Part shown: positions 1 to 64,000 of the stretch, one piece after another | How positions within the stretch are numbered: the stretch's first letter is position 1 | Layout: every line of letters begins with the position of its first letter | From: Tepidanaerobacter syntrophicus | Lineage (GTDB): Bacteria; Bacillota; Thermosediminibacteria; Thermosediminibacterales; Tepidanaerobacteraceae | Assembly (NCBI RefSeq): GCF_001485475.2 | Contig: NZ_DF977000.1 | Span: 1 to 64,000, forward strand | Length of the DNA: 64,000 nucleotides | Reading direction: 5' to 3' | Notes under the pieces: model-generated | Database searches by the model: none | What the model was told of the DNA's origin: nothing | Seen by the model: the letters and a program-made list of their open reading frames with translations, nothing else | Made by a program: the position numbers and the translations under genes

Positions 1-28
1 TATGTATTAAAACTTTTGTACATAAAAA

Positions 29-103
29 TGGCTCCTCGAGCAGGATTCGAACCTGCGGCCCTTCGGTTAACAGCCGAATGCTCTACCGCTGAGCTATCGA
101 GGA
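29..103 (-). tRNA. tRNA-Asn (GTT)
   Basis: Read on the minus strand this is a full cloverleaf: a 7-bp acceptor stem (TCCTCGA with TCGAGGA), discriminator G and encoded CCA, a T-arm GGTTCGAATCC, and the anticodon loop CTGTTAA with anticodon GTT. It is the last gene of the rRNA operon, about 20 bp after 5S. Confidence 0.97.
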
Positions 104-122
104 ACGGTTTAGATATGAATAA

Positions 123-239
123 ATTCTCGGCAGCGACCTACTCTCCCGGGCAATGCCCAGTACCATCGGCGCTGGAGGGCTTAACCTGTGTGTTCGGGAT
201 GGAAACCGGTGTTTCCCCTCCGCTATGGCCACCGAGAAT
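123..239 (-). rRNA. rrf: 5S ribosomal RNA
   Basis: The 117-nt segment closes with complementary ends (ATTCTCGG with CCGAGAAT) and has the usual 5S internal sequence. It lies between 23S and tRNA-Asn, in the standard 16S-23S-5S order on the minus strand. Confidence 0.96.
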
Positions 240-280
240 GTATTTTGCTGTACCTTCAAAATTACACAGTGAGGAAAATT

Positions 281-3244
<2,964 letters not shown>

Positions 3245-3350
3245 TGCGAAATTGTTAAAAATTGATATTTGGAACTTGATATTTGGATTTGATGCTTTGT
3301 TTTCCTCACTGTGTAGTTTTCAAGGTACAGAAATGAAAAAATCTGCTAAT

Positions 3351-3427
3351 TGGTGGGCTTGGATGGACTCGAACCATCGACCTCACGCTTATCAGGCGTG
3401 CGCTCTCACCGCCTGAGCTACAAGCCC
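3351..3427 (-). tRNA. tRNA-Ile (GAT)
   Basis: A 77-nt cloverleaf with acceptor stem GGGCTTG/CAAGCCC, encoded CCA and anticodon loop CTGATAA (GAT). It is in the 16S-23S spacer, the usual place for an Ile/Ala pair. Confidence 0.97.
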
Positions 3428-3446
3428 AAGAATTTTTCTTACTGTA

Positions 3447-3522
3447 TGGTGGAGATGAGGAGACTCGAACTCCTGACCCCCTGCGTGCAAAGCAGGTGCT
3501 CTCCCAACTGAGCTACACCCCC
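3447..3522 (-). tRNA. tRNA-Ala (TGC)
   Basis: A 76-nt cloverleaf with acceptor GGGGGTG/CATCTCC (two G-U pairs), encoded CCA and anticodon TGC in the loop TTTGCAC. In transcript order it comes before tRNA-Ile in the 16S-23S spacer. Confidence 0.97.
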
Positions 3523-3584
3523 ATAAAATAAATATGAGAGAGGATGGTCTCTCAAAACTAAACAGTGTTATGCCCGGTCATACT

Positions 3585-5110
<1,526 letters not shown>

Positions 5111-5227
5111 TGTTAATGTTTTATATCGTTGCTTTAAAAGCTTGGATACAAAAGAATTGAATTATGGTTTATCGTTTCAGGCATAACACTGATTTAGTTG
5201 TCTAGGTTCTTTACGTCACAGTTATTA

Positions 5228-5256
5228 ATTTTAACATATTCTTCTGTGTTTGTCAA
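5228..5256 (-). promoter_or_regulatory. rRNA operon promoter (16S-proximal)
   Basis: On the minus strand: TTGACA, a 17-bp spacer, then TAAAAT. It lies about 120 bp before 16S, with a leader between them, and is a strong sigma-A type match for rRNA synthesis. Confidence 0.85.
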
Positions 5257-5326
5257 CACCTTTTTTTATTTTCTTTTGAAGTGCTGACTTACTAGGTTTT
5301 TTGGTGTTTTCCGTGACTGCTCAAGT

Positions 5327-5356
5327 ATAATACCATGAAACCGGCATTCATTTCAA
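5327..5356 (-). promoter_or_regulatory. rRNA operon promoter (16S-distal)
   Basis: On the minus strand: TTGAAA, an 18-bp spacer, then TATTAT, about 70 bp upstream of the first promoter. Tandem rrn promoters are typical. The stretch 5257-5458 shows no gene; it holds this promoter and the end of the lysS transcript. Confidence 0.6.
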
Positions 5357-5458
5357 ACATTGATATTCGCTGTTATGGCTCATATTTAGAGATTATATTG
5401 ATAAAATTTATACATTCTCTTATAAGCTGCATAATTCTCTTGTTTTTAATAAATTTTG

Positions 5459-6928
5459 CTATTGTTTTGGCCTCATAGTTGGGAATAAAATCACATCTCT
5501 TATAGAGGGAGAATCAGTCAACAGCATAACCATGCGGTCTATACCTATGCCTAACCCGCCTGTAGGAGGCATACCGTGTTCAAGTGCAACTATATAATCT
5601 TCATCAAAAACATGAGCCTCTTCATCGCCTGCCTCGCGCTCTTTTAGCTGTTGCAAAAATCTCTCTCTTTGGTCTATCGGATCATTGAGCTCGGAAAAAG
5701 CGTTACACATCTCTCTCCTTGTAATAAATGCCTCAAATCTGTAAGTAAGATCTGGATTATCCTCTTTTTTCTTTGCAAGAGGTGATATTTCTAAAGGGTA
5801 ATCATATATAAAGGTGGGCTGAACCAAATTTTGTTCAACCTTTTCCTCGAATATAAGGTTAAGTATCTTTCCTCTTGTATCGCTGTCTTTTACCTCTTCT
5901 ATGTTCAGTTCTTTTGCAATTTTTCTTGCTTCCTCATCTGATGTTACGCTATCAAAGTCTATGCCAGTAAATTGTTTGACAGCTTCAACCATGGTCATTC
6001 TTTTCCACGGAGGTGTCAAGTCAATCTCTTCACCTTGATAGGTTATTTTCATTGTTCCTAAGACTTTTTGACTAATATGTGCAAAAAGTGTTTCCATAAG
6101 TTCCATCATATCTTTATAGTCGGCATATGCCTGATATAATTCAAGCATTGTAAATTCAGGGTTATGTTTAACAGAAATCCCCTCATTTCTAAAATCTTTG
6201 CCGAGTTCATAGACTTTCTCAAAACCGCCGACTATAAGTCTTTTTAAATATAGTTCTGTAGCTATACGTAAGTACAATTGCATGTCTAATGCATTATGAT
6301 ACGTTACAAAAGGCCGGGCAGCAGCGCCTCCGGCTATCGGTGACAAGATCGGAGTTTCAACCTCTACAAAACCTCTCTCATCTAGAAATTCTCTAATTGC
6401 TGATATTATCTTGCTTCTAGTAAGGAATGTCTGCTTTACTTCAGGATTCACTATCAGATCAAGATACCTCTGCCTATATCTTGTATCAGTGTCTTTTAAG
6501 CCGTGCCATTTTTCAGGTAGTGGCCTTAATGACTTTGCAAGCATTTTTAAATTTGTAGCGGAGATAGATATTTCTCCTCTTTGAGATTTGAAAACTCGGC
6601 CTTCTACCCCGATTATATCTCCTATATCCAGAAGTTTATACAATTTAAATGTTTCGTCGGATACATTGTCTTTTTTAATGTAAACCTGTATTTTCCCGGA
6701 GTCGTCCTGGATATCAAAAAAAGCCGCTTTGCCATGACCCCTTATCGCCATGATTCTACCGGCTAAAATTACATCCTCATTTTCAAATTCATCAAAATTA
6801 TCTTTGATTTGCTGGCAAGTATTCGAGCGGGGGTATCTTTCGCCATATGGATTTATGCCCATATCTTTAAGTTCCTGAAGTTTTTGCAGTCTAACTTTTT
6901 GGATTTCATTTTCGCTAAGATAGTCCAT
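5459..6928 (-). CDS. lysS: lysyl-tRNA synthetase, class II
   Basis: This 489-aa protein charges tRNA-Lys in the cytoplasm. An N-terminal OB-fold anticodon-binding domain (about residues 55-145) is followed by the class II catalytic core, with motif 2 around [18 protein letters not shown] and the C-terminal motif 3 [13 protein letters not shown]. The length is normal for bacterial LysRS. The start is an ATG with GGAGG 7 bp upstream. It begins 17 bp after greA on the same strand, so the two form an operon, a common pairing in Firmicutes. The rRNA operon follows downstream under its own promoters. Confidence 0.97.
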
Positions 6929-6945
6929 TAAAAAACCTCCACTAT

Positions 6946-7422
6946 TTATTTCGTGATGTCAATAATCTCATATCTAACCTTTCCGACAGGTGCTAAAGCT
7001 TCTACTATAGAACCCTTTTTTTTGCCTATTAGGGCACTTCCCACCGGTGATTCATTTGATATTTTATTTTCAAGCGGATTCGCCTCTGCTGAGCCTACAA
7101 TTGTATATTCAAAAATGTCTCCGGTATCCAAATCTTTAAGTTTAACTTTGGAGCCTACGCTTACAACATCAGTAGTTATATCTAGTTCGTCTATAAGCTT
7201 TGCATTCCGTAATTTTTCTTCAAGAAGGGCAATCCTTGCTTCTATAAATGCTTGCTCGTTTTTTGCTTCATCGTATTCAGAGTTTTCGCTGATATCGCCA
7301 AAGTCGATGGCCTGCTTTATTCTTTCAGCGATTTCTCTGCGCTTAACTGATTTTAAGTATTCTAGTTCTTCTTCCATTTTTTTTAAGCCTTCCTGGGTAA
7401 GGACAACTTCTTTTTTTGACAT
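6946..7422 (-). CDS. greA: transcription elongation factor GreA
   Basis: A 158-aa GreA. It binds the RNA polymerase secondary channel and stimulates cleavage of backtracked RNA. The N-terminal coiled coil (about residues 8-75) carries the acidic tip in [13 protein letters not shown]; the C-terminal FKBP-like domain follows (LIGKKKG near the end). The start ATG has GAGGGGAG upstream. It is the first gene of a greA-lysS operon driven by the promoter at 7634-7662. Confidence 0.96.
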
Positions 7423-7633
7423 ACGATTTTCTCCCCTCGTGATTTTGAAAAAATTGACTTTGGTTTATCAGCATACTGTGCTTCCAGGCCAATCGCACTA
7501 AGCTATTGTTTATAACAAAAATGGAGCTTATGTTAATAATCCTCTTCAATATGTATTATTTATGAAGAGGTATAACAAAGCCCAAATATTGAAATAATTA
7601 TAGCCTTTTCATAGCACTTACAGCTTCTAAAAT
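7423..7633 (-). other. greA leader, about 200 nt
   Basis: No gene is visible. It contains a hairpin with 8-bp arms CCTCTTCA/TGAAGAGG (7541-7548 with 7563-7570). I recognise no known riboswitch or T-box in it. Confidence 0.4.
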
Positions 7634-7662
7634 ATTATAATTCAGCATGGTATTAATGTCAA
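7634..7662 (-). promoter_or_regulatory. consensus promoter of greA-lysS
   Basis: On the minus strand: TTGACA, exactly 17 bp, TATAAT, a perfect sigma-A consensus. Transcription would begin near 7627 and give a leader of about 200 nt. Confidence 0.85.
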
Positions 7663-7796
7663 GGAGCTTTTTATGCTTATTTTCTAAAAATTCCCATCGG
7701 TTTCTGAAAATGTTAGATATGGTATATATCTAAAAATTAGACTATAATAATAAGTGGTTAATTTTTAAAGTCAACAAAAGAAACGGGGGCATTGTT

Positions 7797-9029
7797 TTGT
7801 TCGGTCTAGTGCTTGAAGGCGGTGGTGCTAAAGGTGCTTACCAAATAGGCGCATGGAAGGCTCTCAGGGAACTAAATATTGATATAGGCGGCGTGGCCGG
7901 CACATCGGTAGGTGCTTTAAACGGTGCTATGATACTACAAGGCGACTTCGAAAAGGCTTGGAATATATGGTACGATATTTCTTTTGATAAAATAATAAAT
8001 AATATTGATGAAAAAGAGATAGAGGCAATTAGAAACAAAGAAGTGCGTCCGGAGAATTTAATTTTTGCAGTAAAAAAATTGCGAGAGCTTTTCTCAGAGC
8101 GAGGTCTTGATATTACACCTCTTCGCAAACTTATATCAGAAAACGTATCGGAGGACAAAATTCGAAGTTCAGGAAAAGATTTTGGTATAGTAACGGTTGA
8201 ACTTACTGACCTAAAACCGGTTGAGATTTATATAGAAGATATCCCTTATGGAAAACTAGCTGACTATTTACTGGCCAGTGCCAATCTTCCTATATTTAAA
8301 ATGGAAAAAATTGATGGTAAATTATTCATCGATGGTGGTGTTTTCGATAATCTCCCTGTCGGTCTGCTCGCTGCAAAGGGGTATAAGGATATTATAGTAA
8401 TTAGATTACATGGTTTAGGGCGTGTGCGCGGAGTAAATAGGAAGAAATTAAATCTAATTGTAATTGAACCTTCTGAAGATTTAGGTGGCCTCCTTGACTT
8501 TTCAGCAGAAAGAGCAAGAGTAAATCTTCAATTAGGTTATTATGATACTTTAAAAGTGATAAATAAGTATTCCGGCACACACTATTATATCAAAGAATCA
8601 TATCCGGAAGATTATTATGCGCGTTTTTTCTTTAACATGAACCCAAGGACAGTTTCGCAGCTTGCTGAAATTATAGGGCTTAATGAAAAAATCCCTTGCT
8701 ACCGGCTGCTTTTTGAAAAAGTCATTCCGCGTATAGCTGACATTTTAGATCTGGGTCCTAAAGCCACTTATAAGGATATAATTATTGATATCTTAGAAAG
8801 AGCAGCTCGCACTGCTGAAATCGAGAAATTTAGAATATACGAATTTGAGGAGTTTTTGCAAACAGTACTATCACGGCATCAGAAAAATTCTCAAGGGATA
8901 TCAAATAAAATCCCCCGCATATTGCGAAAGTCTGATCTTGTACTAAAAACCGTAAAAGACCAATTATTGCCGGAGATAGTGGATGTTTTTATTGAAGAGC
9001 TTAAATTACAATTAAAAAATAATGCGTAA
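7797..9029 (+). CDS. patatin-like phospholipase family protein
   Basis: A 410-aa patatin-fold lipid acyl hydrolase. The oxyanion loop GGGAKG is at residues 8-13, the nucleophile elbow GTSVG at 35-39 (Ser37), and the catalytic Asp in DGG at 179-181, so the Ser-Asp dyad is complete. There is no signal peptide. The C-terminal 190 residues are outside the patatin core and I cannot assign them. The start is TTG with GGGGG 6 bp upstream. Its substrate cannot be told from sequence. It is a single gene, convergent with argF. Confidence 0.88.
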   Translation: MFGLVLEGGGAKGAYQIGAWKALRELNIDIGGVAGTSVGALNGAMILQGDFEKAWNIWYDISFDKIINNIDEKEIEAIRNKEVRPENLIFAVKKLRELFSERGLDITPLRKLISENVSEDKIRSSGKDFGIVTVELTDLKPVEIYIEDIPYGKLADYLLASANLPIFKMEKIDGKLFIDGGVFDNLPVGLLAAKGYKDIIVIRLHGLGRVRGVNRKKLNLIVIEPSEDLGGLLDFSAERARVNLQLGYYDTLKVINKYSGTHYYIKESYPEDYYARFFFNMNPRTVSQLAEIIGLNEKIPCYRLLFEKVIPRIADILDLGPKATYKDIIIDILERAARTAEIEKFRIYEFEEFLQTVLSRHQKNSQGISNKIPRILRKSDLVLKTVKDQLLPEIVDVFIEELKLQLKNNA

Positions 9030-9037
9030 AAAATAAA

Positions 9038-9068
9038 GGAAGGCCCGCCTAAGCCTTCCATCTTTTTA
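9038..9068. terminator. terminator between patatin gene and argF
   Basis: Stem GGAAGGC/GCCTTCC with an 8-nt loop, followed by ATCTTTTT on the plus strand and an A/T-rich run on the other side. It probably serves both convergent genes. Confidence 0.75.
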
Positions 9069-9076
9069 CAATAATT

Positions 9077-10042
9077 TTATGCCATTATAAGAGCTAAAAT
9101 AGCCTTTTGCACGTGAAGCCTGTTTTCGGCTTCGTCGAATATCACGGAATGGTCTCCCTCCATCACATCTTCGGTTATTTCTTCGCCTCGATGTGCAGGT
9201 AGGCAGTGCATAACGATAGCATTCTTGTCTGCCGCAGAAAGTACTTCTTGGTTTATTTGATAGCCTGCAAAAACTTTTTTCCTGTATTCAGTTTCTTCTT
9301 CCTGGCCCATGCTTGTCCACACATCAGTGTAAAGGATATCAGCACCGTCAGCCGCTTCAAATACATCTTCTGTCAGTGTAATTTTTGAACCGTTCATCAT
9401 TGCATCAATACTTGCTTTTTCAACTACTTCTTTATCCGGTAAAAACTCTTTCGGAGAAGCTACGGCTATGTCCATTCCTACTTTTGCACATCCATAAAGT
9501 AAAGAATTTGCCATATTATTTTTTCCGTCTCCGATAAATGCCAGTTTTAATCCGCTAAGTTTTTTCTTCTTTTCTTTAATAGTAAATAAGTCTGCCAGCA
9601 CTTGGCATGGGTGCTCATAGTCGGTTAAACCATTTATAATGGGTATATCAGCGTATTTTGCAAGGAGTTTAACATCTTCATGGCTGTATGCCCTTATCAT
9701 TATACAGTCTAAATACCTTGACAGCACTCGGGCTGTATCTTGGATGGTCTCTCCCCTGCCAAGTTGGATATCCCTATTGCTCAAAAACAGTGCATGTCCG
9801 CCTAGCTGCCACATTGCAACTTCAAAAGATACTCTTGTCCTGGTAGAAGACTTTTCAAAAATCATGCCTAGGGTTTTGCCCTTTAGCGGCTGATAATCCG
9901 CTCCCAATTTATGCATTGTTTTAAGCGTTTCACATTTAGTAAGTATTTCGTCTATTTCAAGGTTGCTAAGATCATATAAACTTAACAGATCTTTTCCCTT
10001 TAACAAGCTAACTTCTGTATTCAACCATGGATTTATGCTCAT
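9077..10042 (-). CDS. argF: ornithine carbamoyltransferase
   Basis: A 321-aa anabolic-type OTCase that joins carbamoyl phosphate and ornithine to give citrulline in arginine synthesis. It shows the carbamoyl-phosphate motif SSTRTR, the HPCQ motif (EHPCQVLADL) and the ornithine-site HCLPAHRG. The length is typical (about 310-320 aa). The first 15 residues are a little longer than in many homologues, but the ATG has AGAGG upstream. No other arg gene is adjacent. A catabolic role (arcB) cannot be ruled out by sequence alone, though no arcA or arcC is here. Confidence 0.93.
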   Translation of the reverse strand: MSINPWLNTEVSLLKGKDLLSLYDLSNLEIDEILTKCETLKTMHKLGADYQPLKGKTLGMIFEKSSTRTRVSFEVAMWQLGGHALFLSNRDIQLGRGETIQDTARVLSRYLDCIMIRAYSHEDVKLLAKYADIPIINGLTDYEHPCQVLADLFTIKEKKKKLSGLKLAFIGDGKNNMANSLLYGCAKVGMDIAVASPKEFLPDKEVVEKASIDAMMNGSKITLTEDVFEAADGADILYTDVWTSMGQEEETEYRKKVFAGYQINQEVLSAADKNAIVMHCLPAHRGEEITEDVMEGDHSVIFDEAENRLHVQKAILALIMA

Positions 10043-10071
10043 AAGATCAGCCTCTTTCGTTCTTTTTCATA

Positions 10072-10100
10072 ATTATACATTAAAATGTATTATTATGCAA
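10072..10100 (-). promoter_or_regulatory. argF promoter with possible ArgR operator
   Basis: On the minus strand: TTGCAT, 17 bp, TATAAT. It overlaps a near-palindrome of AT-rich half-sites (ATAATACATTTTAATGTATAAT) that resembles paired ARG boxes. The ArgR/AhrC assignment is inference. Confidence 0.6.
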
Positions 10101-10129
10101 TACCTTTTTATATAAAAACTAAATTTTTT

Positions 10130-10158
10130 TTGCTAAAGTGCGTCAAATATATTATTAT
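10130..10158 (+). promoter_or_regulatory. trxB promoter
   Basis: TTGCTA, 17-bp spacer, TATTAT on the plus strand, about 35 bp before the trxB start. It is divergent from argF. Confidence 0.65.
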
Positions 10159-10192
10159 TTAAGCAGAATAGCTTTAAAAAAGGAGGTATAAG

Positions 10193-11113
10193 ATGATTTT
10201 CGATGTAGCTATAATAGGTGCCGGACCAGCCGGTCTTTCAGCAGGGCTTTATGCGGCAAGAGCTAAGCTTTCCACAATCATTATTGAAAAAATGTATCCA
10301 GGCGGCCAAGCTGCAATGACTTACCGTATAGAAAATTATCCTGGGTTTTCCGATGGCATAGGCGGTGCCGAGCTTGCTGAGGCTATGAAATCGCAGGCTG
10401 AAAGATTTGGCGCCAAAATTTTAAATAACGGTGCTGTAAAAATAGTAAAGGAGGATAATATATTTAATATTATCCTTGATAATGATGATAACGTAGAAGC
10501 AAAAACCGTTATTTTAGCTGCCGGAGCATCAGCGAAAAAGTTGGGCGTAAAGGGTGAAATTGAGTTTACCGGCAGGGGTGTTTCATATTGTGCAACTTGT
10601 GACGGGGCTTTTTATGCAAATAAGACAGTTGCGGTTGTCGGCGGAGGAGATACCGCCATTGAAGAAGCGCTGTTTTTAACTCGGTTTGCAAGCAAAGTCT
10701 ATGTTATACATCGCAGAAATCAATTAAGAGCTACAAAAATCCTTCAAGAGCGTGCATTTCAAAACAGTAAAATTTCCTTTATCTGGGATTCGGTAGTGGA
10801 TGAAATTCGCGGCAAGGATACAGTAAATGAATTAGTGGTCAAAAACGTAAAGACGGGAGAATTAGAGTCTATTTCTGTAGACGGAATATTTGTCGCAATA
10901 GGTCAGACTCCCTTGACAGATTTTGTAAAAGATATCATCTCTCTTGACAATCAAGGCTATATTATAACAAACGAACACATGATGACAAATGTGCCGGGGA
11001 TTTTTGCAGCAGGCGATATTCGCCAAAAACCTTTGCGTCAAGTTATAACCGCAGCCTCCGATGGAGCGGTAGCTGCGGTAGAAGCAGGAAGGTTTATTGA
11101 AAGCATGCAATAG
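10193..11113 (+). CDS. trxB: thioredoxin reductase (NADPH)
   Basis: A 306-aa FAD/NADPH disulfide reductase that keeps thioredoxin reduced in the cytosol. The FAD Rossmann motif GAGPAG is near residue 9, the redox pair CATC at about 133-136, the NAD(P) motif GGGDTA near 152, and the second FAD motif GIFAAGDIR near the C-terminus. The start ATG has AAAGGAGG upstream. It is a single gene with its own promoter and terminator. Confidence 0.95.
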   Translation: MIFDVAIIGAGPAGLSAGLYAARAKLSTIIIEKMYPGGQAAMTYRIENYPGFSDGIGGAELAEAMKSQAERFGAKILNNGAVKIVKEDNIFNIILDNDDNVEAKTVILAAGASAKKLGVKGEIEFTGRGVSYCATCDGAFYANKTVAVVGGGDTAIEEALFLTRFASKVYVIHRRNQLRATKILQERAFQNSKISFIWDSVVDEIRGKDTVNELVVKNVKTGELESISVDGIFVAIGQTPLTDFVKDIISLDNQGYIITNEHMMTNVPGIFAAGDIRQKPLRQVITAASDGAVAAVEAGRFIESMQ

Positions 11114-11129
11114 TTGATTTATAAGTCAT

Positions 11130-11168
11130 AAAAGCGGCCTGCATAACTCTAACAGGTCGCTTTTAGTT
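11130..11168. terminator. bidirectional terminator, trxB / purC
   Basis: Stem AAAAGCGGCCTG / CAGGTCGCTTTT with an 11-nt loop; T-runs lie on both sides. It is between the convergent genes. Confidence 0.8.
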
Positions 11169-11193
11169 CGCATTTTAATCTTGGTATCTGTTT

Positions 11194-11874
11194 TCAGTTA
11201 CCGCAAATTATCTCGCACAATTCCTTTTGAAGGATTGGCTTTCCATTCTTTCTAACTCTCATATTGTCTCCGGAAATCTCGTCAATTACGGCAATTTCAC
11301 CGTCTACTACCCCGAATTCAAATTTGACATCCACTAACTCCAGATCATAATTGCTACATTCTTCTTCAACTAATTTTGTAATCTTTTTTGTAAGGTTTGT
11401 AGCTTGGCTTATTTCATCCTTTGTCATTAATTTTAGCTGAATGAGTGTTTCCTCGTTTATAAGCGGATCCCCTCTTTCATCATCCTTTAATGTTATCTCC
11501 ACAAGATAATCTAGAGGCTGGTCTTCTTTTACATATCTGCCATATCTTCTTACAAAACTCCCTGCTGCTTTTAAACGGCACACAAATTCCATACCGTCGC
11601 CAAACGTTTTTGCACACCTTACCAGCATCGTGTTTTCATCAAGATTCGCATCGATATAATGGGTGCGGATACCTGCTTTTTTCAAAAGCTCAAAAAAATG
11701 CTTGGATAGGCGAAGAGAGGCATTGCCCTTGCCTTCTATTTTTCCTATAACAGTATTGGCTCCAGGATCTACCACATCGTCTGTTCCAGTTACATCATCG
11801 CGAAACTTTAGGAGGATATTCCCATTGCCTGCGTCGAAAACTGTTTTCGTTTTCCCTTCTTTAATTTTTTCCAC
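11194..11874 (-). CDS. purC: SAICAR synthetase
   Basis: A 226-aa phosphoribosylaminoimidazole-succinocarboxamide synthase, a step of purine synthesis that adds aspartate to CAIR with ATP. Family signatures are KEGKTKTVF at the N-terminus, CRLKAAGSFVRRYG, and DELSGDNMR-like DEISGDNMR near the C-terminus. I chose the GTG at 11874 because GGAGG lies 8-10 bp upstream and homologues begin at this point. An upstream ATG would add 20 residues with no family match. It stands alone, away from other pur genes. Confidence 0.94.
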   Translation of the reverse strand: MEKIKEGKTKTVFDAGNGNILLKFRDDVTGTDDVVDPGANTVIGKIEGKGNASLRLSKHFFELLKKAGIRTHYIDANLDENTMLVRCAKTFGDGMEFVCRLKAAGSFVRRYGRYVKEDQPLDYLVEITLKDDERGDPLINEETLIQLKLMTKDEISQATNLTKKITKLVEEECSNYDLELVDVKFEFGVVDGEIAVIDEISGDNMRVRKNGKPILQKELCEIICGN

Positions 11875-12005
11875 CCTAAAAACCTCCGTTAATTTAAAAT
11901 TTGAACGAGTAATCTGATACAGATATTTTACCATATACTTTCAATAAAATACATACAAATCACGAAAAATATTTAAAAATATATTAAGATCATTCGTGTT
12001 TTATC

Positions 12006-12893
12006 CTAAGATTTGCTAGAAGTTACCATATAGACTCCAATGAATACAAGAATACCGCCGATAAGTGTATAAATATTCCATTCTTCTTTTAGAAGTAAAA
12101 TGCCAATTATCACGGCTATCATCGGATTTATATAGTTAAACACTGCGGTTTTTGAAGCTCCGATAATTTTTATCCCTTTGTACCACATATAATAGGAATA
12201 TACGGAACAAAATACCGCAAGATATATTATCGCAGCCCAAGTAGTATAAGAAGCCGACTTTACGGAGCTAATGAAGGAGGGGGTAAATACTATCGGCAGT
12301 ACCGTTATCGCTGCATATATATTTATATATGCCATTACAACAAATGGATCATATTTGTCAACTAAGTTTTTTCCTAAAACTGTAAAAAGAGCCCAGATCA
12401 ATGAATTTGAAAGCAGTAATAAGTCGCCTAAAATAGTACTTCTACTAATAGACATCCCCCTGGCTGCGGTAAATACAAAAAATATGCCTAAGAACGCTAT
12501 TATTGTACCCAAAATATCTAAGGGAGATATTTTTTCTTGATGAAAAATCATCGATGCCAAAAGAACTGTAAAAATCGGACTTGTCGCAATTAAAATTGAG
12601 GCGTTTACTGTCGTAGTCATATTAAGGCCGAAATACTGGATGAAAAAATACAGGGTTACTCCTAAAAATCCTAATATCCACAACCATTTTCTATCTTCTT
12701 TTTCTATAGTGTAATTTTTATGAAAAGTTTTTACCATAAATAAAAATATGGCTGAAGCAACCATAAACCTTAATACTGCAAGATGTACCGGAGATAAGTC
12801 GCGCAGGCCAATCTTAGATATGGCCCAGGAAGTGCCCCAGAAAAAAGCTACGCTGAGAAGATTTAAATATATATGGGTTTTAGAACTAGTCAT
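12006..12893 (-). CDS. EamA/DMT family transporter
   Basis: A 295-aa membrane protein with ten hydrophobic segments in two repeats of five, the pattern of the drug/metabolite transporter (EamA) family. The motif FFWGTSWAISKIGL near the N-terminus is characteristic. The substrate is unknown (amino acid or metabolite export is common in the family). I chose ATG 12893, 8-9 bp from GAGGG, over the GTG at 12902, which overlaps that site. Confidence 0.88.
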   Translation of the reverse strand: MTSSKTHIYLNLLSVAFFWGTSWAISKIGLRDLSPVHLAVLRFMVASAIFLFMVKTFHKNYTIEKEDRKWLWILGFLGVTLYFFIQYFGLNMTTTVNASILIATSPIFTVLLASMIFHQEKISPLDILGTIIAFLGIFFVFTAARGMSISRSTILGDLLLLSNSLIWALFTVLGKNLVDKYDPFVVMAYINIYAAITVLPIVFTPSFISSVKSASYTTWAAIIYLAVFCSVYSYYMWYKGIKIIGASKTAVFNYINPMIAVIIGILLLKEEWNIYTLIGGILVFIGVYMVTSSKS

Positions 12894-12979
12894 TGTATGC
12901 ACCCTCGGAGTATAAGTTATTTTGAAATATCATATCATATTTTTAAAAAGTTTGCTCTTTTCCTTTAAATTTTATGCGG

Positions 12980-13009
12980 TTGCATTTATTGTATTTACAT
13001 TGATATAAT
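12980..13009 (+). promoter_or_regulatory. promoter of MATE gene
   Basis: TTGCAT, 18-bp spacer ending in an extended TGA, then TATAAT. It leaves a leader of about 130 nt in which I recognise no riboswitch. Confidence 0.6.
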
Positions 13010-13146
13010 AGATGCTGTAAGCAAATTGCGCCCATCGGGAAAAACGAAGCTCGGTAAATTAGTTTTGATGATTTTTGTATTTACAGGTATAAACGAGATA
13101 AAAATTTTAACAATACTCACAACTATTGTAGAAAGGGGTTGAAGAA

Positions 13147-14535
13147 ATGGCAAAACTTGCAGATCTTTTTTCGCCGCGCGATATGACCGTAGGAGAGCCA
13201 TGGAAGAGAATTTTGGAGTTTTCGATTCCTATGCTGATAGGAAACATTGCTCAGCAGCTTTATAATACTGTAGATTCAATAGTTATAGGAAGGTATGTAG
13301 GCGATAATGCCCTAGCTGCTGTAGGCAGCGCTATGCCGATTTACAATTTTTTGCTTGTGTTTTTTGTAGCAGTATCTACCGGAGCCGGTATAATGGTTTC
13401 TCAATATTTTGGTGCCAAGGATAGGGAAAAGCTTTCCCGTTCTATTGGTGTATGTTTGACGCTGACAGCGGTAACAGCCACAATGATCATGATAATAGGC
13501 CCTATTGTTGTGCGTCCGATGCTTTCATTTATCAACACTCCGCCTTCCATATTGGATTGGTGTGCAGACTATCTTTTAATACTGCTTGTTGGCAATTGGG
13601 GGTTTTCATACTTTAATATACTCTCCGGAATTTTGCGGGGACTTGGAGATTCGTTATCAGCTTTGGTGTTTTTGCTAATTTCCACTGTCCTTAATATTTT
13701 CTTGGATATCTATTTTGTTGCAGGACTTAATATGGGGGTGCCCGGTGTAGCCCTTGCTACTGTAATTGCACAGGTCATTTCGGCAATTTTATGTGCAATC
13801 AAGCTCAAAAATATGCATGAGGTTTTTGATCTTAATCTTGAAGTAATGAAGCCTCAAAAAGAATACGTAGCGCAGCTTCTAAGGCTGGGTTTACCCTCAG
13901 GGCTGACACAAGTTATCTTCTCTCTTGCAATGGTAACAGTTCAGTCTCTCACAAACATTTTCGGAGAAATGGTTATAGCCTGCAATGTAATTGTGATGCG
14001 CGTAGACGGATTTGCTATGATGCCCAATTTTACTTTTGGAATTGCAATGACTACTTTTACCGGTCAAAATGTAGGGGCAAAAAAACTCGAAAGAGTTGAA
14101 GAAGGCACTCGACAGGGACTTGCAATTGCCGTAGGAGTATCAATTGTTATTACTATAACTATTTTAACCTTTGGCAGATACCTGATGGAGATTTTTACTA
14201 ATACAGCAGAATTGGTAGATTTAAGTATGCATATGATGCGAATTTTGGCAGTCGGTTATGTTGCAATGGCTGTGACCCAAGTTCTTTCCGGCGTAATGAG
14301 AGGGGCCGGGGATACCATGACTCCTATGTGGATTTCGCTTATCACTACTATTTTTCTTCGTGTACCTGTGGCTTATGGTATTGCATACCTTACCAGAAGT
14401 CCGGAGTATCCCAATGGTAGGCCTGAGTCCATATTCATTTCTCTTTTAGTTGCTTGGGTATCAGGTGCTATAATTACCTTTATTTTTTACAGGAAGGGTA
14501 ATTGGAAGGAAAAAGCCCTTATAAACGAATTATGA
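13147..14535 (+). CDS. MATE family efflux transporter
   Basis: A 462-aa protein with 12 predicted membrane spans, of the MATE/MatE type (NorM/DinF superfamily). The repeated halves each show the MATE pattern (for example FSIPMLIGNIAQQLYNTVDSIVIGRYVG in the first and the homologous segment near residue 245). It would export cationic compounds using a Na+ or H+ gradient. The substrate is unknown. The start ATG has AAAGGGG upstream. It is convergent with hydF, 20 bp apart. Confidence 0.92.
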   Translation: MAKLADLFSPRDMTVGEPWKRILEFSIPMLIGNIAQQLYNTVDSIVIGRYVGDNALAAVGSAMPIYNFLLVFFVAVSTGAGIMVSQYFGAKDREKLSRSIGVCLTLTAVTATMIMIIGPIVVRPMLSFINTPPSILDWCADYLLILLVGNWGFSYFNILSGILRGLGDSLSALVFLLISTVLNIFLDIYFVAGLNMGVPGVALATVIAQVISAILCAIKLKNMHEVFDLNLEVMKPQKEYVAQLLRLGLPSGLTQVIFSLAMVTVQSLTNIFGEMVIACNVIVMRVDGFAMMPNFTFGIAMTTFTGQNVGAKKLERVEEGTRQGLAIAVGVSIVITITILTFGRYLMEIFTNTAELVDLSMHMMRILAVGYVAMAVTQVLSGVMRGAGDTMTPMWISLITTIFLRVPVAYGIAYLTRSPEYPNGRPESIFISLLVAWVSGAIITFIFYRKGNWKEKALINEL

Positions 14536-14555
14536 TAAACTTTTTAAAAGGCTGT

Positions 14556-15785
14556 TTACATGGTTTCTATAGCAGTTTGCTTATTTTTTTCTTTGGCTGT
14601 AAACATACACGTAGTTCTGTCTAAGATTCCTTGAGCATGGGCAAAGGCCATTCCATAGTTTGTAATCGGGATGCCTTGCTCTGTTGCTCTTATTATTCTT
14701 GTTATCATCTGTTTTCGATTGAGCATGCAGGCGCCACAGTGAAGTATTAGAGAATATGGTGTAAGGTCCTCTGGAAAATCTTGGCCAATCTTTATCTCTA
14801 TATCTAGTTTGCCGCCGGCTTTTGATTCAAGAAGTGCAGGCAGTTTTTGTCTGCCTATATCATTTTTTAGAGGATGATGGGTGCATGCTTCCTCAATTAA
14901 AACTTTGTCGCCGGGCTTTAGCTCATCAATAGCTTTAGCACCCATTGCCATAACTCCTACTTCACCCTTATATCTAGACATAATAATAGAAAACGAAGTA
15001 AGCGGAACATCTTCAGGAACTATTTTGCTTACTATGTTGAAAACCTGCGAATCTGTTATCACTAAATCAGGCTTTCTTTTAAGTGATGCAAGCAATTCTC
15101 TAAGTTCTGTTTCCTTTACGGCAAGCGCCATACAATTATTATCTAATATGTCTCTTATTGTTTGTACCTGCGGAAGAATCAGTCTGTTTTTAGGTGCTTG
15201 AATGTCTTGAGGCATAACTAATATTACAATGGATTTTGGAGTTAATATATCGCCCAGCAATGTGGAAAGTTCAAAGTCAAAAGGAGCATTTTCTTGAATC
15301 ATTTCTTTTAATTTACCTATATTTATTCTTTTATCAGCGCTTACCTTTATGAAAGGGAAATCAAAATTTTTTTCAAGCTCTGTAATATCGATATCTCGTT
15401 CATCGATTTTATTTACTACACCAATAATGGGGACATTCCTCTTTATAAGTTCATTGCACCACTTTTTTTCCAGGTCAAAATCCGAATATTCCGCAGAAAA
15501 TACCATAAGAGCTATATCTGTTTTATCCATAACCTGTAATGTTTTCTTTATTCTAAGCTCGCCTAAACTTCCCGTATCATCTAACCCTGCAGTATCAATG
15601 AATACCACGGGTCCTATCGGCAAAAGCTCCATTGCCTTATAAACAGGGTCTGTAGTTGTCCCTGGAAAATCTGAAACCAATGCCGTTTCCTGGCCTGTTA
15701 TAGCATTTATCAGGCTCGATTTACCGGCGTTTCTCCTACCAAAAAGCCCTATATGCAATCTGTTGCCTCTTGGTGTATCATTCAT
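14556..15785 (-). CDS. hydF: [FeFe]-hydrogenase maturation GTPase HydF
   Basis: A 409-aa scaffold on which the 2Fe subcluster of [FeFe] hydrogenase is assembled. The N-terminal GTPase has a P-loop GRRNAGKSS near residue 15, DTAGLDD, and NKID. The C-terminal cluster domain has the CxHH...HCGAC cysteine/histidine set that binds a 4Fe-4S cluster. I prefer ATG 15785 (family N-terminus MNDTPRG) over the upstream GTG, which is too close to the ribosome site. It follows hydE by 5 bp, so both are on one transcript. HydG is not in the window. Confidence 0.95.
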   Translation of the reverse strand: MNDTPRGNRLHIGLFGRRNAGKSSLINAITGQETALVSDFPGTTTDPVYKAMELLPIGPVVFIDTAGLDDTGSLGELRIKKTLQVMDKTDIALMVFSAEYSDFDLEKKWCNELIKRNVPIIGVVNKIDERDIDITELEKNFDFPFIKVSADKRINIGKLKEMIQENAPFDFELSTLLGDILTPKSIVILVMPQDIQAPKNRLILPQVQTIRDILDNNCMALAVKETELRELLASLKRKPDLVITDSQVFNIVSKIVPEDVPLTSFSIIMSRYKGEVGVMAMGAKAIDELKPGDKVLIEEACTHHPLKNDIGRQKLPALLESKAGGKLDIEIKIGQDFPEDLTPYSLILHCGACMLNRKQMITRIIRATEQGIPITNYGMAFAHAQGILDRTTCMFTAKEKNKQTAIETM

Positions 15786-15790
15786 AAAAA

Positions 15791-16840
15791 TCACTGCCCT
15801 TCAAGAAATTTTATAGAATCTCCCCGGTCTTGTGCAACCTGTTTACCCAAACTTAAAATTAATTCTTCCATCCTCAACCTTTCTTGCTTAATACTGTTTT
15901 CGTTTCCTAAATTTTTCGGATATATTTCATAAAGTCTGCGATATTTGTAGGGCTCAACTTTCAGCATTACAACATTTGCTCCGGAGTCAAACGCCTTCTT
16001 GCCGTCTTCTGTATTTAGTGTCCAAAGAGCTGTTGTTGCCGGCAAATGCACTTTTTTCAAAATAAGTCTCGTTATAGCTACAGCTTTTATTGTCATTTCA
16101 TTGCTTCCAGCCTCTGCGCTTTTAAGCTCAGTATGGGGATGAGGAATAAAAGGCCCTATACCGGCCATGTCTACATCTAATCTATTTAAAAACAGGATAT
16201 CTTCTGCAATATCTCCTAAAGTCTGTCCTGGCAATCCAACCATAAATCCGTCTCCTACTTGATATCCTAATTCTTTTAAATTATTTAGGCACCTTATTCT
16301 GTTTTCAAGATTTGAATGGGTATGAAGTTTATTATATAAGTTTTCATTTATAGTTTCATGCTTTAGCAAGAACCTGTCGGCACCATCTTTTCTCCATTGT
16401 TTGTAGTCTTCATAATCCCTTTCTCCGACACTAAGTGTTATTGCAATATCACCAATTGACTTTATTCCTTTAATTATTTCAGAGATTTTTTCTCGCGTAT
16501 ACCATAAATCTTCTCCTGATTGAAGCACTAATGTTCGATAACCTGCATCATAAGCTTCCTTTGCGGTTTCTACTATTTCTTTAGGTTCCATTCTATAGCG
16601 CTTTAACTTTTTATTTGCGGCATTAAGACCGCAGTATGCGCAGCTGCATCTACAATAATTTGAAAATTCTATTATGCCCCTTATGTGAATAATATTATCA
16701 TGGTACTTTTTAGTAATTGCTTGAGCTGCCGAAAAAAGATATGAATTATAAGGTTCATAAGTACAAAGTAATGCTTCTACTTCCTCTTTAGTCGGAGTAT
16801 ATCCCTGGCAAATGTCATCTATAAGATTATATATATTCAT
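15791..16840 (-). CDS. hydE: [FeFe]-hydrogenase maturase, radical SAM HydE
   Basis: A 349-aa radical SAM enzyme needed to build the organometallic H-cluster. The SAM-binding cysteines are in CRCSCAYC (CX3CX2C) near residue 60, followed by the family sequence GLNAANKKLKRYRM. It is related to biotin synthase but shows the HydE pattern and lies beside hydF. The ATG at 16840 has GAGGGGG upstream; the longer frame from 16891 runs through a hairpin and is rejected. The operon's promoter is probably at 17056-17085. Confidence 0.94.
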   Translation of the reverse strand: MNIYNLIDDICQGYTPTKEEVEALLCTYEPYNSYLFSAAQAITKKYHDNIIHIRGIIEFSNYCRCSCAYCGLNAANKKLKRYRMEPKEIVETAKEAYDAGYRTLVLQSGEDLWYTREKISEIIKGIKSIGDIAITLSVGERDYEDYKQWRKDGADRFLLKHETINENLYNKLHTHSNLENRIRCLNNLKELGYQVGDGFMVGLPGQTLGDIAEDILFLNRLDVDMAGIGPFIPHPHTELKSAEAGSNEMTIKAVAITRLILKKVHLPATTALWTLNTEDGKKAFDSGANVVMLKVEPYKYRRLYEIYPKNLGNENSIKQERLRMEELILSLGKQVAQDRGDSIKFLEGQ

Positions 16841-16856
16841 TAATTGCCCCCTCTGA

Positions 16857-16888
16857 GCAAAAGACCTTCGGCTTAAGCCGAAGGTCTT
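16857..16888 (-). terminator. palindromic terminator/attenuator before hydE
   Basis: A perfect 28-bp inverted repeat (arms AAGACCTTCGGCTT) followed on the minus strand by TTTTGCTC. It lies in the hydE leader, 20 bp before the start codon, so it may limit read-through into hydE-hydF. Confidence 0.6.
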
Positions 16889-16903
16889 CATATGTTCTAC
16901 ATT

Positions 16904-17021
16904 TCACAATTTAGGATAAACAAACTTATTCTTTGTGAAATATTTAATATGGTCCTTCGCCTTTTTGCTCAGAAATTCCTTGCAGTCAGGCCCTTTTAGA
17001 CTTTTTTGTCATCTTCTGCAT
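16904..17021 (-). pseudogene. possible small ORF with a one-base frameshift
   Basis: From ATG 17021 the minus strand reads MQKMTKKSKR then stops. Removing one A from the run AAAAGGG joins it to an open frame of about 29 residues starting GPDCKEFL and ending at the stop at 16904, just before the hairpin that precedes hydE. It sits under the promoter at 17056-17085. I do not recognise the peptide. A programmed +1 shift, a decayed gene, or chance are all possible. Confidence 0.25.
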
Positions 17022-17055
17022 CAGTTAATCTCTAACGCATAAGATTTACAGTCTA

Positions 17056-17085
17056 ATTATACATATCAAATAAACATGTTGTCAA
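17056..17085 (-). promoter_or_regulatory. promoter upstream of hydE-hydF
   Basis: On the minus strand: TTGACA, 18-bp spacer, TATAAT, near consensus. It would give a leader of about 210 nt containing the possible small ORF and the palindromic hairpin. Confidence 0.75.
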
Positions 17086-17100
17086 TGAGCAAGCTTTGAG

Positions 17101-17130
17101 AAAAATAAAAAAGAAGGACTCTGTCCTTCT
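17101..17130 (-). terminator. original rplM-rpsI terminator, now displaced
   Basis: On the minus strand: stem AGAAGGAC/GTCCTTCT with a 3-nt loop, then TTTTTTATTTTT. Joining the two flanks of the mobile element puts this hairpin 4-5 bp after the rpsI stop codon, so it was the rpsI terminator. It is now separated from the gene by 24.7 kb. Confidence 0.85.
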
Positions 17131-17132
17131 CT
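17128..17132. repeat. target-site duplication TCTCT (left)
   Basis: TCTCT abuts the left edge of the element and is repeated at 41828-41832 on the right edge. A 5-bp duplication is the Tn7 family hallmark. Confidence 0.9.
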
Positions 17133-17594
17133 TGTTCAGTTACAAATAAGTTTGCTCACGTAGTGACAAAGTTTGCTCGTCTGGTAAGCGAGTGGTTGCA
17201 ATGCTTCTCGCCCATAAGTTACTTTGAGAGACAAAGTTTGCTCGCTGGTTTTATTACCTTAAAAAATATAAAAAAAGATATAAAAAATGAGAAAATGACA
17301 AGCGAGTTTGCTCGTGAGCAGTGAAGAATGACAAAGTTTGCTCGTGGAAAAATTGGAACAATTATATGAGATGTAAGTGCGATATGCATAGGGGAGGTAT
17401 TTACTTATATTTTTATATATATTGATTTTACTGGGCTACGGGGGATTATTGGTTGTTGGATTTCGGGAATGTTTGTGGCGGGGGGATCTCTTTTTGCACA
17501 AATAAAATGCGCCAGGCTGGTTTCCCAGTCTGACGCTCTGTATCTTTCGTGAACAAACTTTGTAATTTTGAACCGACTCTTTTGTAAGTCGACA
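17133..17594. repeat. 462-bp terminal direct repeat, left copy (mini-Tn7-like unit)
   Basis: Begins TGTTCAGTTACAAAT and ends TTTGTAAGTCGACA. One end carries five copies of a TnsB-site-like motif near GACAAAGTTTGCTCG (from about 17142, 17165, 17230, 17297 and 17330). The other end carries two inverted copies (17549-17563 and 17570-17594). The terminal repeats TGTYNANTTACAAA are inverted, so this unit alone has both transposon ends. A hairpin with arms 17509-17520 and 17525-17536 lies inside. There is no convincing gene in it. Confidence 0.92.
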
Positions 17595-17689
17595 CAATCA
17601 TATTATTTGTAAATCTCTCCAAATGCTCATTTTATATCTTTCATAAAATAATACCGATCTTTGAATTAAAATCTACCAGATTATAAGGT

Positions 17690-18352
17690 TTATTCTTCAG
17701 CAACAATACTTTCAATAGTTAATGCATACATAAGGAATGAGTACATAAATTCATGAAAGATTTCTTCATAGTAAGTCTCATTATTTAATTTATCCTTATC
17801 TATCTTATATACACAACACCAATCATTATCATCATATGAGATCACTTCTAAGTCTAATCTTTCAATAAGTTCCTCTCTGCGTTTGTGTTTTCTAGCCTTA
17901 TCATTACCTAATCCGTTATTGAGTCTAGATATAGCACCCTCACCTGCCAACTTACTTATATTCTTAATGATATAGATATTCTCCTCATCTTCAACTGCTT
18001 GTGACAACTCAATTTGACAGAAATAATCGCTACCAAATTTGATTGGATTAGTTCCCAGAACTAAATGTGAATTTGGGATTCTTCTTTCTCTAGAACCCCA
18101 TTCTCCTAGATTGAAAAACAACTCATACTCGCGTTCTTTTATCTTTAATACAGATGTGCTTTCTTCAAACATAAAATATACCTTTTCCATATCTATAAAA
18201 TCTTCATCTTTAATAGGTATAGAAACTGAATCTATAACAAGGTCTAAATCTAAGTTTTGGCTTGTAATTTCTATATTACCAATTAATCCAGTGTTTATTA
18301 GGATCTCTTTAATTGTATTACAATTGTTTACTGTTATTAATTCGTATCCCAC
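17690..18352 (-). CDS. hypothetical protein (220 aa)
   Basis: I do not recognise this protein. It is soluble and acidic, with no membrane segment, a predicted mix of strands and helices in the first two thirds, a basic stretch KARKHKRREEL around residue 160, and a helical C-terminus. I chose GTG 18352 because AAGGGG lies 8 bp upstream; an in-frame ATG 18 bp earlier overlaps that site. It follows the tyrosine recombinase gene by about 80 bp on the same strand, so the two may be one unit. It is the leftmost gene of the element. Confidence 0.6.
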   Translation of the reverse strand: MGYELITVNNCNTIKEILINTGLIGNIEITSQNLDLDLVIDSVSIPIKDEDFIDMEKVYFMFEESTSVLKIKEREYELFFNLGEWGSRERRIPNSHLVLGTNPIKFGSDYFCQIELSQAVEDEENIYIIKNISKLAGEGAISRLNNGLGNDKARKHKRREELIERLDLEVISYDDNDWCCVYKIDKDKLNNETYYEEIFHEFMYSFLMYALTIESIVAEE

Positions 18353-18433
18353 GTTCCTTTCCCCTTTCATTTATAAGATAAATATGTTTATTCAGATTAA
18401 AAATTTGCTTCAAAATAATATTAATAATAACAT

Positions 18434-19027
18434 TTATAAAAAGAAATTCTCCAAACTCTCATCAATCTCTTCCTGAGTCAATCCAATATATCTTCTTGTT
18501 ACATTTTGAGAACTATGATTAAATATCTGCATCAATTTCACTATATCCTTTGTTTCCTGATAATAAAAATATCCAAAACTCTTTCTAAAGGAATGTATAC
18601 CAAAGTTTTCTATTCCTAATTCCTCTGCTACATTTTTAATATATCTATAGGCTTGTACCCTTGTTATATGAGATCTTACTCCATCTCTATTTCTTTGCCT
18701 ACTTGGGAAAAGATATTCGTGATTTTCCATACCAGAAGTATATTTATCTAACTCACTTCGTAATTGAGGGTTAATAGGAAATACTTTAATTTTATTTGTT
18801 TTCTCTTCTCTTAAGGTTATATGGCTTTTATTTCTTACATCTTCTACTTTTAAAGGAATTATATCTCCAATTCTTAATCCAGTATTTAATCCAATAATAC
18901 ATAAGATATAATATTTGTAATTTCTTTTTAGGAGTTCCATTTTAAGTTCCGCAATTTTTTGTCTATCTTTTATTGGCTGAACTAATGCCACAACATCATC
19001 TCCTCTGGAAGTATTTTCTAATCTCAT
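18434..19027 (-). CDS. short tyrosine recombinase
   Basis: A 197-aa protein made almost only of the catalytic domain of the phage integrase/Xer family. It has Arg52 (GLRIGD), a Lys near 76, His145-x-x-Arg148 (HSFR), His171 and the nucleophile Tyr180 (RRYIGL), so the active site looks complete. The N-terminal core-binding domain is missing or very short, as in some plasmid resolvases. The ATG has GAGAG upstream. In this element it could resolve multimers or cointegrates; that role is inference. It is not close to either boundary in the way a normal integrase would be. Confidence 0.88.
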   Translation of the reverse strand: MRLENTSRGDDVVALVQPIKDRQKIAELKMELLKRNYKYYILCIIGLNTGLRIGDIIPLKVEDVRNKSHITLREEKTNKIKVFPINPQLRSELDKYTSGMENHEYLFPSRQRNRDGVRSHITRVQAYRYIKNVAEELGIENFGIHSFRKSFGYFYYQETKDIVKLMQIFNHSSQNVTRRYIGLTQEEIDESLENFFL

Positions 19028-19084
19028 TATATCACTCTCACAAGCATATTTCAGCCCATTAAATTACACTCAAATGATTCAATT

Positions 19085-19130
19085 ATAACAAAAGTGCTAT
19101 AACCCTCTTGTATTCAAGGTTCATAGCACT
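19085..19130 (-). terminator. hairpin before recombinase gene
   Basis: Arms AGTGCTAT(AACC) / (GGTT)C-ATAGCACT, then TTTTGTTATAATT on the minus strand. It shields the recombinase gene from upstream transcription. Confidence 0.5.
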
Positions 19131-19139
19131 TCAGTGACA

Positions 19140-19162
19140 GTAACATAATGTAATTGTGTTAC
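19140..19162. other. inverted repeat, possible recombinase site
   Basis: A 23-bp imperfect dyad with 10-bp arms GTAACATAAT/ATTGTGTTAC around a 3-bp centre, 110 bp upstream of the tyrosine recombinase. Related TGTTAA/GTTAC half-sites recur at 19770-20015. A crossover or operator role is inferred only from position. Confidence 0.3.
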
Positions 19163-19180
19163 ACTCGAATAGAAAATTAT

Positions 19181-19212
19181 TTAAATACAAAAGTCAGGAT
19201 TATCACCTGACT
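19181..19212 (-). terminator. terminator after the 137-aa gene
   Basis: Stem AGTCAGG/CCTGACT followed on the minus strand by TTTTGTATTT, 37 bp past the stop of the 19249-19662 gene. Confidence 0.6.
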
Positions 19213-19248
19213 CTTATAAATTTTATCAAATGGAAGGGTATCTACTTC

Positions 19249-19662
19249 TTAGTAAACAACTTCAGGTTGAATATGAAATTCTTTTTCATTACCTTGAACT
19301 TTTAAATAACTTGGCCAAACATAAAACTTCCAGTGTTTACCTTCTCTTGGGTTCTCAAGTATCATCTCTGGTTCCATTAACCTTCTAAGATCTTTAAAGT
19401 TAATATAATATACTTTTCCTCCTTCTAACCGAACTGCAAGTATCGAAATGTCTGAATCATCTAGAAGTTCGACTTGTTTAGTTGTGAGATCAAACCAGCC
19501 TTTACCTTGAGAATGCAACTTTGAAGATGGAGTACAAAGAACTAATTTCTTGTTATTGCTCACTCCTTCAAACATAATTCGTTTACCTTTAATGGTTGTT
19601 AGCGAGCAATTATAATTTTCTCTGATTGTTTTGAGCACAATTTGCAAATTTGGAATCGACAT
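19249..19662 (-). CDS. hypothetical protein (137 aa)
   Basis: I do not recognise it. The sequence is soluble and mostly beta-stranded, with conserved-looking aromatics near the C-terminus (HWKFYVWPSYL). The layout (basic early segment, GGKVYYINFKDL in the middle) is reminiscent of small nuclease or DNA-binding accessory proteins, but I see no catalytic motif. ATG with GGGGGAG upstream. A single-gene unit with its own terminator and about 370 bp of upstream non-coding sequence. Confidence 0.6.
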   Translation of the reverse strand: MSIPNLQIVLKTIRENYNCSLTTIKGKRIMFEGVSNNKKLVLCTPSSKLHSQGKGWFDLTTKQVELLDDSDISILAVRLEGGKVYYINFKDLRRLMEPEMILENPREGKHWKFYVWPSYLKVQGNEKEFHIQPEVVY

Positions 19663-20034
19663 CCTTTCTCCCCCTTATAAATGATATTTTCTTTATAATA
19701 CCATATTATGGTGTAATCTGTTTTAGCAATTCTATGGCTAACAACTGCTGCTAATCAATAGCGATAAAACTGTGTTAACTACATTGAAACTTCTATCATT
19801 AACAGATGTTTTATTACTAAATAACACTCCATAAATTATGTCTTCAAATAATATTGCAATTTCCTCTTAAACTATGTTGATATTTTGTATTAATCATCTC
19901 TTGATCCTCGGGTAAAAGCGGACAACGGCAGCATAATTTATATTATGTTGAAAAATTTTTTAACCCAGTCTCTTTGCAGGCTAAGCATAACAAAATATAG
20001 ATTGTGTTAATACAGGATAGCAGTTGTAATACAA
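19663..20034. other. non-coding stretch upstream of the 137-aa gene
   Basis: AT-rich, no gene seen. It contains several TGTTAA/TTAACA-type half-sites (around 19775, 19800, 19945 and 20005) of unknown meaning and presumably the promoter of the leftward gene. Confidence 0.3.
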
Positions 20035-20066
20035 AGAGGAGCCTAGGCTTATCGCCCGACTCCTCT
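20035..20066 (-). terminator. terminator after the 117-aa gene
   Basis: Arms AGAGGAG/CTCCTCT with an inner GCCTAGGC-like stem, then TTTGTATT on the minus strand. Confidence 0.6.
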
Positions 20067-20090
20067 ACATTGTGCTTTGTAACCGTTTCT

Positions 20091-20444
20091 TTACTCTGCA
20101 ATAGTTTCTGCCTCATCAATTTCTTCTAAATCACATAATTTCTCATACAGAGTTTTTAGTTCAGCAAATTTTTTATCCTCCAATAGTTCCAGATTACCTG
20201 ATTTTAAAACTTCCTGTAACGCCTCTTCTTTACTTACTATATAGGCATAGTCTTTTGAGCCTTGCATTTGAGAACCTATAATAATAACAAACCTGCCGTC
20301 CTTTAACTTAGTAATGCCTTTATGCTTACCTAATCCTCCATTACCCCGGTTGCGTCCATCCCAGTAATCTAATTTTTCATTATATTTTACTCTGGCAACA
20401 ATCTTATTGCAAAATTCACTTTCATAAACATTAACCCTTCTCAT
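20091..20444 (-). CDS. hypothetical protein (117 aa)
   Basis: Unrecognised. The N-terminal half is basic and strand-rich with a Gly-rich turn (GRNRGNGGLGKHKG, about residues 30-43). The C-terminal 45 residues are acidic and helical (ELKTLYEKLCDLEEIDEAE), a possible coiled coil. ATG with AAAGGAGAG upstream. It is one of three single-gene units between the recombinase and the restriction genes, each with its own terminator, the arrangement of plasmid accessory genes. Confidence 0.6.
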   Translation of the reverse strand: MRRVNVYESEFCNKIVARVKYNEKLDYWDGRNRGNGGLGKHKGITKLKDGRFVIIIGSQMQGSKDYAYIVSKEEALQEVLKSGNLELLEDKKFAELKTLYEKLCDLEEIDEAETIAE

Positions 20445-20469
20445 TAAAACATCTCTCCTTTCTAAATAA

Positions 20470-20524
20470 ACAAAAAACTAACACGGCAAAACCCTATTTT
20501 CCGGGCAAATTTGCTATGTTAGTT
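20470..20524 (-). terminator. terminator after the 111-aa gene
   Basis: Long stem AACTAACA..GGCAAA / TTTGC..TGTTAGTT followed on the minus strand by TTTTTTG. Confidence 0.6.
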
Positions 20525-20620
20525 TACTTTGATTTAAGATTATTTTATTATCACTTATAATGATATTTCAAACTACTCATTCTGTCAAATTTTTAGGTTA
20601 TAATATATTGAATAGTTTTC

Positions 20621-20956
20621 CTACACCTTATATTCTCCGCTATTTATCAAATAATCTATCACCTCCTTGTAATCCTCATCATATTCACTTTTTTCATGGT
20701 CATGGCCATACTCTTTTCTAATCTCCAATAAAGCATTTTTAATTTCATCTTCTTCATATAACTCCCTAACTTCAATAAATTTAAAAAGCCTGTGTTCATC
20801 AGGATTATCCCTATGCCTATAGGCTAAATAATAATATTTTTTTGTTGGTATTATTGATATAAAATGTCCATTAAACCCAAAACCATGAACACATTTATAA
20901 GTATCCAATAGTGCTTTGGATATTTCTAAAGCATCTAAATCCTTAATTTCATGCAT
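20621..20956 (-). CDS. hypothetical protein (111 aa)
   Basis: Unrecognised. An acidic small soluble protein with an aromatic-rich strand segment (KKYYYLAYRHRD, residues 39-50) and a helical acidic C-terminus (KSEYDEDYKEVIDYLI). ATG with GGAGGG upstream. It is transcribed alone. Small acidic proteins next to restriction-modification operons are sometimes anti-restriction or DNA-mimic proteins, but nothing here proves that. Confidence 0.55.
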   Translation of the reverse strand: MHEIKDLDALEISKALLDTYKCVHGFGFNGHFISIIPTKKYYYLAYRHRDNPDEHRLFKFIEVRELYEEDEIKNALLEIRKEYGHDHEKSEYDEDYKEVIDYLINSGEYKV

Positions 20957-21060
20957 AATATTCCCTCCAGTTCTCTATTTTTTAAATGTGTACAGTGTAC
21001 CATCACTTTCTTATAACTTCTAGACTTGATATCCATTTATTGCATGGAAGTATAATATTT

Positions 21061-21231
21061 TTATCCTTTTATTTTACATCTGCAACAAAAATAAAAAGCC
21101 AAAGACTGAATCTTGTCTTTGACTTTAATCTTGCAGAAATTATATTTAACTCCATTTATATAGGGCTTTGGCAGAAGGATCATTAAACCCAATATCACCA
21201 GTCGACCTAATATAAGTTTTTTATGTCCCAT
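21061..21231 (-). CDS. possible small protein (56 aa)
   Basis: From ATG 21231 (AGAGG 6 bp upstream) the minus strand is open for 56 codons: a basic start, a hydrophobic span LVILGLMILL, then a Lys/Cys-rich tail. The hairpin at 21085-21126 falls inside the 3' part, which argues against it. It may be an untranslated transcript instead. Confidence 0.25.
   Translation of the reverse strand: MGHKKLILGRLVILGLMILLPKPYINGVKYNFCKIKVKDKIQSLAFYFCCRCKIKG
21085..21126 (-). terminator. hairpin terminator
   Basis: Arms AAAGCCAAAGAC/GTCTTTGACTTT, loop of 8, then TTTTTATTTTTG on the minus strand. Confidence 0.55.
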
Positions 21232-21315
21232 AAATAACCTCTTAATTCAAAACCTTAATAATTTTGCAACCTATAAACTTCAATATAAAATATCAAAATG
21301 AAACTCCTTTTACAT

Positions 21316-21357
21316 AATTAAAAAGAGTAGTCCTCAAAATCTGAGCAACTACTCTAT
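21316..21357 (-). terminator. terminator of the restriction-modification operon
   Basis: Arms AGAGTAGT/ACTACTCT then TTTTTAATT on the minus strand, 18 bp after the res stop codon. Confidence 0.7.
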
Positions 21358-21374
21358 CTATTTAATCAGCCTAA

Positions 21375-24300
21375 TTAGCCTAAAATTTTATTAAAAACTT
21401 TTTCTATGCAATCCTCGTCTTCTAAGAACAATACATTCCTTTTCTCATATTCCATTTTGTTGTTTACTCCATACTTAACTTTAACATCAGAAAAACTTGT
21501 ACCCGACATTATAAATGAGTTTAAAACGATATCCACAGAATTGTCAGTCTTTTGCAGTTGTTTTTCTAATTCTTTGATTGTCTCAAAAAACATTATTTTT
21601 TCATTGTTGATATTTTTATCAAGCATCATAATTCCCTTTGGATCAATGAAATTAATATATTGTTTCTTATCGTTTGCAACCCATAATATAAAATCAGGAT
21701 AAAAGTTCCCTGCTTCAAAAAATCCTATTCCTACCTTAGCCTTGTTGCGGAGTAAGTATAATTTATAGTCAGAAAACAAAGATGGGTTATTATTTACATA
21801 TTCCCTTAATAAATCAATAAATCTTTTTTCATCTTTATTTAATCCAACAGGCCTAACCTCTATTTTAAATCCATCTTTTATACTGACAAGTGGTACATAT
21901 AAATGATTATAATAGTCAAATGCGGTAAACTCAAATTTTGATTGTGGGATTAATTCCTGGTCCCCCTTCAGCATTCCTGATAAATTATGTATAAACCTTT
22001 CAAAACTATCAAAGTCCTCCTTTGAACGGTCATATAGAGTAATTAGATATTCTTTAACCAGATTGTTCTTAATATTATTCTCATTTATTGTTTCATATTT
22101 TAGGTATGGTTGTTCCCAAGCCTTTTTGTGATACTTATAAAATGTATCTATATACTTTTTTAATAAAGACATACAGATGTCTTCAATAACTACAATCTTA
22201 TCAAAACTGTCTAGTTTTAATTCGTTTTCAGGTATATATAAAACATACCAATCTTTGTTGCAAAGTATCTTAATACATTCATCTTTACTTATAATAATAT
22301 TATAATACCCTTTTTCACTTTTATACCTTTGTAACTCGGCTAATACTTCACTCATATCAATAAATGATAAAATATTCTCATATAGATAATCATTATGTTT
22401 ATCGGTAGCAATTTCATTATTATTATTAGATGTTAACGCCTGTACTTTCGAATATACATCATGTTTAATTTTATTTTTGACTATATAATTATAAAAATCT
22501 CCGGTTGGTTCAGTTATAAGCAGCCTTTTAGATTTCTTCTTAAAATTTATATTGTGAGGCAAGGTGATTACCTTTAGATTACTCTTCTTTGCCCTTTCAA
22601 GCCTCTCTTTATACACAGTAGGCAGTTTATACTCCCTAGATACTTTATCAACAGGTACTTCTTCATATTCGAGGAACTGTTTGAAACTTTTCATGTAATC
22701 CGCCCTAACTCCAAATATAGTTAACGTTTCAAGTTTATTAATATATCTAGGTGGCTCCTTCTCTTTCCTAAAGGCTTCACTTCTCTTTAATAAGTTCTTA
22801 TATCCTTTAAGTCTTACTCCTCGACCAAAAAGTTGTATTGCCAGAGAACCTTCTTCACGAGCAAAATTAAAAAATACCATAGTCGAAACACGGTAACTGT
22901 TCCAACCTTCAGTGAATTTCCTTGAACCAACAAGTATATTTATCTTTGATGATTCATCATTTATATTTCTAAATAGACTTTCTGTAATAAATTCATTTGA
23001 ACTAGTTACCATTCCTACCAATTCGCAATTTTTAATTAATTGATTACTTTCGCCAACATTAATAACGCCAAAATATTCATTTTGATCACCTATTTTTAAC
23101 CCAATCTCTCCGTTTACCTGTTTTAAATCTTCAATGTATAATCTCCCCGAAGCATCTGAGTTAAATATTAAATTAAGTATATCTTTATAAAGTGCATCTA
23201 CATCTCCTTTGAATACATCTTGTAAAAATGTAAAGTCATTATAGAATAAATCTCTATTTCCTTGCATTAATCCAGTATCACCATTTAAGACTAATCTAAT
23301 GTTTTCAATGCTTTTCTTGTAATTACTTGTAAATTCATCAATAAAAACTAATATTTTTTGGACATCAGATAAAACTTCCTCTTCTCCTTTTGTTAAATTA
23401 CTTCTTTTATTAACGCTATTACCAACACATACCAATAAAGGTTTTTCTAGATTATATGGCTCATATTCTTTCGAGTATACATTAAAAAGTTTCAATTGTT
23501 GGTAATAAGTAAGTAAACAGCCTATTAGATAAAGTGTATTTTTATTTTCGTTCTCATCTTCCTCCAGATTATATATTCTATATTCTTTTCCATACATATC
23601 GTTGTAGAAATACTTATATGAATAATCGAAAATAATTGATTTTCCATATATATCGACTATACTCTCTTCATCTTTCTTAATTTTTTCTCCTTTTAATGCC
23701 TGTTTAAAAGTTGCAGAATACTCAAAAACAAATCCCTCTTCTGATAGCCGATTTCTATAATCAAGCCAAACCTCTCCACCAAGACCTTTATGACCTTCAT
23801 CTACAAATAAAACATTATTTTTCAAAAAAGAATCTACTGATACAGTTTTAATCTTTCCTTCTTCCTTTAATTTATTAATATCTATAATGATAACAGCATC
23901 TTCATTGTACAATAAATCATTATGAAATAACTCATAAGGGATATTCGATAATTCCATTTCTTCCATATGCTGATTAGATAAACCTTCATTTGGAGTAAGC
24001 ACAATATACCGATTAATTTCAAAATCAGGGTTAATCTTTTTGGCTTTCTTATAATAATGCTGAAATTGCAAAATATTAATGTGCATTATATATGTTTTTC
24101 CGCTTCCTGTAGCACACATATACGCAAGCCTGCTAAGATTTTCCTTTGTATACTCTTTAATCGGTTGCTGTGGATTCTTCTCATTATATTCGTTTACAAA
24201 TTGGTTTAATTCATCCAAAAAATTCTCAGTATCAAAAAAATACTTATCTAAAAAGATTTCAGTAAAAAGTAATGCAATATATTGGTAATATTTAAGTTTG

Positions 24301-24578
24301 ATGCCTCCTCTTTTCTCACCAATTCGTTTGACATGTCTATATAAATTCTGATCATATTCAAGTAATTTATCCTTGGATATATTGCTGTATTTTGCAAATT
24401 TAGGAGAAATATAGTAGTAATAGTATGAAATGTTATCTTCATCATATCCTTCTAAATCATCATCTTTAATTCCATTATCAATATTAGAAATACTATCTTC
24501 CCCGATAAGTAAGAGGAAATATTTGTTAAGAATTAATCTCTCATTTAAATCTTGATTCTTTACTGATTTCCTAGGCAC
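21375..24578 (-). CDS. res: type III-like restriction enzyme, Res subunit
   Basis: A 1067-aa SF2 helicase-nuclease. Motif I ATGSGKT at 156-162, motif II DEGH at 260-263, motif III SAT at 288-290, motif V-like GSRKFTEGWN and motif VI QLFGRGVRLKG show the translocase. Near the C-terminus PDFILW...INFIDPKG fits a PD-(D/E)xK nuclease core. It would cut DNA that lacks methylation by the partner Mod. The start is GTG, with AGGAGGG overlapping the end of mod (14-bp gap), so they are translated as a unit. It is somewhat longer than classical Res (about 970 aa). Confidence 0.88.
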   Translation of the reverse strand: MPRKSVKNQDLNERLILNKYFLLLIGEDSISNIDNGIKDDDLEGYDEDNISYYYYYISPKFAKYSNISKDKLLEYDQNLYRHVKRIGEKRGGIKLKYYQYIALLFTEIFLDKYFFDTENFLDELNQFVNEYNEKNPQQPIKEYTKENLSRLAYMCATGSGKTYIMHINILQFQHYYKKAKKINPDFEINRYIVLTPNEGLSNQHMEEMELSNIPYELFHNDLLYNEDAVIIIDINKLKEEGKIKTVSVDSFLKNNVLFVDEGHKGLGGEVWLDYRNRLSEEGFVFEYSATFKQALKGEKIKKDEESIVDIYGKSIIFDYSYKYFYNDMYGKEYRIYNLEEDENENKNTLYLIGCLLTYYQQLKLFNVYSKEYEPYNLEKPLLVCVGNSVNKRSNLTKGEEEVLSDVQKILVFIDEFTSNYKKSIENIRLVLNGDTGLMQGNRDLFYNDFTFLQDVFKGDVDALYKDILNLIFNSDASGRLYIEDLKQVNGEIGLKIGDQNEYFGVINVGESNQLIKNCELVGMVTSSNEFITESLFRNINDESSKINILVGSRKFTEGWNSYRVSTMVFFNFAREEGSLAIQLFGRGVRLKGYKNLLKRSEAFRKEKEPPRYINKLETLTIFGVRADYMKSFKQFLEYEEVPVDKVSREYKLPTVYKERLERAKKSNLKVITLPHNINFKKKSKRLLITEPTGDFYNYIVKNKIKHDVYSKVQALTSNNNNEIATDKHNDYLYENILSFIDMSEVLAELQRYKSEKGYYNIIISKDECIKILCNKDWYVLYIPENELKLDSFDKIVVIEDICMSLLKKYIDTFYKYHKKAWEQPYLKYETINENNIKNNLVKEYLITLYDRSKEDFDSFERFIHNLSGMLKGDQELIPQSKFEFTAFDYYNHLYVPLVSIKDGFKIEVRPVGLNKDEKRFIDLLREYVNNNPSLFSDYKLYLLRNKAKVGIGFFEAGNFYPDFILWVANDKKQYINFIDPKGIMMLDKNINNEKIMFFETIKELEKQLQKTDNSVDIVLNSFIMSGTSFSDVKVKYGVNNKMEYEKRNVLFLEDEDCIEKVFNKILG

Positions 24579-24592
24579 TATACTTCCCTCCT

Positions 24593-27500
24593 TTATATAT
24601 CCTTATAATCAAACATTTTATTTTTGAACACAGTTTCTATTAAGTTGACCTTCCAATTTTCACCATTTTTACGGTAATTTTCAAGATTGTTATCTCCGTT
24701 TACAAAATAAACATCATATTTTCTATTTTTATTTTTGTGAAAATGATTGAAAAAAGCATCTAGTGCTGCATTATCTTTAATGGCATCGCCTGTAATATTT
24801 CTCCAAATAACAAGAGCAGACTGCCCATTTGGTAATTTACCTTCAACAGTTTTAAAACAATATTCGCCATCCTCTTCACTTTCAAGTAATACAGCCCCAT
24901 CATATGTATCAGGCTCTTTTTCATTATAAGGTATTGGACGAGTATTAAACCTTAAAATTCTACTTTGCGATACCACATCCAAACCTATTAAATAATTGAA
25001 AGTTTCAACAAGGTCTATCGTTTTATTTGTCATTACATTTCTTGTTGTGATTCGCATTTTATAATCAAATGGATTTGCAAAGTTGTCAAGATTTAACACA
25101 CTATCTTTACTTTCCATATCGAACATATAGTAAACAAGATACTCCTCAAATAGATTTTTATTGCTATCAAATATGCTCTGTTGTTGCTCGTTACGTGTGA
25201 AATTAATATTATTAAGAGTATCTTCATAACTCTCCAAACGGATATATTTAACAATCTGGCTTATACCTGTATCTCTATTTGTAGGTGAACCATCTTTCCA
25301 GTCTTTTGAATAAATAACCTTTTTTATACGAGGTAAAGTAACTGTATTGAAATAATTGCCCATTTCAACAAGTATATATTTTCGATTACCGTTTTCTTTG
25401 TCTTCACGATTCAAATCAATAACAGCATGAGCAGTTGTTCCTGAGCCTGCAAAATAGTCCAATATAATAGAATTATTATTTGATACAGCATAAATGCAAT
25501 CTTTTACTGTATAAACAGACTTAGGAAACTGGAAAAGGTCCTTAGGAAAATTCATAGATGTTAATACTTTAGTTCCATAATCTCCAGCATTATACAAAGG
25601 AGAATACCACATTGTCTTAAATTGCTCTGAATATTTAGGCATAAATATTTGTAAATTTGATTTCCTGGATTCTTCAATTACTAAATATTCAAAAATTTCA
25701 TTTATACTTTGAAATGCATACCTCCATTTTCTTTCAATTAAATTATCATCAATAGGATAAATGGCTATAATTGGATTTTCTTCTGTTGCAGTAAAAATTT
25801 GTTTATCCTTATTGTTATTTACATACATTTCTACATTACCACTCTTTATTACTACATTCGGACTCTGTGGATGATAATCATCATCACACACATCTCCACA
25901 ACCAATTATCTTACCATTCTGCACATATATCGGATAAAAGCAATTTGCAGCATCTGTTCTAAGAGACTCACTTCCCCAGTTTCTAAAGTTTGAGTATTCC
26001 CATTCATTTTCTGGCAACAACTTACTATTTAGTTTTTTCAACTTATTCGAAATAGAAAAGACCGCAAAATCATTAGAATAAGAAAAATGATCCCCTTGTG
26101 TACCTTTCTTGTTATGTTCAACCGCTACAGAAACCATGTCATTATTAGGATGAAGTTGTCTTAATAATTCTACTAGTCTCGTATGCTCATATTTATCTAT
26201 AGCAACAATTGTTGAACCATCTTCAGTATTAAACTTTTTGCTAAGTGTCAATCTATTTTCCATAAGTGAAAGCCAAGTGGAATGTTTGAAGTTATTTTTG
26301 TACACAATTTCACTTGAAGGTGAATTATAAGGCGGATCAATATATACACATTGTACTTTCCCTTTATATTTTTCTTCTAATAACTTTAAAGCCTGAAAAT
26401 TTTCACTATGTATTAATAATCCATTTGTTTTTTCATCCAAATTATCAATGCTTTCAATAAGTCTCTCCTTAAAATCTCTATCAAAATGTTTTGTATCAAG
26501 TACTAAGTTTCTATTTTGCTTTAAAAAATCCACAGTTAATGGAGTTGAAAATGAAATTTGTTGAACATCATCAATTGCAATTTGTTCATTGTTATTTTTA
26601 ATTTCATCTATTTTATAGTATTCAATCCATTCATCTATTTGTTTTTGGTTAGCGACAATCTCAGAATAAAATTTCTCATCAATTAAATCTAGAGTAATAC
26701 ACCAATTAGTTTCCACAACAAATTTCTTTTTCAGCCATAATTTCTTTTGAAAATCTTCAATTTGCGCTAAAAAGTCAATAATGATTTCACCAACATTTTT
26801 GATTGCTCGTATTTTACATAAATAACTTTCTACTCGCTCTTCTTTTTCAGTTCCGATATCATCTAACTTCATTACCTCCGATTTAATATAAAAATCTAGT
26901 TCACGCTTTAAGAACTTTTTGAGGTCTTTATGAATAAAGTAATCAAACGTATTTTTAGCAACATAAGTTGTAAGATGTTTCTCTAGAAGAGTTCTATTTT
27001 TATCCTTTTCAGTTGGTGCTGGAATTAGTAGTGCATTTAAGTATTTACTATCTAATTTTGAAATTTCACTCTTGATTTTTTCATAAGCAGATTTTACAAG
27101 AGTATCTTGCTTAGCAGTATGTACTTTGAATTCAAAGTACATATTGATCTCATCATTACCTACTTCAAGGAAATTTTCATCTAACAAAACAAACCTGCGT
27201 TTTTCATCTTTGGCTTCCTTATTGTTATCTTGTTCCGTAGAAACTTCCACTAATCTAAAATTTACTGTTATCCCTTGAGAAACAAATGAGTAATTCTTAA
27301 AATACTCACTTGTCTTTATATAGTATTGATCATGATTTGCCCAGTATAGTTTAACTTCTTCCCCCTCATAAGGAATAGCATATACCCCTTCCTTATATCT
27401 TCTTTTAGATATAAAATCTCCTTCATCATAATATCGGCTAAAGAAGTCATAAAGTTTTGAATATACATCTGTTTCAATTTCTGCCAAACTTTTGCCACTT

Positions 27501-27808
27501 TCTAAGGATTTTTTTAATTCCATATACTCCTTTTTCTTCTCACTAGTTTCAGGTAATTCTTCAATAGATACTCCTAATTCATTACATGATTCCTCAATTT
27601 TTTTCATTTTTTTCCTAATTTCCGAGTTATCTTTTGCATAAGATGATAAGATCTCTTTAACTTTAATTGGTAAATCATTATCAATGAAATTTTCAATTTC
27701 ATTCTTACGTAGTTTCATTATACGATAAATTCCGAAATCTAAATCTTCTTTATCCATTTCAAACATCTCTTTAAGCAAATCTGTAAATCTTTTTAATTTA
27801 TCACTCAT
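24593..27808 (-). CDS. mod: type III-like adenine methyltransferase, Mod subunit
   Basis: A 1071-aa DNA N6-adenine methyltransferase of the beta class. DPPY (motif IV) is at about 491-494 and the SAM motif FAGSG (ILDYFAGSGTT) follows near 790, which is the beta-class order. Between them lies a long target-recognition region. The first 480 residues are extra compared with standard Mod proteins (600-700 aa); I cannot assign this part beyond a helical, charged N-terminus. ATG 27808 is 7 bp from GGAGG and is preferred to 27814. It acts with Res downstream for defence, and could also stabilise the element by post-segregational killing. Confidence 0.87.
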   Translation of the reverse strand: MSDKLKRFTDLLKEMFEMDKEDLDFGIYRIMKLRKNEIENFIDNDLPIKVKEILSSYAKDNSEIRKKMKKIEESCNELGVSIEELPETSEKKKEYMELKKSLESGKSLAEIETDVYSKLYDFFSRYYDEGDFISKRRYKEGVYAIPYEGEEVKLYWANHDQYYIKTSEYFKNYSFVSQGITVNFRLVEVSTEQDNNKEAKDEKRRFVLLDENFLEVGNDEINMYFEFKVHTAKQDTLVKSAYEKIKSEISKLDSKYLNALLIPAPTEKDKNRTLLEKHLTTYVAKNTFDYFIHKDLKKFLKRELDFYIKSEVMKLDDIGTEKEERVESYLCKIRAIKNVGEIIIDFLAQIEDFQKKLWLKKKFVVETNWCITLDLIDEKFYSEIVANQKQIDEWIEYYKIDEIKNNNEQIAIDDVQQISFSTPLTVDFLKQNRNLVLDTKHFDRDFKERLIESIDNLDEKTNGLLIHSENFQALKLLEEKYKGKVQCVYIDPPYNSPSSEIVYKNNFKHSTWLSLMENRLTLSKKFNTEDGSTIVAIDKYEHTRLVELLRQLHPNNDMVSVAVEHNKKGTQGDHFSYSNDFAVFSISNKLKKLNSKLLPENEWEYSNFRNWGSESLRTDAANCFYPIYVQNGKIIGCGDVCDDDYHPQSPNVVIKSGNVEMYVNNNKDKQIFTATEENPIIAIYPIDDNLIERKWRYAFQSINEIFEYLVIEESRKSNLQIFMPKYSEQFKTMWYSPLYNAGDYGTKVLTSMNFPKDLFQFPKSVYTVKDCIYAVSNNNSIILDYFAGSGTTAHAVIDLNREDKENGNRKYILVEMGNYFNTVTLPRIKKVIYSKDWKDGSPTNRDTGISQIVKYIRLESYEDTLNNINFTRNEQQQSIFDSNKNLFEEYLVYYMFDMESKDSVLNLDNFANPFDYKMRITTRNVMTNKTIDLVETFNYLIGLDVVSQSRILRFNTRPIPYNEKEPDTYDGAVLLESEEDGEYCFKTVEGKLPNGQSALVIWRNITGDAIKDNAALDAFFNHFHKNKNRKYDVYFVNGDNNLENYRKNGENWKVNLIETVFKNKMFDYKDI

Positions 27809-27875
27809 TCTCATGCCTCCTATATATTAATTTGAACTAATAATCTCCTATTTCATTATTAACTATTTGCAAAAA

Positions 27876-28070
27876 TCATCCGTCATTCTTTGTCTTTTTG
27901 GTAATAGACTTATACCTTGCATCAACGGGCTTTTTTGCTCCTTTTGGGATCGCCCATACAATGCCTACTTTTATAGCCCCCTCAATTCTACCTTTGCTAC
28001 ATAATTTTTGTACACGTCTTTTACTAATCCCCCATAAGTTAGCCGCTTCTCGTGCAGACATATATTCCAT
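27876..28070 (-). CDS. excisionase-like HTH protein
   Basis: A 64-aa DNA-binding protein with a winged helix-turn-helix of the MerR/excisionase type: MSAREAANLWGISKRRVQKLC is the HTH and VGIVWAIPKGAKKPVD the wing. It is the first gene of the mod-res operon (67 bp before mod). Such proteins often regulate the operon they head. The start ATG has GAGGG upstream. Confidence 0.8.
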   Translation of the reverse strand: MEYMSAREAANLWGISKRRVQKLCSKGRIEGAIKVGIVWAIPKGAKKPVDARYKSITKKTKNDG

Positions 28071-28103
28071 AGAAATCCCTCACAGATGAAAGTTACTAAT
28101 TTT

Positions 28104-28132
28104 ATTATATTCCCAAGTGCGAACAAAGTCAA
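28104..28132 (-). promoter_or_regulatory. promoter of the HTH-mod-res operon
   Basis: On the minus strand: TTGACT, 17 bp, TATAAT, 34 bp before the HTH gene. No gene is seen from 28133 to 28434. Confidence 0.7.
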
Positions 28133-28434
28133 TTTTATATGAACACTATTATTAAGTAGAGATTAAATAAATCTACTAAAATTCTCCAGAACACAATCTA
28201 CCTAAAATGGACTATTATGTTTGTTTTTCATGTTATATTTTTATTATGATTAAATGAATACAATCTTCATATATTGTTATAGTTGAATTCCTGCGATTAC
28301 TAGGAGATTAGATTTTTTATCTCTTTTATTCAATTTTTTTCTTCTTTTTCCTTATTAAATCTATTTTATTTGGTTTAGTGAGTTTTTTATGATGTAATCT
28401 TCTACTTGTTTTAGGAACACATCGAAAATTGAGC

Positions 28435-28486
28435 AAAAAAAATAACCGTTTTGCGTTTAAAAACAAAATGGTTATTTTTAAAAAAG
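28435..28486. terminator. bidirectional terminator-like hairpin
   Basis: Arms AAAAATAACC / GGTTATTTTT extended by CGTTTTG/CAAAATG, with A/T runs on both sides. It separates the R-M operon from the par region. Confidence 0.6.
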
Positions 28487-28712
28487 TCTATTTTAACCGA
28501 TTTATACTGATTTAGCCCTAAATAACCCTGTTGTAATTTTATATCATTTTCTTTCTATTACTTTTTATTTTATTCTTTTTATTTATTTTATTTATAACAT
28601 AGTCATCCTCTATAGCGATTTTTTTCGGACAGAATTTAATAGTTAGGAAAATCAACTCCAATATGCTTCAGAAGATTAATAAATGTTAGTAATAGCCCTT
28701 AACAGTTTATGT

Positions 28713-28886
28713 CCATTAATAACCACTAACAATGGTTATTAACTATTATTAACTATTGTTAGCCGTTATTAACCATTATTAACCGTTATGAAACATGTTT
28801 ATATAAACTTATTAAGGTTTAATAATGGATAACAACCAGTAATAATGGTTAATAATGATTATTATTGGTTAATATCTGTTAATAAT
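28713..28886. repeat. centromere-like inverted arrays of 10-bp repeats
   Basis: The left array 28713-28792 has eight contiguous 10-bp units near CCRTTATTAA. The right array 28817-28886 has seven contiguous 10-bp units near GGTTAATAAT, the reverse complement. Between them is a perfect 12-bp palindrome GTTTATATAAAC (28797-28808). The exact 10-bp period keeps all sites on one helix face, as in parC sites bound by ribbon-helix-helix ParR proteins of ParM systems. It lies 530 bp from the parR-like gene. An iteron origin is the alternative. Confidence 0.75.
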
Positions 28887-28904
28887 TGTGAATGCACAAT
28901 ACTA

Positions 28905-29075
28905 TTACTTATCTGTTTTTTCACCTTCTAATGCTACTTTTATCAATCTAATTAATGATATTGCTGCCAAACCAAAAATAATTAAAGATTTATTTCCTAA
29001 CATATTATAAAGTTGTATGGAAGCACTTACTATAAGGAAGATTGAAATAATAAACGTTATTATTAAAACCTTGAA
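28905..29075 (-). CDS. small hydrophobic protein (56 codons), start unclear
   Basis: An open frame with a hydrophobic span VLIITFIISIFLIVSASI, a second span around SLIIFGLAAISLI, and a charged end. A strong GGAGGTGAT lies 8 bp upstream of the expected start, but the codon there is TTC, not TTG or ATG, right after a stop. It is either a gene that lost its start codon or one with a later start. It is next to the repeat arrays. Confidence 0.35.
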   Translation of the reverse strand, partial: FKVLIITFIISIFLIVSASIQLYNMLGNKSLIIFGLAAISLIRLIKVALEGEKTDK

Positions 29076-29197
29076 CTAATATCACCTCCTACAATCACAC
29101 ATGTTCTTGTTGATGTCGCTATTTTTACGATATGAACGCTTGTTTTGTCTTACATGCCTGATATGCCATAATCCTACTATCCTTTTTTAATTCAATA

Positions 29198-29329
29198 CTA
29201 AAAGTCTTCTCCAGTGTATAAATTAAACCATAGAATTCTCCAATATTTTAAATGGCTTGGTATAGTTTGTCCATTGGGGAATATTAGTATTTTATCCTTT
29301 TCTAAAAACCATTTTTCTATTTTTCTCAT
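29198..29329 (-). CDS. small hypothetical protein (43 aa)
   Basis: ATG 29329 with GGAG 11 bp upstream and a TATAAT just before it opens 43 codons, beginning MRKIEKWFLEKDKILIF. It is rich in aromatic and basic residues. No family recognised. It lies between parR and the 10-bp arrays. Confidence 0.35.
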   Translation of the reverse strand: MRKIEKWFLEKDKILIFPNGQTIPSHLKYWRILWFNLYTGEDF

Positions 29330-29384
29330 CCCTTTTTTTGCTCCATTATATCATGGGCCTAATTGCTATTTCCGCTCCTAAAAT

Positions 29385-29417
29385 AGAAAAAACCGGCCTG
29401 TCAATGGCCAGTTTTTA
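29385..29417 (-). terminator. terminator of parM-parR
   Basis: On the minus strand: stem AACTGGCC / GGCCGGTT (one U-G pair) followed by TTTTTTCTATTTT. It overlaps the parR stop codon. Confidence 0.75.
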
Positions 29418-29705
29418 GATACTGTCAAATATTTGGAAGACCTCATCAGGAATTTGGCTTCCTTCTGTAAAATCGCAATGCTTATCTGCTGTAAGTTTCA
29501 TCTCTTTGATAACTTCTCTAAGTGCCCTTTTAATCCTTTTTAGTTCCCTCTCCTCTTGGGTGACACCTTCATAGGCTAATACGGCTTTGATAATATAGGC
29601 AGTTTTCTGTCTTTTTGACCTGATAATATTGTAAGCAATCCGATCATTTTCTCTTTGTAGGTTGAAAGATAGGTTCAATCTTTTAATTTCATCCAAGAAT
29701 ATCAC
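29415..29705 (-). CDS. parR: ParR-like DNA-binding partner
   Basis: A 96-aa protein whose GTG start overlaps the parM stop by 4 bp. Residues 11-46 (LSFNLQ...KRQKTAYIIKAVLAY) fit a ribbon-helix-helix fold: a beta strand, then two helices with the basic KRQKTAYI turn. Size, fold and place after parM match ParR adaptors that bind centromere repeats and link them to ParM filaments. The C-terminal 45 residues are charged and end acidic, as expected for the ParM-contact tail. Assignment rests on fold pattern and context. Confidence 0.72.
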   Translation of the reverse strand: MIFLDEIKRLNLSFNLQRENDRIAYNIIRSKRQKTAYIIKAVLAYEGVTQEERELKRIKRALREVIKEMKLTADKHCDFTEGSQIPDEVFQIFDSI

Positions 29706-30619
29706 CTGTCCCTACTAACTGCCTGTTTTGCCAGAAGTTCAAAGCCTTTTACATTTGCAAAACTATCTAAAACTTCTACATATCCTATTTTAGGACTATT
29801 TTCAATGTGTTTTTGCAAAAGCAATGAACCTCCTCCAACAAATATTGTCGGATTTATTTTCATCTCAAAGCCGTACTCTTTCAATCTATCCAACAGTTCT
29901 TCAACGTATATTTGTGTTTTGTCTTCAATTAATGCCTTAATATTTTCATTTTGAAAAAATGAGATGTTTTCTCCTAGAATTGTATCCTCAATCTGCTCCT
30001 CATGAATTTCTATCCCTAAAGACAGGATTTCCTGTTTTATGGAGTTTAATAGAGTTACAATCCCAGTAGTTAAACTTATGCAAGATTTAATGTTTAAAAG
30101 CCCTTTTTCAACAGTGAAAACATCAATGGTATATCCGCCAATATCTACAACATTAAGTCTTGATACATCCTTATAGTGAGTAAAATGAGGCATTATCGCT
30201 GCATAGCCCTGAGGATAAACATATGCATCTTTAATTGACACTTCATATTGCTTCCCTCCATAGGTAAATGATATATTATCTCTTATAAAATACTCTCTAA
30301 ATTTATCCTTTTGTTTTCCATAATACATAATAGGCAAGCCACATGCTAAAATGATCTCTCCCTTATTAACCCCTTGATACTTCTTCTCTAGTACTTCTGC
30401 AATGGCAGGCAATGATAGAATAAAGAAGTTGTCGTTTACAGTCTTATCAACCATTACAGGAAATCTTTCACCTGAGATAGAGTAATACTTGCCTTCAAAT
30501 ACCAATAGTCTTTCTTTTGTAATAGGTATGGTGCTTGAAACAGTAAAGCCCGAATTATACTGATTAACAATGCTTTTTATTGCCTTGTTTCCGTGGTCTA
30601 TTCCTATAATATAACCCAT
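29702..30619 (-). CDS. parM: ParM/StbA-type actin-like segregation ATPase
   Basis: A 305-aa actin-fold protein. Phosphate 1 GIDHGNKAIKS is at residues 5-15, phosphate 2 VVDIGGYTIDVF near 167, and the adenosine motif FVGGGSLLL near 265. It belongs to the plasmid ParM/Alp group and not to MreB or DnaK. Such proteins form filaments that push sister plasmids apart. ATG with AGGAGGG upstream. Its leader holds two hairpins (30651-30689; 30751-30805). A plasmid partition gene inside a chromosomal element is unusual and points to an extrachromosomal stage. Confidence 0.88.
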   Translation of the reverse strand: MGYIIGIDHGNKAIKSIVNQYNSGFTVSSTIPITKERLLVFEGKYYSISGERFPVMVDKTVNDNFFILSLPAIAEVLEKKYQGVNKGEIILACGLPIMYYGKQKDKFREYFIRDNISFTYGGKQYEVSIKDAYVYPQGYAAIMPHFTHYKDVSRLNVVDIGGYTIDVFTVEKGLLNIKSCISLTTGIVTLLNSIKQEILSLGIEIHEEQIEDTILGENISFFQNENIKALIEDKTQIYVEELLDRLKEYGFEMKINPTIFVGGGSLLLQKHIENSPKIGYVEVLDSFANVKGFELLAKQAVSRDR

Positions 30620-30650
30620 AGATTTTCCCTCCTATTTTTGATAAATGGTT

Positions 30651-30689
30651 CCCCACAAGAACTATCAATAATATTTAGTTCCTGTGGGG
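30651..30689 (-). promoter_or_regulatory. parM leader hairpin
   Basis: Arms of 14 bp, CCCCACAAGAACTA (plus strand) with TAGTTCCTGTGGGG, 32 bp before the parM start and just ahead of its ribosome site. Two further GGAGG sites at about 30705-30745 precede tiny frames. A leader with translation or stability control is plausible. Confidence 0.5.
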
Positions 30690-30750
30690 TTCTTAATAAT
30701 GAGATGTCACCTCCTCAAGTAATTACAATGTATTTGCATCCTCCTTTCTT

Positions 30751-30805
30751 CGAAAAATAAAAGGAAAAATGAATTACAGGCTTAGAACACCTGCAACATT
30801 TTTCC
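30751..30805 (-). terminator. attenuator-like terminator in the parM leader
   Basis: On the minus strand: GGAAAAATG ... CATTTTTCC arms with an inner CAGG/CCTG stem, then TTTTATTTTT. It lies 130 bp upstream of parM in the same direction. Confidence 0.6.
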
Positions 30806-30904
30806 CTAACTGTCTAGAGTAAATAAAATTTGTCATGCTATATTTCAACAAACGATATTGGATTCCTTGTTTTTGCATTAATTTTTATCTGGTTTCACTT
30901 TCCC

Positions 30905-31012
30905 AAAAAAGTAAAAACCCCTGCGTTGTTTTCCGGTTTATCTGCCAAAGGCATCACTACAAAAACAATCTGCAGGGGTTCAGTATCTATATTAACTTCG
31001 AAGGAGAGTGTT
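30905..31012 (-). ncRNA. putative small RNA
   Basis: An extended -10 box TGCTATAAT at 31019-31027 (minus strand) is followed, about 95 nt on, by a hairpin with arms AACCCCTGC..GATTGTTTT / AAAACAACGCAGGGGTT and then TTTTTACTTTTTT. That makes a free RNA of about 105 nt with one large stem-loop. Near its 5' end CTCTCCTT is complementary to ribosome sites. It lies between the replication, partition and 226-aa genes, where copy-control RNAs are found. I know no matching family. Confidence 0.5.
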
Positions 31013-31070
31013 GCTCATATTATAGCATGCATGAACGGTAAATGGAGCCCTATATATTTACATATAATGG

Positions 31071-31099
31071 TTGATATCCTCCATTGTCTGTGCTAGGAT
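31071..31099 (+). promoter_or_regulatory. promoter of the 31132 gene
   Basis: TTGATA, 17-bp spacer, TAGGAT on the plus strand, 33 bp before the start. Confidence 0.6.
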
Positions 31100-31131
31100 G
31101 ATGTACACTAAAAAATAAAGGAGGTATGTTT

Positions 31132-31803
31132 TTGGCATTTCCATTAAATTTAGAGGATTTGCAAAATGCTATACTCAATAGCAACCTAACTGAAAAAGAT
31201 TATGATTCACATGATTTCTTCATCCTAAAAACTTGCATTATCTTATTATCATCTATGCAGGATTTGATAAATCAGATAGAAATGGGTGAAGGCTTCTCTG
31301 TTCATTGTGAAAAAGAGTGGTCACAATTTATCAAGCATTATAACAAGACTTATACAAGGGCGAAAAAAATCTTCCATCGATATTTAAAACGATTAAAAAT
31401 CGATTATTGGGAACAAGAAGAACTGGTTCGCAATATATTATGGGTTACAAAACTTATTAATTCTGGTTTTTATGAAACTGATGAAGAAGACGTATATTTT
31501 CATGCCGTTATTCTAAGTGGTAAATTCTTCACTTCAGTTTTTTACTATAATTATCTCATTAATGAGGCCTGTGACAGAAAGATTAATTCACCTGAAAGCC
31601 TTTTTAACACTAGAAAAAATCTGTCTTCCATCAAAGACGAAAGGCTATGGATTGAAGAAACCTACAATCAGTTGAAAGACAAGGAAATTGATGAAGTTCC
31701 TGAAGAAACAAAAGAAATGTTGTTTGCTCTTTGGGATCGAACCTTCGATTTTGTACAAGAACTAATAAAATGTTTTAGTAAAACTGAAGCCTTGAATAAT
31801 TAA
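31132..31803 (+). CDS. hypothetical protein (223 aa)
   Basis: The only clear plus-strand gene of the element. Unrecognised; mostly helical, soluble, with many aromatic and charged residues (KEWSQFIKHYNKTY, LKIDYWEQEELVRN). There is no obvious HTH or active site. I chose TTG 31132, 6 bp from GGAGGT; the ATG at 31126 touches that site. It is divergent from the putative small RNA and convergent with the replication gene, with a shared terminator. A replication or copy-control function is possible from position only. Confidence 0.6.
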   Translation: MAFPLNLEDLQNAILNSNLTEKDYDSHDFFILKTCIILLSSMQDLINQIEMGEGFSVHCEKEWSQFIKHYNKTYTRAKKIFHRYLKRLKIDYWEQEELVRNILWVTKLINSGFYETDEEDVYFHAVILSGKFFTSVFYYNYLINEACDRKINSPESLFNTRKNLSSIKDERLWIEETYNQLKDKEIDEVPEETKEMLFALWDRTFDFVQELIKCFSKTEALNN

Positions 31804-31835
31804 TATAGTCCCCTGATACCTTGGGGACTATATTA
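31801..31835. terminator. bidirectional terminator
   Basis: Perfect 13-bp arms TAATATAGTCCCC/GGGGACTATATTA with a 9-nt loop between the convergent 31132 gene and the replication gene. Confidence 0.8.
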
Positions 31836-31851
31836 ATCCCAAATAGTTAAA

Positions 31852-34500
31852 CTATATCCTGATAAATTTTTTTACCTCTCTTTGTGTTAGTGAAATGAAC
31901 TCTGCTCCAGGGACGGGATAATTACTTAAGACCAGAACTTTACAATGTTCCGTTATAGCCCTAGCCCTTCCTACAGTTTGAACAAGTTCAGACTCTATCA
32001 TATAAAATTGGATTTCCCGTAATAAATCATTGCTGCTGTAAGTATTGAAGTAAAAGTTGTAGTTTCCCCTTGAAACAGGCTGATACATTACCTTGCTTTC
32101 ATTTAGCCTTACATCAAGGCCTAAAACACTTGCAAATAGCAGATAACTATAGGGGTTAATATGGGGAGTTCCTATTACAGTGATATTTTGACCTTTTAGA
32201 TTATCACGCCCCGCACTATTCCAAAATGACATACTTGGTTCACTTATATCATTAAAATAGCCCCTATAAGTGATAACCTTACTATTGGGGTTATATCTAT
32301 TTATTAAAGCATTTGCAATATCCATCATTTCTTTATTATTTCTATGAATGGATAATTTACTAAAGGCTCTTATAGGAACTTGCCAAATCTCTCCTATGTG
32401 TTCCACATCCCCAATATCATAAAATTTCATATTTTGACCGAAAACCATTTTATAAATCTTTTCATTGGCAGTTGCACTAAAAATAATTACCTTTTTATCA
32501 GGCAAATCTCTTTTGTTTATAAAAAGTACCTGCTCATTACCATTTCGCCCAGTCACTTTGACAAAATGACTTGAATTTAAAAATCCTAGCACATTTGTCG
32601 TTATTAGGTCATTTTTTACAACTAATTTTTCAACTTCTTTTGCACAAAGCATAAAATAGTTTGGTGTCTTTAGTACCATTCCTTCAGGTGTTTCGGTAAT
32701 TAACTTAAACATAAAATCGGTTAACTTCTTTAAAGGCGAAAATTCCGGATCTAAATACACCAGTTGGCTAAGTATAGCCATGTCTTGTATTGACATAGAT
32801 GAAATTGGGAACATTCCATTTAGAACAATATCTTCATCTATTATTAGAGTATCATTGAAGTCCTTTTCAAAAAATATTCTTTGGTGAGTAGTTAAGATAG
32901 TTTGGTTCTCAGATTTTTTTACTCGCCTCAAGTCCTTAATATATTGTGCTATGACTTCATTTTCCTTTGCTAATTGTCTTAAATACATATTTGCTCCTTT
33001 AAAAGAGCCTGTATCATAGAGCCTATCTAACTTATTGCGTTTTTCAGGTTCAATATCAGGAAGTTGTGGTACAACATAATGGTGTACTCCTGCTTTTGTC
33101 AATCTCTCGCTTACCTCGTCCTTTAATTTATGTGTAGGCACTGCTATCGTCAATTTATTATCTATACAAGCATTTATGTATTCTTCAGTTTTCCCTAACC
33201 CTGCCGGTGCCTTTATAACATAAATCCCCTTTTGTGGAGAGGCAATTATTTTACTAACAATATTAGATAATTCTTTTCTTGCCTCTTCTATACTTTTAGT
33301 TTTTCTTTTACCAACTACTTGAATTCTTCCCTTGAATAATTTTCCTTGTTCTATCATATTAATTCCATGTTTACAGTCTTTAATAAATGGACAATAACTT
33401 TCGCACCTAGAAGGAGCATATTTACCCTTAAGAATTTGATTCTTCATAACCAACCAACTATAGTTTTTCACTTTATATTCTTCACGGCTGTTTAGAATCT
33501 TATCTACTTTCGTTACTCCACCTTTTATTTTCAAAAGGTTGGACATGAGACCAAACATTTCATTGTGGTGTAACCAATACTCGCCATCTATTGCTTCCCG
33601 GTATAATTGACAATTTTTATATAGGTTTTCAAAGGGGTAATCCTTTATAAGATATGTCTCAGTATTTTCCTTCTTAATATCAAAACGGGGGGCAAAGTCA
33701 TTTTCCTTTTCAAAAAAACAATCCTGCGTATTATTGTAACAGAAATAGATTACATACCCCATATGACTAAAAAGTGTACTATTATATATATTATTAATAA
33801 AGGACTTACACTTTTTAGTCATTGATACATAAACATTGCTACTATTAACTTCAGGCATATCTTTTTCATCATGAAACGTAAAAAACTTTGGATAACCATT
33901 CTCCATGTCAATTCCAATATCTCTGCAAAAATTATACATGTTTCTCGATGCATTAGTACTATTTCTAATTACTGAACATGCAGCAAATATAAGATTCGGT
34001 ATTGATTCTACATATGAAAAGTTTTCATAAATAACTTCCCTGCCACCGTATATTATTCTCGAAGGATCCCTTGTTTCTGTTTTAGCCTGTGGAAAAACTT
34101 CCAACAGTGATCTAATTACTAGGTTGCGAACCCTGATATCCTGAATCACCTCATCCATAACGAAAACCATTTTAAACCCACTATCTGAATTAAAGGGCGT
34201 GTATATAAATGAAGGGAATAGATTAACCCTTTCACAAGTATCTAACACATTTTCCAGCGAATCATTTTCAATATCAACAACAAATATTTGTTGACTTATC
34301 CAGTTCTTAATACTTCTCTGCCCATTTTTAAAAACAGATGGTGAATAAGTTTTGCCATTTGGTATTATTATGCTTTTAGCAAAATCCTTTACAGAAATTT
34401 CTTTGACATGACATCCAATTCGTGCTGCTATTTTTGCAATCTCTTCTTCTGTCGGCTTCTTACTAAACTTTTGAGTATCTAAACATAATTTAATCATCAT
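31852..34500 (-). CDS. primase-helicase-like replication protein
   Basis: An 882-aa protein. The N-terminal part (about 1-170) resembles an archaeo-eukaryotic-type primase-polymerase: FVVDIEND at 73-80 (acidic pair), then a FIYTPFNSDSGFKMVFVMDE segment and DPSRIIYGG. Cysteines at 366, 370 and 376 may bind metal. A helicase domain follows: Walker A APAGLGKT (about 431-438), Walker B IIDED (about 553-557) and motif III FSAT. PrimPol-helicase fusions are replication proteins of plasmids and integrative elements. ATG 34500 is 7 bp from AAAGGAGG and preferred over upstream in-frame starts. The exact family is not certain. Confidence 0.7.
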   Translation of the reverse strand: MMIKLCLDTQKFSKKPTEEEIAKIAARIGCHVKEISVKDFAKSIIIPNGKTYSPSVFKNGQRSIKNWISQQIFVVDIENDSLENVLDTCERVNLFPSFIYTPFNSDSGFKMVFVMDEVIQDIRVRNLVIRSLLEVFPQAKTETRDPSRIIYGGREVIYENFSYVESIPNLIFAACSVIRNSTNASRNMYNFCRDIGIDMENGYPKFFTFHDEKDMPEVNSSNVYVSMTKKCKSFINNIYNSTLFSHMGYVIYFCYNNTQDCFFEKENDFAPRFDIKKENTETYLIKDYPFENLYKNCQLYREAIDGEYWLHHNEMFGLMSNLLKIKGGVTKVDKILNSREEYKVKNYSWLVMKNQILKGKYAPSRCESYCPFIKDCKHGINMIEQGKLFKGRIQVVGKRKTKSIEEARKELSNIVSKIIASPQKGIYVIKAPAGLGKTEEYINACIDNKLTIAVPTHKLKDEVSERLTKAGVHHYVVPQLPDIEPEKRNKLDRLYDTGSFKGANMYLRQLAKENEVIAQYIKDLRRVKKSENQTILTTHQRIFFEKDFNDTLIIDEDIVLNGMFPISSMSIQDMAILSQLVYLDPEFSPLKKLTDFMFKLITETPEGMVLKTPNYFMLCAKEVEKLVVKNDLITTNVLGFLNSSHFVKVTGRNGNEQVLFINKRDLPDKKVIIFSATANEKIYKMVFGQNMKFYDIGDVEHIGEIWQVPIRAFSKLSIHRNNKEMMDIANALINRYNPNSKVITYRGYFNDISEPSMSFWNSAGRDNLKGQNITVIGTPHINPYSYLLFASVLGLDVRLNESKVMYQPVSRGNYNFYFNTYSSNDLLREIQFYMIESELVQTVGRARAITEHCKVLVLSNYPVPGAEFISLTQREVKKFIRI

Positions 34501-34642
34501 TTTCATGCCTCCTTTGTTATTAAACAAAGGGGCATGCTGTATTTTAGTGTTTTGGTATGTATTTTAAATGTGCTTTATTAAGATACTTTCTTTATGTTAT
34601 ATTAAGTCTTTTTATTAGTTTTATTGTTGCCCCTGATTTGAT

Positions 34643-34846
34643 TTATTCATATGGTTCAAATCCCTGAGTTTCATATTCATAAGGATTGCTATGTTTACGT
34701 CTTCTCATCTTTCTTAGTGGAATAATTTCTCCAGTATATGGGTTATAAACTCCCATTTCTTCTCCTGTATACGGATTTATGTCGATAAAATCATCATCAA
34801 AGTAGGACTCTATATATGGAACTTCACACCTGTATTTTTCTGTCAC
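34643..34846 (-). CDS. small acidic protein with a repeated NPYTGE motif
   Basis: A 67-aa protein of unknown function. The motif NPYTGE occurs twice (INPYTGEEMG and YNPYTGEII), 11 residues apart, followed by a basic patch RKMRRRKH. GTG 34846 is 7 bp from GGAGGT and chosen over a GTG that overlaps it. It lies between the replication gene and an 83-aa gene in the same direction. Confidence 0.55.
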   Translation of the reverse strand: MTEKYRCEVPYIESYFDDDFIDINPYTGEEMGVYNPYTGEIIPLRKMRRRKHSNPYEYETQGFEPYE

Positions 34847-34984
34847 TAAGGTCACCTCCCTTCTTACATTAGGAGGGTTTATTGCAATAATAACTACTAT
34901 TTTTCCTCCTTTGCTTTTGAATAAAAGTCTTACATTTGTATAATGATAATGCTTTTGTCCCTTTTTTCTCTATAAATAATTAAC

Positions 34985-35236
34985 TTAAGTTTCAATATTA
35001 CTGATTGTTTTTTCCTCTGAGATTATATTGGAAGTTAGATTTTGAATATACATAATATACTCACAATATATAGAGTCAATAATTTCCATTTGATTTGATA
35101 TTTTATCATATCTTTTTTTGAGAATAAGAAACTTTTTATCTTTTTTATCACTAATAACTTTTGCACAATTTTCTATATCTTGCATTCTTCTCATTATATA
35201 GAGAAGTAAATCATCAACACTTATCTTATCACGCAT
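34985..35236 (-). CDS. small coiled-coil protein (83 aa)
   Basis: An almost wholly helical, charged 83-aa protein with heptad-like spacing (MRRMQDIENCAKVISDKK, LKKRYDKISNQM). ATG with AAGGAGG 7 bp upstream. Unrecognised. It probably shares a transcript with the downstream NPYTGE protein and the replication gene. Confidence 0.5.
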   Translation of the reverse strand: MRDKISVDDLLLYIMRRMQDIENCAKVISDKKDKKFLILKKRYDKISNQMEIIDSIYCEYIMYIQNLTSNIISEEKTISNIET

Positions 35237-35258
35237 TCTATTACCTCCTTAAGAAATA

Positions 35259-35318
35259 TTAGTTTCTTTTTTCATAGACAATATTTCCTCTAGAATTCAT
35301 TAATATTTTTATTTTCAT
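35259..35318 (-). CDS. 19-codon leader peptide, possible
   Basis: A strong GGAGGTG 10 bp before ATG 35318 opens 19 codons (MKIKILMNSRGN...), ending 22 bp before the 83-aa gene. It may couple translation. Confidence 0.3.
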   Translation of the reverse strand: MKIKILMNSRGNIVYEKRN

Positions 35319-35340
35319 ACTAGGTCACACCTCCTTTTAG

Positions 35341-35400
35341 AAAATAAAAACAGAGCAAAATGCCAGTGCTGCAAAAACACTGAATTAATTTTGCTCTGTT
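35341..35400 (-). terminator. terminator after the tns operon
   Basis: Arms AACAGAGCAAAAT/ATTTTGCTCTGTT with an inner CAGTG/CACTG stem, then TTTTTATTTTC on the minus strand. 35401-35673 is AT-rich with no gene; it includes a TTATCAA/TTGATAA dyad near 35540. Confidence 0.7.
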
Positions 35401-35673
35401 AGAATTCTATGATTATTAATTATTTAATTTTCTGTACCTAATCGATAAATAAATAATATATACTTTATGTATTAGATATATTACCACAATTTCTTTATAA
35501 ATAGCATTACAGTTTATTTACATATCTTGTAAAGTTATTTATCAACCTATTGATAAAAGTTTTATTATCACATAGTAAATCTGTAGTATATTACGCTTAG
35601 ATAATAACTTAACATTTTTTATTTGTCAAATGTTCATATCGATATTTTTCAATATATATGTCCAATTATTCTA

Positions 35674-36951
35674 TTACTGATTTAATTGCTTTGTAACATT
35701 CAACCGCTTTATAAAATCGTAAACAGTAGTATGGCTTGTCCCCATTAATTTTGCAACCGTTGGCACGCTGTTATACTTTAATAGCCGTATTAATTCCTCT
35801 CTCCAATAATCCCCGAAATCCACAATCCTAGAATACCTGTATCTATCTTCTATACTCTTATCTGGACCACGTCGCAAATAAGAAAAACCACATTCTGGAC
35901 AGGTAAAATATCCTATTGGACTCTTGGTTTTATAATTATTTTTTATTTCTACATTCTCAATTATATGTTTTTTATACTGTTTGCAAACAGGATTTAAACA
36001 CGGATATGGTCCTTTCCCAAAAGGTAGGTATCCTACATTTTGATTAAATAACACTTCTGGTGATAGACCTAAAAATCTCATAAATAATATATGTTTTAAT
36101 GGATCTTCGATAGTTGCTTTATTCCATCCCATTTTTAAAAGCCAATTACTGTTATTAGTCTTCCTAATTGTATTGTGAGTCATCTGAAGTATCTCACTGC
36201 CCCAAAAGGTTTCAAAATCAGTAATAAGATTTTTCTGGCGTAAACCTCCATTCACTGTAGCATACTCTAATATCTTTAACTGATTTAGATACTGCTCTTT
36301 TATTTTTGTTTTAATTTCAGGATTATTCAAAATCCAGTTCATATCCTCTGCAATAATCAGTAATTTTTCATAGGTCTTTGGCTCATACACAACCTCAGTT
36401 TCAACAACACAGTTTCTTTCCGTTGCTGCTATATATTTATATTTATTGTCCTCAAATGATACACTGCTATTATAAATAGGTATTTTATGGTGAGGACAAA
36501 TATAGATGCCTCTTATCTGATGAACCCTATGCCAATATAATTCGCCATATCTCTCCATATCTTCTTTATTGCACTTTGGACAAAATCTTAGAAATTTATT
36601 TTCAGCCAGTGGGTTTATTATTCCTGTTATTTTGTTGTATATTTCAACATCCCCATGCAACATATACCGTCTAATTATTCCCCTGTTCTCAAGGCTTAAA
36701 AAGACTGTATAATACGGAAATAAGGTATGTTCAAGTATTAGCCTATCTACATCAAAAGGACTGTTTAAAGGCATATTTCGGACTAAATTTGCTAATAATG
36801 TTGGGAATTCCAGGCTACAAACTATACGCTTTACATTAAACAGATCCCTGGCAGTTTCACTTCCATTAAAATTTGGACTTTTTTCATGATATCTGGCAAA
36901 AACACTATATAGTATTTCATCTGGATACGGTGTAGGAAAAAAAGTCATCAT
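35674..36951 (-). CDS. tnsD: TniQ/TnsD target-selection protein
   Basis: A 425-aa TniQ-family protein. The N-terminus FFPTPYPDEILYSVFARYH is characteristic. A CPKC...H...CPHH zinc module lies at about residues 124-155, a second Cys set (CLNPVC...CPEC) around 315-350, and a C-terminal HTH (TVAKLMGTSHTTVYDFIKRL). The long C-terminal half is what distinguishes TnsD, which binds a fixed chromosomal site, from short TniQ adaptors. The inferred site is the 3' end of rpsI. Its ATG overlaps the tnsC stop (ATGA), so it is translationally coupled. Confidence 0.93.
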   Translation of the reverse strand: MMTFFPTPYPDEILYSVFARYHEKSPNFNGSETARDLFNVKRIVCSLEFPTLLANLVRNMPLNSPFDVDRLILEHTLFPYYTVFLSLENRGIIRRYMLHGDVEIYNKITGIINPLAENKFLRFCPKCNKEDMERYGELYWHRVHQIRGIYICPHHKIPIYNSSVSFEDNKYKYIAATERNCVVETEVVYEPKTYEKLLIIAEDMNWILNNPEIKTKIKEQYLNQLKILEYATVNGGLRQKNLITDFETFWGSEILQMTHNTIRKTNNSNWLLKMGWNKATIEDPLKHILFMRFLGLSPEVLFNQNVGYLPFGKGPYPCLNPVCKQYKKHIIENVEIKNNYKTKSPIGYFTCPECGFSYLRRGPDKSIEDRYRYSRIVDFGDYWREELIRLLKYNSVPTVAKLMGTSHTTVYDFIKRLNVTKQLNQ

Positions 36952-38330
36952 ATAACTTCAAATCCTTTAATTAACCCATGATTTTTCAATATATCATAAG
37001 CCGTTAGCCCTTCCCCCTTATTCTGCACCATAACTCTAATATCATTTTCTGCACTTGGAGGTATCTTCTTGGTTTTAACTTTTATTTGCTTTTCATTGTT
37101 TTCTACTACAGATGGCCTGGAAGTGGTAGGTATTATAAACCTATTCCGATTAGGCAATTCATAACTTATATCAATATTCCCAGTATATATATCAGGATAT
37201 CTTGCTACTTCCATTACATTACCTGTTCTTAATGCATTTAGCATTGGCTTTACCAACCTTAAACTTTCGTCAGCAACTTGTTTGATTAATTCAGGAGTTA
37301 TAATCTCAACCCCACTTGAAATTGCCTTTGTTTGAGCAAGGGCATAAAGTTTCACTGTTATATCAATTATTCCTTGGGATTGATCATATAGGGTATCTAT
37401 TAATTCATCAGTCAGAGCAGTAGGCCTTTTCGTCCATTGATAGCCCCATATTGCGTTTACAAGTAGTTTGAAGTTAATATCATTATCTAACCTTTCAAAT
37501 ACCAAATCTCCTTGTCCTGAACCCCTTCTTGCCTGTCGGAACTTCCCTTGCAATACTCCCATAGCCTCAGGAGTTCCTATTAATAATACTGGTAAGCCAA
37601 TAGTGTTAACCAGAGTAACAAAAAAATTCAGCATCCTATCGGCTCCTCCAGACTTAGACTTGCTAAGGTTTTGTATCTCATCAATTACTAAAAGCCCTAA
37701 TGAAATATTTTTAGCAATATTACTCATGGCAACGAGCATATTATCAACTGAAAGTTTACCACTACCAAATCGTGAATAATAGTCTGTCCCTAATATCTCA
37801 TCAACCTTGCTAAAAAATGATAGGCAAAGTCCTTTAATGCTTCCATCGTAGGAGCATTCAAGTCTTAAATATACTACCTGATATCGTGATAGTGGGATAT
37901 CTTTATATTTCGAGTGAACGATTACTTGTGGATACATTGATAATATTCTATTCACAACTGTTGTTTTCCCCATACCTGATACTCCAAGTAAAGTAAAGGA
38001 GCCTGCAGTGCTACGATAATTGTTTGAAACAAATGACTTCTCCAATACATTTCTTGCTACATAACCCTGTCTTATAACCCTACTAATTCTGCTTTCCAAA
38101 TCTAAATGAATCATTAGCGGCTGAAAGACATCATAAAGACGTCCCACTAGATGGGCTCTATATTGATTATCTAACTGTCTTTCTTCTTTATTATAGGGAG
38201 GAAAATTTGCTAACTTTGATACTACCTCTTCAGAAGATGTGATTTGAGGCAATGCCTCTATAAATGGATTACCTTTATATTCTGAAATAATCTGCTCTTT
38301 GTATTGGGCATTATGTATCAAATCCAGCAC
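36948..38330 (-). CDS. tnsC: TnsC AAA+ transposition regulator
   Basis: A 460-aa AAA+ ATPase that links the target selector to the transposase. Walker A GVSGMGKTT is at 116-124 and Walker B LLVIDEIQ at 213-220. The GTG start has AAGGG 8 bp upstream and lies inside the tnsB end (20-bp overlap). Shorter than Tn7 TnsC (555 aa) but complete across the ATPase core, with a C-terminal extension that in Tn7 contacts TnsA. Confidence 0.93.
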   Translation of the reverse strand: MLDLIHNAQYKEQIISEYKGNPFIEALPQITSSEEVVSKLANFPPYNKEERQLDNQYRAHLVGRLYDVFQPLMIHLDLESRISRVIRQGYVARNVLEKSFVSNNYRSTAGSFTLLGVSGMGKTTVVNRILSMYPQVIVHSKYKDIPLSRYQVVYLRLECSYDGSIKGLCLSFFSKVDEILGTDYYSRFGSGKLSVDNMLVAMSNIAKNISLGLLVIDEIQNLSKSKSGGADRMLNFFVTLVNTIGLPVLLIGTPEAMGVLQGKFRQARRGSGQGDLVFERLDNDINFKLLVNAIWGYQWTKRPTALTDELIDTLYDQSQGIIDITVKLYALAQTKAISSGVEIITPELIKQVADESLRLVKPMLNALRTGNVMEVARYPDIYTGNIDISYELPNRNRFIIPTTSRPSVVENNEKQIKVKTKKIPPSAENDIRVMVQNKGEGLTAYDILKNHGLIKGFEVI

Positions 38331-40374
38331 GGTCTTTTCCCTTCTTCTGTGCCTTTAATAGTAATTCGACCAAATTTTGCTCGGCATTACCATAGGCTTT
38401 TTCTTCAACTACTATATTTGGTTCTTCTGATCTTATTTCGATAATATTTTGTTTCCTCTCCTGCTGCTTCTCAAAATTGCGATTATCTCTGATATTCTGA
38501 ATGCGTCTCTTTTTGCTTATGCCTTCTTCAACTTCATTTTTTGTCTCTTCTTTCGCTTGTTCAATTATTTCTTCTATGTCATTTAATAAGTCTATTTTAT
38601 TTTGCAATTCTGCTTTTTTTGAGGCTTTTGCCTGCATTTTTTCATATTCCATTAGATAAGTTACTTCTTCAATAGATTTTTCTTTATATCTTGACTGATG
38701 TTCTAATAAAAAACACTTATCAAATTTTCTCCCATCTTCATACTTGATATAAATAAAACTCATATCCCTTGGATCATATGATATGTCAACTTTCCAAGAT
38801 CCATTGTTTCTTGCTTTCTCGAACCATCGTTCTTTTAATGAGGTTTTAGAACCAAATAGCATCCCTTTAAACTTAATCCCGTGCTGTGTCACAGTTGCTT
38901 TGTCTCTTGGCAGTAGATTTAATTTCAATAAATCTTCATCAACAGTTCTTAACCTTCCTGTTCTATTAGCAACACCCCATTCCCAGATTAACTTGGGTAT
39001 TGGTTCTACACCATCTGCAATCATATCTTCGCTTCTGGTATAGTTAGATAAATAGTGATGATTATTATGATACAATACACATTTTATTATAATTTGAGTA
39101 AACTGCCTTAAATCAAGGGCTGCTGAAAGTCTGTAATCTTGCTCTCCTCTTTCACGATATTGACTTTTAATTGCACCGGGCATGAAAGGCTTGGTATGTT
39201 GGTTTATAGTATTAAAATACCTCTCTATGATACCCTTCATGTCACCTCTGTAAGGGCTAGTATTTAATATTTTTATTCCAAATGCTGATATTAAAGATTC
39301 TATGTTTTCCCCTTCCAATTCTCCTCTATCTGCAATAATTGCTTCAGGCAGGGTGCTGCAGTAATTCCACTCATCATTGCCAATCTCTATACCGTACTTC
39401 CTGCAAAAGGATACTTTGTCTGACGCAGCATTAATTAATGCAATACTCGCTCCAATCCAACTAGGCCCTTCCAAAGATATATTAATTCCTACGACACAAC
39501 GTGAAAACACATCCATAACAGTATAAATAACAGGCCTTCCTATAATCCAATTCCGATTATATTGGGATACTAAATAAACATCTCCTACTGTTGCATCTAT
39601 TTGAAATATTGCTCCTGGTCCAAATGCTTCTTCAGTAGAAGATCCTGTAAGCCCCCTATGTTGTAATTCATATTGCTTTGGACTTTGACGAGTAGATACT
39701 TCTTTTTTAATGCTTCTCTCCTTATTAAACCAATATCTGAATTGCCTTAATGTAGGAATGGCATCATTTACCACCCCATTTTCACTAAAGTATTCCTTGA
39801 TCATAAGTTCATAGGTTAATGTTAAAGTCTTTCTTGAAGAATTGTAATAAAACCTATTAAGTGCTGTATTAAAAATCTTTATCGTTTCGGGTGTAATGAC
39901 AAAAGTATTATTTTTTTCCTTGTTTCCTTGTTTCCCGCCACAATTATGATAATCAGGAAGTAAAGAGTTTTTGTGCATACCTCTCTGCCAAAACCGTTTT
40001 AAATATCTCATTACAGTTGCTTCATGCACATTATAAACGTATTCTCTGACAAGTTTAGCCCTCTTTTCAGCAATGTAAATATCAGGCTCAATTGCAACAA
40101 TCTCTTTAATGGCATTATAGGCCTTATCTCTTATGGCCTTATGTTTAGGTGGGATAGCCTCTTCATCTTTGATAATCATATATGGTTCATTCTCCAAAAC
40201 ATGTATAGTGCCATCATTTAACCCACTCTGAATAAATGTTTCTGAAACTGTAATAGGCATTGAGTTACCATAAATATCAATTAGATAGATGATATCTTTA
40301 TAGTAATACAGTATTCGGTAATATATTTTGCCTTGACTTGTTTCGTATAAGATTACACTATTGATTGGAAGCAT
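38311..40374 (-). CDS. tnsB: TnsB DDE transposase
   Basis: A 687-aa retroviral-integrase-fold transposase that binds the element ends, nicks 3' ends and joins them to the target. The catalytic triad is intact: Asp260 (FQIDAT), Asp349 (IADRGEL) and Glu384 (KGIIERYF), matching Tn7 D273, D361 and E396. The C-terminus is a charged coiled segment. ATG 40374 is used; tnsA and tnsB overlap by 17 bp. No sign of decay. Confidence 0.95.
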   Translation of the reverse strand: MLPINSVILYETSQGKIYYRILYYYKDIIYLIDIYGNSMPITVSETFIQSGLNDGTIHVLENEPYMIIKDEEAIPPKHKAIRDKAYNAIKEIVAIEPDIYIAEKRAKLVREYVYNVHEATVMRYLKRFWQRGMHKNSLLPDYHNCGGKQGNKEKNNTFVITPETIKIFNTALNRFYYNSSRKTLTLTYELMIKEYFSENGVVNDAIPTLRQFRYWFNKERSIKKEVSTRQSPKQYELQHRGLTGSSTEEAFGPGAIFQIDATVGDVYLVSQYNRNWIIGRPVIYTVMDVFSRCVVGINISLEGPSWIGASIALINAASDKVSFCRKYGIEIGNDEWNYCSTLPEAIIADRGELEGENIESLISAFGIKILNTSPYRGDMKGIIERYFNTINQHTKPFMPGAIKSQYRERGEQDYRLSAALDLRQFTQIIIKCVLYHNNHHYLSNYTRSEDMIADGVEPIPKLIWEWGVANRTGRLRTVDEDLLKLNLLPRDKATVTQHGIKFKGMLFGSKTSLKERWFEKARNNGSWKVDISYDPRDMSFIYIKYEDGRKFDKCFLLEHQSRYKEKSIEEVTYLMEYEKMQAKASKKAELQNKIDLLNDIEEIIEQAKEETKNEVEEGISKKRRIQNIRDNRNFEKQQERKQNIIEIRSEEPNIVVEEKAYGNAEQNLVELLLKAQKKGKDRAGFDT

Positions 40375-41179
40375 ACCTAGCACCCCAATCAATAATAATT
40401 TTAGGACGACTTTCTGTTATATCTATTAATTCATTCATATCAATGTAAATATGTTTAGATGCTAGAAGGTATTTAAAAATGAATAAGCCTGTTCCATCTG
40501 ATACATTATTTTCTTTATCAAAGTCAGAAGTTATTTTTCTGATTGAATGTTTATTATCTCTAAATTTATCAATTAGAATGTTGCAATAATTCTCTAATGA
40601 ATTTTCTGTTAAGCCTCTTTCTTCATAGGTATACAAACTTGAGTGTATCCACTCTATGTTTTTTACCATTTTAGTAGGTATTTCTTTTTGGGTAATTATG
40701 CCAAAATCAATTTGTTTTGCTGCCCAATATCTTCTTTCTATTTCCAGTCTTTCTAGCACCGACTTTTTCCCTAACTCACTCGATGATTTTACTGTCCTTG
40801 CAATATATTTGTGATTTCGTAAAGTTAGTAGAAATGTAGTTGTTAGTATATATGGAGGCTCTTTATTAGTAAAAAACTCTTGTTTAAGGTCTTTATTGTC
40901 TTTTACCACCTCTACTAAATCTAAAAGTGGATAATGTTCTCTAATATCTACTATTTCATCATCCCATTCAAACATATAAAAACATCTGGTTTGAATATCT
41001 GAAAAGAAATGATGTATTCTGTTTGTCTTCCAGCCTTTTATGCGTGACACCCTACCATTTGACGGGAAGTCTTGTATGGATAACCAAGGCTTATAGGAGG
41101 CTAATTGACCTGCACCACGGTTTTCAGACAGGAATCTTTTATACTTTGCCATAGTCCAAGAAGTATCTCTTTTGGCCAT
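40358..41179 (-). CDS. tnsA: TnsA endonuclease homologue, catalytic residues lost
   Basis: A 273-aa protein, the same length as Tn7 TnsA, aligning without gaps over the first 86 residues (PWLSIQDFPSNGR, KTNRIHHFFSDI, DIREHYPLL). In Tn7 the nuclease uses Glu63, Asp114 and Lys132. Here residue 63 is Gln (SDIQ; codon CAA), the Asp114 position is Thr115 (TTTF; ACA), and the Lys is kept (Lys131, TVKS). So two metal-binding acids are gone and the domain should not cut DNA. The C-terminal TnsC-binding half (LERLEIERRYW) looks sound, so it may still act as an adaptor. ATG 41179 with GGAAGG upstream. Confidence 0.93.
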   Translation of the reverse strand: MAKRDTSWTMAKYKRFLSENRGAGQLASYKPWLSIQDFPSNGRVSRIKGWKTNRIHHFFSDIQTRCFYMFEWDDEIVDIREHYPLLDLVEVVKDNKDLKQEFFTNKEPPYILTTTFLLTLRNHKYIARTVKSSSELGKKSVLERLEIERRYWAAKQIDFGIITQKEIPTKMVKNIEWIHSSLYTYEERGLTENSLENYCNILIDKFRDNKHSIRKITSDFDKENNVSDGTGLFIFKYLLASKHIYIDMNELIDITESRPKIIIDWGARYASNQ

Positions 41180-41214
41180 ATAAACCTTCCTTTCTTTCAT
41201 ACTTCTTGGATGTG

Positions 41215-41243
41215 ATGTTAACGTAGTATACTGGGATTTTCAA
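41215..41243 (-). promoter_or_regulatory. tns operon promoter
   Basis: On the minus strand: TTGAAA, 17 bp, TAACAT, 35 bp before tnsA, between the right 462-bp unit and the gene. Confidence 0.65.
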
Positions 41244-41365
41244 CAGGGATAATGCTTTATTTTATATAGAAAACCTATTAAACGGCTGAATATTGGCGTT
41301 TGGTTACTATGAAATTTTTTTCTGAAATTTACCCTTATTTTTGTGCCATTTTTTATTTATTACTA

Positions 41366-41827
41366 TGTTCAGTTACAAATAAGTTTGCTCACGTAGTGAC
41401 AAAGTTTGCTCGTCTGGTAAGCGAGTGGTTGCAATGCTTCTCGCCCATAAGTTACTTTGAGAGACAAAGTTTGCTCGCTGGTTTTATTACCTTAAAAAAT
41501 ATAAAAAAAGATATAAAAAATGAGAAAATGACAAGCGAGTTTGCTCGTGAGCAGTGAAGAATGACAAAGTTTGCTCGTGGAAAAATTGGAACAATTATAT
41601 GAGATGTAAGTGCGATATGCATAGGGGAGGTATTTACTTATATTTTTATATATATTGATTTTACTGGGCTACGGGGGATTATTGGTTGTTGGATTTCGGG
41701 AATGTTTGTGGCGGGGGGATCTCTTTTTGCACAAATAAAATGCGCCAGGCTGGTTTCCCAGTCTGACGCTCTGTATCTTTCGTGAACAAACTTTGTAATT
41801 TTGAACCGACTCTTTTGTAAGTCGACA
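41366..41827. repeat. 462-bp terminal direct repeat, right copy
   Basis: Same orientation as the left copy, and I find no difference over 462 bp (constant offset 24,233). It begins after TACTA, with no duplication there, and ends against TCTCT at rpsI. The hairpin at 41742-41769 faces the incoming rpsI transcript and is followed by ATTTTATTTG on the minus strand, so it may replace the lost rpsI terminator. Confidence 0.92.
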
Positions 41828-41832
41828 TCTCT
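41828..41832. repeat. target-site duplication TCTCT (right)
   Basis: Matches 17128-17132. Its last base is also the last base of the rpsI stop codon. Confidence 0.9.
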
Positions 41833-42221
41833 TACCTCTTTGAAAATTGTGGAGCGCGGCGAGCTTTTTTAAGACCGTATTTCTTTCTTTCCGTCATACG
41901 AGGATCTCTTGTTAAGTATCCTTCCTTTTTAAGAATAGGCCTAAAATCGCCATCGATTTTTAAAAGAGCGCGGGCTATGCCATGGCGGATTGCGCCTGCC
42001 TGACCTGTATAACCTCCGCCTTTTACGCTTGCAATAACGTCAAATTCATCTAATCCATTGATTTTCTCTAATGGTCTCTTTACTTCGACTTTTAGCGTTT
42101 CAAATCCGAAGTATTCATCGATTGGTTTCTTATTTACGATTATCTTGCCAGTTCCCGGCATAATCCAAACTTTTGCAACTGATGTTTTTCTTCTACCGGT
42201 AGCAAGGACTGCTTGCTTCAT
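41832..42221 (-). CDS. rpsI: 30S ribosomal protein S9
   Basis: A 129-aa S9, whose C-terminal tail reaches the P-site tRNA. The family ending RRAPQFSKR is intact, so the insertion did not change the protein. It is the last gene of rplM-rpsI (17 bp after rplM). The mobile element lies directly at its stop codon, which suggests its conserved 3' coding end is the TnsD recognition site. Confidence 0.97.
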
Positions 42222-42238
42222 TTATAAACCTCCCTTCT

Positions 42239-42673
42239 CTATATCTCAATATTCAAAGCTTTAGGCTGCTGAGCTTCATGAGGATGTTTGTCGCCACTGT
42301 AAATCTTTAATTTCTTTATCATTTTGCGCCCTAATGTATTATGTGGTAGCATACCCCAAACAGCTTTATATAAAACTTGTTCAGGGGCTCTGTTTATAAG
42401 TGATTCAAAGCTTTCCGACTTAATGCCCCCGGGATAATTTGTATGATGGTAATATACCTTATTTTCCATTTTTTTGCCGGTTAAAATTACTTTATCCGCA
42501 TTTACTATAACAACATAGTCTCCTGTATCTACGTGGGGTGTATATATAGGTTTATGCTTGCCTCTTAAAATTGTAGCCACCTGTGCCGCAATTCTGCCAA
42601 GGGGTTTGCCTGCTGCGTCTATCACATACCAATCCCGCTTGACTTCTTCCTTTTTTGCCATAAATGTGCTCAT
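42239..42673 (-). CDS. rplM: 50S ribosomal protein L13
   Basis: A 144-aa L13, an early-assembly 23S-binding protein. Signatures: [24 protein letters not shown], and [10 protein letters not shown] near the end. The family N-terminus MSTFMAKK supports the first ATG, 5 bp from GGGAGGGG. Upstream of rpsI and downstream of truA. Confidence 0.97.
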
Positions 42674-42738
42674 CTTTTCCCCTCCCTTTTACCATAAGGT
42701 TATTGTATAATAGGCATTTTTTCATGTCAAGACTGCCA

Positions 42739-43470
42739 TTAATATATAACTTTCATCAGACATAGTCCCTGCGCCGGAAGAGTTTTTCCAGCACTTGACC
42801 TGTCCTTTGAATTTAAAATGGAAATCATGTCCTCTGCCTTTGTTTTACCTATGCCAATATCGACTAAGGTGCCTGCAATTATTCTTACCATATTGTATAA
42901 AAAGCCATTTGCCTCAATTTGTAGTGTGATGAGATTTCCTCTTTTTAAAATTTCAAATCTTTTAATACAGCGCACTGTAGATTTAGCGCTGCTATTTGAT
43001 GCCATGAACGATTTAAAATCATGCTCTCCTATAAGTATGTCAGCCGCTCTTCTCATTTCTTCTAAGTTTAACGGTAATGGAAAAAAATACACATACCTTC
43101 TTAGAAGGGGTGACGGAAATTTGGCATTGTATATCGAATATGAGTAGACTTTGCTTTTTGCCGAAAATCTAGCATGAAAATCTTCAGGCACTATTTGGGC
43201 ATGTTTAACCGTTATATCTTCCGGCAATTTGCTGTTTATTGCATATGGCAATTTTTCTATGGGTATTTTTGTGTAAGTTTTAAAATTTGCAACTTGCCCT
43301 AAGGCATGGACTCCGCTGTCAGTTCTGCCAGAGCCTATAACGCGCACTTTTTCTTTTGTAATAGACTGAATTGCTTTTTCCAACACTTCTTGTATTGACA
43401 GTGCATTTTTCTGTCTCTGCCATCCGCTGTAGCATGTTCCTTCATATTCCAACAATATTTTTACGTTCAC
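42739..43470 (-). CDS. truA: tRNA pseudouridine synthase A
   Basis: A 243-aa enzyme that makes pseudouridine at tRNA positions 38-40. The catalytic Asp is in GRTDSGVHALGQ (about residue 52). I chose GTG 43470 because AGGTG is 8 bp upstream and the family begins at NVKILLEYEGT. It lies between ecfT and rplM, a conserved Firmicute order. Confidence 0.95.
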   Translation of the reverse strand: MNVKILLEYEGTCYSGWQRQKNALSIQEVLEKAIQSITKEKVRVIGSGRTDSGVHALGQVANFKTYTKIPIEKLPYAINSKLPEDITVKHAQIVPEDFHARFSAKSKVYSYSIYNAKFPSPLLRRYVYFFPLPLNLEEMRRAADILIGEHDFKSFMASNSSAKSTVRCIKRFEILKRGNLITLQIEANGFLYNMVRIIAGTLVDIGIGKTKAEDMISILNSKDRSSAGKTLPAQGLCLMKVIY

Positions 43471-43483
43471 TTTTCCGCACCTG

Positions 43484-44278
43484 CTATATGAATCTGGTAG
43501 CAACGCTGCCACCGGCAATCAAGGCAAAAACTATAAATGTTGCTATGTCAAGAAATGTCATCTTCAATTCTTTCATGCGGGTCCTGTTTTTTCCGCCTCT
43601 ATAGCACCGAGCTTCCATAGCCATTGCTAGTTCATCTGCTCTCCTAAAAGCACTTATAAACAGTGGCACAAGCAGTGGAACTAAATTCTTTGCCCGATTT
43701 ATAAGATTGCCGCTTTCAAAGTCTGCTCCCCTTGCCATTTGCGCTTTCATAATTTTATCGGTTTCTTCTAGTAGCGTAGGTATAAACCTTAAGGCTATGG
43801 TCATCATCATAGCTAATTCATGAGCGGGCATTCCAAATCTTTTAAAAGGCGAAAGCAACAGTTCTATACCATCAGTTAGAGCAATTGGTGATGTAGTTAA
43901 TGTTAAAATAGACGTGCCGATAATCAGTAAGATAAGGCGAATCGCCATAAAAGATGCCTGGGATATACCTTCATATGTTATATCAAGAGGTCCTATTTGG
44001 TAGATTACGCGGCCTGGTGTCATAAACATATTTAGCGCAAAAGTAAGTACAATTATAAATATAAGGGGTCTTAAGCCTTTAAGCAGATATCTTACAGGGA
44101 TACCGGAAAGCACAGTAGCCAAGATTATGAATGCAACCGGAAAAATATATCCGTAAAAATTATTGATAACAAACAGCAGAATCATGTAAGCAAGAGTTAT
44201 TATTATCTTTGTTCTGGGATCCAGGCGATGGATTATGGAGTTTCCCGGAATGTACTGTCCTATCGTTATCTCACGCAA
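43484..44278 (-). CDS. ecfT: ECF transporter transmembrane protein EcfT
   Basis: A 264-aa membrane subunit that couples the EcfA ATPases to vitamin/metal-binding S components. It has several membrane spans and the family's ARG signature in the C-terminal coupling helices (MARGAD; MEARCYRGG). TTG 44278 is 7 bp from AGGAGG and is preferred to a longer start. It overlaps the end of ecfA2 by 8 bp. Confidence 0.94.
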   Translation of the reverse strand: MREITIGQYIPGNSIIHRLDPRTKIIITLAYMILLFVINNFYGYIFPVAFIILATVLSGIPVRYLLKGLRPLIFIIVLTFALNMFMTPGRVIYQIGPLDITYEGISQASFMAIRLILLIIGTSILTLTTSPIALTDGIELLLSPFKRFGMPAHELAMMMTIALRFIPTLLEETDKIMKAQMARGADFESGNLINRAKNLVPLLVPLFISAFRRADELAMAMEARCYRGGKNRTRMKELKMTFLDIATFIVFALIAGGSVATRFI

Positions 44279-45134
44279 GGCCCTTCCTCCTAACTTTCTT
44301 GATAATTTCTGCTCTTGCCTCATCTACTGTCAAAATATCAGTTGCAACATCTTTGCCATTTTCTTTTAGCTTTATCATCAGCTCTGTTATCTGAGGTATG
44401 CCTAGGCCTATTTCTACCAGACCTTTATAGTCTTGAAATATTTCTCTGGGCGGGCCTTGGGAAACTATCCGGCCGCGATACATAACAGCTAGTTTGTCAA
44501 CAAGCTTTGCCACATCTTCCATGCTGTGAGAGACAAGTATTACTGTTATCTTCTCTTTATCTCGCAGTCTTACAATCTCTTCTAAAATCTCATCTCGCCC
44601 TTTAGGATCAAGGCCTGCTGTAGGCTCATCCAATATAAGGGTTTCGGGTTTCATGGCAAGGACTCCGGCTATTGCAACTCGCCTCATTTGTCCTCCGCTA
44701 AGTTCGAAGGGAGATTTATCTTTAATTTCCTTGTAGGAAAGGCCAACAAGTTCTAAGGCCTCTTTAACTCTAGTTGAAATTTCATCTTCCCTTAACCCCA
44801 TATTCTTCGGACCAAATGCCACATCTCGTTCAACAGTTTCTTCAAAAAGCTGATGTTCCGGATATTGAAAAACAAGTCCTATTTTCTGCCGGATAGATTT
44901 TAAGCTTACGCCCTTATCATATATATTTACGCCGTCTACTAAAACTTGTCCTGAAGTAGGTTTCAAAAGACCGTTCAAGTGCTGTATAAGGGTGGATTTG
45001 CCTGAGCCGGTGTGACCAATAAGGCCCCAGAACTCCCCGTCCTTTACGCTCCAATTTATATCTTGGATCGCCGCAGACTCAAAAGGTGTATTGGGCATGT
45101 ATATATGCGTTAAATTCTTTACATCAATCGACAT
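44271..45134 (-). CDS. ecfA2: ECF transporter ATPase EcfA2
   Basis: A 287-aa ABC ATPase: Walker [11 protein letters not shown]-loop FQYPEHQLF, signature LSGGQMRR, Walker [14 protein letters not shown], switch His SHS. The YPEHQLF Q-loop is typical of EcfA2. ATG 45134 has GGTGG upstream and lies within the end of ecfA1. Confidence 0.94.
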
Positions 45135-45955
45135 AAGCAATCCACCATTTCTTCTACTGATAGGATATCTTTTCTAATAGGAATGCCATCTTTTGACAGC
45201 TTATATGCAAGCTCTGTAACTTGAGGTACGTCAAGGCCGATTTTTTTTAGTCTATCTACTTGGCTGAATATCTCATTGGGCTTGCCTTCCATGACAATTT
45301 TACCCTTTTCCATGACGAGAATCCTATCAGCTTGTACTGCTTCTTCCATAAAATGAGTGATAAGAACTACGGTTTTGCCCTCTTCTTTGTTGAGCCTTTT
45401 AACGGTTGATATTACTTCTTTTCTCCCCACCGGATCCAGCATAGCGGTAGGCTCATCGAGGATTATGCAATCTGGTTTCATTGCAATTATCCCCGCTATA
45501 GCCACGCGCTGCTTTTGTCCGCCTGATAAAAGATGGGGAGCTTTGTCAGCATACTCGGTAAGCTCCACGATTTCCAGGGCTTCTTTAACACGTCGGCGTA
45601 TTTCCTCAGGGGGAATACCAAGATTTTCCGGTCCAAAAGCTACATCCTCTTCCACTATTGTTGCAACGATTTGGTTGTCAGGATTTTGAAACACCATTCC
45701 TGCTCTTCGCCTGATTTCCCAAATATCTTCCTGGTTTTTTGTATTAAAACCGGCAACAAAAACATCCCCTTGTGTTGGCACAAAAAGACCGTTAAAAAGT
45801 TTAGCTAGTGTGGATTTGCCTGACCCGTTAGGCCCTATAATTGCCACAAATTCGCCTGGATTAATCTTTAAGTTTATGTCTTTTAAAGCTAAATCGCTGC
45901 TGACGGCGTATTGATAATAAACATCCACTGCAACTATTTCGGCGGCTATCCTCAC
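45119..45955 (-). CDS. ecfA1: ECF transporter ATPase EcfA1
   Basis: A 278-aa ABC ATPase: Walker [11 protein letters not shown]-loop FQNPDNQIV, signature LSGGQKQR, Walker [14 protein letters not shown]. The FQNPDNQ form is typical of EcfA1. It pairs with EcfA2 to energise vitamin uptake. Starts at GTG, with GGGGG very close; a slightly later start cannot be excluded. Confidence 0.93.
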
Positions 45956-45987
45956 CGCCCCCTTTGCATGTAAATATTGTAACTTGC

Positions 45988-46320
45988 CTACACCAATTCT
46001 ACGATAGCGGTAGGAGTAGCATCGCCCCTTCGCGGAGCTGATTTTATTATGCGCACATAACCACCATTTCGATCCTTATACTTTGGTGCAATATTTTCAA
46101 ATAGATTTTTTACTGTAGTTTCATCTAATACTTGCTTAAGAACTAGTCGTCTTGACGCCAAATCGTCTTTTTTGGCAAGTGTTATTATTTTTTCAGTTAC
46201 ACGGCGGACTTCTCTCGCTCTAGCTTCCGTAGTTTCAATTCTGCCATATTTTAAAAGGTCGGTGGTTAGATTTTTAAGCATCATTTTGCGATGTCCGCTT
46301 GGTCTGCCAAGTTTTCTCAT
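45988..46320 (-). CDS. rplQ: 50S ribosomal protein L17
   Basis: A 110-aa L17 beginning with [17 protein letters not shown], the family signature. 12 bp after rpoA; end of the alpha operon. Confidence 0.97.
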
Positions 46321-46332
46321 CTCTTCGCCTCC

Positions 46333-47283
46333 TTACTGTTCTTCCGGTTGTTTTAGCGAAAGATTGAAAGCGCTGAGTTTCGCTTCCACTTCCTCCAGCG
46401 ATTTTTTACCGAGATTTCGCACTTTCATCATATCTTCTGCCGTTTTTTGCGTAAGTTCATATATTGTGTTAATTCCGGCGCGTTTCAAGCAGTTGTATGA
46501 GCGAACTGAAAGATCCAGTTCTTCTATAGGCATTTCAAGTATCTTTTCTTTATCGTCTTTTTCTTCTTCTTGCGGCACGTCGCTTACCTGAACTTTTTCG
46601 GTAAGACCGGTAAAAAGGCTAAAATGTTCAATTAATATTTTAGCCGCAGCGCTTACCGCATCTTCAGGTTTTATTGTGCCATTTGTCCAGATTTCCATAA
46701 TAAGTTTGTCATAATCAGTTCTTTGTCCTACGCGCGTGTTTTCTATATTAAAATTGACTTTGTGTACCGGGGTAAAGATAGAATCTATTGCTATTACTCC
46801 AATGGGTTGGTTGGGCTTTTTGTTTTTATCGGCTGTAACATAGCCTTTGCCTCTCTCAAGCGTAAGTTCCATAAAAAGCTTGCCATCTTTTTCTAAAGTA
46901 GCAATGTGCCAATCCGGATTCATTATCTCAACATCTGCATCAGCAATAATATCTTTTGCTTTTACTTCGCACTCTCCTTGGGCTTCGATGCGAAGCAGCT
47001 TTGGCTCGTCTCCATGTAGTAAAATTGCAAGTCCTTTTATATTCATTATAATTTCAGTAGTATCTTCAGCAACTCCCGGAATAGTAGAAAATTCATGCTG
47101 CACTCCATCAATCTTTATAGATGTTACAGCAGCTCCGGGCAAAGAAGACAAAAGGACTCTGCGCATGGAATTGCCAAGAGTCGTTCCGTAACCTCTTTCT
47201 AAAGGTTCTACAACGATTTTCCCATAGGTATCATCTTCACTTGATTCTATCAATTCAATCCTCGGCTTTTCAATATCTATCAT
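46333..47283 (-). CDS. rpoA: RNA polymerase alpha subunit
   Basis: A 316-aa alpha subunit. The N-terminal domain (1-230; [25 protein letters not shown]) dimerises and nucleates the polymerase. The C-terminal domain (about 245-310; [22 protein letters not shown]) binds UP elements and activators. Between rpsD and rplQ, the usual position. Confidence 0.98.
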
Positions 47284-47334
47284 CTAATAAAGTACCCTCC
47301 TTAAAATTATTGGTTTCCGATGAGGGTTAATTAA

Positions 47335-47961
47335 TTACTTGGAATAAAGCTCGACTATTAAGTGTTCCTGAATTGGAACATCAATGTCTTCTCTCTTAGG
47401 TAAATATAGAACTTCGCCTGTTAGAGTATCAAAATTCACTGAAAGCCAAGCCGGCACTACTTTAGATGCACCTTGTTCGGCTATTTCTTTGAAAAAGTCA
47501 AGATTACGGCTTTTTTCTCGAATTGCAACAACGTCTTTCTCTTTTACTTGATAAGATGGTATTGTAACTCTCTTACCATTTACTTCTACATGGCCGTATC
47601 TTACCAACTGACGTGCCTGGGGTCTTGATGCGGCAAAGCCCATTCTGTATATAACATTATCTAACCTTGTTTCAAGAAGCCTTAGAAGATTTTCACCGGT
47701 AACGCCTTTTTGGCTGACGGCTTTTTCATAGTAGTTAGCAAATTGTTTTTCCATGATTCCATATATTCTTCTTGCTTTTTGCTTTTCTCTAAGCTGTAGT
47801 CCGTATTCTGAAGGCTTACGTCGCAATTGTCCGTGCTGACCCGGAGCATACCCGCGCCTATCCATGGCACACTTCGGGCTGTAGCAACGATCACCTTTAA
47901 GATATAGCTTCATGCCTTCTCTGCGGCACAGCCTGCAAACAGCGTCTTTATATCTAGCCAT
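47335..47961 (-). CDS. rpsD: 30S ribosomal protein S4
   Basis: A 208-aa S4 of the zinc-containing (C+) form: CRLCRREG...[12 protein letters not shown] within the first 45 residues, then the S4 RNA-binding domain ([22 protein letters not shown]). I start it at MARYKD (ATG 47961), which has GGAGG upstream and matches the family. S4 is also a 16S assembly initiator. Confidence 0.96.
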
Positions 47962-47981
47962 TGTGTTTATCCACCTCCATA

Positions 47982-48365
47982 TTAAACCCTTCTTCTCTTC
48001 GGCGGCCTGCAACCGTTGTGAGGAATAGGTGTTACATCTTTAATCATGTTTACTTCAAGGCCTGCAGCCTGCAGTGAACGAATAGCAGCTTCTCTGCCAC
48101 CACCCGGTCCTTTTACAAATACCTCAACAGACCTCATTCCGTAATCCATGGCTTGCTTTGCAGCTGCCTCTGCTGCCATTTGAGCTGCAAACGGTGTTCC
48201 TTTACGCGAGCCCTTAAATCCGACTGATCCGGCACTAGCCCAAGTTATGGGCCTGCCTGCCTCATCTGCAATCGTTACTATTGTATTGTTAAAAGTTGAG
48301 TGAATGTGTGCACTCCCTTTTTCTATGCGCTTTTTTTCCTTGCGCTTTTTCGTAGGTTTTGCCAT
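47982..48365 (-). CDS. rpsK: 30S ribosomal protein S11
   Basis: A 127-aa S11 with [27 protein letters not shown] and the C-terminal [12 protein letters not shown]. 25 bp after rpsM. Confidence 0.97.
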
Positions 48366-48390
48366 GATTTTTCACCTCCGCATATTTTAT

Positions 48391-48762
48391 TTATGCCTTA
48401 CGCTTTGCCCCTACTGCCTTGTTGGGGCCTTTGCGCGTTCTTGCATTTGTTCTTGTTCTCTGACCTCTCACCGGTAGTCCCCGGCGATGCCTAATACCTC
48501 TATAGCAGCCAATTTCCGTAAGGCGCTTAATATTCATTGCTACTTCTCTTCGTAGGTCGCCTTCAACTTTATACTGCTTTTCAATAATATCTCTAAGTTT
48601 GCTTATTTCTTGTTCGGTTAAATCTTTTACTCGGGTATCCGGATTTACGTTAGCTTCTTTTAAGATCTTTTTCGCTGTTGTATCACCAATACCATATATA
48701 TAAGTGAGTGCTACTTCTACACGCTTTTCTCTTGGCAAATCAACTCCGGCTATTCTCGCCAC
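48391..48762 (-). CDS. rpsM: 30S ribosomal protein S13
   Basis: A 123-aa S13: [20 protein letters not shown] at the start and the [19 protein letters not shown] tail. 21 bp after rpmJ. Confidence 0.97.
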
Positions 48763-48783
48763 TTACCACACACCTCCTTTTGT

Positions 48784-48897
48784 TTAGCCCTGTTTTTGCT
48801 TGTGTTTTGGATTTTCGCATATAACCATTACTCTGCCTCTGCGTTTAATTATCTTGCACTTTTCGCACATCTTCTTTACCGATGGTCTTACCTTCAT
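48784..48897 (-). CDS. rpmJ: 50S ribosomal protein L36
   Basis: A 37-codon gene reading [20 protein letters not shown] with C-terminal [11 protein letters not shown], the zinc (C+) form with the CXXC...CX4H set. GGAGG lies upstream of the ATG. In its usual place between infA and rpsM. Confidence 0.97.
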
Positions 48898-48921
48898 AGG
48901 ATTTCCTCCTTTTACCGTTTT

Positions 48922-49140
48922 CTACTTGAAGCGGTATTTGATGCGGCCCCGGGTCAGATCATATGGAGATAACTCCACAGTAACCCTGTCTCCGGGCAAA
49001 ATCCTAATATAGTTCATGCGAATTTTTCCGGAAACATGGGCTAGAACAACATGACCGTTATCCAGTTCTACCCGAAACATTGCGTTGGGGAGTGGTTCTA
49101 AAACGGTACCCTCAACTTCAATAACATCTTCCTTCGACAA
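48922..49140 (-). CDS. infA: translation initiation factor IF-1
   Basis: A 72-aa OB-fold protein that binds the 30S A site. It starts at TTG 49140 ([21 protein letters not shown]), with AAGGAGGC about 10 bp upstream. Exactly the family length. Confidence 0.96.
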
Positions 49141-49156
49141 GGTCGCACACGCCTCC

Positions 49157-49456
49157 TTACATATGCGCAGATGTCTGGCTGTCAAAGCTGCCATCTGCAA
49201 TTTCTTTCAGGGCTTTTCTAATTTCGTCATTATAAATTTTTCGCCTATTATTGCGTTTTTCCGCCACAAAGTCAAGTCGCTTGTTCATAAGCTGCAAATG
49301 CTTTATTTTTTTCTTCTTGGGGTTTTCTACCCTGCGCAAATCCCCATCCGCAACATAGACATATTCATCGTCTATTATATCAATCACTACCATTAACCGC
49401 CCCTTGTCACGACCGGCAGTAGATCTTGCCAGTTGTCCCAACATGAGCTGCGGCAT
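49157..49456 (-). CDS. KOW-domain RNA-binding protein
   Basis: A 99-aa protein with an L14e/KOW-like N-terminal domain ([22 protein letters not shown]...[10 protein letters not shown]) and a basic helical C-terminus. Found between map and infA in many Clostridia. Probably ribosome-associated; the precise role is not known to me. Confidence 0.85.
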
Positions 49457-49468
49457 ATAAACACCTGC

Positions 49469-50215
49469 CTAAATCATAGTCAGTATTTCGGGCTCACCGT
49501 CAGTAATTGCAATGGTATTTTCGTAATGAGCCGAAAGGCTGCCGTCTTCCGTTACTACCGTCCAGTTATTATCCAACGTATATACTTCATATCCTCCCAT
49601 GTTGACCATGGGCTCTATTGCAAGAGTCATCCCGCGTCTAAGTCTAGGCCCTTTTCCGGGCGGACCAAAATTTGGTATTTGTGGATCTTCATGCATATCT
49701 CTTCCTATGCCATGACCCACATAATCTTTCACTACCGAAAAATTATTAGCCTCTACGTATTTTTGCACCGCATGGGATATATCCGAAAGCCTGTATCCTG
49801 GTTTTGCATAAGCAATCCCTTCAAAAAAGCTCTGCTTAGTAACCTCTACGAGTCTAAGGGCCTCTTTTTCTACCTGACCTACAGGAAAGGTTCGAGCTGC
49901 ATCGCCATTATAGCCTTCAAATATCACGCCTACATCTATACTTATGATATCGCCTTCTTTAAGCACTCTTGGCCCCGGAATTCCGTGTACCACTTCCTCA
50001 TTTACGGAAGTGCATATAGCTGCCGGAAATCCGTGATATCCTTTAAAAGTCGGGAGGCAATTGTGGCTTAAAATAAAGTCTTCGGCGATTCTGTTAAGCT
50101 CCAATGTAGTAATTCCGGGACGTACATGTTTTTTAACTTCTTCTAGTGTCAGCGCGGTAATCTTTCCGGCTTTTCTCATAAGCTCTATTTCGCGCTGGGA
50201 TTTAATTATAATCAT
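49469..50215 (-). CDS. map: methionine aminopeptidase, type I
   Basis: A 248-aa metallopeptidase that removes the initiator Met. The metal ligands sit in [17 protein letters not shown], the GHGIG histidine, and EPMVNMGG. 4 bp after adk. Confidence 0.96.
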
Positions 50216-50219
50216 GACC

Positions 50220-50870
50220 TTAATTCACCTTTTTTAGATGTTCTAAAATATCTTCAAAAACATCGTCAATTGACCCGGATCCGTCTATATTAATCAGTAA
50301 ATTTTTCTCCTTGTAGTAGCCGATAAGCGGAGCGGTCGATGTCTCATATACCTCTAAACGCTTTTTTACTGTCTCAGGCTTATCATCATCACGGATAATA
50401 AGCCTTCCGCCGCACTTGTCGCAAAGTCCCGGTTCTTTTGGCGGACTGGATTTTATATTATATGTTGCACCACATTGCTCGCACACTCGCCTGCCGGTAA
50501 ATCTTTCGATAAGTGTATCTTGCTTTACTTCTATATTCAGCACAATATCCAATTGTATACCCTTTTCTTGCATGTAATCATCTAGACTTTCAGCCTGCTT
50601 TACGGTTCTTGGAAATCCATCAAGTAAAAAACCGTTTTTACAGTCTTCCATATCCAACCTTGATTTTACCATAGCTATCACAAGGTCGTCAGGCACTAAA
50701 AGTCCTTTTTCAAGGTACTCAGCAGCTTGCTTGCCCAATAAGGTCTTGTCTGCTATAGCTTTCCTTAGTATATCTCCGGTAGAGATATGGGGTATGCCAA
50801 ACTTGTCTGCTATCTTTTTTGCTTGCGTTCCCTTGCCTGCTCCCGGCGGACCCAGCAAAACAATTCTCAA
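50220..50870 (-). CDS. adk: adenylate kinase
   Basis: A 216-aa kinase (ATP + AMP to 2 ADP): P-loop GPPGAGKGT at 7-15, GFPRT motif, and a zinc LID with CEQCG...CDKCG, typical of Gram-positive enzymes. TTG start. Between secY and map. Confidence 0.96.
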
Positions 50871-50882
50871 CGCTGATCACTC

Positions 50883-52136
50883 CTATTTTAAGAATCCTTG
50901 GTAGTGCCTCATAAGCATTTGAGCCTCTATAGCCTTCATGGTTTCAAGTGCGACACCCACAACTATCAAAAGGGCTGTACCTCCAAAGGAAATGTTTACT
51001 CCTGTAATAGCTGTTATTAAATATGGCATCAAAGCGATAGCTGCAAGAAATATTGATCCGACCAATGTTATTCTAGTCATTATACGATTTAAATACTCGG
51101 CTGTAGGCCTTCCCGGTCTTATTCCAGGTATAAACCCACCATATTTTTTCATGTTTTCAGCAACTTCTACAGGATTGAATGTTATCGCTGTATAGAAGTA
51201 AGTAAAGAATATAATTAGCACGGCGTAGAGCAGGGCGTAGAGCCATCCGCTGGGGCTTAAAAACTGTGCTATGCTTACCATTATCTTGTTATTTGGGAAA
51301 AATCCGGCTAAAGTGCTGGGAAACATTAATATCGACATAGCAAAAATTATAGGTATAACGCCGGCACCATTTACCTTAATCGGTATATGAGTGGACTGGC
51401 CGCCATAAACCTTTCTTCCTACTACTCGTTTAGCATATTGCACCGGCACCCGGCGCTCTGCTTCTTGAACCGCGATAACCGCTACGATTACTGCCAATGC
51501 AAATATAAGGAATATCGCTAGCATTATAATGTTAAGCGTTCCAACTTTTAGTAGAGAATAAACTTGAAAAATGCTGGAAGGCAGTCTTGATACAATTCCG
51601 GCAAAAATAAGCAGTGAAATACCGTTGCCTATTCCCTTGTCAGTAATTTGCTCACCTAGCCACATTAAGAATGCCGTTCCTGCCGTAAGACTCAGTATCA
51701 CTACTATATTGCTGAGGATACCGGGTTTCATGGCGCTTCTAAAGCCTATTGAAAGTCCTGTAGCCTGGATAAGCCCCAAAATAACAGTGCCATACCTCGT
51801 ATATTGAGCAAGTACCTTACGTCCCGCTTCCCCTTCTTTTGCCAGCTCTTCCCACTTTGGAATAACTATAGTAAGAAGCTGAACTATAATGGAAGCATTA
51901 ATGTATGGTGTAATGCTCATTGCAAAGACTGAAAACTGTTTGAATGCACCGCCTGATATTATATCAAAAAACCCAAGTAAGGCACCCTTTTCAACCATTT
52001 GTTTGACTGCAGCCGGGTCCATGCGGGGCACCGGTACAAAGGTTCCAAGTCTGAATAATATTAGCATGAAGATAGTAAATTTTATTCTATTCCTTAAATC
52101 CGGTATTTTCCAGGCATTTTTCAGGGCATCCCACAT
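50883..52136 (-). CDS. secY: preprotein translocase SecY
   Basis: A 417-aa ten-span channel subunit of the Sec translocon. Signatures include GTFVPVPRMDP near the start and AERRVPVQYAKRVVG in the cytosolic loop. Its ATG follows the rplO stop directly. Length is normal. Confidence 0.97.
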   Translation of the reverse strand: MWDALKNAWKIPDLRNRIKFTIFMLILFRLGTFVPVPRMDPAAVKQMVEKGALLGFFDIISGGAFKQFSVFAMSITPYINASIIVQLLTIVIPKWEELAKEGEAGRKVLAQYTRYGTVILGLIQATGLSIGFRSAMKPGILSNIVVILSLTAGTAFLMWLGEQITDKGIGNGISLLIFAGIVSRLPSSIFQVYSLLKVGTLNIIMLAIFLIFALAVIVAVIAVQEAERRVPVQYAKRVVGRKVYGGQSTHIPIKVNGAGVIPIIFAMSILMFPSTLAGFFPNNKIMVSIAQFLSPSGWLYALLYAVLIIFFTYFYTAITFNPVEVAENMKKYGGFIPGIRPGRPTAEYLNRIMTRITLVGSIFLAAIALMPYLITAITGVNISFGGTALLIVVGVALETMKAIEAQMLMRHYQGFLK

Positions 52137-52577
52137 CTAGATCACCTCTGCCTTCCCACCAAGCGCCTCTATTTTTTCTTGCGCTGATTTTGAAAAAGCG
52201 TTTGCTTGAACATCTACTTTAACTTTCAAGTCTCCATTGCCGAGCACCTTTACTCCGTCTTTAACCTTTTTTATAATTCCTTTTTCGATTAAAAGTTCCG
52301 GAGTAACTTTTGTATTTTCTTCAAAAACGTTAAGATCTTCCACGTTCACTACTGAGATTTCTTTTTTGAATATATTATTGAAACCGCGCTTCGGAATACG
52401 TCTGTAAAGAGGCATTTGACCGCCCTCAAATCCCGGCCTTACACCGCCGCCGCTGCGAGCGTTCTGTCCTTTATGGCCTCTTGTGGAAGTCTTGCCGTGG
52501 CCTGAGCCGATTCCTCTGCCAACTCTTTTACTTTTTTTATTGACGCCTTCGGCAGGATAAAGATCATGCAATCTCAT
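52137..52577 (-). CDS. rplO: 50S ribosomal protein L15
   Basis: A 146-aa L15: [10 protein letters not shown], then the Gly-rich [23 protein letters not shown] 52577 is 8 bp from GGAGG. Only 24 bp separate it from rpsE, so rpmD (L30), normally here, is absent. Confidence 0.96.
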
Positions 52578-52601
52578 TGGCTGCACCTCCTCTTTTAGGT
52601 T

Positions 52602-53111
52602 TTATAATCCGAGAATTTCTTCTACGCTTTTATTGCGAAGTCTTGCTACTTCTTCCGCTCTTTTCATTTGTTTTAGTGCTTCTATGGTTGCATTTACCAT
52701 ATTTCTGGCATTGGCAGAACCCAATGATTTGCTTACTATGTCGGTGATTCCTGCTAATTCTACAACTGCTCTTACCGGTCCGCCTGCTATAACTCCGGTT
52801 CCTTCGGGTGCCGGTTTTAAGAGGACTTTGCCGGCTCCAAAAGTCCCAATACTTTCATGAGGGACAGTGCCATTTAATACCGGAACATTAATTAGATTCT
52901 TTTTAGCATCTTCGATACCTTTGCGGATAGCTTCAGGTATTTCTTGAGCTTTTCCGGTGCCCACTCCCACTTTGCCTTTCTTATTTCCGACCACTACAAG
53001 TACTGCAAAACGGAAGTTTTTTCCTCCCTTTACAACTTTGGCAACTCGATTTATGGAAACAATTTTTTCTGTAAACTCATTTTCTTCTATATTATTATCC
53101 TTGTGCTGCAA
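52602..53111 (-). CDS. rpsE: 30S ribosomal protein S5
   Basis: A 169-aa S5: [18 protein letters not shown] and [15 protein letters not shown], then the C-terminal domain. TTG start 7 bp from GGAGG. Followed directly by rplO. Confidence 0.96.
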
Positions 53112-53126
53112 AGTTTTGCCTCCTTT

Positions 53127-53498
53127 CTAGAAATCTAACCCGGCTTCTCTTGCGGCATCAGCCAGGGCTTTTACACGGCCATGATATATATAACCGCTGC
53201 GGTCGAATGCAACGCTTTTTATGCCTTTCTCTAGAGCTTTTTTACCGATTAGATCGCCGACTAATTTGGCCGACTCTATGTTTACGCCGGAAACGTTGTC
53301 CTTAATCGCAGGATCCAGTGTCGAAGCTGCAACTAAAGTATGGCCTGTTTCATCATTAATAATCTGCGCATATATATGTTTTTCGCTCTTATATACACAT
53401 AAGCGCGGTCTTTCGCTTGTGCCAAAGGTCTTTTTTCGAACTCTTGCATGTCTTCTCTTACGGGCAACATTGCGAGATTCCTTTTTAAGCACATTCAT
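53127..53498 (-). CDS. rplR: 50S ribosomal protein L18
   Basis: A 123-aa L18, a 5S rRNA-binding protein: [18 protein letters not shown] and the ending [22 protein letters not shown]. Between rplF and rpsE. Confidence 0.96.
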
Positions 53499-53511
53499 TC
53501 CCTCCTATCGC

Positions 53512-54051
53512 TTATTTTGCTCCGGTCTTGCCTTCTTTACGCCTTACAACTTCATTTTCGTATCTAATGCCCTTGCCTTTGTAAGGCTCCGGTTCCCTCA
53601 CAGCTCTGATATTTGCTGCGATTTGGCCTACTAAATCCTTGTCTATGCCTTTGACTACTATCCTGTTTGCTGCCGGCACCTCAAATTCTATACCTTCAGG
53701 TGGGTCAAATTCTACTGGGTGAGAATATCCGACAGTCAAAACCAGTTTATCTCCTTGTTTTGCCGCCCTATAGCCTACACCTTCTAATGCCAGCCTTTTT
53801 TCAAAGCCATTTACGACACCCATTACCATGTTATTTATTAGTGAACGGGTTAATCCGTGAAGCGCCCTGTGATTTTTCTCATCTGACGGCCTTTCAACAA
53901 TGATTTTTGAGTCTTCTTTTTTTATAATCATATCTTTGTGCAAAACACGGCTTAAGCTGCCTTTAGGACCTTTTACCGTTATTTGATTACCATTTATGGC
54001 AACTTCAACCCCACTAGGTATATCAACCGGCATCTTGCCAATTCTAGACAT
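53512..54051 (-). CDS. rplF: 50S ribosomal protein L6
   Basis: A 179-aa L6 with two homologous domains, [16 protein letters not shown] at the start and [21 protein letters not shown] at the end. spc operon. Confidence 0.97.
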
Positions 54052-54075
54052 GTCTTCACCTCCTAGTCATTCATC

Positions 54076-54474
54076 TTACCATACGTAGCAGATTACTTCG
54101 CCGCCGACTTGCGCCTTTCGCGCCTCTTTATCAGTCATAATTCCCTTGGACGTAGAAAGAATTACTGTCCCCATTCCACCCATAACCTGTGGAATTTCAT
54201 TCTTGTTTGCATATATCCTAAGTCCGGGTTTCGATATCCTTTTAATACCTGTTATGACTTTTTCTTTGTTCGGACCGTACTTTAAGTAAATTTTTATAAT
54301 TCCCTGCTTACCGTCGTCTATAATCTCAAAACCCTTTATATAGCCCTCATTTTGTAAGGTTTGAGCTATAGCTTTTTTCATATTTGAACATGGAACCTCC
54401 ACTTCAGGATGACCCACGTCGCTAGCATTACGAATACGAGTTAACATATCTGCAATAACATCTGTCATAGCCAA
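54076..54474 (-). CDS. rpsH: 30S ribosomal protein S8
   Basis: A 132-aa S8: [14 protein letters not shown] and C-terminal [14 protein letters not shown]. It also represses the spc operon in other bacteria. 32 bp after rpsN. Confidence 0.97.
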
Positions 54475-54506
54475 TGAAACAACCTCCCTTCATATCGGAC
54501 TTGCGC

Positions 54507-54692
54507 TCACCAACTGGCCTTTTTAACTCCCGGTATTTCACCGCGATGTGCAAGCTCTCTAAAACATATACGACATACACCGTATTTGCGCAAATATGCA
54601 TGAGGCCTGCCACAAATCTTGCATCTGTTGTATTTGCGCGTTGTAAATTTAGGTTCACGTTTTTGCTTGGCAATTAAAGATTTTTTAGCCAA
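54507..54692 (-). CDS. rpsN: 30S ribosomal protein S14, type Z
   Basis: A 61-aa zinc S14 with CKICG...CRICF. TTG 54692, 6 bp from GGAGG, gives the exact family length. The longer frame is spurious. Confidence 0.96.
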
Positions 54693-54711
54693 ACTCTTTC
54701 CTCCTTCCTGT

Positions 54712-55248
54712 TTATGCAAAAGGCATACCAAGACGCTTTAAAAGTTCCCGAGCCTCTTCATCAGTTTTCGCCGTAGTTACTATTGTAATATCCATACCTC
54801 TGACGCGATCTATTTTATCATAATCAATTTCAGGAAATATCAGCTGCTCCCTGATTCCTAAGGTATAGTTTCCTCTACCGTCAAAAGCATCAGCAGATAC
54901 TCCCTTAAAATCCCTTACTCTTGGAAGGTTTATATTAAAAAGTTTATCTAGAAAATCGTACATTTTCTGGCCTCGAAGGGTAACTTTAGCTCCTATAGGC
55001 ATACCTTCACGCAATTTAAATGCCGCTATTGACTTGCGGGCTTTTGTGACTACAGGTCTTTGGCCTGTTATCATTGCTAAGTCGCCGGTAGCTGATTCAA
55101 TTGCCTTTGCATTTTCACGAGCATCATTGATACCCATATTTATAACAATCTTTTCGACTCTGGGCACTTCCATGATATTTTTATAACTGAATCTTTGCAT
55201 CAGCGCAGGTACAACTTCATTTAAGTACTTATCCTTTAATCTTGACAC
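54712..55248 (-). CDS. rplE: 50S ribosomal protein L5
   Basis: A 178-aa L5, a 5S rRNA-binding protein: [16 protein letters not shown] and [20 protein letters not shown]. Between rplX and rpsN. Confidence 0.97.
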
Positions 55249-55267
55249 GAGACTACCTCCTTCCTGT

Positions 55268-55591
55268 CTATCTGTCTATAACCTCTTGGCAGCGTTTGCA
55301 TACTCGAACTTTTGATCCGTCGGCAAGAATTGTATGACCAAACCTGGTAGGTTTATTGCATTTATTGCACACAAGCATTAGTTTCGAAGTGCTTATAGGC
55401 AGTTCCATCCTCATTATTCCGCCCTGAGGCATGCCGGCCGTGGGCTTTTGGTGCTTTGTCGCCATATTCACTCCCTCGACTATGGCACTTTTCTTTCTCG
55501 GAAAAACTTTAATTACTTTTCCTTTTTTACCTTTATCTTTTCCCGATAGAACGTAAACGGTATCACCCTTTTTTATATGGACTTTTTCCAA
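55268..55591 (-). CDS. rplX: 50S ribosomal protein L24
   Basis: A 107-aa L24 with the KOW motif [13 protein letters not shown] and a CNKC...CKRC zinc pair in the C-terminal half. TTG 55591 is 8 bp from GGAGG. Confidence 0.95.
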
Positions 55592-55653
55592 AGAACACAC
55601 CTCCTCATACCGAGCTTTGCGTTTCGCGGTCTTCTATCTTTTCCTAGAATATA

Positions 55654-56022
55654 TCATAACACTTCCGGGGCTAAGGAAATAATTTTCATGTAATCTTTTT
55701 CTCTAAGCTCTCTGGCAACCGGTCCAAATATACGTGTACCGCGAGGATTTTTGTCATCGCTTATAATAACTGCAGCATTTTCGTCAAATCTTATATATGA
55801 ACCGTCTTTGCGTTGTAATCCCTTTTTTGTTCTTACAACAACAGCCTTCACGACGTCTCCTTTTTTAACAACGCCGTCGGGTGTTGCACTCTTAACTGAT
55901 GCTATAATAACGTCACCGATAGATGCAAATTTGCGCTTTGAACCGCCCAATACTCGTATACACATTATTTCTTTCGCACCTGTATTATCAGCCACATTAA
56001 GTCTTGTCTGAACTTGCACCAT
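55654..56022 (-). CDS. rplN: 50S ribosomal protein L14
   Basis: A 122-aa L14: [19 protein letters not shown] and [15 protein letters not shown]. Between rpsQ and rplX. Confidence 0.97.
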
Positions 56023-56040
56023 GCCAAAAACCTCCCTTCT

Positions 56041-56301
56041 CTACTGGGCTTTTTTCACAATTTTTACCAATCTCCAGCGTTTGTCATGACTTAAGGGTCT
56101 TGTTTCCATAATTGTCACAATGTCGCCTACTTTGCATTCGTTATTTTCGTCATGAGCCTTAAATTTCTTTGTTCTTTTTATGGTTTTCCCATATAGTGGG
56201 TGCCTCATCAGTCTTTCTACGGCAACTGTTATGGTCTTATCCATTTTATCGCTTACTACTACACCGGTCCGGACTTTTCGCTGGTTTTTACGTTCGGCCA
56301 C
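56041..56301 (-). CDS. rpsQ: 30S ribosomal protein S17
   Basis: An 86-aa S17: [18 protein letters not shown] and [17 protein letters not shown]. Confidence 0.97.
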
Positions 56302-56320
56302 CTATATCCCTCCTTCTAAA

Positions 56321-56536
56321 TCATTTTTGGCTGCCCATTCTTAGCTTTTCATTTTGTCTTTCTGTAAGGACTGTCTTTATCCGCGCTATAGTTTTCCTTA
56401 CTTCGCGAATCCTCATAGGATTATCAAGCTGGCCGGTGGCTGCCTGAAATCGGAGGTTAAACAGTTCGCCCTTTAAGTCCTTTTCTTTCTCTAATAATTC
56501 CTGATCGCTAAGGTCGCGAATCTGCTTAAGCTTCAT
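56321..56536 (-). CDS. rpmC: 50S ribosomal protein L29
   Basis: A 71-aa helical L29: [19 protein letters not shown] and [11 protein letters not shown]. It begins inside the end of rplP (11-bp overlap). Confidence 0.96.
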
Positions 56537-56960
56537 TTAAATCACCGCCCAATTCTAAGCGTTTTACTATCCTTGTTTTTATAGGCAACTTGTGAGAGGC
56601 AAGTGTCATGGCCTCTTTAGCAATTTCTTCCGATACTCCGGCAAGTTCAAACATAACACGGCCCGGCTTTACAACTGCAACCCACATCTCAGGTGAGCCT
56701 TTTCCGCTTCCCATACGTGTTTCAGCAGGTTTTTTTGTAACAGGCTTGTCAGGAAATACCTTTATCCAAACTTTGCCGCCTCTTTTAATAAAACGAGTCA
56801 TGGCAACACGTGCCGCTTCTATTTGCTGACTGGTTATCCATGCCGGCTCTAACGCTTGAAGCCCATACTCGCCATATGTCACTTTATTACCTTTATGTGC
56901 GTATCCTTTTATTCTTCCACGCTGCTGTTTTCTATACTTCACTCGCTTCGGCATTAACAT
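56526..56960 (-). CDS. rplP: 50S ribosomal protein L16
   Basis: A 144-aa L16: [18 protein letters not shown] and [17 protein letters not shown]. The first ATG (9 bp from GGGGGAG) fits both the site and the family; it lies within the rpsC end. Confidence 0.96.
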
Positions 56961-57621
56961 CGCTTACTTCTCCCCCTTCCTCGGGATTATGCTTTACTGG
57001 AAGGACTTCGCCTTTATATATCCAAACTTTAACGCCTATTCTCCCATAAGTAGTATGGGCTTCAGCGAAACCGTAATCAATGTCGGCTCTTAAAGTTTGA
57101 AGTGGAATGGTCCCCTCGTGATACATCTCAGACCTTGCAATTTCTGCACCGCCGAGTCTGCCGCTGACCATTGTTTTGATACCCTTTGCCCCAGACTTTA
57201 AGGCCCGTGATATAGCTTGCTTCATAGCTCTTCTAAAAGATATGCGTCGCTCCAACTGTGAAGCAATATTTTCAGCAACGAGCTGTGCATCCATATCAGG
57301 ATTTTTAATTTCAATTACATTTATAGAAACCTGTTTGCCGGTCATTTTTTCTATCTCGCCTTTGAGTTCATCTACTCCGCTTCCGCCTCTGCCAATTACC
57401 ATGCCCGGTTTTGCAGTGTTTATGGTTATTCTTATGCGATTAGCTGCTCTTTCGATTTCGATCCTTGATACGCCTGATGTAAATAGCTTATTTTTAATAT
57501 ATTTTCTTACTTTGTAGTCTTCAAGGAGCTGATCGGCAAAGTCCTTCTTAGTATACCATTTTGAATCCCAATCTTTAATTATTCCGACTCTCAACCCATG
57601 AGGGTGTATCTTCTGTCCCAA
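56932..57621 (-). CDS. rpsC: 30S ribosomal protein S3
   Basis: A 229-aa S3 with a KH domain ([21 protein letters not shown]) and a C-terminal domain ([12 protein letters not shown]). Helps form the mRNA entry site. Confidence 0.97.
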
Positions 57622-57624
57622 AAT

Positions 57625-57969
57625 TTATCCCTCCTTTTCTTTAAGAACTATAGTTATATGGCTGGTTTTTTTGTGTATAGATGCCGCTCTGCCCTGAGCT
57701 CTGGGACGAAATCTCTTCAAAATTGGCCCTTGGTCGGCATAACACTCAGCAATATATAAAGCATCTTTGTCCATATCAAAATTATTTTCAGCATTTGCTG
57801 CCGCTGATTTAAGCAATTTCTCTAATGTTTCTGAAGCCGCTTTAGGCGTAAATTGCAAAATGCTCAAGGCTTCATCTACTTTTTTTCCGCGAATAAGGTC
57901 TAAAACTACCCTGACTTTTCTAGGCGCAATTCTAACATATCTTGCCCGTGCCCTCGCTTCCACTTTCAT
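57625..57969 (-). CDS. rplV: 50S ribosomal protein L22
   Basis: A 114-aa L22: [20 protein letters not shown] and a tunnel loop ending [19 protein letters not shown]. Macrolide-relevant exit tunnel protein. 3 bp before rpsC. Confidence 0.97.
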
Positions 57970-58014
57970 ACCTCCTTTGCAAGGTTTGTCATAACCCTTT
58001 CAAAATTTACCAAT

Positions 58015-58299
58015 CTATTTAAGTGCTGTAGATTTTTCGGTATGGGCCCCATGCCCCCTGAAAGTTCTAGTAGGCGCAAATTCACCCAATTTGTGGCCGA
58101 CCATGTCCTCAGTTATATAAACAGGCACATGCCTTTTTCCGTCGTGAACCGCTATTGTATGGCCCACCATTTCAGGAAATATAGTAGAAGCTCTGGACCA
58201 GGTTTTAATAACCTTTTTCTCCCTTTTGTGATTCATTTCAATAATTTTATCTAATAGCTTCTTATCTACAAAAGGGCCCTTCTTTGTTGAACGACTCAT
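58015..58299 (-). CDS. rpsS: 30S ribosomal protein S19
   Basis: A 94-aa S19: [18 protein letters not shown] and [16 protein letters not shown]. Between rplB and rplV. Confidence 0.97.
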
Positions 58300-58314
58300 A
58301 AGATTACCTCCCTT

Positions 58315-59142
58315 CTACTTGCGGCGCTTGACAATATATTTATCCGAAGCCTTATTTTTCTTTCTGGTCTTGTAGCCAAGGGTCGGTTTGCCCCAAGGTG
58401 TAACAGGACTCTTCCGTCCAATAGGCGATTTACCTTCGCCACCGCCATGGGGATGATCCACCGGGTTCATGGCAACACCGCGCACGTGGGGTCTTTTGTT
58501 CATCCAGCGAGATCTACCTGCTTTGCCAATAGAAATATTCTCATGTTCAATGTTTCCTACTTGACCAACAGTAGCTCGGCACAGTTCAGAAACCATTCTC
58601 ATTTCTCCTGAAGGCAATCTTAGGGTCACCATACCGCTCTCTCTTGCCATGAGCTGGGCTGATGTGCCGGCCGATCTTACCATCTGGCCTCCCTTACCCG
58701 GGATAAGCTCAATATTGTGAACTGTAGTTCCCACAGGTATGTCTGCAAGATTTAAGGCATTGCCCGGCTTTATATCCGCGCCTTTACCGGACTGAACAAT
58801 ATCTCCAACTGTAACTCCGGCCGGGGCCAAAATATACCTTTTTTCGCCGTCTGCATACGATAATAATGCAATATAAGCGCTGCGATTTGGATCGTACTCA
58901 ATTCCTGCTACCTTGGCCGGCACGCCGTCTTTATCTCTTTTGAAATCAATTATTCTATATTTACGCTTGTGGCCGCCGCCGCGATGTCTTATAGTTTCCC
59001 TGCCTTGCATGTTGCGGCCGGCTTTATTCTTCAAAATTTCTACCAATGACCGTTCAGGTTCTACTTTTGTAATTTCCTCGAATGTGGGAACGCTCATAAA
59101 CCTGCGCCCGGGTGTGGTAGGTTTAAACTTTTTTATAGCCAC
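58315..59142 (-). CDS. rplB: 50S ribosomal protein L2
   Basis: A 275-aa L2, near the peptidyl transferase centre: [15 protein letters not shown] and [17 protein letters not shown], including the essential histidine. Confidence 0.98.
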
Positions 59143-59192
59143 ATTATTCCCTCCTTCTCTGTAAAGCTAAGTCTCTTCGTGGCCATTTTATG

Positions 59193-59483
59193 CTACATGG
59201 ATTCGAAGAACTCAATTGTTTTACTCTTATCAGTTAGTGTTACTATGGCTTTCTTCCAATCGGGCCGCTTACCTTCGAATCTGCCCATTCTTTTCATTTT
59301 GCCTCTCATATTTACAGTGTTAACTTTAGCAACTTCCACCCCGAATATAGACTCTAATGCGTTTTTTATCTCGGTTTTATTTGACCTTTTGTCAACCACA
59401 AACGTATATTTTTTCTGCTGCTGCATATCCATGGTTTTTTCTGTAATGAGCGGTTTTATAATGATGTCATGCGGATCTTTCAT
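59193..59483 (-). CDS. rplW: 50S ribosomal protein L23
   Basis: A 96-aa L23, a tunnel-exit docking protein: [16 protein letters not shown] and [17 protein letters not shown]. It overlaps the rplD stop by 4 bp. Confidence 0.97.
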
Positions 59484-60106
59484 CCTGCATACACCTCCTC
59501 TACCAGCTCAGCTGCCTCTTTTGTAATAATTAAGTTGTCATAATCTAGGATGTCGTATATGTTCAGCGTATTAACATATGTGGTTTTAACTGTCGGAAGA
59601 TTGCGTGCAGATTTTTCCACATTTTCATCTTTTCCGGCTATTACTATTAGAGCTTTTTTGTCTGCATTTAAATTTTTCAATATGGAAATCATTTCTTTTG
59701 TTTTTGGTGCTTCTAAGGAAAGCTCATCTAATACTATAAGTTCATTATCTACAACTTTTGCGCTAAGAGCTGACTTTAGTGCAAATCTTTTAAGCTTCTT
59801 TGGCATAGCAGCCTTATATGAACGAGGCTTGGGCCCAAAGATTATACCGCCCTTTCTCCACAAAGGCGATCTTATACTGCCATGGCGGGCTCTGCCGGTG
59901 CCTTTTTGGCGCCACGGTTTTCTGCCACCGCCGGCTACTTCGGCTCTTGTTAGTGTACTTGATGTTCCTTGTCTTTGATTTGCAAGATAATTTACAACTG
60001 CCCTGTGCATTATATCAGGTCGGACTTCAACCCCGAAAATATCATCGGAAAGCTCAATCTCTCCTACTTGCTCTCCTTTTGTATTGAACATGCTTACTTT
60101 AGGCAT
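59480..60106 (-). CDS. rplD: 50S ribosomal protein L4
   Basis: A 208-aa L4. The tunnel loop [23 protein letters not shown]-type segment is at about residues 61-83. In some bacteria L4 also represses the S10 operon. Confidence 0.97.
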
Positions 60107-60125
60107 TGGGCTCCTCCTTTCCTAA

Positions 60126-60761
60126 TTATTTCCCGCTTTTTACAGTATTTTTTATAAATAGCAGTGATTTTTTTGCTCCCGGTACAGAGCCCTTGACAAC
60201 CAATATATTTTTTTCCGGGATAACTTTTACAATTTCTAAATTTTGCACTGTAGTTTTTTCTGCTCCCATGTGCCCGGGTCTCTTATTTCCTTTAAATACT
60301 CTTGCAGGATCAGTGGCGCCTCCGGAACCTGGTCTGCGGTGGTACATGGAGCCATGCCCCATGGGGCCTCGGTTAAAATTCCAGCGCTTTACTCCACCTG
60401 CAAAACCCTTTCCCTTGGATATACCCGTAACATCTACTTTTTCGCCGGGTTGAAAAATATCTGCTTTTATTTCATCGCCTACATTATATTTTGCTGCATC
60501 TTTAATCTTGAATTCTTTAATATATCTTTTAAATTTCAGCTGATTCTTTACAAATTCGCCTTTTTCCGGCTTATTTAGTGTTCTTTCTTTAATATCTTCA
60601 TAACCTACTTTAATTGCAGTGTAGCCATCGTTTTCAACGGTTTTCTTTTGAATTACCAGGCATGGTCCCGCTTCAATAAGTGTTACCGGCAAAGCTTCAC
60701 CTGTTTCATTAAAGATTTGGGTCATGCCAAGTTTCTTACCTAAAATGGCTTTTGAAATCAT
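60126..60761 (-). CDS. rplC: 50S ribosomal protein L3
   Basis: A 211-aa L3: KAILGKKLGMTQIF and the central FNRGPMGHGSMYHRRPGS loop. ATG 60761 is 8 bp from GGAGG. Confidence 0.97.
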   Translation of the reverse strand: MISKAILGKKLGMTQIFNETGEALPVTLIEAGPCLVIQKKTVENDGYTAIKVGYEDIKERTLNKPEKGEFVKNQLKFKRYIKEFKIKDAAKYNVGDEIKADIFQPGEKVDVTGISKGKGFAGGVKRWNFNRGPMGHGSMYHRRPGSGGATDPARVFKGNKRPGHMGAEKTTVQNLEIVKVIPEKNILVVKGSVPGAKKSLLFIKNTVKSGK

Positions 60762-60779
60762 CACAATCACCTCCTGTTG

Positions 60780-61088
60780 CTACAGCTTTATCTCTATATC
60801 GACTCCTGCCGGCAAGTCCAGTCTCATAAGGGCATCAACCGTTTTTTGATTAGGTTGCTGAATGTCTATTAGTCTCTTGTGAGTTCTGGATTCAAACTGT
60901 TCTCGGGCATCCTTATACTTGTGTGGAGCCCGAAGTATAGTCACTATACTGCGGTCCGTAGGTAAAGGTATAGGCCCCGATACTTTGGCCCCGGTTCGTT
61001 TGGCCGTCTCGATTATTTTTTTTGCTGATTGGTCAAGTATCTCATGGTCAAAAGCCTTCAGACGAATTCTTATCTTTTGATGGGCCAT
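60780..61088 (-). CDS. rpsJ: 30S ribosomal protein S10
   Basis: A 102-aa S10 (NusE): [19 protein letters not shown] and [20 protein letters not shown]. First gene of the S10 operon; it also serves in antitermination. Confidence 0.98.
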
Positions 61089-61131
61089 CTTGCTTCCCTC
61101 CTTGCATTCGGATTTATTGTTTGCGTATTAT

Positions 61132-62337
61132 TTAGTTCTCGATTACCTCTGTTACTACACCTGCTCCAACTGTTCTTCCACCTTCACGGATAGCAAATCT
61201 AAGTCCGGGTTCGATGGCTATAGGAGCTATTAGCTCTATGTCCATTACTACGTTGTCTCCGGGCATTACCATCTCTGTGCCTTCAGGAAGCTTGATTGTT
61301 CCTGTGACGTCGGTTGTCCTGAAGTAGAACTGAGGACGATAGCCGTTAAAGAAGGGAGTATGTCTTCCGCCTTCTTCTTTCTTTAGAACATAAACCTGAC
61401 CTTTAAATTTGGTGTGGGGTTTAATGCTGCCGGGTTTTGCAAGGACCATTCCTCTTTCAACTTCGTCTCTGTTTATGCCGCGAAGAAGAACTCCTACGTT
61501 GTCTCCGGCTTCTGCGGTATCAAGGAGCTTTCTGAACATCTCAAGGCCTGTTACCACTGTCTTTCTTGTCTCTTCGGCAAGGCCTACGATTTCAACTTCG
61601 TCTCCTACCTTAACTGTTCCTCTTTCAACTCTTCCTGTTACAACGGTGCCTCTTCCTGTGATGGTAAATACGTCTTCTATAGGCATGAGGAAGGGTTTGT
61701 CTACTTCACGCTGGGGTGTGGGTATATAGGTATCTATGGTATCTATAAGCTCCCATATGGGGCCGCACCACTTGCAGTCTCTTTTGCCGCAGCCGCACTC
61801 TAATGCTTTTAAGGCTGAACCCTTTACTATGGGTATTTCGTCTCCGGGAAATCCGTATTCGGTTAAGAGCTCTCTTACTTCCATTTCAACTAATTCTATT
61901 AATTCTTCGTCATCTACCATGTCGGTCTTGTTTAAAAAGACTACGATGTAGGGGACGCCTACCTGACGGGCAAGAAGTATATGCTCTCTTGTCTGAGGCA
62001 TTGGGCCGTCAGCTGCCGATACTACAAGTATTGCTCCGTCCATCTGGGCTGCGCCTGTTATCATGTTCTTTACATAGTCAGCATGGCCCGGGCAGTCCAC
62101 GTGGGCATAGTGGCGTTTTTCTGTTTCATATTCCACGTGGGATATTGCAATCGTTATTCCACGCTCTCTTTCTTCAGGAGCTTTGTCTATATTGCTGTAG
62201 TCTACGAAGTTTGAAAGTCCCGCATCAGATAAAACCTTTGTTATTGCTGCGGTAAGAGTTGTTTTGCCGTGGTCTACGTGACCTATTGTCCCTATATTAA
62301 TATGGGGCTTTTTTCTTTCATATTTTTGCTTTGCCAT
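61132..62337 (-). CDS. tuf: elongation factor Tu
   Basis: A 401-aa EF-Tu: G1 [10 protein letters not shown]3 [13 protein letters not shown]4 NKTD, then the two beta-barrel domains. The GTPase domain carries a Cys-rich insert ([12 protein letters not shown], about residues 182-193) known in some Clostridia and able in principle to bind a metal. GGAGG precedes the ATG. Confidence 0.98.
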
Positions 62338-62384
62338 GGTTATCCTCCTTAGATATTAGATAATTTTATTTTATAATCTAATCA

Positions 62385-64000
62385 TTACTTGTTAATTATA
62401 GTATCTGCTATACTCTTGGGAACTTCAGCATAGTGTGAAAATTGCATGGTATATATGCCTCGTCCTTGAGTCTTCGACCTTAAGTCGGTGGCATATCCAA
62501 ACATTTCCGAAAGAGGCACATATGCATGAACTATTTGAGCGCCTGCTCTAGGCTCAATGCCCTCAATCTGTCCTCTTCTGGAATTTATATCTCCTATAAC
62601 ATCGCCTAAATATTCATCCGGCACTACTACTTCCACCTTCATTATAGGTTCTAGAAGAACCGGATCCGCTTTCTTCATACCTTCTTTAAAAGCTATTGAA
62701 GCGGCTATTTTGAATGCCATTTCAGATGAGTCGACTTCATGGTAGGAACCATCAAAAAGCGTAACTCTTACATCAACTACAGGATATCCTGCCAGCACAC
62801 CGCTTGTAAGAGCCTCCTGTACACCTTGATCAACTGCAGGAATAAATTCCTTCGGAATCACGCCGCCTACAATCTTGTTGACAAATTCATATCCTTTGCC
62901 AGGCTCAAGCGGTTCAAGTTCCAGCCAAACATGGCCATACTGACCGCGGCCGCCTGACTGTCTTACAAATTTGCCCTCGGATTTAACCGATTTACGTATA
63001 GTTTCTTTGTAAGCTACCTGCGGTTTGCCTACACTAGCTTCTACCTTAAATTCCCTCATCATCCTATCGACTATTATTTCCAAGTGAAGTTCTCCCATAC
63101 CGGCTATAATGGTTTGACCTGTCTCTTGATCAGTGTATGTTTTGAATGTAGGATCTTCTTCAGCAAGCTTCTGCAGGGCAATACCCATTTTATCTTGGTC
63201 TGCTTTAGTCTTTGGCTCAATCGCTACGCGGATAACCGGTTCAGGAAACTGCATAGACTCTAGGAGAATTGGGTGTTCTTCGCTGCATAAGGTATCTCCT
63301 GTTGTAGTATCCTTAAAGCCTACAGCCGCCGCAATATCTCCTGTCATTACTTCTTCCACGTCTTGGCGGTGATTTGCATGCATAAACAGAATGCGGCCTA
63401 CCCGCTCTTTCTTATTCTTTGTTGAATTGTAGACGTATGAGCCGGCCTTAAGGGTGCCGGAATACACTCTAAAATACGTGAGCTTTCCTACATATGGATC
63501 GCTTACAATCTTGAAAGCCAATGCCGAAAACGGCTCATCATCGCTTGGATGTCTTTCTATTTCTTCGCCTGTTAAAGGATCTATACCTTTTACTGCCGGT
63601 ATGTCAAGAGGCGAAGGCAAATAATATATTATCGCATCTAATAGCTGCTGAACGCCTTTATTTCTATATGAAGAACCGCAGAGCACAGGAGTAAATTTAA
63701 CTTCTACGCATCCTTTTCTTATAGCTCGGCGTATCTCTTCGTCTTCTATTTCTTCACCTTCGAGATATTTCATCATCAGCTCGTCATCAACATCAGATAA
63801 TGCTTCTAACATCTTATCCCGGTATAGCTTTGCCTTATCTTTAATTTCTTCCGGTATTTCGTCTTCTTCTATTTCAGTGCCCATTTCATTTTTAAATATA
63901 TAGGCTTTTTGATGTACTAAATCTACAATACCTCTAAAATTGTCTTCACTGCCTATAGGTATCTGGATAGGAACCGGCACGGCTCCAAGCCTTTCCTTCA
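62385..64000 (-). CDS. fusA: elongation factor G, 3' part
   Basis: The frame is open to the right edge, so the N-terminal G domain (about 155 residues) lies outside. The visible part holds the end of domain I and domains II-V (for example [62 protein letters not shown]-like [17 protein letters not shown]). EF-G translocates tRNA and mRNA. 47 bp before tuf. Confidence 0.97.

Follow-up and report, generated by a model that had tools for sequence, protein, structure and literature searches.

A plasmid-like element bounded by two identical Tn7-type end units at rpsI appears to use a TnsA that lacks its cutting aspartate

Results

Two identical units bound the element

The window analysed here is a stretch of 64,000 nucleotides from Tepidanaerobacter syntrophicus, in which a Tn7-type element lies next to rpsI. 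The element is bounded by two 462-bp units, one distal (17133-17594) and one proximal to rpsI (41366-41827), both on the + strand, and each carries an L end and an R end together, like a mini-transposon. The original prediction was that these units are identical direct copies with TnsB-like sites facing inward from both sides, and that a duplication occurs at the outermost boundaries only; each of these points held. A base-by-base alignment gives 462 identical bases of 462 in direct orientation, and the identity ends sharply, with no matching base beyond either edge. The unit termini are TGT...ACA. TCTCT stands to the left of the distal unit (17128-17132) and, as the right copy of a 5-bp target-site duplication, after the proximal unit (41828-41832), and the inner flanks, CAATC and TACTA, do not match each other. 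Outer duplication and termini are thus those of a Tn7-like element, whereas the single inverted L and R of a cut-and-paste Tn7 are replaced by two complete L plus R units.

Exact copies of the motif GACAAAGTTTGCTCG are confined to the units within the 64-kb window, three to a unit and all on the + strand (17165-17179, 17230-17244 and 17330-17344 in the distal unit; 41398-41412, 41463-41477 and 41563-41577 in the proximal one). One further copy with three mismatches lies on the - strand near the opposite end of each (17550-17564 and 41783-41797). At up to three mismatches the window holds 10 matches, eight inside the units and two outside, against 1.5 expected from shuffles. When the unit was searched against the 2.43-Mb genome, the only two matches at E<=0.001 were the two units themselves. 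No gene was found within the unit, and the transposase genes sit in the interior.

Genes between the units

All of the interior genes discussed here are on the - strand. Pfam matches identify homologues of the four Tn7 proteins, in Tn7 order: TnsA (40358-41200), TnsB, a Mu-type transposase also aligned with its relatives (38311-40392), TnsC of the AAA/TniB type (36948-38330) and the target selector TnsD/TniQ (35674-36951). The interior had been described as carrying replication and partition genes, of the kind that a plasmid-like circle would need, and both kinds are present. Partition is represented by a ParM/Alp-type actin (29702-30619; Pfam MreB-like_C, 1.5e-12, and ALP_N, 1.6e-10). An overlapping gene for a 96-residue protein with no family match (29415-29705) is, from its position alone, a candidate for ParR. 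Replication is represented by a probable replication-type protein of 891 residues (31852-34527), which was assigned by PHROG similarity only (PHROG 25531, over residues 11-178) and has no Pfam or NCBIfam match; the same PHROG also matches the primase-like proteins of relatives G080 and G431, at another part. A tyrosine recombinase (18434-19027; Pfam Phage_integrase, 1.2e-22; PHROG integrase, 1e-61) is a candidate resolvase. The cargo comprises a type III restriction subunit (21375-24578) and a type III methyltransferase (24593-27814), both recognised by family matches, and next to the distal unit lies a gene for a 226-residue protein (17690-18370) without a family match in Pfam, NCBIfam or PHROG searches.

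The target site and its terminator

The neighbour of the element is rpsI, identified as the gene for ribosomal protein S9 by family match (41832-42221, - strand), so that insertion has occurred downstream of a conserved gene, as is usual for Tn7-like elements. The rpsI stop codon begins four bases from the unit end, and the last base of the right TCTCT is the first base of this codon. The terminator of rpsI itself (17101-17129, - strand; fold z -3.2) is separated from its gene by the element; in all seven relatives looked at the site is uninterrupted, and the same hairpin directly follows rpsI. The R part of each unit contains a terminator-like hairpin on the - strand, at 17509-17536 (fold z -4.4) and at 41742-41769, the latter positioned to end rpsI transcripts. 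Judged from position and folding, the unit hairpin probably replaces the rpsI terminator displaced by 24.7 kb. We also considered the hairpin as the core site of a recombinase and dropped the idea; the type-B units of the FC7 element differ in sequence and keep a hairpin and T-run.

TnsA residues and selection

The catalytic residues of Tn7 TnsA, which we take to be E63, D114 and K132, were placed on the homologues by sequence match to Tn7 TnsA structures. In the window TnsA these positions hold Q70, T122 and a retained lysine, so the catalytic set of a cut-and-paste Tn7 is incomplete. In the alignment the residue at D114 is T or S in all 10 members found of the clade to which this protein belongs, whereas each of the 13 other TnsA proteins checked has D there. 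The three positions read Q, T and K in the window, FC7 and T. pigra, Q, S and K in G080, and E, S and K in the remaining six. A branch with 100/99 support sets the 10 D114-less proteins apart. They form a single group of about four lineages, and the residue loss and the architecture may therefore trace to one event. A second draw of genomes from the phylum, around G174, yielded the same TnsA genes as the first, the window's own aside. The missing residues suggest that TnsA of this clade is unable to cut. The gene is still under purifying selection: in comparison with T. pigra, dN/dS is 0.087 for tnsA and 0.075 for tnsB.

The same plan in relatives that lack the aspartate

Paired direct end repeats occur in seven of the 10 clade members. 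The plan is found at rpsI also in T. pigra and FC7, and at glmS in G295, G420, G080 and, in part, G110, in which the repeats are paired and the ends are not delimited. Because the latter four are single-contig genomes, we rejected the reading of the paired units as an assembly artefact. Exact outer duplications with unlike inner junctions were seen in T. pigra (ATTAT), G295 (ATAAC) and G080 (CCCAT); in G420 the outer flanks are shifted by one base. In six elements (the window, T. pigra, G295, G420, G080 and G110) the two units of a pair share at least 98% identity. This recurrence supports the original reading of the window as a cointegrate, which relatives bearing only ordinary single ends would have contradicted. 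No D114-less case of that kind was found; three of the 10 are uninformative or decayed, owing to rearrangement in G431, to a broken tnsA and the lack of a repeat pair in G432, and to a contig that is too short in G428.

Divergence between the copies had also been named, as a sign of independent insertions. The window copies are identical; those of FC7 are only 85.4% alike, with outer flanks AATAT and AAAAT, yet its inner junctions are shared with others, and we take the divergence to show an old pair. TACTA precedes the target-side unit in the window, FC7 and T. pigra, and the inner junction CCCCTAACTA is found in G420 and, on the other strand, in G080, with TTAACTA in G295. Such shared inner junctions argue against separate insertions of the units.

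A replication-type protein was found in nine of the 10 members and a ParM-like actin in five, ParM not being found in the other five. Additional units adjoin some elements (units spaced by CCCAT in G080; an older 339-bp unit in G420), and short units also lie next to glmS in genomes that gave no TnsA match. At glmS, such additional or tandem units are consistent with integrations that took place earlier.

Relatives that keep the aspartate

At the eight Asp-bearing TnsA loci examined no comparable end-repeat pair was found. In Asp-bearing G148 each end holds a single set of sites, the two sets are inverted relative to each other, and TCACG flanks the element on either outer side; these ordinary single ends are what the residue argument predicts. 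Two repeats were considered and set aside. One, of 1192 bp, passed the repeat search in G076, with one copy beyond glmS and outside the element. The other, of 262 bp and 85% identity in G148, is protein-coding, one copy lying immediately within the left end and the other immediately beyond the right end.

Searches for a free circle

A free circle, or a copy with a single unit, had also been proposed, and was not found in the plasmid and viral-contig collections. The unit had no match in the plasmid collection, and no relative emerged when viral contigs were scanned with TnsB, with the replication-type protein and with a 42-base core of the unit; four pattern matches in one of the viral-contig scans were not confirmed. 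TnsA matched 505 plasmid records, the best-ranked among the best 60 of these 505 at 39.8% identity. In the five of the 505 that were examined (H26, H27, H29, H30 and H33) D114 is kept, and one of these five is nearly Tn7 itself.

Discussion

The architecture, its recurrence, the residue changes, the selection on tnsA and the insertion site are directly seen. Taken with the gene content, they make it very likely that we are dealing with an integrative plasmid whose integrase is a TnsABCD system of the Tn7 type. When free, it would be a circle of 24.2 kb carrying a single 462-bp unit with both the L and the R end. TnsD would steer insertion to a point just after the rpsI stop codon, where TnsB would nick both 3' ends of the unit and join them to the target. 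With TnsA unable to make the 5' cuts the circle would not be left behind. Replication would then presumably copy the 462-bp unit only, so that the whole circle lands between two direct units with the 5-bp duplication outside them. TnsA may be retained as a structural partner, and the unit hairpin would stand in for the rpsI terminator, now 24.7 kb distant. Recombination between the units, carried out by the homologous system of the host or by the element's own tyrosine recombinase, may serve as the way out; it would restore the circle and leave a solo unit in the chromosome.

The missing aspartate is the likely cause of cointegrates from an element that bears tnsA. In the Vibrio cholerae system a D90A change in TnsA gave more than 95% cointegrate reads, with the whole donor between two mini-transposon copies (PMC8188705). 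Against this link, cointegrates are also possible with tnsA present: 39.1% co-integrates are given for a Tn6022-like system (PMC10293859).

An identical product would result if TnsABC had acted by cut-and-paste on a plasmid dimer, taking L from one unit and R from the next and moving the 24.7 kb of unit, interior and unit. Taken as a whole, the element does have an outermost L and an outermost R that make a permissible pair of ends, flanked by a 5-bp duplication, and dimeric donors are named as a possible source of the rare cointegrates seen with wild-type TnsA (PMC8188705). This route requires an active TnsA, however, and the aspartate is absent from 10 of 10 clade members, while the plan is absent from every Asp-bearing locus examined; we consider it unlikely. 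Linear excision followed by recombination of the 462-bp direct ends into a circle, with transposition remaining cut-and-paste, likewise needs TnsA cutting, and although perfect ends of this length would suit homologous recombination, we regard this as the least probable of the alternatives. Scarcely more probable is a compound transposon, formed when two 462-bp mini-elements landed independently to the left and right of a plasmid fragment and afterwards carried it along as one. The tandem extra units with spacers of about 5 bp, such as CCCAT in G080, and the units adjoining glmS where a genome has no TnsA match are what it would lead one to expect. Against it, six elements have pairs with 98% identity or more. 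The inner junctions, moreover, lack a matching duplication and are common to elements of different species, which implies a constant position of the unit in the circle.

It is instructive to compare the integrative plasmid that we propose with known systems. Tn7 has asymmetric L and R sites, TGT...ACA ends and a 5-bp duplication, inserts just after a conserved gene and carries tnsA nearest its target-side end. The element shares these features and has homologues of TnsA to TnsD. It differs in a TnsA without the aspartate, in L and R lying together in a 462-bp unit present twice, in the rpsI site of the window group and in a plasmid-like backbone as its interior. A short end-bearing unit of the IS26 type, carried once on a circle, also integrates the circle between two direct copies, the same outcome as proposed here; that unit encodes its transposase, whereas here the interior holds the transposase genes and insertion occurs at rpsI or glmS. 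A Burkholderia element is reportedly a large mobile region bounded by direct copies as well, with a transposase that is not of the Tn7 type. The V. cholerae CAST with mutant TnsA and the TnsA-less type V-K CAST likewise leave the donor backbone between direct mini-transposon copies (PMC8188705). These are engineered or CRISPR-guided; here a natural Asp-less TnsA is combined with a TnsD selector, and the cointegrate is seemingly the usual outcome. In Tn5053 and other Tn7-like branches that have resolvases and no tnsA, the cointegrate is believed to be resolved (PMC8649781 and PMC11406308). As in that type, replicative transposition is expected and a site-specific recombinase is present; unlike it, the element keeps tnsA and has the unresolved cointegrate as its resident form. 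A recent review has Tn7-like elements either avoid cointegrates by TnsA cutting or process them with a recombinase (PMC11406308). A literature search that covered few subscription papers found no report of a natural TnsA without the catalytic aspartate, of a plasmid integrating by Tn7 or of rpsI as a TnsD site.

It appears that a plasmid-like group turned Tn7 cut-and-paste into plasmid integration by losing the cutting residue of TnsA, and that a natural clade seems to live with the cointegrate as its resident form, the transposon having become a plasmid integrase. With less assurance, though we still favour it, a plasmid clade spread over several bacterial families has domesticated Tn7 as a dedicated, reversible integrase. 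Loss of the TnsA nuclease would then be the adaptive switch and TnsA an obligatory scaffold. The minimal L-R unit would serve as an attachment site that duplicates itself and gives the target gene a working terminator again, and the solo units left on exit would be a record of past integrations. A natural Asp-less TnsA under purifying selection should be useful for separating the structural from the cutting roles of this protein. The integrative-plasmid reading predicts site-specific insertion of whole plasmids at rpsI or glmS, and it offers a reason for the tandem short repeats that lie beside glmS in some of these genomes.

A proposed plasmid-like circle between two direct copies of a mini-transposon

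Base-by-base comparison of the two copies of the 462-bp unit, at 17133-17594 (distal) and 41366-41827 (the target side, next to rpsI), showed that they are identical at 462 of 462 positions, in direct orientation and with exact boundaries, as originally predicted. A search of the genome with this unit returned only these two copies. TCTCT lies outside the pair on both sides and the non-matching CAATC and TACTA lie on the inner sides, so that the flanks, too, are as had been claimed. The prediction that each unit alone carries facing TnsB-like end sites was likewise correct: an L-type end, consisting of an end site and three exact copies of GACAAAGTTTGCTCG, faces an R-type end, and no ORF of at least 90 aa was found within the unit. 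Between the units are tnsA, tnsB, tnsC and tnsD, transcribed away from rpsI, a tyrosine recombinase, a type III restriction-modification pair as cargo (21375-27814) and the anticipated replication and partition genes, namely a replication-type protein (by PHROG similarity only) and a ParM-like actin. A 225-aa protein with no confident family match is encoded on the opposite strand between these two genes (31126-31803), and a similar ORF of like size is present in Firmicutes bacterium FC7 at 29301-29978.

For the V. cholerae TnsA active-site mutant D90A, PMC8188705 reports that over 95% of the reads were cointegrates in which two mini-transposon copies enclose the entire donor. The window element has this same structure, which supports the proposal that it is a cointegrate product. 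For cointegrates that arise with wild-type TnsA, its authors consider dimeric donors and homologous recombination, among others, as possible origins.

Related elements at rpsI

A TnsB scan of genome contigs revealed two loci, in Tissierella pigra (88%) and FC7 (98%). In T. pigra two 462-bp units, identical at 453 of 462 positions, are on separate contigs, and because ATTAT is present at both outer edges of the pair, we infer that these contigs bound one element. The FC7 element is enclosed by a direct pair that is 85.4% alike across an alignment of 452 bases. Its outer flanks are AATAT and AAAAT; a further unit of the first type, cut by the contig start, lies 6 bases off. TACTA precedes the target-side unit in all three elements, and ATGAACAA follows the distal unit in both T. 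pigra and FC7. Inner junctions as constant as these suggest that the unit belongs permanently to the circle. Defence-type cargo differs among the three elements (eight proteins scanned): the window has type III restriction-modification; of the other two (FC7, L016-L017; T. pigra, L020), one has a cyclase together with kinase, HerA-like and type I methyltransferase matches, and the other a methyltransferase of the type II/PglX kind. The TnsD ORF measures 420-425 aa in this group (35674-36951 in the window), compared with 620-628 aa in G080, G110, G295 and G420, which are inserted at glmS; the shortened C-terminus may accompany the change of target.

In all seven relatives inspected (G001, G002, G005, G007, G011, G013 and G016) a hairpin terminator directly follows the rpsI stop codon. 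In the window this hairpin is found, seen from rpsI, beyond the element, which therefore sits between rpsI and the gene's own terminator. The window unit brings a hairpin and a T-rich run of its own, in its R part and in the orientation of rpsI. The fold z is -3.7 to -4.5 for the window unit and, in FC7, for the two type-B units and the type-A unit, even though the type-B hairpin sequences are unlike that of the window. Our reading is that the hairpin is a predicted replacement terminator for rpsI.

Loss of the TnsA aspartate and end architecture

E63, D114 and K132 are the catalytic residues of Tn7 TnsA. The only relatives of the window TnsA in a sequence search of the PDB were two Tn7 TnsA entries, in which D114 aligns with T122. 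We aligned 23 TnsA proteins with that of Tn7, leaving out fragments in G005, G326 contig 11, G431 and G432. Ten lack the aspartate (D114-less), a count to be read knowing that the search queries derived from such proteins and favored finding them; the other 13 are eight from the phylum sample and five selected from 505 plasmid records. Threonine occupies the D114 position in the window, FC7 and T. pigra, and serine in G080, G110, G295, G420, G428, G431 and G432; E63 is replaced by Q in the window, FC7, T. pigra and G080. The remaining 13 all have D and E at these positions, and K132 is conserved in 23 of 23. The tnsA of G432 has internal stops, and no TnsA match was found at the partial TnsB locus of G011.

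In the TnsA tree the ten D114-less proteins fall on one side of a branch (support 100/99; one change). They form about four lineages (window, FC7 and T. pigra; G295 and G420; G110, G428, G431 and G432; G080). The association of residue with architecture rests on a single group of elements. Between the window and T. pigra, dN/dS was 0.087 for tnsA, 0.075 for tnsB, 0.105 for tnsC and 0.147 for tnsD; against FC7 it was 0.072 for tnsA and 0.467 for tnsB, the latter from few changes. The low tnsA values imply that the gene is kept and is not decaying.

Self-comparison around tnsA (criterion: a direct repeat no shorter than 300 bp and at least 95% identical, with its copies 15-60 kb apart) was positive for the window (462 bp), G110 (1440), G295 (342), G080 (1183), G420 (342) and G431 (993, a candidate end unit only). 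It is blind to T. pigra, with its pair split over contigs, and to FC7, with its pair below the identity threshold; G428 (a 23.7-kb contig) and G432 showed no such repeats. Paired direct end repeats are thus present in 7 of the 10 D114-less elements: the window, T. pigra, FC7, G295, G420, G080 and G110, the last with ill-defined outer termini. Among the eight Asp-bearing loci (seven genomes) a single repeat passed, that of G076, and one of its copies falls outside the element; the stretches compared were short for G181 (18.5 kb) and limited on one side for G122, G255 and G326. The Asp-bearing G148 element is an ordinary one with a single L and a single R end: it has four sites on the left (39185-39259) and three inverted sites on the right (67676-67803), with TCACG just outside each end. 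Repeated end-like words in G326 are likewise inverted. Among the glmS elements, G295 is flanked externally by perfect copies of ATAAC, with AACTA and TCGTT at its inner junctions; the CCCAT copies on the outer sides of G080 are likewise exact, and the G420 flanks (ATTTC and TTTCG) agree only when one terminal A is included. The elements of G431 (L096-L100) and G432 (L106-L110) are rearranged or broken; in G431, several long repeats surround tnsA, and a rep-like ORF continues into sequence of an IS21-type transposase.

Searches by tblastn with three ParM, two rep and one primase queries (sources: the window, T. pigra, G080, G295) detected ParM in 5 of the 10 D114-less regions and relatives of rep or primase in 7, query sources counted. 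None was found in seven Asp-bearing genome regions, a contrast only as good as those queries, since Pfam was scanned on the D114-less side only. With Pfam, T. pigra gained a D5-type helicase and G420 a Toprim primase, which brought the total with a replication-type protein to 9 of 10; by neither method was one found in G432.

Proposed replicative insertion and extra units

According to a review, cointegrates are avoided or processed in two ways, through cutting by TnsA and through site-specific recombinases (PMC11406308), and a survey, where it deals with tnsA loss and resolvase gain, predicts replicative movement (PMC8649781). The D114-less clade differs from such systems in that tnsA is kept without the aspartate and the cointegrate stays. 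The 39.1% co-integrates given in PMC10293859 for a Tn6022-like system with tnsA argue against a strict rule. In the clearest cases the unit is only about 340-480 bp, so that very little replication would be needed to insert the plasmid. The circle could leave again by homologous recombination or through the tyrosine recombinase, as the long direct repeats and extra units suggest; plasmid and viral-contig searches found no free circular form.

Extra units are of several kinds. The 342-bp G420 unit matches 17 of the 37 genomes of G295's class, whereas 6 of the 37 have a TnsA match. An older 339-bp unit (80%) is immediately to the left of the G420 element. G080 units are spaced by CCCAT, and the array block occurs at both ends (30745-31923 and 63703-64881 of the joined region; L027, L025/L026), which looks as though the circle acquired the array on leaving an earlier site. 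Genomes lacking a TnsA match have short units, some of them tandem, next to glmS or elsewhere: L113 (G069), L112 and L131 (G397), L116 (G411), L115 (G422), L117 (G418) and L134 (G430); in G069 and G397 the tandem units are separated by 5-6 bases. All six genomes have a full or near-full-length unit beside glmS, a number that is not a count of true solo units. Judging from the interior-side CTAACTA junction on units of G397, G422 and G418, some are evidently the ends of other or decayed elements.

Follow-up and report, generated by a model that had tools for sequence, protein, structure and literature searches.

The window, the 64,000-nucleotide stretch of Tepidanaerobacter syntrophicus DNA analysed here, carries a tnsABCD gene set on its minus strand next to an intact rpsI ORF (41832-42221). 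The tnsA gene (40358-41200) and tnsB (38311-40392) overlap, and are accompanied by tnsC (36948-38330) and a tnsD/TniQ target selector (35674-36951) whose use of the rpsI site is inferred from position. TnsB matches Protein Data Bank entry 7pik (E 4e-108) and presents intact DDE residues opposite those of Tn7 TnsB (in the motifs IDAT, ADRGE and GIIE), and the Walker A and B motifs of TnsC are intact.

Either side of the tns region lie two 462-bp copies of one sequence, a far copy (copy 1, 17133-17594, plus strand) and a near copy that adjoins rpsI (copy 2, 41366-41827, plus strand), which are 100% identical and in direct orientation. Each copy starts with TGTTCAG, ends with GTCGACA and holds TnsB-type repeats (AAAGTTTGYTC / GAACAAACTTT) in both orientations, indicating that the 462-bp unit is a complete mini-transposon with left and right ends but no gene. 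The pentamer TCTCT is found only outside the pair, before copy 1 (17128-17132) and after copy 2 (41828-41832, touching the rpsI stop codon), as expected of a target-site duplication (TSD); the inner junctions (CAATC and TACTA) lack a TSD. At the predicted junction the site is uninterrupted in two genomes of the same genus. The direct-repeat structure mentioned in an earlier note on this sequence is therefore real and exact, with the refinement that the repeat is a complete mini-transposon and that the tns genes lie outside it. The locus meets the criteria for a Tn7-like element in combining tnsB and tnsC with tnsA and TnsD/TniQ, and in having TGT...ACA ends, arrays of TnsB sites and a 5-bp TSD at an attachment site. 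It does not meet the criterion that the tns genes be enclosed by one inverted pair of left and right ends: here they sit between two direct mini-transposon copies, and every mini-transposon has both ends and no genes.

The Tn7-like TnsA frame begins at 41179 (MAKRDTSW) on the minus strand, the plus strand of 40358-41179 being filled with stop codons. A phmmer comparison aligns residues 1-212 with Tn7 TnsA (1f1z/1t0f; E 1.6e-34), both Pfam TnsA domains pass the cut-off (N domain E 1e-12, C domain E 3e-21), and an AlphaFold2 model (pLDDT 86) finds the same entries, 1t0f/1f1z, as its best solved structures (E 3e-20). Within this fold the active site is altered. The window sequence SDIQ aligns without gaps to SDLE63 of Tn7, placing Gln at Glu63; TTTF lies opposite STDF, so that Asp114 is replaced by Thr115 (an offset of one); and Lys132 is retained as K131. 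The protein thus fails the E63/D114/K132 PD-(D/E)xK criterion of the cut-and-paste Tn7 family and is judged nuclease-dead, by sequence only and with no enzyme assay. The earlier note had made the same three residue assignments, and had described TnsB as intact and the overlap of tnsA with tnsB as maintained; the alignment confirms the residues and the DDE motifs, and the overlap is seen in the coordinates. Its suggestion that TnsA is kept as a bridge between TnsB and TnsC is unproven, as no match to the TnsA-binding tail of Tn7 TnsC was recognisable in the window TnsC sequence. The Gln130 position is also Thr in the window protein, but we rejected this as part of the active-site loss because active relatives likewise have Thr or Ser there.

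The 23.8 kb between the copies (17595-41365), which we refer to as the body, lies outside the mini-transposon ends and is plasmid-like. A ParM/Alp7A-type actin (29702-30619, minus strand), assigned by sequence matches to plasmid partition, has relatives in the plasmid collection that are ParM/StbA wherever annotated. Right after it a small ORF (29415-29705, minus strand) occupies the position of ParR, its function being inferred from that position; the two genes are kept together in FC7, Tissierella pigra and G082. An 891-amino-acid protein (31852-34527, minus strand), common to the window and FC7, has an N terminus related to proteins of small plasmids and is putatively helicase/primase-like, on weak evidence. 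A tyrosine recombinase (18434-19027, minus strand; Phage_integrase E 1e-22, phrog_216), with a homologue in the T. pigra element, is a candidate resolvase whose activity is inferred. The cargo includes a methylase and helicase pair (21375-27814, minus strand; N6/N4 methylase 24593-27814, ResIII helicase 21375-24578) that resembles a type III restriction-modification system; genes of a restriction or defence-like type are present in other bodies too. Two different bodies share at their far end a gene pair of about 1100 and 445 amino acids (T. pigra C36:54020-58686 and G590:C1:1228809-1233442). The first of the two looks kinase-like at its start, and the pair might be a defence module.

Partition and replication-type genes recur in related bodies. 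ParM-type actins are present in those of the window, FC7, T. pigra and G082, with a ParM fragment in G110; D5_N/DUF5906 helicase or Toprim primase proteins are found in T. pigra, G296 and G421; and recombinases, of inferred activity, are of the tyrosine type in the window, T. pigra, G296 and G421 and a serine resolvase in G082. Genes of this kind would suit an integrative plasmid, although neither an origin nor an autonomous circle has been shown. Neither the plasmid nor the viral collections yielded a free circular form of the clade: mini-transposon DNA had no match in the plasmid collection, the best TnsA match there was 43% identical and no free plasmid of the clade appeared, and scanning viral_contigs with an alignment of the dead clade returned no relatives.

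TnsA homologues gathered by whole-genome searches fall into two sets. The Glu/Asp/Lys triad is intact in Tn7 and in eight relatives at 31-41% identity, whereas all closer relatives whose sequence was read have Ser or Thr at the Asp114 position (FC7, T. pigra, G082, G110, G296, G421, G429, G432, G433 and a second G590 copy). Gln replaces Glu63 in the window, FC7, T. pigra, G082 and the second G590 copy, but Glu63 is retained in G110, G296, G421, G429, G432 and G433, which argues that loss of Asp114 is the shared event and loss of Glu63 secondary. In a tree of ten dead sequences (the window included) and nine active ones (the eight relatives and Tn7), the dead rows fall on one side of a single branch with support 100/99. 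The loss of two nuclease residues described in the earlier note is thereby refined: the Asp114 substitution is clade-wide and defines the clade, and the Glu63 substitution affects only part of it and does not. The second G590 copy (Q63, Thr at Asp114) lies at another site of the same genome (L163, G590:C1:770763-771563).

The dead clade occurs in several bacterial groups and its tnsA is under strong purifying selection. Between members, dN/dS is 0.06-0.16 for the whole gene, and 0.05-0.07 for the nuclease domain compared with 0.09-0.21 for the C-terminal domain. Loss of the active site is therefore not local decay, the simple pseudogene reading is rejected on these ratios, and the gene is selected, as the earlier note had proposed. 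Selection is strongest in the dead nuclease domain, suggesting that this domain is conserved for something other than cutting. Had catalysis alone been lost, one would expect it to change faster than the C-terminal domain; the opposite is seen. In two members, G433 and G590, tnsA is broken by stop codons, and it is possible that TnsA is dispensable.

The architecture of the window recurs across the clade, with mini-transposons of 0.35-1.4 kb inserted at rpsI or glmS. At rpsI, T. pigra has copies that are 98.1% identical (TSD ATTAT; on two contigs), G590 copies that are 97.8% identical (TSD CTTTT) and FC7, a draft scaffold with Ns, copies only 82% alike. At glmS, G296 has a 353-bp mini-transposon (98.6%; TSD GTTAT), G421 one of 342 bp (99.7%; TSD match only 4/5) and G082 a 1179-bp repeat (100%; TSD CCCAT). 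G110 has a 1440-bp repeat (99.7%) that includes a cargo gene and whose outer boundary is unresolved. The arrangement TSD-Tn-donor-Tn-TSD that serves as the criterion for replicative Tn7-like insertion is met in the window, T. pigra, G590, G296 and G082. We left G432 out of the clean set, as it has several old, rearranged insertions; the G429 contig ends inside the mini-transposon and gives no flank information, and the G175 ends are unresolved. The earlier note had asked whether the clade always shows direct-repeat ends, and nearly every resolvable member does. Since several of the genomes are assembled as single-contig chromosomes, misassembly is an unlikely source of the repeats.

The near and far copies within one element are more alike than copies from other elements, and from one element to another the mini-transposons diverge by at least several percent. 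In G082 the repeat (C1:205844-207022 and 238802-239980) is a tandem array of three mini-transposons, two full-length and one shortened, spaced by CCCAT/CCTAT, and this array is present twice as one block at 100% identity. We propose that replication at each integration accounts for both the likeness within elements and the block duplication. A further partial mini-transposon lies outside the G082 array, and the locus as a whole looks like the trace of one insertion after another at glmS.

Relatives with the intact triad do not show this architecture: no end-type direct repeats flank tnsA in the regions of these genomes that could be read, and the repeats of G122 and G327 are short and inverted, as in classical Tn7 elements. 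Long direct repeats do flank tnsA in the active relatives G149 and G078, but these are not transposon ends, consisting of a duplicated small gene and an IS-type transposase gene that we take to be IS110-like. Since the dead rows form one clade, the association between dead TnsA and architecture counts as one evolutionary transition and not as many independent tests.

Mini-transposons occur in many genomes, also without a body. Solo copies lacking tns genes are present at both rpsI and glmS, and 22 of the 23 mini-bearing genomes scanned gave no TnsA hit. One such genome, G678, has a solo 462-bp mini-transposon at rpsI whose flanking ACCAA duplication is perfect (L135, G678:C1:1484894-1485355); further ORFs adjoining it (1480000-1484400) resemble another island. 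Tandem mini-transposons with 5-6 bp spacers are found in G071, G398, G421, G082 and FC7, and we propose that in these cases the same site received insertions more than once and that the body was lost afterwards. Mini-transposon pairs with body-type inner flanks occur in G398 (contigs C2 and C12) and G423 (1848001-1849791), again in genomes without TnsA; these are probably non-autonomous or deleted derivatives that were moved in trans.

We consider it likely (probability about 0.82) that the locus is a plasmid-like replicon integrated by Tn7-type replicative transposition through its mini-transposon, and that the dead TnsA is the cause. The dead site, its clade and selection, the repeat and TSD structure, the empty site and the scars are seen directly in the sequence, and the donor, inferred to be a circular plasmid with one mini-transposon, is not. 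The mobile unit recognised by TnsB would be the 462-bp plasmid-borne mini-transposon, with tnsABCD outside it. TnsD would locate the end of rpsI, TnsC would recruit TnsAB, and TnsB would cut and join only the 3' ends, the 5' ends remaining uncut by TnsA because Asp114 has been lost. Replication across the 462 bp, also inferred, would then yield a cointegrate with the order TSD, mini-transposon, whole plasmid, mini-transposon, TSD. Later recombination between the two mini-transposons, by the tyrosine or serine recombinase or by RecA, may free the plasmid and leave one mini-transposon as a scar; this release, like the free circular form, is inferred. We propose that an active TnsA would move the gene-less mini-transposon alone, and that the system therefore takes its own genes along only because TnsA is dead.

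Published work on TnsA gives this reading a precedent. TnsA cuts the 5' ends, and when it is not functional transposition produces cointegrates in which the transposon is duplicated and the donor backbone embedded (PMC11406308). In a V. cholerae system the single active-site mutation D90A in TnsA raised cointegrates to more than 95%, the backbone of the plasmid being inserted between two copies of the mini-Tn (PMC8188705); tnsA loss and resolvases are a subject of PMC8649781. The central claim of the earlier note, that a selected, nuclease-dead TnsA explains the direct repeats, is thus supported by the clade, the repeats, the selection and the D90A precedent, with the absence of 5' cleavage still inferred.

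The most serious alternative is a two-step route of Campbell type, in which a solo mini-transposon already resides at rpsI or glmS and the plasmid enters by a crossover between mini-transposons, either homologous through RecA or mediated by a recombinase. The final end structure would be identical, and both the solo mini-transposons without tns genes at the two attachment sites and the recombinases encoded in the bodies are compatible with it. We nevertheless regard this route as unlikely. The resident mini-transposon would itself have needed TnsABCD to arrive, a step that already produces a cointegrate if TnsA is dead, and the selected, conserved tnsABCD genes would have little use. Moreover, crossover with an unrelated mini-transposon usually leaves a mosaic, whereas in both the window and G082 the two copies match along the full unit (100% identity) and clustered differences between copies are seen only in T. 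pigra. A composite transposon, in which the outermost left and right ends move the whole 24.7 kb with the inner ends as passengers and the loss of TnsA catalysis is unrelated, would predict the TSD on the outside and the empty site just as well. It is made very improbable by near and far copies that resemble each other more closely than they do the corresponding copies of other elements, by the single mini-transposon with its own TSD in G678, by the inner flanks without TSD and by the block duplication of the G082 array.

The two remaining alternatives concern TnsA itself, and we give little credence to either. Were the protein simply decaying and its substitutions drift, the stop codons in two members would be explained, but not a nuclease-domain dN/dS of 0.05-0.07, nor Ser or Thr at the Asp114 position in every member of a clade spread over several bacterial groups. 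Residual cutting through other acidic residues is suggested by the retained fold and by the presence of K132 and often E63. Against it, the dead clade has no newly conserved acidic residue beside the Asp114 position, and cut-and-paste would move the mini-transposon alone and not give the observed structures.

Cointegrate formation through a dead TnsA, our preferred reading, can be extended to a bolder one that, taken as a whole, we consider more likely than not. Here loss of TnsA catalysis would have founded a lineage in which a transposon became a site-specific plasmid integration system. The transposase would serve as an integrase acting through a gene-less mini-transposon, and the plasmid would enter rpsI or glmS as a cointegrate and exit by recombination between mini-transposons, leaving a scar per cycle. 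The dead nuclease domain would be selected for a non-catalytic job, a role that remains inferred. This makes it testable why a dead TnsA is kept, whether for targeting, for coupling TnsB to TnsC or for protecting 5' ends. It is also relevant to engineered CASTs, in which control of cointegrates by TnsA is a practical problem. Surveys that define Tn7-like elements by one inverted end pair, or replicative ones by the absence of tnsA, could miss this class.

The arrangement is undescribed in the open-access literature that we searched, subscription papers being outside that search, and it stands a fair chance of being ranked by specialists as an integrative element of a new class. With Tn7 it shares TnsA, TnsB, TnsC and TnsD homologues, a TnsA-type fold, a 5-bp TSD and insertion behind a conserved gene, which in part of the dead clade is glmS, the site of attTn7. 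It differs in the loss of Asp114, in tns genes that lie outside the ends, in a directly repeated mini-transposon of 0.35-1.4 kb and in what we read as cointegrate insertion where Tn7 moves by cut-and-paste. TnsA mutants of CRISPR-Tn (Vch D90A) and Tn7 likewise give cointegrates with a duplicated mini-Tn and embedded plasmid backbone (PMC8188705), but they are laboratory-made, whereas the clade described here is natural and selected. Type V-K CAST and Tn5053/Tn402 elements, which are TnsA-less and replicative, resemble our proposal in the absence of 5' cutting and in the cointegrate product, and Tn5053-type elements have a resolvase, as do several of the bodies here if the inferred activity is correct; in those elements, however, tnsA is absent and the transposase genes lie between the ends, whereas here a dead tnsA is kept and the genes are outside. 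In IS26 translocatable units and pseudo-compound transposons, a circle with one short mobile unit gives a unit-body-unit structure by replicative transposition; the present system differs in a unit that lacks a transposase, in site-specific targeting by TnsD and in its transposase family. The ingredients are therefore known, and what is new is the combination of a dead but selected TnsA, gene-less transposon ends borne by a plasmid and a site-specific cointegrate as the normal integrated state.
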